DNA of 23,828 nucleotides, taken from the IMG/VR virus record IMGVR_UViG_3300035187_000108, positions 1 to 23,828 of that record; one strand, given 5' to 3'. Under the pieces are notes generated by a model that did no database searches, was not told where the DNA came from, and was given only the letters and a program-made list of their open reading frames with translations. A program made the translations under genes and the position numbers. The DNA comes from a virus. Positions within the stretch are counted from its first letter, which is position 1, and each line of letters begins with the position of its first letter. Positions 1 through 23,828 of the stretch are shown piece by piece.

Positions 1-276
1 AACCACAACATACTTGATGCGCTCAGCAAACTCTGGCTTACCGATGACTTCTTCAACATAGGCTGCATTGAACTGGGTCTTGAGATTGTGCAACCAAAGC
101 ACAACATCCCTGCCATCCTCGATGATTGCTGGCATCTTGGGTGTTAGTCCAGGCGCAATCATGCAGAGGTACTTATCAAGGTTGACCATGTGGGGTAGCA
201 CAAGTCGCTCCCAAGTTTTAGCCATGTACTCAGTGCCACCGTACACATCCTTGGCGTAGTTGAATGGCATCTCCAT
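1..276 (-). CDS. Glycosyltransferase-like protein, N-terminal part (runs off left edge)
   Basis: The first 92 codons are in the window; the gene continues past base 1. It begins MEMPFNYAKDVYGGTEYMAK, and the GGTE segment near residue 14 matches the glycine-rich start of GT-B fold (GT4-type) glycosyltransferases, which often begin with a GG(T/M)E loop near the sugar-nucleotide site. A later stretch (DGRDVVLWLHN, about residues 54-64) reads like the second Rossmann strand and loop of such enzymes. The ATG lies 2 bases after the stop of the upstream gene, with AGGA as a possible ribosome-binding site inside that gene's end. Similar genes occur in phages of aquatic bacteria, where they may modify DNA, virion or host surface glycans. 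The catalytic C-terminal half is not visible, so the family call is by eye and the substrate is unknown. Confidence 0.55.
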   Translation of the reverse strand, partial: MEMPFNYAKDVYGGTEYMAKTWERLVLPHMVNLDKYLCMIAPGLTPKMPAIIEDGRDVVLWLHNLKTQFNAAYVEEVIGKPEFAERIKYVVV

Positions 277-278
277 AG

Positions 279-710
279 TTATTCCTGCTTCAACTTTTCG
301 TCTAACGCACGGTCTGCATGGTCAAGCAACTCCATCGAGTTCTCTGCTACTTCCTTGAAGGACTCAGCGATGAACTTGAGTTGGGCTGCTATTCCCCGTT
401 TATCTTCTTCTCCACATCCACAGTCTGAGATGAGGTGGTCAGACATTTGGCTAACATAATCAGCGAACTGGATGGACTCCAGCCATACTGCGGAAGGGTC
501 ATAGACTTTTCTTGTCGCTTCATCAATATGTTCCACAAGAGATGGAAGTTCATTGAGTAGAGATTCCTTCATCTGTGCTGGCATCTCCGACTGCATCACT
601 GCTTCCATCATCATCTCTGGAGTAACTGACAGTGCCGACAGAAGAGAGTTCTGCCCACTCACTTTCGGAGAGTTCTTGGAACTTCCCCGTTTCTTTCTCC
701 TGCCAAACAT
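279..710 (-). CDS. Hypothetical protein, 143 aa, basic N-terminus and CxC motif
   Basis: I do not recognise this protein. It starts MFGRRKKRGSSK, a strongly basic N-terminus, followed by a mostly helical acidic body and a DCGCGEEDK segment (about residues 96-104) whose CxC could bind metal. I chose the ATG at 710 because GGAG stands 5 bases before it; an upstream in-frame start at 725 lacks such a site. The first 161 bases overlap the end of the preceding gene in another frame, which is unusually long for this tightly packed genome. A later start (Met codons near 614) would shorten the overlap but has no visible ribosome-binding site. It sits between replication genes and a glycosyltransferase-like gene. 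It is long, open and of natural composition, so it is probably real. Confidence 0.65.
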   Translation of the reverse strand: MFGRRKKRGSSKNSPKVSGQNSLLSALSVTPEMMMEAVMQSEMPAQMKESLLNELPSLVEHIDEATRKVYDPSAVWLESIQFADYVSQMSDHLISDCGCGEEDKRGIAAQLKFIAESFKEVAENSMELLDHADRALDEKLKQE

Positions 711-876
711 AGGTTCTCCAACCAATAGTCCATAGGTAGTTCTTTGGTGTAAACGATAAGTGGTGCTTCATGTCCTCGAGGAGAGGCTCTGTTGGTACTG
801 CAACATTTGTATCGTCATGCTTGGCGAGCATCTCGCCCGCGTTCTCGACAATCCTTAGTATGTACTTCTCACTCAT
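550..876 (-). CDS. Hypothetical protein, 108 aa
   Basis: Unrecognised protein starting MSEKYILRIVENAGEMLAKH. The ATG at 876 overlaps the stop of the ATPase gene in an ATGA junction, which favours it over the longer in-frame start at 927. The middle (NYLWTIGWRTYVWQEKETG, about residues 46-64) is tryptophan- and tyrosine-rich and looks like a folded domain. The last 30 residues are acidic, Ser/Asp-rich and probably disordered; that is the part whose DNA is also read in another frame by the next gene. Its place in the replication block suggests a DNA-metabolism accessory role, but nothing in the sequence shows a function. A frame change joining this gene to the next is a possible alternative. 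Confidence 0.65.
   Translation of the reverse strand: MSEKYILRIVENAGEMLAKHDDTNVAVPTEPLLEDMKHHLSFTPKNYLWTIGWRTYVWQEKETGKFQELSESEWAELSSVGTVSYSRDDDGSSDAVGDASTDEGISTQ
716..719 (-). promoter_or_regulatory. Ribosome-binding site deciding the start at 710
   Basis: On the minus strand GGAG lies 5 bases before the ATG at 710, inside the coding region of the upstream gene. It supports 710 as the start of the 143-residue protein and so supports a true overlap of coding frames. Confidence 0.5.
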
Positions 877-1652
877 GATTGCATCAAGTCCAATATCTGC
901 ATACTTGCAGGTTCGTAGGACAACCACACGGGCGAAGCGCCAGTGGCATCGGCTGGTCCGTATCTATTCTTGACAGCACACACACCCATGGATGCGATTT
1001 GTCCGTGCACTGTAAGTATCAGGCTCGGGGTCTGGGCGACCTTGCCATGCAGAGAACTGCGTGGAGGACAAGGGTTTCCAGGGACACCTTCGCTTGTATG
1101 ATGGCATACCACCACCGCTGCGCCAGTCTCTCGTGCCCACCACTTGAGTTCACGCATGAGGGTGCGAAGCCCGCCCCACTCATCCTGCCCATCAAGGGTG
1201 ACATCAACAGCGTTATCCAACACAATCAACTCGACATCCTTACCCAAGCGCTCGCGTGATGCGAGGATAGAATCCTCAACATCACGAAGCGTTGGTGCAG
1301 AATCAAACTCCCAGTAGATGTGGTCGGCAGAGCGAAGCATTTGCCCCGCCCATTCCCTATCACTTTCCATAAGAGGTTCGACTTCTCCTTGAGGCATGCC
1401 TGTAATCATCGCCAGCAAGCGCAAACTCATCGTGTGAGAGTGTGTATCTGCTGAGATATACAGTGTTGGGACGGATGCTCTGACAGCAAGCGAGAGCGCC
1501 AGTGTGGATTTACCAGCACCAGGCGGACCCGCAATCATGCTGACTTCGCCCCGTCTAAACGCTATCTGCTGCGCAGCCAGGGTGTGCCACACTGTTGGCA
1601 GTGTCGCTCCACCCTGAGATGCAGTTTTGATAGCGCGTGATAAGAGGCGCAT
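873..1652 (-). CDS. RecA/DnaB-like P-loop ATPase (probable replicative helicase)
   Basis: A 259-residue ATPase of the RecA fold. Walker A is GPPGAGKS at residues 42-49, and a Walker B-type strand ELIVLDN is at about 141-147. The segment VVCHHTSEG (about 181-189) sits where DnaB- and RepA-like helicases place their gamma-phosphate sensor strand. The protein is essentially one ATPase core: there is no primase-binding N-terminal domain of classical DnaB, so it may be a minimal phage hexameric helicase or a RecA-like recombinase. The ATG is 3 bases after the upstream stop. It lies downstream of a Cas4-like nuclease and a zinc-binding protein, consistent with a phage replication or recombination module. 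Helicase is more likely than recombinase from the H-x-S-E-G segment and late KNRYGP motif, but this is not decisive. Confidence 0.75.
   Translation of the reverse strand: MRLLSRAIKTASQGGATLPTVWHTLAAQQIAFRRGEVSMIAGPPGAGKSTLALSLAVRASVPTLYISADTHSHTMSLRLLAMITGMPQGEVEPLMESDREWAGQMLRSADHIYWEFDSAPTLRDVEDSILASRERLGKDVELIVLDNAVDVTLDGQDEWGGLRTLMRELKWWARETGAAVVVCHHTSEGVPGNPCPPRSSLHGKVAQTPSLILTVHGQIASMGVCAVKNRYGPADATGASPVWLSYEPASMQILDLMQS
1553..1560. repeat. Dispersed octamer GTCTAAAC, site 1
   Basis: In the ATPase gene, reading A-F-R-R on the coding strand. First of ten sites of this 8-base word in the window. Confidence 0.55.
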
Positions 1653-1655
1653 GGG

Positions 1656-2078
1656 TTATGCGTTCTGCCTGTTCTTACAAGCCTGAGCCTGTGGGCGTGG
1701 GCATGCGTAGAAGGCACGGTATGGCTTGCCGGTTGACTTGCTGATACCTGCTTGAACGAAGCGCATTTCACCCGCACCGCATGTGCACTGAGGCACGCCG
1801 GTTGCTGGTGATGGTGGAGTTGGTGCGTAGTTGTGCGCTGGTGGTGCTGGTGGTTGTACTGGTTGTGCACCTGGGAAGGCTTGAGTAACAACTTCAACTG
1901 CCTTGTTGGTGGTTGCCATGCCTTCGGTTGTCTGCTCAAGGTCAAGCAGGGTAGCGAGGCGAAGGGTGATACCGTCAATAAGAACATCAAGTTCTTCGGG
2001 TGTGTTAGCGCGTAGGTTTATCAACATCCCATCGCGCTTGGTTTTCCAGTTGATTTGGATGGCTGAGTTCTCACTCAT
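1656..2078 (-). CDS. Zinc-ribbon-like protein, possible ssDNA-binding accessory
   Basis: A 140-residue protein in three parts: a small alpha/beta N-terminal domain (residues 1-50), a disordered proline-rich linker (about 66-96) and a C-terminal metal-binding segment with Cys98, Cys100, Cys126 and Cys134 around an RAFYAC strand. The four cysteines suggest a zinc ribbon like those on topoisomerase tails and other DNA-binding proteins. It overlaps the end of the nuclease gene by 8 bases and is followed after 3 bases by the ATPase gene, so the three are probably co-transcribed and co-function in DNA processing. The name ssDNA-binding is inference from context; no OB-fold is evident by eye. Confidence 0.6.
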   Translation of the reverse strand: MSENSAIQINWKTKRDGMLINLRANTPEELDVLIDGITLRLATLLDLEQTTEGMATTNKAVEVVTQAFPGAQPVQPPAPPAHNYAPTPPSPATGVPQCTCGAGEMRFVQAGISKSTGKPYRAFYACPRPQAQACKNRQNA

Positions 2079-2916
2079 TGTTGTCTCCTAGTTCGGGGTA
2101 AAGGTATGAGTCTTTTCCTTTGACTGCGTAGCATGCGTGGTTGACTGAACATGTCCCGCACAGGAAGCCTGGTTGTGGGATGAAGATGTTGTTATCAACT
2201 GCAATCTTGAAGCCCTTGACTTGGCTTGCCAAGCGTGGCTCGGTGTAGTGCGAGAGGTCAGTAGGCTCGGTCAGTTCGCCTGTCCTTGCCATGAAGTAAG
2301 CACCCTTTGATGGGCGCACACCCCACAACTTCTCGCATAGCACGGCGTAGGTACCCAACTGGGTGCTTGCTACTGGTGCCTTTGTGGATGTTTTGATGTC
2401 GATGACAACGAGTTCACCTTGCGGTGACACCATGAGCCTGTCAAGAAAGCCCCGTATGGGCACGCCCCCGACCTCGGCACTGAGTTCTGTTTCGATAGCA
2501 ACATCGCCGGTGGGTGTCTGGTAAGGGACATACCCGCTGACATCTCGCCATTGAATCCAGAAGTCAACCATCTTCGGTCCATTGTCTAACCACCAAGAAG
2601 CATCCTCCTTGTTGGGATACTGCTTGCTTGCCCTACCGCCTGAACGGAATGGCATGCCGTTGTTGTCCTTCTCGAAGTTCACATTCCATCGAGCAGTAAA
2701 TACTGCTGTCGGGTCAAAAGAACCACGAAGGTCAGGCAATGTTGTGTCATATATTTCGGTAGCCTCATGTACCGCCTTGCCACCTACAAGCCAGTAGGAT
2801 GGGTTCTGAGGTACATTCTGGATACGGGTAAGGTAATACGACCAACCGCAGTTGAGCCATGTGGACATGGCGCTGTGGCTGATGTATGGCTTACCAGTCT
2901 TTGCTTCAAGTGACAT
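2071..2916 (-). CDS. PD-(D/E)XK exonuclease, Cas4/RecB-like, with probable 4Fe-4S cluster
   Basis: A 281-residue nuclease with the Cas4/RecB order of motifs: His50-Glu51 after a GGKAVH helix, Asp159 in GFLDRL, Asp173-x-Lys175 in VIDIKT, and Gln186 in QLGTY. Four cysteines are placed as in Cas4 and AddB iron-sulfur nucleases: Cys23 in the N-terminal helix and Cys253, Cys256, Cys262 near the C-terminus. It probably degrades DNA ends for recombination or replication. I chose the ATG at 2916 because AAAGGA precedes it by about 7 bases; the longer in-frame reading begins at a TTG at 2931. It is the first gene of the left minus-strand operon, behind a divergent promoter region and a 9-base-pair dyad. 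There is no cas1 or CRISPR nearby, so this is the phage-type solo Cas4-like protein. Confidence 0.85.
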   Translation of the reverse strand: MSLEAKTGKPYISHSAMSTWLNCGWSYYLTRIQNVPQNPSYWLVGGKAVHEATEIYDTTLPDLRGSFDPTAVFTARWNVNFEKDNNGMPFRSGGRASKQYPNKEDASWWLDNGPKMVDFWIQWRDVSGYVPYQTPTGDVAIETELSAEVGGVPIRGFLDRLMVSPQGELVVIDIKTSTKAPVASTQLGTYAVLCEKLWGVRPSKGAYFMARTGELTEPTDLSHYTEPRLASQVKGFKIAVDNNIFIPQPGFLCGTCSVNHACYAVKGKDSYLYPELGDNNE

Positions 2917-2930
2917 ATCGTTTCCTTTCA

Positions 2931-2963
2931 ATAGAGGAGTTTACTACACAATGTCTCCTCTAT
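2931..2963 (-). promoter_or_regulatory. Perfect 9-bp inverted repeat in the leader of the nuclease operon
   Basis: ATAGAGGAG at 2931-2939 and CTCCTCTAT at 2955-2963 form a perfect dyad with a 15-base spacer. In a transcript from the minus strand it would be a hairpin ending 14 bases before the ATG, leaving the AAAGGA ribosome-binding site free. It could be an operator or a leader hairpin. There is no U-tract, so it is not a simple terminator. Confidence 0.55.
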
Positions 2964-2991
2964 CCTGCGACACGCCGATAGAATTACACCC

Positions 2992-3020
2992 ATGTTATTC
3001 AGGTCTAAAGTCAGTATAAT
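2992..3020 (+). promoter_or_regulatory. Candidate promoter of the plus-strand island
   Basis: A perfect TATAAT -10 box lies at 3015-3020, 26 bases before the start at 3047. The hexamer 17 bases upstream (ATGTTA, 2992-2997) matches the -35 consensus in only three positions, so activity may depend on a phage or host activator. A GTTC-N4-GAAC dyad at 3024-3035 sits where transcription would begin and could be an operator. Confidence 0.4.
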
Positions 3021-3042
3021 CCTGTTCGTGAGAACGGGTAAA
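3013..3042 (-). promoter_or_regulatory. Candidate promoter of the nuclease-helicase operon
   Basis: On the minus strand TTTACC (3042-3037) and TATACT (3018-3013) are separated by 18 bases, a good sigma-70-type match. The -10 box overlaps the -10 box of the plus-strand promoter, so the two promoters would compete. A transcript would have a leader of about 90 bases containing the dyad at 2931-2963. Confidence 0.4.
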
Positions 3043-3046
3043 GTGT

Positions 3047-3265
3047 ATGCGTAGGCGCAAGCCGGAGCATACTACGGCTCAGCAAAAGCCTGATTATAGA
3101 GGCTTGCCTACGCATGTGTGCCCTTGTGGGTGTTTCATAATGAAAGTGTCGTGTGTATTTGAGGAAGGCTCAGTAGTATTTTATTTGCTTGATGCAGAGT
3201 GCTATGAATGTGGCGCACTGCTAACCGCCCCGACCCCGATTGATGATGACTATGCCGATATATGA
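3047..3265 (+). CDS. Small cysteine-rich (zinc-ribbon-like) protein
   Basis: A 72-residue protein with Cys25, Cys27, Cys29 (CPCGC) and a C-terminal CYEC pair (Cys52, Cys55), spaced as in a small zinc ribbon with beta strands between the knuckles (MKVSCVFEEGSVVFYLLD). The N-terminus is basic (MRRRK). It is one of only two genes on the plus strand, starts about 26 bases after a TATAAT box, and overlaps the next gene by 14 bases, so the two are probably translated together. A transcription-factor or DNA-binding role is possible but unproven; no family name is certain. The ribosome-binding site is weak (GGGTAAAG). Confidence 0.65.
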   Translation: MRRRKPEHTTAQQKPDYRGLPTHVCPCGCFIMKVSCVFEEGSVVFYLLDAECYECGALLTAPTPIDDDYADI

Positions 3266-3422
3266 GTTCAAGTGTTTGATATGCAATGCCCAGTATGAAG
3301 TCATGCGTGAGGTGGGCGAAGATAGACAGCCCGTATGTTGTGGCATATCCATGGAACGGGTATGGAACGCGCCCGCTATTCATTTCAAGGGTTCTGGATT
3401 TTACAAGACCGACAACCGGTAA
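3252..3422 (+). CDS. FmdB-like zinc-ribbon protein
   Basis: A 56-residue protein beginning MPIYEFKCLIC, the hallmark of the FmdB putative regulatory protein family, with zinc ligands Cys8, Cys11 and a second knuckle Cys29-Cys30 (VCCG). The C-terminal segment AIHFKGSGFYKTD is also typical of the family. I chose the ATG at 3252, which gives the usual family N-terminus, over an upstream TTG at 3240. It overlaps the preceding small cysteine-rich gene by 14 bases. FmdB-like proteins are common in phages and bacteria; their biochemical role is poorly defined and a regulatory or nucleic-acid-binding function is assumed. Transcription would end at the terminator at about 3485-3520. Confidence 0.85.
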   Translation: MPIYEFKCLICNAQYEVMREVGEDRQPVCCGISMERVWNAPAIHFKGSGFYKTDNR

Positions 3423-3473
3423 TAAGATTCCGTTGCTGGCATAGCGGGGAAACTATGCTAGTGGGGAAGAAAA

Positions 3474-3526
3474 CAAAAAAAAAGCCCCCGCCTTTCAAGA
3501 TTTCTCTTGAGAAGCGGGGGTCTTTT
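3474..3526. terminator. Bidirectional rho-independent terminator
   Basis: CCCCCGC (3485-3491) pairs with GCGGGGG (3514-3520), and inside them TCAAGA (3495-3500) pairs with TCTTGA (3505-3510) around a 4-base loop. A run of A residues at 3475-3483 gives a U-tract for minus-strand transcripts, and TCTTTT at 3521-3526 gives one for the plus strand. It lies between the convergent holin-like gene and FmdB-like gene, as expected for a shared terminator. Confidence 0.9.
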
Positions 3527-3529
3527 ACT

Positions 3530-3537
3530 GTCTAAAC
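3530..3537. repeat. Dispersed octamer GTCTAAAC, site 2
   Basis: Non-coding copy between the bidirectional terminator and the stop of the holin-like gene. Confidence 0.55.
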
Positions 3538-3542
3538 AGGAG

Positions 3543-3725
3543 TTACTTTACTCTACCGAACTCCGGAGCAGATGGGTCTAGCCACTTGAGGACTGGACCA
3601 AGGAAGCCAGCGAGCGCTGCGAATCCCAATACTTTGAGGTCAGTCTCACCAGCGAGGTAGAGCGCAATAGCAGATGCTGCTGCAGCGCGGAACCATGTTA
3701 GCGATACTTGCTTGAGTGCTTCCAT
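3543..3725 (-). CDS. Holin-like small membrane protein
   Basis: A 60-residue protein with two hydrophobic stretches (about residues 12-25 and 31-48) and a short C-terminal tail KWLDPSAPEFGRVK; endings of the form R/KW(L)-x-P-x-x-x-x-FGRG are common in small phage holins. It would form holes in the cytoplasmic membrane that release the endolysin. The ATG directly follows the TAA of the endolysin gene (TAAATG) with AAAGG as ribosome-binding site inside it. It is the last gene before the bidirectional terminator. The holin call rests on size, topology and position. Confidence 0.75.
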   Translation of the reverse strand: MEALKQVSLTWFRAAAASAIALYLAGETDLKVLGFAALAGFLGPVLKWLDPSAPEFGRVK

Positions 3726-4220
3726 TTACTTACCTTTCTTCTTGGTCTTGCGAACAGGCTTGGCTTCTACCTTTGCGGGTTTCTTCCTGCGTGGTGTGCT
3801 CAGTTCAGCAACCACCCTGCCTGCAAGTTTTGCCTCGTTTATCCACGGGAACCAGGGACGGGTGTTGCTTGCGTGCTCTGGTTTGATGGAGATGTGGAGG
3901 TGTTTGTCGTGAGGATTCTTACCAGTGTACTTTCTTTCTCCACGCCGTTTAGACCAAATCTTTCCGTTGAAGATGAGATAGTCAACTCGGTTGTCTCCTT
4001 GGAGATTCTTATAGATTTCCTTACAGTCGATACCGTGCTTAGGGTCATGGGTCAAATCTACCGCAAGTCCCGTGTTGTGGTCTGAGTTAGGATTTTGTCT
4101 GAAATGAGCAGTGGAAGGGAGCAACCCGTCTGATGCCTTCTTGCGCAGGGGTGCAATCGCAGTCGCTTGGCGTAGCACGGCAATCGCAGCAGGGCTGGCA
4201 ACTTTGGCAAGGGGTTTCAT
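3726..4220 (-). CDS. Endolysin, M15-type peptidase
   Basis: A 164-residue zinc peptidase of the M15 (D-Ala-D-Ala carboxypeptidase/VanY-like) type. The signature is SDHNTGLAVDLTHD, giving zinc ligands His48 and Asp55 with the usual six-residue spacing, and HDKHLHISI, giving His107 and/or His109. It should cleave peptide bonds in host peptidoglycan at lysis. The last 30 residues are a basic Lys/Pro/Ala tail (KKPAKVEAKPVRKTKKKGK) that may bind the wall or be disordered. There is no clear signal peptide, so release would need a holin, and holin-like genes lie on both sides. It is short for an endolysin: one catalytic domain, no recognisable wall-binding repeat. Confidence 0.85.
   Translation of the reverse strand: MKPLAKVASPAAIAVLRQATAIAPLRKKASDGLLPSTAHFRQNPNSDHNTGLAVDLTHDPKHGIDCKEIYKNLQGDNRVDYLIFNGKIWSKRRGERKYTGKNPHDKHLHISIKPEHASNTRPWFPWINEAKLAGRVVAELSTPRRKKPAKVEAKPVRKTKKKGK
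3947..3954. repeat. Dispersed octamer GTTTAGAC, site 3
   Basis: In the endolysin gene, reading W-S-K-R. Confidence 0.55.
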
Positions 4221-4226
4221 CGTGCA

Positions 4227-4430
4227 TCACTTCCTCAATACTTCTTTGACAAGTTCGGTTAGAATGTCCACCTTCTGCTCAAGGTGGTTGACTTTATCTT
4301 TCAGGCTGTTCCCTCCATTGGGTTTGAGTTCTGATAGATAGTGTTTAGTCAGATGCTTGACTCCCATAGCAGCAGCGCCAACGAGAGTGGTTACGGATAC
4401 GGCTAAGGCAGCCCAATCAGCAGGTGACAT
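4227..4430 (-). CDS. Small membrane protein with coiled coil (second lysis-cassette protein)
   Basis: A 67-residue protein with one hydrophobic N-terminal segment (about residues 7-24), then a segment LKPNGGNSLKDKVNHLEQKV leading into a C-terminal helix with heptad-like spacing. Proteins with one membrane segment, an NGG-SLKD motif and a short coiled coil are common beside endolysins in actinobacteriophages (DUF2746-like). It could be a second holin or an antiholin-like regulator. It lies 6 bases before the endolysin gene and 18 bases after the minor tail gene. Confidence 0.65.
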   Translation of the reverse strand: MSPADWAALAVSVTTLVGAAAMGVKHLTKHYLSELKPNGGNSLKDKVNHLEQKVDILTELVKEVLRK

Positions 4431-4444
4431 TTGCGGTTTTCCCT

Positions 4445-4459
4445 TTGTTTAGACAACGG
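4445..4459. repeat. Dispersed octamer, site 4, within a 15-base repeat
   Basis: TTGTTTAGACAACGG covers the stop codon of the 656-residue tail gene. The same 15 bases occur at 10573-10587. TTGT and ACAA form an inverted pair around the core. Confidence 0.65.
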
Positions 4460-6419
4460 TTCGAGCGATTACTTGGATGATTCCACCATAGCCAGAGAAG
4501 TTGGCGTTAGGTGGTGTGGTGCGGGTAAAGGTTACCTGCTCCACCACTGCTTCGGTGGGTTCACCACCGGCAGTGAAATCTTGGATGACGACAGACTCAC
4601 CAAGTCCTTCGAGTTGTTCGAGTTGCTGTAAGCGGGCGAGCGCATAGCCCTCGAATCCAATCATCTGCCTGTTTCGGTCAGTCTCTTTATCGAAGCAGAA
4701 AATAGGAATTTGTAGCACGCGAGCACGGGTAGGAGTAGGCAGAGCCTTGACAGAATACCCAAGCATCGTAGCGCCAGTAGTAGCAGTCGTGTCGTTGCGG
4801 TTGAGGCGGAATGTAAACTGCGCATCAGGGTTGACATCGCCAAAAACCGAGCCAAGGTCGTAGTCATATATCTCGCTCGTTCCCTGGAACACGGTCTTGA
4901 ATGATTCATTGACACCATCTACGGTCCTGAAAATATCAATGTCGCCTTGCAATGTTCCATTGAATCTAATCTTGAGGCGCTTCCATGATTTGTTCTCGAA
5001 GGTATCAAAGCGGATAAGGCTGATTCTCAGTTCGCCAGATTCCACTAACTCGGTGGCAGACTCAACGAATAAACCATCGCCGTTTACACAGAAGGCAGCA
5101 CGACCATCAGAGAGATGGGCTACTCCTTCTACCTTACCACTGGCTGCTTCGGCATAGACGAAGGTGGAGTAGGCATAGCCACCATCAGAGAGTGGCTGAC
5201 CGAGGTTGATTTTGTAAATGCCCGAGTACCCACCGATACCGCTATCCACGCCAGCGTAAACGAATGAGCCGAAAGCGCTCATCTTGTACACGCCGAGGGA
5301 AGTCTCAAACACAAGCGGTCCATAGGACAAGTCACCGTTGTCGTTGGAGATAGCCACACGCACACCACGGCTCGTTCCAAGGATGACGAATGTTCCAAGG
5401 TAGCCAAGTAATCCAGTGATTGTCTCACCACCTGGAAGGGTTATGATGCTAGTCATTGTGTTGAGCGTGCCATCATCAGCAACGGTTATCTTGAACACAT
5501 TGCCCTGGTTACCAGAGAACCCACCCACATAGATGGCTGCGCCACCTTCTGCCACCGACCTGAATGTGTAGGACTTAGGAAGGGTTGTGCTTCCGTTTAT
5601 CGGGGTAAGTGTGCTGAGGTTGATGGATGAACCAGTGTTGATATTCAATTCATAAACATAAGGATTTTTATTGGTGTCGTGATAGGCAAGGATAAAGCGG
5701 TTCTTTACATAACCGATGGTTGCTTCCACAGCATTTGCTGAGTTGATTGCATAGTCTTGGTGCAATGATGGGCTGGTGTCATCGAAGGAGTATCTATAAA
5801 CCTTGGTTGGAGTAACAAGCATCAAGTCATTACCACCCATAGTGCAGGCAATAATGTTTTCAGTTATGGTTCCACTGTTTACAATGGTTGTCTCTGCACC
5901 ATCGCTTGCCCTAATACGAAGGACACGGATGGCTTCGGATGATGAGTACTTGACAAGAATGAGGTACTCAACCCCGTTGATAACGGTGCTGAACACCCTG
6001 CCATCGCCAGTCATAGCCTCTTGCAGTACTGTTTTCCTTATCAGTGAAATCTGTCCAGGAGTCCATGGGTCTATGCCAACGGATGTCTCATACTGGAAGC
6101 GGACTTCCTCGATGTTACCGGAGATGGGTTCTTGGTACTTATTGCCAGCGCCATAGTGGAAAGATGACTGGCTTCTAATCCAGTAGCCAGAGCCTGAAAG
6201 GGACTGCTCGCCTGGGTCACGGGAGTTATCGAAGCGCTGTGTGCGGAACTCAGCCGTCTGTCTACGGTATGGGGTGTTATCCGTAACAGCATAGATAAAC
6301 GGTAGCGAGCCGATAGCCACATCGAACTTGTATGTGGTGGGGTCATAGTAAGCGGAGGCACGACCTGAAAGGTCTATGACCACGCGTTCGGAAATATCCG
6401 GTGCTCTGCTCTCTGACAT
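4449..6419 (-). CDS. Minor tail protein, 656 aa, beta-propeller-like centre
   Basis: A large virion protein, probably part of the tail tip or a spike. The N-terminus (residues 1-110) ends in DPWTPGQISLIRK; the centre (about 110-450) contains repeated short beta units (for example VFSTVINGVEYLILVKY, RVAISNDNGDL, AAFCVNGDGLFVES) suggesting a beta-propeller. A jelly-roll-like segment follows (about 470-560), then a C-terminal domain from IPIFCFDKETDRNRQ onward with a helix rich in Leu/Gln. GGGAG precedes the ATG by 4 bases. The stop codon lies within one of the GTCTAAAC octamers. No enzymatic motif was recognised. Its position between tail-fibre genes and the lysis cassette fits the role. Confidence 0.7.
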   Translation of the reverse strand: MSESRAPDISERVVIDLSGRASAYYDPTTYKFDVAIGSLPFIYAVTDNTPYRRQTAEFRTQRFDNSRDPGEQSLSGSGYWIRSQSSFHYGAGNKYQEPISGNIEEVRFQYETSVGIDPWTPGQISLIRKTVLQEAMTGDGRVFSTVINGVEYLILVKYSSSEAIRVLRIRASDGAETTIVNSGTITENIIACTMGGNDLMLVTPTKVYRYSFDDTSPSLHQDYAINSANAVEATIGYVKNRFILAYHDTNKNPYVYELNINTGSSINLSTLTPINGSTTLPKSYTFRSVAEGGAAIYVGGFSGNQGNVFKITVADDGTLNTMTSIITLPGGETITGLLGYLGTFVILGTSRGVRVAISNDNGDLSYGPLVFETSLGVYKMSAFGSFVYAGVDSGIGGYSGIYKINLGQPLSDGGYAYSTFVYAEAASGKVEGVAHLSDGRAAFCVNGDGLFVESATELVESGELRISLIRFDTFENKSWKRLKIRFNGTLQGDIDIFRTVDGVNESFKTVFQGTSEIYDYDLGSVFGDVNPDAQFTFRLNRNDTTATTGATMLGYSVKALPTPTRARVLQIPIFCFDKETDRNRQMIGFEGYALARLQQLEQLEGLGESVVIQDFTAGGEPTEAVVEQVTFTRTTPPNANFSGYGGIIQVIARTVV

Positions 6420-6446
6420 GCTTCTCCCGCTTCAAGACTTGAGTGT

Positions 6447-6683
6447 TTAGATGCCTGTAATGGCTGCGATTTCAGAGTCGGTAAGACCGAGTTCCTTCAA
6501 CTTTTCCTGAGCAGATTGTTTAGACGCAGCCTTGGCTGCTTCTTCTGCTTTGCGCTGCGCCTGTGCCTCGGCTGCTGCTGCTGCATCTTGGTCGCGCTGT
6601 GCAATCTCAGCAGGGGTCAGGGGCAGAATCGTCTGCTTACCTGTCTTGCAGTCCACTACAATCTTTGTCAGTTGCTCACTCAT
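6447..6683 (-). CDS. Small coiled-coil protein of the tail-fibre block
   Basis: A 78-residue protein: a short beta N-terminus (MSEQLTKIVVDCKTGKQTI), then LTPAEIAQRD leading into an Ala/Glu/Gln/Lys-rich helix (about residues 25-62) likely to form a coiled coil, and a small C-terminal helix pair (LGLTDSEIAAITG). Similar LTP-EIA-helix proteins sit at the end of tail-fibre operons in many phages and are often called tail assembly chaperones or fibre attachment proteins. It overlaps the upstream gene by 8 bases. Function is not proven. Confidence 0.6.
   Translation of the reverse strand: MSEQLTKIVVDCKTGKQTILPLTPAEIAQRDQDAAAAAEAQAQRKAEEAAKAASKQSAQEKLKELGLTDSEIAAITGI
6518..6525. repeat. Dispersed octamer GTTTAGAC, site 5
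   Basis: In the 78-residue coiled-coil gene, reading S-K-Q. A one-base variant (GTTTAGAT) covers that gene's stop codon at about 6444-6451. Confidence 0.55.
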
Positions 6684-7017
6684 ACTTTACTGCCTCCCAA
6701 TCAAGAGTCTCTTCATTCCAGAAATACATCAAGCCATCCTCAGGCTTTGCCTTCGGTGCCTGCCAGTCGTGGTTCTCATCCAGTGTCCACGATGGGAATG
6801 GTTGAGGTGCCACGAATACATCTGCTGCTTCGTCATAGGTATAGCCGATGCCAGCGTACTGCTTGCGGATGCGGTGGTTGTAGGATGTCTGAATCCAGCG
6901 TCCACCCAATCCGAGGTCATTAGCGAGGAAGTCCTCGCCTCGATGCTCTTGTTCATCAGGAACAACAAGCACCTGTGTTACTACATTGTTGCTATCTACT
7001 TCTGCGAAATGTGCCAT
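6676..7017 (-). CDS. Cyanophage-like tail-region protein, 113 aa
   Basis: Begins MAHFAEVDSNNVVTQVLVVP and contains GGRWIQTSYNHRIRKQYAGIGYTYDE (residues 38-63) and PQPFPSWTLDENHDWQAP (71-88). This series of motifs recurs, as I recall, in small structural-region proteins of T4-like cyanophages and other aquatic phages, usually near tail-fibre genes. It is probably a small virion or fibre-associated protein; the biochemical role is unknown. AAAGGA stands 6 bases before the ATG, and the gap from the upstream adhesin gene is 9 bases. The N-terminus often carries a short beta hairpin that could bind a fibre. Confidence 0.7.
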   Translation of the reverse strand: MAHFAEVDSNNVVTQVLVVPDEQEHRGEDFLANDLGLGGRWIQTSYNHRIRKQYAGIGYTYDEAADVFVAPQPFPSWTLDENHDWQAPKAKPEDGLMYFWNEETLDWEAVKYE

Positions 7018-7026
7018 TGTTATCCT

Positions 7027-8358
7027 TTACTTTGCATATCTAACTATTACTACACCGGAACCACCGTTACCACCATCTTGGGACCCAGCACCTCCACCAC
7101 CGCCACCTCCGCCTGTGTTGGCAGTTCCATTTCCACCAGTGACTGAGGTGGTTCCACCATTACCGCCACCGCCAGTTCCACCAGTTCCTGCAGTCGCATC
7201 AAGACAACCGCCTCCGCCACCGCCTGCTCTTGTAACTGCAGTTCCTGTTATAGAAGAGGAAACTCCATTGCCACCATTTCCTGATGTATTTCCGGCAACT
7301 CCAACTGCTCCAGCACCTCCACCACCGCCTGCTCTTTCAGCAGTCGTTCCTCCATCACCGCCTGCATAACCTTGATTTGCAGTTCCAGCGCCGCCAGGAT
7401 TGCTTGTGCTTCTTGTTCCACCACTGCCTGAACCGCCAGCGGTTCCGGTTTGAGCAGAAAGACCGTGAACCCCTAAACCACCACCGCTTGATGTAATAGT
7501 GCTAAAAACACTATTTGACCCTTGAGTTGCATTTGTTGAACTTCCAGTTCCTTTTGCCCCACCTGCTCCAACGGTAACTGTATAATTTGTTCCATTCAGT
7601 AGAGATAGTGCTGATTCAGCGGAAGCGCCGCCACCAGAAGTACCTACAGAAGTTCGGTATCCACCTGCTCCACCACCTGAACCCTTGTTTGGTCCTCCTC
7701 CACCACCACCAGCAATTACTAAGTAGTCAACGGTGAGATTCTGCGTTGGCGTAAAAGTACCGCTTTCATTGAAGAGGTGATAGACGTGGGTGTCTGTGTC
7801 ATACACCATTCCACCAGTTGCCTTGATTTGGGCAGTCGTGCGGGAGATGCCATACAAGGTAAATGTGGAGTATTGTTGAAATGGATTTGCTCCAGCGTTT
7901 GCCGCTTCTAAGGTTACTGATGTAATGGCTGCAGTGTTTGACCACAATCCAGCACTAAGTAGCGAAAACGCTCCAGTAGCGTTGTTCTCAACTACGCTAT
8001 CAGCGCTATAAGATTTGTTCGTTGAGCCAGCATAATTTGGAATATAGATTTCATCATTGCTAAACGTACTGGCAGTCTGCCCTGTTGTTACTGAGTTTCC
8101 AGCGTACTGATTGAACGTTGCCGATGAAGCAGCACTTCCATTACCACGCAAATATCTATTAGTAAAAGAAGTGCTTGACCCATTGAACTTTATGATGTAG
8201 TAGGAACCACTTGTGCTCGCTGAATCGTTGTTACGAGTAGATGCTTTTATTACTAAATCCGTGTAAGTCTGCGGGATGTTGCTAAAGGTAACATCTGCAG
8301 CACCACCACTACCCACAGTGACGGTCTGAATTGCAACCATTGTGCCATTGAGTGCCAT
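7027..8358 (-). CDS. Glycine-rich tail adhesin (third of three paralogues)
   Basis: A 443-residue protein. Residues 1-180 form a beta-rich domain containing ADVTFSNIPQTYTDLVI, shared with the two upstream genes. A linker (TDTHVYHLFNESGTFTPTQN) leads to DYLVIAGGGGGG at about residue 210, after which about 230 residues consist of glycine-rich runs with Ser, Ala, Asn and Thr, ending in GGSGVVIVRY. Such glycine-rich tips can fold as polyglycine-II helix sandwiches in phage receptor-binding adhesins. The protein is probably a receptor-binding fibre tip. The start overlaps the upstream stop (TAATG). The strong glycine bias gives long open proline-rich frames on the opposite strand; these are not genes. 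Confidence 0.75.
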   Translation of the reverse strand: MALNGTMVAIQTVTVGSGGAADVTFSNIPQTYTDLVIKASTRNNDSASTSGSYYIIKFNGSSTSFTNRYLRGNGSAASSATFNQYAGNSVTTGQTASTFSNDEIYIPNYAGSTNKSYSADSVVENNATGAFSLLSAGLWSNTAAITSVTLEAANAGANPFQQYSTFTLYGISRTTAQIKATGGMVYDTDTHVYHLFNESGTFTPTQNLTVDYLVIAGGGGGGPNKGSGGGAGGYRTSVGTSGGGASAESALSLLNGTNYTVTVGAGGAKGTGSSTNATQGSNSVFSTITSSGGGLGVHGLSAQTGTAGGSGSGGTRSTSNPGGAGTANQGYAGGDGGTTAERAGGGGGAGAVGVAGNTSGNGGNGVSSSITGTAVTRAGGGGGGCLDATAGTGGTGGGGNGGTTSVTGGNGTANTGGGGGGGGAGSQDGGNGGSGVVIVRYAK

Positions 8359-9722
8359 TAGACTAAGTACCTCACAATCACTACGCCCGAACCGCCTGCT
8401 CTACCAGTTGCATCAGCAGAAGAACCGCCAGCACCGCCACCTGTATTAGCAGTACCGTTTTGCCCTATATCAGTAGCAGATGTTCCATTACATCCATTAC
8501 CTCCGCCACCAAGACCGCCCGTTCCACCAGTTCCGGAACCAGCAGCGCCGTAAATACCACCGCCACCACCACCTGCTAAGTAGTAGTTTCCACCAGATAG
8601 TTGACCTACTAAAGCAGCATTAGTGATTGCATTGAATGTACCGGCACCACCATTACCGGCGACAGAACTAGATTGGTTGTTCTGACCTACTGCACCAGCA
8701 CCACCACCTCCTGCTCCGGAATAAGGTGGATTATCAAAAACATCTTGACCACCGTTGTTTCCTTCACCAGATATTCCGGTGCCATATTTGCCCACGCCGG
8801 AAGAATAAGTTGCACCACCGCCAGAACCACCCGATAGATTTGCGTCTGTTCCTCCACCCGCAGCATCGGGTCCTGCACCAGCACCACCGCCACCAGTGGC
8901 TGTAATGGTACTAAAAACACTATTCGTGCCTTTTGTACGCCCTGCAGTTGAAGCGCCATAAGAAAGAGTTGCACCGGTACCACCGCCACCAATCGTGACC
9001 GTGTTGTTAGAACCAGCGATAAGCGAAAGCGGAGAGCCTCCAATGGAAGTCTTGAAGCCACCTGCTCCAGAACCACCCGCTGCTCCTCCACCGCCACCTG
9101 CTACAACTACATAGTCACAGGATAGGTTCTGCATTGGAGCAAAGATGCCAGAACTACGGTAGGTGTGATACCAGTAGGTTCCGTCTGTTGTTACTTCATC
9201 CCCACCAAATGCCTTCGGTGAGCCAGCGCCGATGCCGTAGAGGGTGAAGGTGGAGCCAGAAACTAATCCACCACCAGCGTTTCCGTAGATAGTAATAGTA
9301 TTGATAGCAGCAGTACTGCGCCATAATCCAGCAGCAGCGCGTAGGACATTGTTGGCATCACCTTGACGAGTAATAATTGTTTTATTAGTAGTCGTATTGG
9401 AGTAATTCATAATATGATTTATGGATACCGCAAAAGTTCCTGCTGCTGATGATGTTCCTGAACCTTGACCAAGGTTGATATAAACATCATTAGTTGCTCT
9501 ACCAGATGATGTGGTAGACCCGTTACCGGTCATCTGTGTCCAACTATAGTTAGAGCCAGAGTCTGAGTTGAACCGTCCGTAAATTTCAGAGTTTCCAGAT
9601 TGGTCAATACGAGCGCTACACACAAGAACTAGGTCGGTATAGGTTTGTGGAATACCACTAAAGACAACAGTTGCAGCATTAGCGGAAAGAGTCTGGGTGC
9701 TTATCGGTGTATATGTCGACAT
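8358..9722 (-). CDS. Glycine-rich tail adhesin (second of three paralogues)
   Basis: A 454-residue protein starting MSTYTPISTQTL; the ATG at 9722 overlaps the TAA of the upstream gene (TAATG), which decides the start over a longer in-frame reading. Residues 15-165 hold the shared domain (TVVFSGIPQTYTDLVLV near the start, NSDSGSNYSW, then STFTLYGIGAG). A linker with TYWYHTYRSSGIFAPMQN leads to DYVVVAGGGGGA at about residue 200, and about 250 glycine-rich residues follow, ending GGSGVVIVRYLV. Same architecture as the next gene but clearly divergent in the glycine-rich part, as expected for receptor-binding tips under selection. Confidence 0.75.
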   Translation of the reverse strand: MSTYTPISTQTLSANAATVVFSGIPQTYTDLVLVCSARIDQSGNSEIYGRFNSDSGSNYSWTQMTGNGSTTSSGRATNDVYINLGQGSGTSSAAGTFAVSINHIMNYSNTTTNKTIITRQGDANNVLRAAAGLWRSTAAINTITIYGNAGGGLVSGSTFTLYGIGAGSPKAFGGDEVTTDGTYWYHTYRSSGIFAPMQNLSCDYVVVAGGGGGAAGGSGAGGFKTSIGGSPLSLIAGSNNTVTIGGGGTGATLSYGASTAGRTKGTNSVFSTITATGGGGAGAGPDAAGGGTDANLSGGSGGGATYSSGVGKYGTGISGEGNNGGQDVFDNPPYSGAGGGGAGAVGQNNQSSSVAGNGGAGTFNAITNAALVGQLSGGNYYLAGGGGGGIYGAAGSGTGGTGGLGGGGNGCNGTSATDIGQNGTANTGGGAGGSSADATGRAGGSGVVIVRYLV

Positions 9723-10264
9723 TAGGCGTTCACTCCATATAACTGGAAGGCTGAGTTGGCTGCTAGATTTCCACTTGATGGAAATATCTGAATACTTGTA
9801 ATTGCTGCCGTGTTTCTCCAAGAAGCGCTATTTAGCATTATAATTCCAGAGCCGTTCGCATCATATCCAGCAAGCGCTTTTGTTGTGGTGTACTTGTTCG
9901 TGTTTCTATAATCTAGAATATCTAAAACAAAACTACCTAAATTGCCCGAACCTGCTCCATATCCAATATATCCTCGCGATAAGGGAGCCAAAGCACTCGC
10001 TGTGACAGATGAACCTCCTCCATAAAGAAGGTGTGCTGAATAGTTTGACCCACTGTCAGAATTGAATCTATAACTCCAGTCATCGGGTGCGTTTATATGA
10101 CCTCTAATTTGTAGGTGGGTATATGTTTGAGGGATGTTGCTGAAGGTAATACTACTTTGCGCCGAAGCCAGCGTGAACTCACCCAACGGAAACATTGAAC
10201 CTGCATCGGCTGGTGTAAGGTTACCACTGATAGCCGATGCAAAGATTCCAGTGAATAGTGGCAT
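9722..10264 (-). CDS. Tail protein with the shared domain but no glycine-rich tip (first of three paralogues)
   Basis: A 180-residue protein with ITFSNIPQTYTHLQIRG (about residues 38-54), RFNSDSGSNYSAH (66-78) and a C-terminal SAFQLYGVNA. These match the first domain of the next two proteins, so the three genes look like tandem duplicates. This one stops where the others continue into the linker and the glycine-rich adhesin. It may be a short fibre or a base onto which the longer ones assemble. The start overlaps the upstream stop (TAATG). The N-terminus (MPLFTGIFASAISGNL) differs from the others and may attach it to another virion protein. Confidence 0.7.
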   Translation of the reverse strand: MPLFTGIFASAISGNLTPADAGSMFPLGEFTLASAQSSITFSNIPQTYTHLQIRGHINAPDDWSYRFNSDSGSNYSAHLLYGGGSSVTASALAPLSRGYIGYGAGSGNLGSFVLDILDYRNTNKYTTTKALAGYDANGSGIIMLNSASWRNTAAITSIQIFPSSGNLAANSAFQLYGVNA

Positions 10265-10722
10265 TATTGAATATCCCCCACGATGATGAATGACGATGCG
10301 GACTCAGCGATAACTTGGGCTGCGGAATACTGTGCTCGAATCTTAGGAGCAGCAGCGGTAGCACCATTAGAGACAATGGTTACTCCGGCTCCGGCAGCAA
10401 AGGTGACCTGACCGGCACCCTTTTGGACAACAGCAATCCTGTCGCCAGCAGCAAATACGCTGTTGTTGACAGTAACGGTGACTGCTGCAGAATTGCTCGT
10501 TACAACCACATTATCCGCATCAGTTGCTGCCAGAGTATAGGCAGTTGTAGATGCAGTGATTAGGCTGTTGCGTTGTTTAGACAACGGGAAGCCACCAGCA
10601 GTGGACCCATCGTGAACAACAACTGTGTCTTTGTCGGTATCAACCGTAAGTTCAGCAAGCAAACCAGTAAAGGATGAGTGCTGTGTGGTTGTACCCCTAC
10701 GGCGTTGAAATGCAAAACTCAT
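10264..10722 (-). CDS. Tail-fibre protein with Mtd/hyaluronidase-like N-terminal domain
   Basis: A 152-residue protein starting MSFAFQRRRGTTTQHSSFTG; the segment to about residue 47 (AELTVDTDKDTVVVHDGST) matches the N-terminal domain of phage hyaluronidase-like fibres and the major tropism determinant, which forms a trimeric base. The remainder (residues 55-150) is a small beta domain (VTVNNSVFAAGDRIAVVQKGAGQ, VTIVSNG, ASSFIIVGDI) of the kind that ends phage fibres. I chose the ATG at 10722, which overlaps the upstream stop in an ATGA junction, over a TTG 15 bases upstream. No catalytic residues were seen, so it is structural. Confidence 0.75.
   Translation of the reverse strand: MSFAFQRRRGTTTQHSSFTGLLAELTVDTDKDTVVVHDGSTAGGFPLSKQRNSLITASTTAYTLAATDADNVVVTSNSAAVTVTVNNSVFAAGDRIAVVQKGAGQVTFAAGAGVTIVSNGATAAAPKIRAQYSAAQVIAESASSFIIVGDIQ
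10573..10587. repeat. Dispersed octamer, site 6, within a 15-base repeat
   Basis: TTGTTTAGACAACGG inside the Mtd-like fibre gene (L-S-K-Q), identical to 4445-4459, which is in an unrelated gene and another reading phase. Confidence 0.65.
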
Positions 10723-12155
10723 ACGATTGAACCCCAATCAGATAGGCTTACCCAGAGGGCAGATGTTCCATTGTTTGATAAGAAATAACCAGAGACACTT
10801 GAAGTAACAGCAGGTATAGCACTTGCTGCTTGAGTAGCGCTGGCTGCAGCGGATGCTGCACTTGTTGATGCTGCTGCTGCTGATACTGATGCCGATGCAG
10901 CAGAAGTGGATGCTGCGACAGCAGAAGCAGATGCACTAGTAGCAGCAGCGGTAGCAGTTGTTGCAGCAATGACCGATGATGTAGATGCTGCTACGGCAGA
11001 ACTTGCTGCAGCAGTAGCGTTATCGGTCAATGTTGAGATAGAGACATAAGGACCAGTGCTGGTATCAGCGCTAGTGATAAGACCCATATCTCGGACCAAG
11101 CCCGTTCCGGCTTGACCAACAGTAGATTGATATGACAAGTTTGCTGATGTAGCAGATGTTGCTGCTCCGGCAGCAGATGTAGATGCTGATGCAGAAAATG
11201 CACTGGCGTTTGCTTCAGAAGTTGAGGCGTTGACTGCCGATGTATTTGCTGATGCTTGAGAAATAGAAGCATTTGCTGCACTGCTAGAAGCAGAAACAGC
11301 ACTACTTTGAGCAAGGGCAGCATTGACATTTACGCTATTAGCAGCAACCAAAGTTGCCTGATAATAAGTTTCGGCGCTAACCGCTGAGGTTGATGCAGCA
11401 ATAGCGCTGGTGTTAGCAGCAGCAGCACTGGTCGAAGCAGCAGAGGCACTAGCAGAAGCGTTGGCTGCGCTAGTGCTTGCAGCAACTGCCGATGTGTTTG
11501 CTGCAGCAGCAGAAGTTTGAGCACTAATAGTAGCGTTGAATAAAGTATCTACATAACCTTTAGGGGCTGCAGCAGATGTTGTTGCTGGTGTTGGCAACCC
11601 CGTGATGCTTCCACCAGAGACAACGATTGCACCAGTGACGGTGACCGTAGCCGAGGAAGTAATATCACCAGCCAGGGTCGAGGCAATAAAGACCTTGTTG
11701 CTAATCGTCTGTGCCTTGGTGGTACCAACGACAACACCATCGCTAACGGCAAGACCATGCACATGGGTCTGGTTTGCTGCACTAAGGATTGATTCATCTG
11801 TGTCATAGCCACGGGCAGCAATGTGATTCTCTGCCTCGCGGAAGTCTCGACCAGAGACACCGTGGCGAACGACTGCACCAGCAGAGTGGGCAACAGCCTG
11901 GGTGCCGTCAGAGCCACGGGTTACGGTAAGCGTTGTTCCGCTACCCGCTGTGACCGTGAGGACTTCTTCCTTAGAAGTATCAGGGTCAATGATAAGCGTG
12001 TACGGATACGAAGTTGGAAAACCGCTGATAGAGCCAACGATGAACGAGGTGTTCTGTTGTCCCTGTGATTGTGCGGGTATGGATGACTGGAGCGAGGTTT
12101 CTACTGCGGTTGAGGAGTAGTACCGCGCCGGTGAGCCAGGGTCGCCTGCTGCCAT
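10719..12155 (-). CDS. Ala/Ser/Thr-repeat tail fibre protein
   Basis: A 478-residue fibre. Residues 33-97 form a small beta domain with EEVLTVTAGSGTTLTVTRGSDGT and an AHSAGAVV ending, also seen in the connector-like gene upstream. Residues 98-205 include HVHGL and a KAQTISNK strand common in phage fibres. From about 210 to 450 the protein is made of degenerate units of Ala, Ser, Thr and Asn (such as AAASTSAAAANTSA), which should form a long trimeric coiled coil or shaft. The end, GYFLSNNGTSALWVSLSDWG, is typical of phage fibre tips. It probably forms side or tail fibres that carry the downstream adhesins. The repeats make long Leu/Gln-rich shadow frames. Confidence 0.8.
   Translation of the reverse strand: MAAGDPGSPARYYSSTAVETSLQSSIPAQSQGQQNTSFIVGSISGFPTSYPYTLIIDPDTSKEEVLTVTAGSGTTLTVTRGSDGTQAVAHSAGAVVRHGVSGRDFREAENHIAARGYDTDESILSAANQTHVHGLAVSDGVVVGTTKAQTISNKVFIASTLAGDITSSATVTVTGAIVVSGGSITGLPTPATTSAAAPKGYVDTLFNATISAQTSAAAANTSAVAASTSAANASASASAASTSAAAANTSAIAASTSAVSAETYYQATLVAANSVNVNAALAQSSAVSASSSAANASISQASANTSAVNASTSEANASAFSASASTSAAGAATSATSANLSYQSTVGQAGTGLVRDMGLITSADTSTGPYVSISTLTDNATAAASSAVAASTSSVIAATTATAAATSASASAVAASTSAASASVSAAAASTSAASAAASATQAASAIPAVTSSVSGYFLSNNGTSALWVSLSDWGSIV
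10800..11530 (-). repeat. Degenerate Ala/Ser/Thr codon repeats of the fibre shaft
   Basis: GCA/GCT, AGC/TCT and ACT codons alternate in units that repeat at protein level, with varied third bases, so the DNA is not a perfect tandem array. It is the coding DNA of the fibre shaft and could change length by recombination. Confidence 0.7.
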
Positions 12156-12162
12156 GTTTTAC

Positions 12163-13059
12163 CTATCTCTGATAGTGGGAACGGATGGGGTATTGACGGC
12201 GTTGGTTATCCGCCACTTCGTTTAGACGCTGTTGATAAATGTTGTACAAGAATCTGGAAGCGTTCTGTCCAGAACCTGCTGGTCTGATTCCATCAAGCGC
12301 ATCTGCCATAGCAGATTGCGGACCAAGGCGTGATGGGTCAAGGAATGAAATCATACGGAAGGCAGCACCATAGATAACGACATCCTCCGAATAGGACGGC
12401 ATGCCGGTTACTGTCTCATAGTCATCGCTGTCATTGACCAAGAGGGTTGGGCGCTTGGCATAAGCCACATGGATGGTCTGCCCAGGTACTATGCCAGCAT
12501 AGATGCTGATGGACTTTCCTGTTGTAAAGTCGGTTGTATCTGCCGTGCGGTTGACCGTGTAGGCACGCACTGGCATCCACTCTTCGGTTGGTCCTACTGT
12601 TGAGTAGGTAACGCTAAGAACATTCTGGAAGTTGCTTGGCAAACTATAGGTAGTGCGGGCTGCTATAAAATCAAAGTCATAGGTACCCACAGCAAAGACT
12701 GATGGATACATCGCATCAAGCGTATTGTTGATGGCGTTCTTGATTTCTTGACGAGGAAAGATAGGGCTGCCCATAACCTTGGCATTGACGGCATGGGTGG
12801 TAGCCGTGGTGCCACGCTGACCTCTACCCCATGGGGCTATGTTCAACTGGTTATTCACATTGTCTGTGGTGTTGATAAAGAATATCTCGTCACCAACCTG
12901 GGCAAAGCCACGACCCAAGGTGGTGGCATCATAGACATTGAAGGTTGTTCCAGTAGCCGAGGTGACAGCCGAGGTAAGCCAGGTGGTTGGCTCGGAGTTC
13001 TCCGTATAGCCATGAAGGACCGACTCAACGCGGTCAGCCAGTTGTCCGAAACTACTCAT
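12163..13059 (-). CDS. Head-tail connector/adaptor-like protein
   Basis: A 298-residue protein. The N-terminus (residues 1-20, FGQLADRVESVLHGYTE) is a helix; residues 26-95 resemble the small beta domain of the neighbouring fibre (GDEIFFINTTDN, WGRGQRGTTATTHA). The remainder (FPRQEIKNAINNTLDAMYPSVF, then YSLPSNFQNVLSVTYST, and a helical end with FLDPSRLGPQSAMADALDGI) has the look of a phage tubular or adaptor protein that joins portal and tail in short-tailed phages. Position between the capsid-side small genes and the fibres supports this. The ATG overlaps the upstream stop (ATGA). The name is by context and general pattern, not a firm family match. Confidence 0.5.
   Translation of the reverse strand: MSSFGQLADRVESVLHGYTENSEPTTWLTSAVTSATGTTFNVYDATTLGRGFAQVGDEIFFINTTDNVNNQLNIAPWGRGQRGTTATTHAVNAKVMGSPIFPRQEIKNAINNTLDAMYPSVFAVGTYDFDFIAARTTYSLPSNFQNVLSVTYSTVGPTEEWMPVRAYTVNRTADTTDFTTGKSISIYAGIVPGQTIHVAYAKRPTLLVNDSDDYETVTGMPSYSEDVVIYGAAFRMISFLDPSRLGPQSAMADALDGIRPAGSGQNASRFLYNIYQQRLNEVADNQRRQYPIRSHYQR
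12220..12227. repeat. Dispersed octamer GTTTAGAC, site 7
   Basis: Near the end of the connector-like gene, reading R-L-N-E. Confidence 0.55.
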
Positions 13060-13331
13060 AGGTTGATACTCCTCAAGGCATCCACAGCCGATAGTCCAGT
13101 CGTTCCAGCAATCTCATTGCATACAGCGTTTAGACCCTTGAAGGCATTTGGCTGCCTGGTCGAGGATGCCTTGTAGTTGAGAGCACCCAATAGCCCTAAG
13201 CCGGAGGTGCCAGCCCAAGCGTTAGCAGCCCCTATGAGGGCTTTATAGGCTGTTAGGGCGGGGTATGTTCCACCGTTGGCTAAACGGTTCATCTCCGCCG
13301 TAAGCGTGCTTCCTGCGACTCCTGTAGCCAT
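13056..13331 (-). CDS. Hypothetical small structural-region protein, 91 aa
   Basis: Begins MATGVAGSTLTAEMNRLANG and is rich in Ala, Gly and Leu (ANAWAGTSGLGLLGALNYK at residues 36-54; CNEIAGTTGLSAVDAL near the end). Small proteins with this LTAEMNRLANGG pattern occur between head and tail genes of actinobacteriophages, as far as I recall. Function is unknown; a small virion or assembly protein is plausible. The ATG overlaps the upstream TAA (TAATG), and its stop overlaps the next start (ATGA). Confidence 0.65.
   Translation of the reverse strand: MATGVAGSTLTAEMNRLANGGTYPALTAYKALIGAANAWAGTSGLGLLGALNYKASSTRQPNAFKGLNAVCNEIAGTTGLSAVDALRSINL
13128..13135. repeat. Dispersed octamer GTTTAGAC, site 8
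   Basis: In the 91-residue gene, reading G-L-N-A. Confidence 0.55.
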
Positions 13332-13489
13332 TACTTAGCCTTTCTCCTGACTGCTGCGTTATCCACAAGATTGGGATAGGGACGACCAGCCTTCTTAGCC
13401 CGAGCCTTAGCCTGAGCCTTCTGGCTAGGGGTCAAGGGCTTGGACTTCTTGTTGGGGTTCTTCTTGTCCCAAAATGCTTTCTTCTTCAC
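13331..13489 (-). CDS. Very basic small protein, 52 aa
   Basis: Translated from the DNA as KKKAFWDKKNPNKKSKPL at the start, then a Lys/Ala/Arg helix, and RPYPNLVDNAAVRRKAK at the end. It starts at GTG, overlapping the upstream stop as GTGA, and its TAA overlaps the next ATG. About 20 of 52 residues are Lys or Arg, so it should bind nucleic acid or acidic protein partners. A GRPYPNLVDN motif is recurrent in small phage proteins, from memory. It is the second of three adjacent Lys/Arg-rich genes; a shared role in packaging or condensing DNA is inference. Confidence 0.65.
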   Translation of the reverse strand: MKKKAFWDKKNPNKKSKPLTPSQKAQAKARAKKAGRPYPNLVDNAAVRRKAK

Positions 13490-13752
13490 CACTTCACCTT
13501 GTCTGCCCAATATGCTGCGCTCATCTTGCCTTTGGCGATGTTCTTAGCATGGCGAGCCTTGAAGGATGCCTGTCGTTTCGTAGGCTTCCTATCTCCCGTT
13601 ACACCCTGTTGACCAAACCGAATGGTCTTGACTTGGCTTCCCGACTTAGCCACAACAACATGTGACTTGGTGGGATGGCTTGGCGTGCGCTTAGGCTTGT
13701 TGTAGCCAGAGACACCAGCCCTGGCGAGGCGTGAATCCTTCTTACTTGCCAC
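13486..13752 (-). CDS. DUF6321-like basic protein, 88 aa
   Basis: The sequence includes SGYNKPKRTPSHPTKSHVVV (residues 15-34), VKTIRFGQQGVTG (41-53) and FKARHAKNIAKGKMSAAYWA (64-83). These match what I recall of the DUF6321 family, small basic proteins common in phages. No function is established; the strongly basic composition suggests nucleic-acid contact. The start is GTG at 13752, overlapping the upstream gene by 11 bases, with the stop overlapped by the next gene's GTG. Confidence 0.75.
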   Translation of the reverse strand: MASKKDSRLARAGVSGYNKPKRTPSHPTKSHVVVAKSGSQVKTIRFGQQGVTGDRKPTKRQASFKARHAKNIAKGKMSAAYWADKVKW

Positions 13753-13903
13753 GCTTCTTAGCCTTCTTCTTAGCCTTGCCAGCCTCGCTCATAGCGATGG
13801 CTACAGCCTGCTTGCGAGATGTTACCTTTGAGCCAGAACTAGACTTGAGTGTTCCGCGCTTGTACTCGCCCATGACCTTCCCGACCTTGGCTTTGCCTTT
13901 CAT
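13742..13903 (-). CDS. DUF6496-like small basic protein, 53 aa
   Basis: Read directly from the DNA: MKGKAKVGKVMGEYKRGTLK followed by SSSGSKVTSRKQAVAIAMSE and a Lys/Ala-rich end. The order VGKVM-EYKxGTLxS-S-KVTSRKQA(V/I)AIA-SEA matches the DUF6496 family of small phage and bacterial proteins with unknown function. The ATG overlaps the upstream stop (TAATG). It is highly basic, like its two downstream neighbours, which suggests a DNA- or nucleoprotein-related job. Confidence 0.8.
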   Translation of the reverse strand: MKGKAKVGKVMGEYKRGTLKSSSGSKVTSRKQAVAIAMSEAGKAKKKAKKRGK

Positions 13904-14082
13904 TACATACCATCCGACTCGTACTCATCCATCTCAGGCTTCATGCCGTGAGGTGTCTCACCGATGCGCTGGATTGGCTTGTTGTAAAGGGCTGGATTAG
14001 CAGGGGCTGGAGCAGCGTTGATTGCACGCCCACCAACACCGTATGGGGTTACTGTTCCGAAGCAGTTGCACTCGATGCACAT
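13903..14082 (-). CDS. Small CxxC protein, 59 aa
   Basis: Starts MCIECNCFGTVTPYGVGGRA, with Cys2, Cys5 and Cys7 at the N-terminus, then a Pro/Ala-rich stretch and an acidic end (PEMDEYESDGM). Cysteine-led small proteins of this kind occur beside capsid genes in actinobacteriophages. I chose the ATG at 14082, which overlaps the upstream stop as TAATG; a longer in-frame reading starting at 14145 would run through the upstream micro-gene. Role unknown; metal binding at the N-terminal cysteines is possible. Confidence 0.6.
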   Translation of the reverse strand: MCIECNCFGTVTPYGVGGRAINAAPAPANPALYNKPIQRIGETPHGMKPEMDEYESDGM

Positions 14083-14171
14083 TATTCTTCGTCCTCTTCC
14101 TCGTAGATGTCCTCGTCTTGGATAGTGGGAGAGGGCAGTCCCCACATTGGTTCAGGAATTATGAATCCCAT
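14082..14171 (-). CDS. Micro-protein, 29 aa, acidic tail
   Basis: Read directly from the DNA: MGFIIPEPMWGLPSPTIQDE then an acidic end DIYEEEDEE. The ATG overlaps the last codons of the upstream gene, and the TAA overlaps the next ATG (TAATG), as at the other junctions here. The hydrophobic, proline-rich N-terminus and acidic tail form a coherent peptide rather than random sequence. The motif PMWGLPSP resembles small head-region genes of actinobacteriophages as I remember them. Its very short length makes it easy to miss. Alternative: untranslated spacer; the exact fit in the overlap chain argues against this. Confidence 0.6.
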   Translation of the reverse strand: MGFIIPEPMWGLPSPTIQDEDIYEEEDEE

Positions 14172-14443
14172 AGGTCATCATCATCCTCGTCTAAATACTT
14201 GCCTAACTCTTCCGCAGTTGGTGCCTTGTACTTGACCCAACTTGGGTAAGACTCTTTATCCATAATCAGCGATAGGGCTATGTCGTACTTGAAACCTGCC
14301 TTGAGCAGAGAGTCGTAATACTCGTTGAGCCAGATGCAATACATGTCAAGTTCTGTGAACGACTCGTCCTTGACTGTCTCAACCTTTTTGGCTGCTCTTT
14401 TAGCAGTTGCTTTTTTCCGTACTGGTTTCTTCTTGGCAGCCAT
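14159..14443 (-). CDS. Hypothetical protein, 94 aa, Lys-rich N-terminus and acidic C-terminus
   Basis: The N-terminus (residues 3-21) is Lys/Ala/Arg-rich (AAKKKPVRKKATAKRAAKK), the centre (about 29-75) is a helical domain (DMYCIWLNEYYDSLLKAGF, YDIALSLIMDKESYPSW) and the end is acidic (LDEDDDDLWDS). The oppositely charged ends suggest it bridges acidic and basic partners. The ribosome-binding site GAGAGGA is close to the ATG. It follows the 84-residue gene by 10 bases. The function is unknown. Confidence 0.65.
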   Translation of the reverse strand: MAAKKKPVRKKATAKRAAKKVETVKDESFTELDMYCIWLNEYYDSLLKAGFKYDIALSLIMDKESYPSWVKYKAPTAEELGKYLDEDDDDLWDS

Positions 14444-14453
14444 ATTCCTCTCC

Positions 14454-14708
14454 CTACCCTGCCTTGTATGCCTGTCCTGTTTTTTCTGAAATCTGAACTG
14501 CCTCTTGCACCTTCTTCATGCTGGTACCTGCGGGCTGGATGCCCTGGGCGCGGGCTGTTCTGTACGCCTCTAGTTCCCTATCCCACTTGCGGGTAGAAAC
14601 ATTGAGGTTGGAGTTAGCATCTCCAGCGTTCATAACAAGGGTTCCAACTTTGCATCCGAAGCATCCCTCTACATATTCTGGGTGCTTTTGTATTTGATGT
14701 AGGTTCAT
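14454..14708 (-). CDS. Hypothetical protein, 84 aa, with GCFGCK motif
   Basis: Begins MNLHQIQKHPEYVEGCFGCK; Cys16 and Cys19 together with His4 and His9 could bind metal. The remainder (residues 30-84) is a helical segment (WDRELEAYRTARAQGIQPAG, then KKVQEAVQISEKTG). The H-x-EYVEGCFGC pattern followed by an AYR-AR-QGI-P-GT segment recurs, as I recall, in small genes of actinobacteriophages near the capsid gene. The ATG overlaps the upstream stop (ATGA). No function is established. Confidence 0.7.
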   Translation of the reverse strand: MNLHQIQKHPEYVEGCFGCKVGTLVMNAGDANSNLNVSTRKWDRELEAYRTARAQGIQPAGTSMKKVQEAVQISEKTGQAYKAG

Positions 14709-14965
14709 GCTGGTGTTATGTACGCTCCATATCCTTGTGCGGTAAGTGCATCCTTTGTTTCTTCATCTATCAAAGTAACTGTTCCGCCGAGGTAAAACTC
14801 TTGGGCTTGGTCAATCTGTGTCTGTGCTGGATAACGGTAGGAGGAATAAACACCGTTTATACGGAGCACTGATATACCGCGGGTTAGTTCGTATCTATCA
14901 AATAAGGGACCATAACCCGCTGGTGTCTCATTCACTGTAGGGGTAGTGAAGTAATAGTTTGCCAT
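14705..14965 (-). CDS. Hypothetical small structural-region protein, 86 aa
   Basis: Starts MANYYFTTPTVNETPAGYGP and contains LFDRYELTRGISVLRINGVY (residues 21-40), then a beta strand region (FYLGGTVTLIDEETKDALTA). The pattern of short strands suggests a small all-beta protein, possibly a head accessory or decoration protein given its place straight after the capsid gene. AAGGA lies 5 bases before the ATG at 14965, which decides the start; a longer in-frame reading from 15112 would overlap the capsid gene. Unrecognised by family. Confidence 0.7.
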   Translation of the reverse strand: MANYYFTTPTVNETPAGYGPLFDRYELTRGISVLRINGVYSSYRYPAQTQIDQAQEFYLGGTVTLIDEETKDALTAQGYGAYITPA

Positions 14966-14985
14966 GTCATCCTTATTCTGGGTTG

Positions 14986-15013
14986 GGGGGCTACCCGCTA
15001 TGTGATAACCCCC
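14986..15013 (-). promoter_or_regulatory. Hairpin in the gap after the major capsid gene
   Basis: On the minus strand GGGGGTTA (15013-15006) pairs with TAGCCCCC (14993-14986), eight pairs including one G-U, around a 12-base loop. There is no U-tract. It could lower expression of later genes relative to the capsid gene, or protect the capsid mRNA end. Confidence 0.5.
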
Positions 15014-15027
15014 GCAACGCCTACTGC

Positions 15028-16194
15028 TTAGAGAGCAGCGATTGAAGAACCTGTCTCGATACGATAAAGAGCAGCCTCTCGGTAACGGGTCCATCCAAGA
15101 ACGCCGTACCAACCGATTGGTCGGAATCGCATCAATCTATCGGTGACTGGTCCAATGACCACACCTGGCTCTTGTGCAACAGCCTCGGCAAGTGCCTGCT
15201 TACCGCAAAGGATTGTGCTGAATACTCGGGTAACTGGAGTTACCTGAACATTGCCAGTGACAACTGCGGTGTTAGCGAGGTCAACCGTGAAGGTTGTGGT
15301 GTTGCCAGTGGTGCTGATTTCAGTAATCTTTGCACCAGATGCAATACCAGTTCCAGAAACCTTGTCGCCAACTTCTGCGCGTGAAGCGATGACAGCCGAA
15401 GAAGCAACACCGAAGGTGAAGCCAGCGGTTGCACCGGTAACGGTGACAGCAGTGGTTGCAAGAGGGGTCTGGTCAGCGCCGGACTTAGCACTGTACATGC
15501 GTGGGTTCTCGATGAAGAACGCACCCTCGTAGGTTCCGATGGAGCCTGCGAACAGGTTGCCAAGGGAAGCGTCAGTGTGTGCGTGGGTATCGCGCCAGCC
15601 GACGGAGCCGGACTCTGCACGAAGGTCGTGCGAGACTTCTGGGTGGATACCAACCCAATAGAGGCTACCCGAGCGTGGGACAGCCTTGTTTGCACGCAAC
15701 TTGGCAACAGCCTTGCGGATGACTGCCGAATCAATATCGTCAGAAGCATCAACAGTTGCGGTTGAGGTAGCGTTCCCGCCGTAAAGAACATTGGTACCTG
15801 CACGAAGAACATTCTGTGCAACGGTATCAAGCGAGTCAGCCATGTTGAAGGCGATGATGTCTGCGATAGCAGGGTCAACATCGGAGAGCGAGAACAACTC
15901 GAGTTTACGGGTTGCAAGCGCTGCGTTGCCGTACTCATTGAGAGTAACGGAAACGGTGGAGACATCTGGCAATGCGACTGCATCTGGGTCAGTTGTCTCT
16001 TGAAGGGTTGAAGTAGCAGCAGCCAAGTCATTGTAAAGCGAGAATACAACGCTTGAACCAGGCATTGCCTGTTGTGCTGGCTTCTTGTCCGCAACAGCAC
16101 GAATCATCGGCTGAGCGCGGAGGGCAAACTCAACATAGCGGTCATACGCTGTCTTGACTAGACCAGCGAAACTCGTTGTGTCGGTATATGCCAT
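15028..16194 (-). CDS. Major capsid protein (N4-gp56-type fold)
   Basis: A 388-residue capsid protein. The N-terminus (YTDTTSFAGLVKTAYDRYVE) and segments VALPDVSTVSVTLNEYGNAA (73-92) and RKLELFSLSDVDPAIADIIA (96-115) match the N4-gp56 family of HK97-fold major capsid proteins, as does the end (VFSTILCGKQALAEAV, IGPVTDRLMRFRPIGWYGVLG, YREAALYRIETG). It builds the icosahedral head. Residues about 247-320 look like an extra beta-rich domain (GDKVSGTGIASGAKITEIST) between family segments. It has the strongest ribosome-binding site noticed in the window and follows the scaffold gene, the usual order. Confidence 0.9.
   Translation of the reverse strand: MAYTDTTSFAGLVKTAYDRYVEFALRAQPMIRAVADKKPAQQAMPGSSVVFSLYNDLAAATSTLQETTDPDAVALPDVSTVSVTLNEYGNAALATRKLELFSLSDVDPAIADIIAFNMADSLDTVAQNVLRAGTNVLYGGNATSTATVDASDDIDSAVIRKAVAKLRANKAVPRSGSLYWVGIHPEVSHDLRAESGSVGWRDTHAHTDASLGNLFAGSIGTYEGAFFIENPRMYSAKSGADQTPLATTAVTVTGATAGFTFGVASSAVIASRAEVGDKVSGTGIASGAKITEISTTGNTTTFTVDLANTAVVTGNVQVTPVTRVFSTILCGKQALAEAVAQEPGVVIGPVTDRLMRFRPIGWYGVLGWTRYREAALYRIETGSSIAAL
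15235..15456 (-). other. Inserted beta-rich domain in the capsid protein
   Basis: Codes for about residues 247-320: TVTGATAGFTFGVAS, then VGDKVSGTGIASGAKITEIS and TTTFTVDLANTAVVTGNVQV. The G-x-x-VSGTGIxxGxxI pattern recurs as a small add-on beta domain in many phage structural proteins. It is probably surface exposed. Confidence 0.6.
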
Positions 16195-16200
16195 GTGTTC

Positions 16201-16207
16201 ACCTCCT
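16201..16207 (-). promoter_or_regulatory. Strong ribosome-binding site of the capsid gene
   Basis: AGGAGGT stands 6 bases before the ATG at 16194, a full Shine-Dalgarno match and the best among the starts inspected here. It suits the need for hundreds of capsid subunits. Confidence 0.8.
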
Positions 16208-16232
16208 GGTGATTGGTTGATGTGTGGTTTGG

Positions 16233-16676
16233 TTATAGACCAAGGAGGGCATCAAGTTCTTCTTTAGTCTTAGCATTGAGAACCCTAGACATAGCATCCT
16301 CGTCAACCGAAGGTGGTTGACCAGTAGAAACCATGTTGTTGATTCTTGCATGTGCTGCAACATCTGGAACTTGTGCTTGTTCTTGCTGTTGGACTGGCGC
16401 TCCAAAGACATCGCCATATTCGTTTACCCACTGGTTGATTGCTTCTTCCGAGGCATCAATATCCTGTGGCACGAACGCTGCAATCTTTGGATTGAGTCCT
16501 TTAGCCTGTAGAACTTCCTTGACAGTACGCTGACGGGTCTGTACTTTCAGACCTGACAACTCCTGCTCTAGTTCTTTCGCACGCTTTTCTAGCGCACGGT
16601 TTACTTTGCGGAGTTGAGCAACAACATCTGTTGAAGTGTTGTCATCTTCGTCATCGTATTCGTAATTGGTAGCCAT
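16233..16676 (-). CDS. Capsid scaffold-like protein
   Basis: A 147-residue acidic, mostly helical protein: disordered acidic start (YEYDDEDDNT), a coiled-coil helix at about residues 17-45 (QLRKVNRALEKRAKELEQEL), a central segment (EVLQAKGLNPKIAAFVPQDI) and a helix at the C-terminus (LNAKTKEELDALLGL). Length, acid/coiled-coil make-up and position straight before the capsid gene are typical of phage scaffolding proteins, which organise head assembly and then leave. GGGAG precedes the ATG by 8 bases. No protease motif is visible. Confidence 0.8.
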   Translation of the reverse strand: MATNYEYDDEDDNTSTDVVAQLRKVNRALEKRAKELEQELSGLKVQTRQRTVKEVLQAKGLNPKIAAFVPQDIDASEEAINQWVNEYGDVFGAPVQQQEQAQVPDVAAHARINNMVSTGQPPSVDEDAMSRVLNAKTKEELDALLGL

Positions 16677-16792
16677 CTACCTATCTCCCTTTTCGTTGTA
16701 TTCGCAGTCCTCGCATGGATTCGGGGAAACCCATACGGCTACCGCTACCAGACTTCTACGCCCCCCTGGGCTGGTCGGTCAGGGTGGGGGTT
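16677..16792 (-). other. 116-base gap before the scaffold gene
   Basis: One of the largest gaps in the minus-strand run. On the minus strand it carries GC-rich arms (CCCTG ... CAGGG) without a U-tract, then an open frame ending just before the scaffold start that would read VWVSPNPCEDCEYNEKGDR but has no ATG, GTG or TTG start in the gap. No convincing -10 or -35 pair was found. Confidence 0.4.
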
Positions 16793-18157
16793 CTATATGT
16801 TTGTTTGCTGTAGGGATGTTGCGGTGACTCCGCCACGCTCCTGGAAGCGTGCTAACTCACGAGCAGTTCTACGCTGTGAGGCAAGACCTGCTTGAATATC
16901 GCCACCAACGACTGCTTGTACAGCCTCTACATCCTGATAGTTCTGTCCTTCGATAGCAGCAAGCCTGCGCTGTGTATCAGCCAACTGCCTTGCTCTTTGG
17001 AATGAAGCAGAAATCTGATTGTAGGAAGATTCTCCTACTGCACCAATAAGACTTCGTGCAAGTTCGTCTGCTCCTGGAAGCGCTCTTGCAACTCCAGCAA
17101 GACCTGCTTTGGTTGCTGCTGCACCAATCTCGGCAGTCCTAACTTGCTTGCGGATAACATCTATACCAACCGTCGGGTTGAGGATATAAGTCAAGACCGC
17201 ACTCTTATCTACCTCTGGGTAGAAAGTCTTGAATGTTTCCATGACCTCTGGGTTTTCATCGAGACGGTTTGCTGCCGTGCTAACGCGCTCCTCAAACTCT
17301 CGAGGCGCTACTGTATTCTCTATGTACTTTCCAAGCATTTGCCTGCTACCAAGTATGCTGGTGTCAAGTCCAAATGCTCTGAGAGTCTGCAAGTAGCCAC
17401 GCTCATTCGAGATATAGGTAGCCTCATTGATGGCTACGCCAGCCTTACGCAAGGCTTCCATTCCTGGAAAGCGGTCCTTATAGGATTTAGTGTTAGGCAA
17501 ATCCATCTTGATTTGAGCGATAGTCTTATCTTCAATAATCATCGCATCAACAGTATCTGCTAAATCTGCTAGACCAATCTCTCCAAGGGTTGCCTTGAAC
17601 TCTTGTTGGGCAGTTCTGCGTTGCCTGTTTTCCAACTCCTTGGTGTTATCTACTGGCTTTGGAAGTTGGATAACCCCATTGACATAGGTTGCACCATAGA
17701 GGGTTCCGGTATATGGGATGCCATTGGCAGTCAGCGGACTTTGGGCATTGCCATTTCCAGCATAGGAAGTCGGCTGGTTGCTTGCACTATCTACCTTGAG
17801 AATACCGTTTACATAGGTAGCCCCATTGTACTGTCCGGTATATGGGGAACCGTTGAGTGCTAATGGGTCACCAGTTGTACCAGTTCCGGTCCATGTATCA
17901 CCCTTTGGGGTTGGTTCAAGTGGTTGTTTCGGGGTAATAACAGGCGTGGTTATTGGCGTTGGAGCAATAGCAGCATCGGTAATCCCGAACATTCTTTCTT
18001 CTGCGCCAGTAAGCCCAGGTCCTTGGTTACCCCGCGGAGTAGCAGATGGTGCCTGAGTAGATTCACCCGTTGTAGCCAGGTAATCTTCGTAGGACATCCT
18101 ATCTTCTTGCGGAAGCATCCGTTGAAGATTGCTCCATTGTCGTCTCGTTATCGCCAT
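16793..18157 (-). CDS. Virion-associated protein with NG-PYTG repeats, 454 aa
   Basis: Unrecognised family. Residues 1-60 are polar; 61-95 are Pro/Thr-rich linker. Two copies of a 24-residue unit, NGSPYTGQYNGATYVNGIL (about 102-120) and NGIPYTGTLYGATYVNGVI (145-163), lie in the linker, and a related unit is in the upstream gene. From 175 on it is helical (DLADTVDAMIIEDKTIAQIK, YKDRFPGMEALRKAGVAI, YLQTLRAFGLD), ending in a Gln/Arg-rich helix. The helical segment resembles large actinobacteriophage proteins placed between portal and capsid genes, whose role is not firmly known; internal virion or ejected protein is possible. It starts 3 bases after the upstream stop. Confidence 0.65.
   Translation of the reverse strand: MAITRRQWSNLQRMLPQEDRMSYEDYLATTGESTQAPSATPRGNQGPGLTGAEERMFGITDAAIAPTPITTPVITPKQPLEPTPKGDTWTGTGTTGDPLALNGSPYTGQYNGATYVNGILKVDSASNQPTSYAGNGNAQSPLTANGIPYTGTLYGATYVNGVIQLPKPVDNTKELENRQRRTAQQEFKATLGEIGLADLADTVDAMIIEDKTIAQIKMDLPNTKSYKDRFPGMEALRKAGVAINEATYISNERGYLQTLRAFGLDTSILGSRQMLGKYIENTVAPREFEERVSTAANRLDENPEVMETFKTFYPEVDKSAVLTYILNPTVGIDVIRKQVRTAEIGAAATKAGLAGVARALPGADELARSLIGAVGESSYNQISASFQRARQLADTQRRLAAIEGQNYQDVEAVQAVVGGDIQAGLASQRRTARELARFQERGGVTATSLQQTNI
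17669..17737 (-). repeat. Protein repeat unit, copy 3 (454-aa protein)
   Basis: Codes for PLTANGIPYTGTLYGATYVN then GVI. It shares with copy 2 the DNA stretch CCGGTATATGG on the plus strand. Confidence 0.7.
17798..17866 (-). repeat. Protein repeat unit, copy 2 (454-aa protein)
   Basis: Codes for PLALNGSPYTGQYNGATYVN then GIL. It is very close to copy 3, which starts 129 bases further along the gene, so these two probably arose by duplication. Confidence 0.7.
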
Positions 18158-18160
18158 GGG

Positions 18161-19657
18161 TTAGCCTGCAAATCCGAACATCTTTGCAATATCAAGTGCC
18201 ATATTGCTATAGGTTTCCTTTGCGTTCTTGGTGTACTGCCACATTGGGTCCTGCTTGAGTTGCTTATTGAAGTCGGCAAAGGTGCGAGCATTGCCCGTGT
18301 CTTTGTCAATTACTTTACCCATCAAGTCATTCCAGGTAATTGCGGTGGAATCAATCTCAAGGAGTTGAGCCATCTGCTGACGGTAGTTGTTCGTCACTTC
18401 GTAAAGGCTTCTGCCAGTCTTGAGAGACTCTTGGAATGGCTTGTTCTGAGGAGCATCCAAAGCCATTTGCTTGATGCTGTTATCCCAGTACTGATAGTCT
18501 CTGCCATCCATGGCATCGAGCAATGACATATTGATGGTGTTCTCTAGGTTAGCATCTAAGGAAATGCCGTAGTTGTAGGCAGTCTTTTTGATTCTATCTA
18601 GGTAGCCACCGATGACACCGCCACCTGTGAAAATAAGGTTGCCCTTGGTTGCAAGGTAACTTTCCAGTTGGTCATCGTCCCAGTTGTTCCTGATTGACTC
18701 CATGGCAATACCCTCAAGGAACTGAGAGTTATCAACAATCTTGCCAGTAGTGTCATCAAATCCTTTGACGGAAATACCCAAAGCCTCAAGTTTGGACGCT
18801 ACGCTGTCAATGTTATTGCGTAGTTTTTCTGCAAAAGTAGATGCGTTGCGTGGGTCATTTGTCTCGATGAAGAACATACGCAGGCTAGGAAGCGTGCTTT
18901 GCCACCAGTTAGTTCCCTTGAGCGCTTCCATAAAGGTTTGCTCGTCCCACTGCTGGTTGACTGCCGTATTGAAGAGACGGTCAATCTGATTGCGCTGCGC
19001 CTTATCGTCCAACTCAGCAAAGGTTGTGCGTAGGTAGGAAAGCCAGAGTTGCTTGTTGTCTCTTCCGCCAGCCTTGACTTTAGATTCTGCAGCACCAGCA
19101 GCAGCGGTTTCGCTTGTCTCTTTGACAAGGATTCCGTCTTTGTATGTCTTACCCTTGTGGCTTCCGCTGAAAGGGACATTGTTGCGAAGCAGTGGCTTAT
19201 CGGGTGTGCCTTGACCGAGAAACGCACCGTCCTCCTCGACCTGAGACTTTGGCACCCGCGGTACCTCTGGTCGCTCTGTTGAGCCTTGGAAGTAAGCATC
19301 GGTTCCTGGAACTAAAGACTTGCCATCTGCTCCGTAGCGCGGAACTGGTTGCCTACCAAGAGCAACCTCTCTTTGGTACTGCTCCTCTGCTGCAACGGCA
19401 TCAACCCTTTTAGCCTTGGGTTCACGCGCTTTAGCAATGCGTGCTTGAATGTCTTGTTTTTCTATCCTAAGCGAAGAAAGTTTTTTTCCGGCATCCCTGA
19501 AACGCTTGCTATCTGTAGGAGCGCCCTGGATGGTTTGCTCTGTTTCATAAATCTCACGATTTATTCTTTGGAGTTCATTAGAAAGACCAGTTACGGATAA
19601 AGTTTCTAACTGCCTTTTCCTGGAGGTATCCTTGGCATCTGAAAATGTTTCAGCCAT
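18161..19657 (-). CDS. Virion-associated protein with coiled coil and NG-PYTG-like unit, 498 aa
   Basis: Residues 20-80 form a coiled coil (LSNELQRINREIYETEQTIQ and following). A linker (about 100-200) holds one NNVPFSGSHKGKTYKDGIL unit (159-177), matching the repeats in the next gene. The rest (200-498) is a helical domain (LWLSYLRTTFAELDDKAQRN, NQQWDEQTFMEALKGTNWWQ, NNWDDDQLESYLATKGNLIF) with repeated patterns of short helices around the residue pair W-D. Function unknown; an internal head or ejection protein would fit a short-tailed phage at this position. The ATG overlaps the upstream stop (TGATG). Confidence 0.65.
   Translation of the reverse strand: MAETFSDAKDTSRKRQLETLSVTGLSNELQRINREIYETEQTIQGAPTDSKRFRDAGKKLSSLRIEKQDIQARIAKAREPKAKRVDAVAAEEQYQREVALGRQPVPRYGADGKSLVPGTDAYFQGSTERPEVPRVPKSQVEEDGAFLGQGTPDKPLLRNNVPFSGSHKGKTYKDGILVKETSETAAAGAAESKVKAGGRDNKQLWLSYLRTTFAELDDKAQRNQIDRLFNTAVNQQWDEQTFMEALKGTNWWQSTLPSLRMFFIETNDPRNASTFAEKLRNNIDSVASKLEALGISVKGFDDTTGKIVDNSQFLEGIAMESIRNNWDDDQLESYLATKGNLIFTGGGVIGGYLDRIKKTAYNYGISLDANLENTINMSLLDAMDGRDYQYWDNSIKQMALDAPQNKPFQESLKTGRSLYEVTNNYRQQMAQLLEIDSTAITWNDLMGKVIDKDTGNARTFADFNKQLKQDPMWQYTKNAKETYSNMALDIAKMFGFAG
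19127..19195 (-). repeat. Protein repeat unit, copy 1 (498-aa protein)
   Basis: Codes for PLLRNNVPFSGSHKGKTYKD and the following GIL, the most divergent of three related units. It keeps the P-L-x-x-N-x-x-P-(F/Y)-(S/T)-G spacing and the T-Y-x-x-G-I-L ending. Confidence 0.6.
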
Positions 19658-20055
19658 CAGCCCTGTGCCCTCCTTACATCCTCAGCAATAGCGTTGTAAA
19701 TTGCATCTAAGTAGCGGTTTTCTTGGCGAGCACGAAATTCTGGAGTTGCCTCAATCTGGCTAACAATGGCAGCCTGCCTACCACCGACATCGGTTTCAGC
19801 AGCCTGATTGAGAAACACATTGATTGCCTTGGCACGCTCTGCGCCAGTAGCAGCCCTGCCAAGCATCTGTCGGTAGATGTCCTGGACATAGGCTGTAGCA
19901 TCTTGGGTGGTAAACGAAGGACCCTGAGTAGCAGAGCCACCCATTCCAGCAGCCTGGGCTGCAGCAACAAGCGCTGCTAAGTCAATGTTGCTTGACTTTT
20001 TGCCTGTGCCGGATGGTGTTCCGGATTCTGTCTTGGGCTTTTTTTCATCTACCAT
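19657..20055 (-). CDS. Small virion-region protein with a DUF4214-like helix pair, 132 aa
   Basis: The first 45 residues are polar and disordered (Lys/Ser/Thr/Gly). Residues 53-110 are helical and contain DIYRQMLGRAATGAERAKAI, which resembles the LYRxxLGRxxxxxE core of DUF4214-type surface/linker proteins. The end is a helix (YLDAIYNAIAEDVRRAQG). I chose the ATG at 20055, overlapping the large gene's stop as TGATG, over a TTG just upstream. Its tight coupling to the large gene suggests a virion-associated partner. The DUF4214 resemblance is by eye only. Confidence 0.6.
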   Translation of the reverse strand: MVDEKKPKTESGTPSGTGKKSSNIDLAALVAAAQAAGMGGSATQGPSFTTQDATAYVQDIYRQMLGRAATGAERAKAINVFLNQAAETDVGGRQAAIVSQIEATPEFRARQENRYLDAIYNAIAEDVRRAQG

Positions 20056-23000
20056 CAAACTACCACCGTATCGTTGATAAAGTAACGATTGAGGAACTGC
20101 TCAAACTCAGGGCTTTCTGCAATCAGTTGCTGCTTTACTTGGTCAAACACGAACACTAAATCTGCATTGCTCTTAGCCGATAGCATCATTGAGCCACCTT
20201 GTGCATCACGCGACTTGAGGATGTCAGCCATTTGGTCACGCACATCAAGGTATGTAGCCATAGCCTTGACAACCGTGCGGTTGCCGTTTTGCCCCATCCA
20301 ATTCTTGTCTTGCAGTGCTTTCTTGAGGACAAGAGCACGGCGCTCGTATTTACCCCTATCTGGGGATATGTACTCGGAATACCAATCGAAGTTTTCCTCA
20401 GCCTGCATACGAGTCCACAACTGCTTGGCAGCATTGATTGTCTCCATGCGTGGGTCAGTATCCGAAACAATACCGTTCTGAATTTTGTAGGTATTGATTT
20501 GACCCATCAACGAGTTGAACTGTGTCCAACCACGCTTGATATTGGCATCGCGCAACAATTCTTCTGGGCTTCGGTTCTGGCGATAAGTGTTCTTGGAGCC
20601 AGGATAAGCACCTTGCCTGTACTGCCATTGATAAGCAGCCTGACTAAAGGTGTACTGCCCGTCAAAATCATTAGCCAAGAATCCAATAAGTTCTGGGTTG
20701 TCAGATGCCTCAGCCTCTGCCATAAGTCCACGGAACTTCTTGAGGTTGTTGACTGTTTCCCTGTTAGCCTCAAGGCTACCTGGGGACTTAGAAAGACTGA
20801 CGGTTGCCTCAAAGTAATCTGGGTACATCTCAAGGAACTTAGCCTCAGCCTCGCCTGGTCCATACTGCGTAAGGAACTGGCGGAAGGTCTGCTGGTAGAA
20901 GTCCATCTCTGGGCTAACCGCAAATGGCATTGTCAGCGAGGAGAAAGCACGGAGCATGAAGAACTTGTTGGTCTTGTCCGTAATCTCCTTGAGCGTTGGC
21001 TCATCTGTCCTGCGCCCTGCGTTGTAGTTGTATGCCTCGTAGCGGAGCATCTGGTTGAAGGTACGGACATAGAGTTCGTCCTGGCTCCACATTGAGCGCA
21101 AACGGCGCAGCGCTGCTGGTGCAAACAAGTCTGTTGCAGTCTGTGGCATACCAGCGGGGAAGAACGGTCTAAACGCTTCCTCAAGTTCTGGTCTATTACG
21201 CAGCACCAAGTATGTTGGAAGCACCGCGTATGGACCGAAACCTGGGTTTCCTGGCTGACCTTGGGTAATAACATCCAAGGATGACAGCGGGATGTTGACC
21301 GTCTTGAACGCATTGTTGGCAATCTCGCGCCACTGCTTAGGCAAAGAGTCAATAAACCCTTGAGGTACCTGTACGACAAGATTCGCATAGGTTCCGCCAG
21401 CCAATTTCTTGGCATCCGTAATGCGATTGCCGTCTTGGTCAATAACGGTCTGACCATTGACAATCTGGGCAATCGTCCGAGCAGCCGATGTGACAGCCTG
21501 TGGGTTCTCAGCAACGATACCTGACCATCGCTTGATGGTGTTTTCGTAGGCTGCGTAGAACGGGAACATCAACTGCATAACCTGGCTTGATGAAGCACGG
21601 GTCCTGCGTACGATGGTAAACAGTGTCTGCTCGACTTGCCTGCGGGCATCAATGCGGGCACCACGCACAGCGTTGTTTATTTCATCTGCCGTAAGTCGGT
21701 CTGCTCCTTTTGTTGCAGCCAGATTCTCTATGTTTATACGAATTTGTCTATTGTAAACAGAGATAGCCAACGGGTGACGAGCAAAGACATCTTCTGGCAG
21801 TGAGCCAAGGAAGCGCATAACGCGCCTATTGAATGTGTCAATCAAACGCTCTTGGTCGCGGTATTCCTTGCTAGTTGTTACAAGCAGTCCGTTGATGTCT
21901 GGCAGATTCTCTGGGTTGACACCAAAGCGATTTTGCAGATATTCCTGCAACATAGCACCGGAGGCAACTCGGTCATCTGGAAGAGCAGTGCTAAAGAACA
22001 GCGCCGTTTCCTCATCTGGAATATACAACTTTACAGCGCCACGGGTAATGTTGATTTTCTCTAGCAAATCTTCGTTGAGTTCTCCACCACGGAGTGCGGT
22101 CAAACCAAAGGCTTGGCGCGGTGTGGTGTAGGTGTCATTGGCGTAAAGCCGACCATCTTTGCTTCTGGTAAGCCAGTTGAGAATGTCTTGGTCTGTTTCA
22201 CCATCAAGAACCCTGCGAACAATCGGGTCCATAACCCCTGTTTCTGGGTCACGGAAATGAAGGTTGATGACATTGGACCAAGCCTCAAAATAGCGTGGGT
22301 CATTGGACTTGACAAGGCTCACTGTCCTCGCACCAATGCCAGCGCTGAAAGCCATCTCCTGACTTCCGACCATAGAGTTCCATGTATCTTCTCCGGAAGT
22401 ACGACCCATAAACCAGGTGGCATCTTGGAACACTTCTGGGACTTCGTACTTCTGACCCATGGCTTCGATTTCCATGTACCCAAAGCCAGCGCGTTGCTTG
22501 ATTGCCTTCGACTCTGCTCGGATAACTGCAGCCCCAAGACGAGCAGCAACATCATCCATAGAAGCATGTGTCATCGTAAAGAGCCGTGCAAGATTCTCGG
22601 CAGCATCCTCAATGCCGTTGTTCAGCATCGAGTCAATGTTCTCTTTTGTGTAGTAAGGAGAGATAGGGCGCTCAGTAAGCCTTGCTGCCTTGCGAGCAGT
22701 GGTGCGAGCCAAACGACGCTCTTTGGCTGTAGCAAGGGGTTGTTCCATAATTGGCAAGTCCTCGGCTACCTCAACGGCAGCACGCTCCTGCATAGCCTTT
22801 ATGGAGTTATCAACGGCACGCTTTCTACCTTTGGTAGATACTGCCTCTGGTAGCACAATGTAAGACAAACCATTAGCCCGAGCATCATCTGGCACCGCAA
22901 CATAAGAAAGATTATTCTTTCGCATGTAGTCATAGATTGGGTCTGATTGGTTCTCCCAACCTTTCTTTTTGACCCATTCCTTGAACACGCCTACTTTGCC

Positions 23001-23828
23001 ACCGAATAAAGACTTGACCTCATTATCCATGGCACGCCATGAATCGGTAACCTTGGCAAGTCTTACGCCAGTTTCTGCACCTTCGCTCCATCGAACAAGG
23101 TCAAGACCCTCGCCGTAAACACGGACTGGAGTAACGCTGCCTTTTCCACCCTGAACCCTGAATACCGAGCGAGCAAAAATCTCTGGTTCTATTTTGAGGG
23201 CTTCTTCTTCGGCAAGCCGAATTTGATTCCAAGTAAGCGATTCGACTTTTCTCCACCCACGAGGGGTACGCATCTCAACAACTCTGCCAGCATTTCTGGC
23301 AGCAATCATGTCGGTGAGTAAATCGTCTGCTGCTTTCTTTACTCGTTCGCTTACTGCTCCAGCGCCTCTGCCAGCGCTTCTAGCCAGTTCTGCTTCTCTT
23401 GCTCGGACATTTGATAATAGTTCTTCGGGACTTGTACGAACAACCGTTCCTTCGCCGAGGATTTGGTCTGGGTCGAGGTCTGCGCCTTCTTTTGCTGCTT
23501 TGCCACCTGTACCACCTGTCTCAATCTCTTTTCCGTTTTTGACATCCCAGACAGCCATCTGGTCCCGAAACTCGGGGCTACCAAGTCTAACAGCAGCCTG
23601 CTCTGATGCAACATTATCGGCAAAGTCCAAATAGATTTGTTTGTCTTTTTTGTTGAACCATCCACCAAAAAACAGATTTGGATTCTGTCTAAACATTTCG
23701 GCATTGTCATCAAGAAACTTGCGAATTGTGGATGCAATTTCCTTGCGGTTTTTTGCCGGAAGTACAACACCACCGGAAGCACGACCAACCATATAGCCCT
23801 GGGTGGGCGAATCAAAGGTCACGCCACG
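20055..23828 (-). CDS. Very large virion-associated protein, partial at its N-terminus
   Basis: More than 1250 residues; the frame is open to the window edge and the first in-frame GTG (23822) sits in RGVTFDSPTQGYMVGRASGG, which reads as the middle of a protein, so the true start lies outside. From that GTG, residues 1-75 include FFGGWFNKKDKQIYLDFADN, a motif of phage polyvalent proteins; then a polar linker with helices (about 110-180); a large central region; and near 745-765 QLMFPFYAAYENTIKRWSG, which resembles the LPD38-type segment of polyvalent proteins. The C-terminal 500 residues are mostly helical. It might be a large internal protein ejected with the DNA. No kinase, protease or polymerase motifs were recognised. 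Confidence 0.65.
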   Translation of the reverse strand, partial: RGVTFDSPTQGYMVGRASGGVVLPAKNRKEIASTIRKFLDDNAEMFRQNPNLFFGGWFNKKDKQIYLDFADNVASEQAAVRLGSPEFRDQMAVWDVKNGKEIETGGTGGKAAKEGADLDPDQILGEGTVVRTSPEELLSNVRAREAELARSAGRGAGAVSERVKKAADDLLTDMIAARNAGRVVEMRTPRGWRKVESLTWNQIRLAEEEALKIEPEIFARSVFRVQGGKGSVTPVRVYGEGLDLVRWSEGAETGVRLAKVTDSWRAMDNEVKSLFGGKVGVFKEWVKKKGWENQSDPIYDYMRKNNLSYVAVPDDARANGLSYIVLPEAVSTKGRKRAVDNSIKAMQERAAVEVAEDLPIMEQPLATAKERRLARTTARKAARLTERPISPYYTKENIDSMLNNGIEDAAENLARLFTMTHASMDDVAARLGAAVIRAESKAIKQRAGFGYMEIEAMGQKYEVPEVFQDATWFMGRTSGEDTWNSMVGSQEMAFSAGIGARTVSLVKSNDPRYFEAWSNVINLHFRDPETGVMDPIVRRVLDGETDQDILNWLTRSKDGRLYANDTYTTPRQAFGLTALRGGELNEDLLEKINITRGAVKLYIPDEETALFFSTALPDDRVASGAMLQEYLQNRFGVNPENLPDINGLLVTTSKEYRDQERLIDTFNRRVMRFLGSLPEDVFARHPLAISVYNRQIRINIENLAATKGADRLTADEINNAVRGARIDARRQVEQTLFTIVRRTRASSSQVMQLMFPFYAAYENTIKRWSGIVAENPQAVTSAARTIAQIVNGQTVIDQDGNRITDAKKLAGGTYANLVVQVPQGFIDSLPKQWREIANNAFKTVNIPLSSLDVITQGQPGNPGFGPYAVLPTYLVLRNRPELEEAFRPFFPAGMPQTATDLFAPAALRRLRSMWSQDELYVRTFNQMLRYEAYNYNAGRRTDEPTLKEITDKTNKFFMLRAFSSLTMPFAVSPEMDFYQQTFRQFLTQYGPGEAEAKFLEMYPDYFEATVSLSKSPGSLEANRETVNNLKKFRGLMAEAEASDNPELIGFLANDFDGQYTFSQAAYQWQYRQGAYPGSKNTYRQNRSPEELLRDANIKRGWTQFNSLMGQINTYKIQNGIVSDTDPRMETINAAKQLWTRMQAEENFDWYSEYISPDRGKYERRALVLKKALQDKNWMGQNGNRTVVKAMATYLDVRDQMADILKSRDAQGGSMMLSAKSNADLVFVFDQVKQQLIAESPEFEQFLNRYFINDTVVV
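21167..21174. repeat. Dispersed octamer GTCTAAAC, site 9
   Basis: In the very large virion gene, reading A-F-R-P. Confidence 0.55.
23687..23694. repeat. Dispersed octamer GTCTAAAC, site 10
   Basis: Near the right edge in the very large virion gene, reading M-F-R-Q. Confidence 0.55.

Follow-up and report, generated by a model that had tools for sequence, protein, structure and literature searches.

Why should one short word recur ten times in unrelated genes of a virus? The stretch of DNA analysed here, the window, is virus record IMGVR_UViG_3300035187_000108, a 23.8-kb genome fragment of 23,828 nucleotides. It holds ten sites for the octamer GTTTAGAC/GTCTAAAC (Table 1), all at the starts listed in an earlier, sequence-only reading of the same DNA. 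That reading considered the octamer to be present beyond expectation, and it is indeed the top 8-mer of the window, with ten copies against an overall expectation of 0.4-0.6. An order-2 Markov model of the window predicts 0.38 copies (P about 1e-11) and an order-3 model 0.60, the octamer ranking first among 8-mers in both, while 100 dinucleotide shuffles gave an expectation of 0.61 and a maximum of 2. A codon-preserving shuffle had been named as the test by which the idea might fall: none of 1000 such shuffles reached ten copies (mean 1.83, maximum 6). The Markov models and both shuffles rule out chance or codon usage as the source of the ten copies. The coding readings had also been given correctly (F-R three times, S-K three times, L-N twice, a stop codon once and one non-coding site) and, because the sites occupy several reading frames, a common protein motif can be rejected too. 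The near variants reported at 6444 (GTTTAGAT) and 14186 (GTCTAAAT) are present as 7-base partial matches, and the argument stands without them. Among other words considered below, the window has no copy of GTTTAAAC, two of GTTTACAC and two of GTTTATAC.

Table 1. Octamer sites in the window, and a conserved stretch located in contigs of related phages.
Feature	Position	Strand	Context
GTTTAGAC	1553..1560	-	DnaB-like helicase gene (873-1652, -), codons GCG-TTT-AGA-CGG; GTTTAGAC in most class I relatives too
GTTTAGAC	3530..3537	-	non-coding, adjoins C-rich terminator-like stretch
GTTTAGAC	3947..3954	+	164-aa gene 3726-4220 (-); position aligns poorly with relatives
GTTTAGAC	4447..4454	+	overlaps stop codon of 656-aa gene 4449-6419 (-)
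GTTTAGAC	6518..6525	+	gene 6447-6683 (-), S-K frame
GTTTAGAC	10575..10582	+	gene 10264-10737 (-), inside extended inverted repeat GTTGTTTAGACAAC
GTTTAGAC	12220..12227	+	SU10-adaptor-like gene 12163-13059 (-), codons CGT-CTA-AAC (R-L-N)
GTTTAGAC	13128..13135	+	gene 13056-13331 (-), G-L-N frame
GTTTAGAC	21167..21174	-	large virion gene 20055-23822 (-), F-R frame
GTTTAGAC	23687..23694	-	large virion gene 20055-23822 (-), M-F-R frame
Conserved stretch with GCGCAGGTCAGAGCCACATTTATGGGGGGCGAGGACTAGCAAAGTTATGT	L091 16400-16895; L098 1440-1700; L102 2640-2860; L140 600-760

The window is part of the genome of a freshwater actinobacteriophage, with gene matches to the DnaB-like helicase, PD-(D/E)XK exonuclease, SU10-type adaptor and Phage_capsid_3 head protein families. 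Searching viral contigs with the capsid recovered 80 relatives. Among cultured phages, the window has distant relatives in E7 and F5, which infect 'Ca. Planktophila' (Kavagutti et al. 2023, PMC10202952) and whose capsid identity is about 70%, and in podophages of Streptomyces, Manuel among them. Relatives carry a WhiB gene, in keeping with an actinobacterial host. A capsid search of bacterial genomes for a prophage or host linkage returned no relative, and the word was not enriched in five actinobacterial genomes, to which little weight is attached, their kinship not being given. In the relatives an early cassette lies next to the terminase. This cassette is absent from the window, which covers only a sparse part of the word network and misses its dense early region.

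Each class of relatives has its own spelling of the word, which is the leading non-simple 8-mer of the phages carrying it. Most relatives (class I) use the palindrome GTTTAAAC, with 20-47 copies per genome where the early region is present. The class II word is the window's own GTTTAGAC, which reaches 22-24 copies within 7-10 kb in three early-region contigs; these contigs switch to GTTTAAAC further along and therefore look mosaic. Class III phages carry 25-45 copies of TGTCTTAA(GACA) / TTAAGACA, with a consensus near TGTCTTAAGACA. Word density peaks in the early region, at 6-12 per 2 kb versus 0-2 over most of the remaining sequence. The words of classes I and II and of the laboratory phages described below are one family, GTTTANAC, in which N is A in class I, G in class II and the window, and C in the laboratory phages, and the TGTCTTAAGACA-like word of class III is a more diverged form. 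In a single contig of 16 kb, G022, a T spelling is slightly ahead (T 6, G 5). In class III genomes G007-G011, G017 and G018 the perfect palindrome TGTCTTAAGACA occurs three times versus 85 occurrences of one-mismatch forms, as if the fully symmetric site were disfavoured. A literature search, mostly outside subscription journals, found no published report of the word.

The sequence-only reading had proposed that selection acts on the DNA rather than on the protein, and had suggested comparing synonymous positions in related phages. Site 12220 answers well to that comparison. Its protein reads R-L-N in every spelling, and the codons of class I (CGT-TTA-AAC), the window and class III (CGT-TTA-AAT in 7/13) differ synonymously; GTTTAAAC is found there in 28/32 class I relatives and in 0/13 of class III (Fisher 3e-8). 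At site 13128 the class I word is present in 30/32 class I relatives. The intergenic site 3530 has it in 17/17 class I relatives, while class III has its own form there, ATTAAGAC, in 4/6 and GTTTAAAC in 2/6. The stop codon site 4447 is spelled GTTTAAAC in four class I relatives and site 21167 in several. Site 1553 is the weakest evidence, because the window's spelling is shared there by most class I relatives. In pooled numbers, 55/220 class I sites (25%) lie outside open reading frames, where about 7% of the sequence is found (P 8e-17). Since homologous sites are kept, lost or re-spelled, at one of them by synonymous changes alone, and intergenic sites are enriched, the comparison supports the view that selection acts on the DNA and not on the protein. 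The same two observations favour the stoperator-like repressor site that had been among the roles suggested.

The remaining suggestions fared worse. A Chi-like recombination signal, a modification or restriction site or a packaging signal would be dispersed on both strands, as the word is, and its class I form GTTTAAAC is identical to the PmeI site. Class I and II words have no strand bias, which argues against Chi: the class I word is palindromic and the class II word is balanced (6:4 in the window, 13:11 in L138, 11:13 in L140), with a bias of about 3:1 in class III. Methylation or restriction is at odds with enrichment of the word rather than its avoidance, and no recognised methyltransferase was seen among the scanned early proteins; dozens of scattered copies do not suit packaging. 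With the strong early-region and intergenic enrichment, and with the class switching together with the early cassette, we regard all of these roles as highly improbable. Slightly better placed, although still improbable, is the idea that the word serves as a promoter element, for a sigma factor of the phage or of the host, or else as a start-associated sequence, in place of a repressor site. The phages do encode a sigma factor, some words lie within SprT promoters, and upstream of starts the class III sites concentrate at a distance of about 20 nt (18-24 nt), with a further peak just after stops. The peak of class I/II sites is at stops, most of these sites being inside genes and without orientation bias, and the sigma factor is 96% conserved between classes I and II despite the change of word and is present in class III as well.

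A stretch between the terminase and the early operon, which includes GCGCAGGTCAGAGCCACATTTATGGGGGGCGAGGACTAGCAAAGTTATGT, is strongly conserved in classes I, II and III and has little coding potential (Table 1). It had no match in Rfam and is possibly a structured RNA or a control region.

What, then, reads the word? Phages G014 (class I) and G002 (class III) have near-identical replication, capsid and packaging genes, with 94-100% protein identity for most, and differ in the early cassette, the scaffold/virion module and the word. Class III words in G002 and G006 are nearly all in the early region, with 3-5 leftover copies of GTTTAAAC; longer-established class III genomes have words outside the early region as well. 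The word thus changes with the early cassette, which argues for a phage-encoded reader within that cassette. The scaffold and large virion proteins come in two versions of about 25-38% identity (G014 5177-15455 versus G002 9034-18650), which are exchanged together between phages that are nearly identical in other respects, whatever the word class.

Within the cassette, every covered class I genome has a zinc-ribbon protein, an amidoligase and a GATase that are missing from class III, E7/F5 and Manuel; DUF3846 has the same distribution, save in the cut-off genome G012. At the first early-operon position, where class I has the zinc ribbon, class III has a 212-aa SprT-like protein whose C-terminus is the same ribbon (hhalign probability 87%, E 4.5e-6; phrog_6361 positions 155-202). 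Counted in this form for class III, the ribbon is present in all covered word-bearers and not in E7/F5/Manuel. The SprT domain has its HExxH motif in class III and in the cultured EH/AZ phages. Three class I genomes (G004, G005, G027) encode a full-length SprT-like protein that has kept the ribbon and not the HExxH (e.g. L166 8186-8734), a predicted pseudo-protease, and in most class I/II phages the SprT domain is gone and the bare ribbon is left. The predicted structure of the ribbon is usable (pLDDT 79) and had no PDB match at E<=0.001; the model of the pseudo-protease is unusable (pLDDT 43). No SprT zinc ribbon is known to act as a sequence-specific repressor. In class I/II cassettes the genes for an Amidoligase_2 and for a class II glutamine amidotransferase also lie near each other, and many word sites lie inside the amidoligase gene (L091 13417-15891).

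A search for cultured phages by SprT-ZnR homology, with the word counted afterwards, gave six: Cen1621, Honk, GardenState and Mabodamaca of Microbacterium, Nitro of Arthrobacter and Crosby of Streptomyces. GTTTACAC is the top 8-mer in 6/6, with 16-37 copies versus 0.2-1.7 expected. In SprT-negative phages GTTTANAC was not enriched (0-2 copies in phiC31, Manuel, RosePharie, Min1 and R4) or was at background level (E7 and F5), and it was not enriched in Adephagia, whose SprT lies outside the SprT-ZnR family. SprT homology was the criterion by which the six had been picked, and EH/AZ phages are mutually related, so the contrast of 6/6 with 0/7 overstates independence. Of the 28 sites in Cen1621, 17 fall between genes or at their boundaries, versus 12.5% (P 2e-9), and 14 lie upstream of a CDS at a distance of no more than 60 bp. 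The word sits at the apparent SprT promoter, whose hexamers were read by eye, in Cen1621, Honk and Mabodamaca. The ribbon of the SprT-ZnR in phage phiAsp2 (L294) resembles that of class III, and this phage carries a repeat of its own, GTGAAGTGTCA, in 13 copies often within TTGACTGTGAAGTGTCAA, perhaps a further spelling of the GTTTANAC system. EH/AZ phages encode serine integrases, and HTH proteins near SprT. The Phage_integrase family had no match in 22 freshwater relatives, so that a role in lysogenic immunity is at most putative there.

The weak point of the zinc ribbon as reader is that classes I and II have almost the same ribbon and yet different words; because of this near-identity, no residue was found that would decide between A and G. 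No consistent class I/II difference was seen in WhiB, DUF3846 or a 64-aa protein as class determinants either. The same operator network could have another reader: an HTH or sigma-like protein (EH/AZ), DUF3846, a resolvase-like protein, an unannotated small protein or a host protein. The near-identical ribbons speak for such a reader, as do the HTH genes near SprT, a Holliday-junction-resolvase-like protein that also tracks the word, and the amidoligase, GATase and DUF3846 that track class I. When the early genes of Cen1621 conserved in EH/AZ phages were screened, SprT-ZnR and the resolvase-like protein alone recurred in freshwater motif-bearers and in no negative (the G007 SprT was detected by BLAST and missed by the HMM), and the EH/AZ DNA-binding protein had no freshwater homologue. 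The resolvase-like protein does not fit well with the class differences, WhiB and sigma are conserved across classes, and a host reader is a poor fit to G002 and G014, which have most genes in common and different words. We judge another reader to be unlikely, though by no means negligible.

How does the network compare with known systems? Its many dispersed sites recall the conserved inverted repeats (CIRs) of phiC31, which are bound by the c repressor of that phage, and the top words of phiC31, CTACTCAC/CGTGAGTA, fit a CIR-type repeat. The sequences are different, however, and phiC31 has an annotated repressor c, no SprT-ZnR match and no GTTTANAC. There is a likeness, too, to the stoperators of cluster A mycobacteriophages (L5, Bxb1), 20-30 dispersed short sites per genome that are mostly not promoter-associated and whose group-specific consensus diverges with the regulator (PMC6550527); Streptomyces phage R4 also has stoperators (PMC10276819). 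The present words share with them a number of 20-30 or more, near-identity, dispersal and a group-specific consensus. In contrast, cluster A/R4 stoperators are oriented with transcription, whereas class I/II words are unoriented and class III words are biased about 3:1; the early region is densest here, and no integrase turned up in the freshwater phages. Their repressor is L5 gp71-like and none accompanies the words here: phmmer with R4 gp29 (E<=1) found no homologue in EH, AZ, Crosby, freshwater classes I, II and III or the negatives, and R4 itself has neither GTTTANAC nor SprT-ZnR. With the L5/R4-type repressor absent and the orientation bias lacking in classes I and II, the network would work like a stoperator system and yet is not of the cluster A/R4 type. 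Cluster K mycobacteriophages have start-associated sequences, SAS/ESAS (PMC3203893), short repeats near gene starts, where class III sites are also placed. GTTTANAC sites show no link with ribosome-binding sites, most of them falling within genes or at stops, and the cluster K phage Adephagia lacks the family. In phage E7 (L200), where the GTTTANAC network is missing, GACAGGAGA occurs ten times, for the most part at ribosome-binding sites (e.g. 31698, 33064, complement 962, 1711); it is placed near gene starts and is start-associated-sequence-like.

The existence of a network is well supported. We think it probable that it is a stoperator-like operator network, GTTTANAC, read by the SprT-type zinc ribbon of the early region. 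GTTTAGAC would be this phage type's spelling of the dispersed operator, a putative protein binding site with an effect on transcription. A regulator from the phage early region, most likely the small zinc-ribbon protein of the SprT-ZnR family (phrog_6361) encoded by the first gene of the early operon, would bind these operators; at promoters it would block initiation, and at the many operators that lie within coding sequence, in intergenic gaps or where genes end, it would block or modulate elongation in the fashion of stoperators.

Cluster AZ and EH phages have SprT-like protease genes in common, and Arthrobacter phage Powerpuff (cluster AZ) is temperate and forms immune lysogens with no identifiable repressor (PMC8758107). 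More tentatively, we raise the possibility that GTTTANAC is an undescribed operator family, read by a SprT-type zinc ribbon, that regulates several unrelated actinobacteriophage lineages and is the missing immunity system of AZ and EH phages, the protease of the freshwater phages having been degraded to a bare DNA-binding ribbon while the spellings diverged into incompatible classes. In phages that have kept the SprT protease, the enzyme's target may be the regulator itself, which it would inactivate. The genome-wide operator networks known in actinobacteriophages belong mainly to repressors of the L5/R4 and phiC31 types. If our reading is true, a further network joins them, whose word family is different and whose candidate reader belongs to an unexpected protein class; it spans abundant uncultured freshwater phages and cultured model phages. 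SprT-ZnR would then be a concrete candidate for the unidentified AZ/EH repressor (PMC8758107), and the changes of operator spelling among close relatives would provide a natural series for the divergence of immunity-type specificities.
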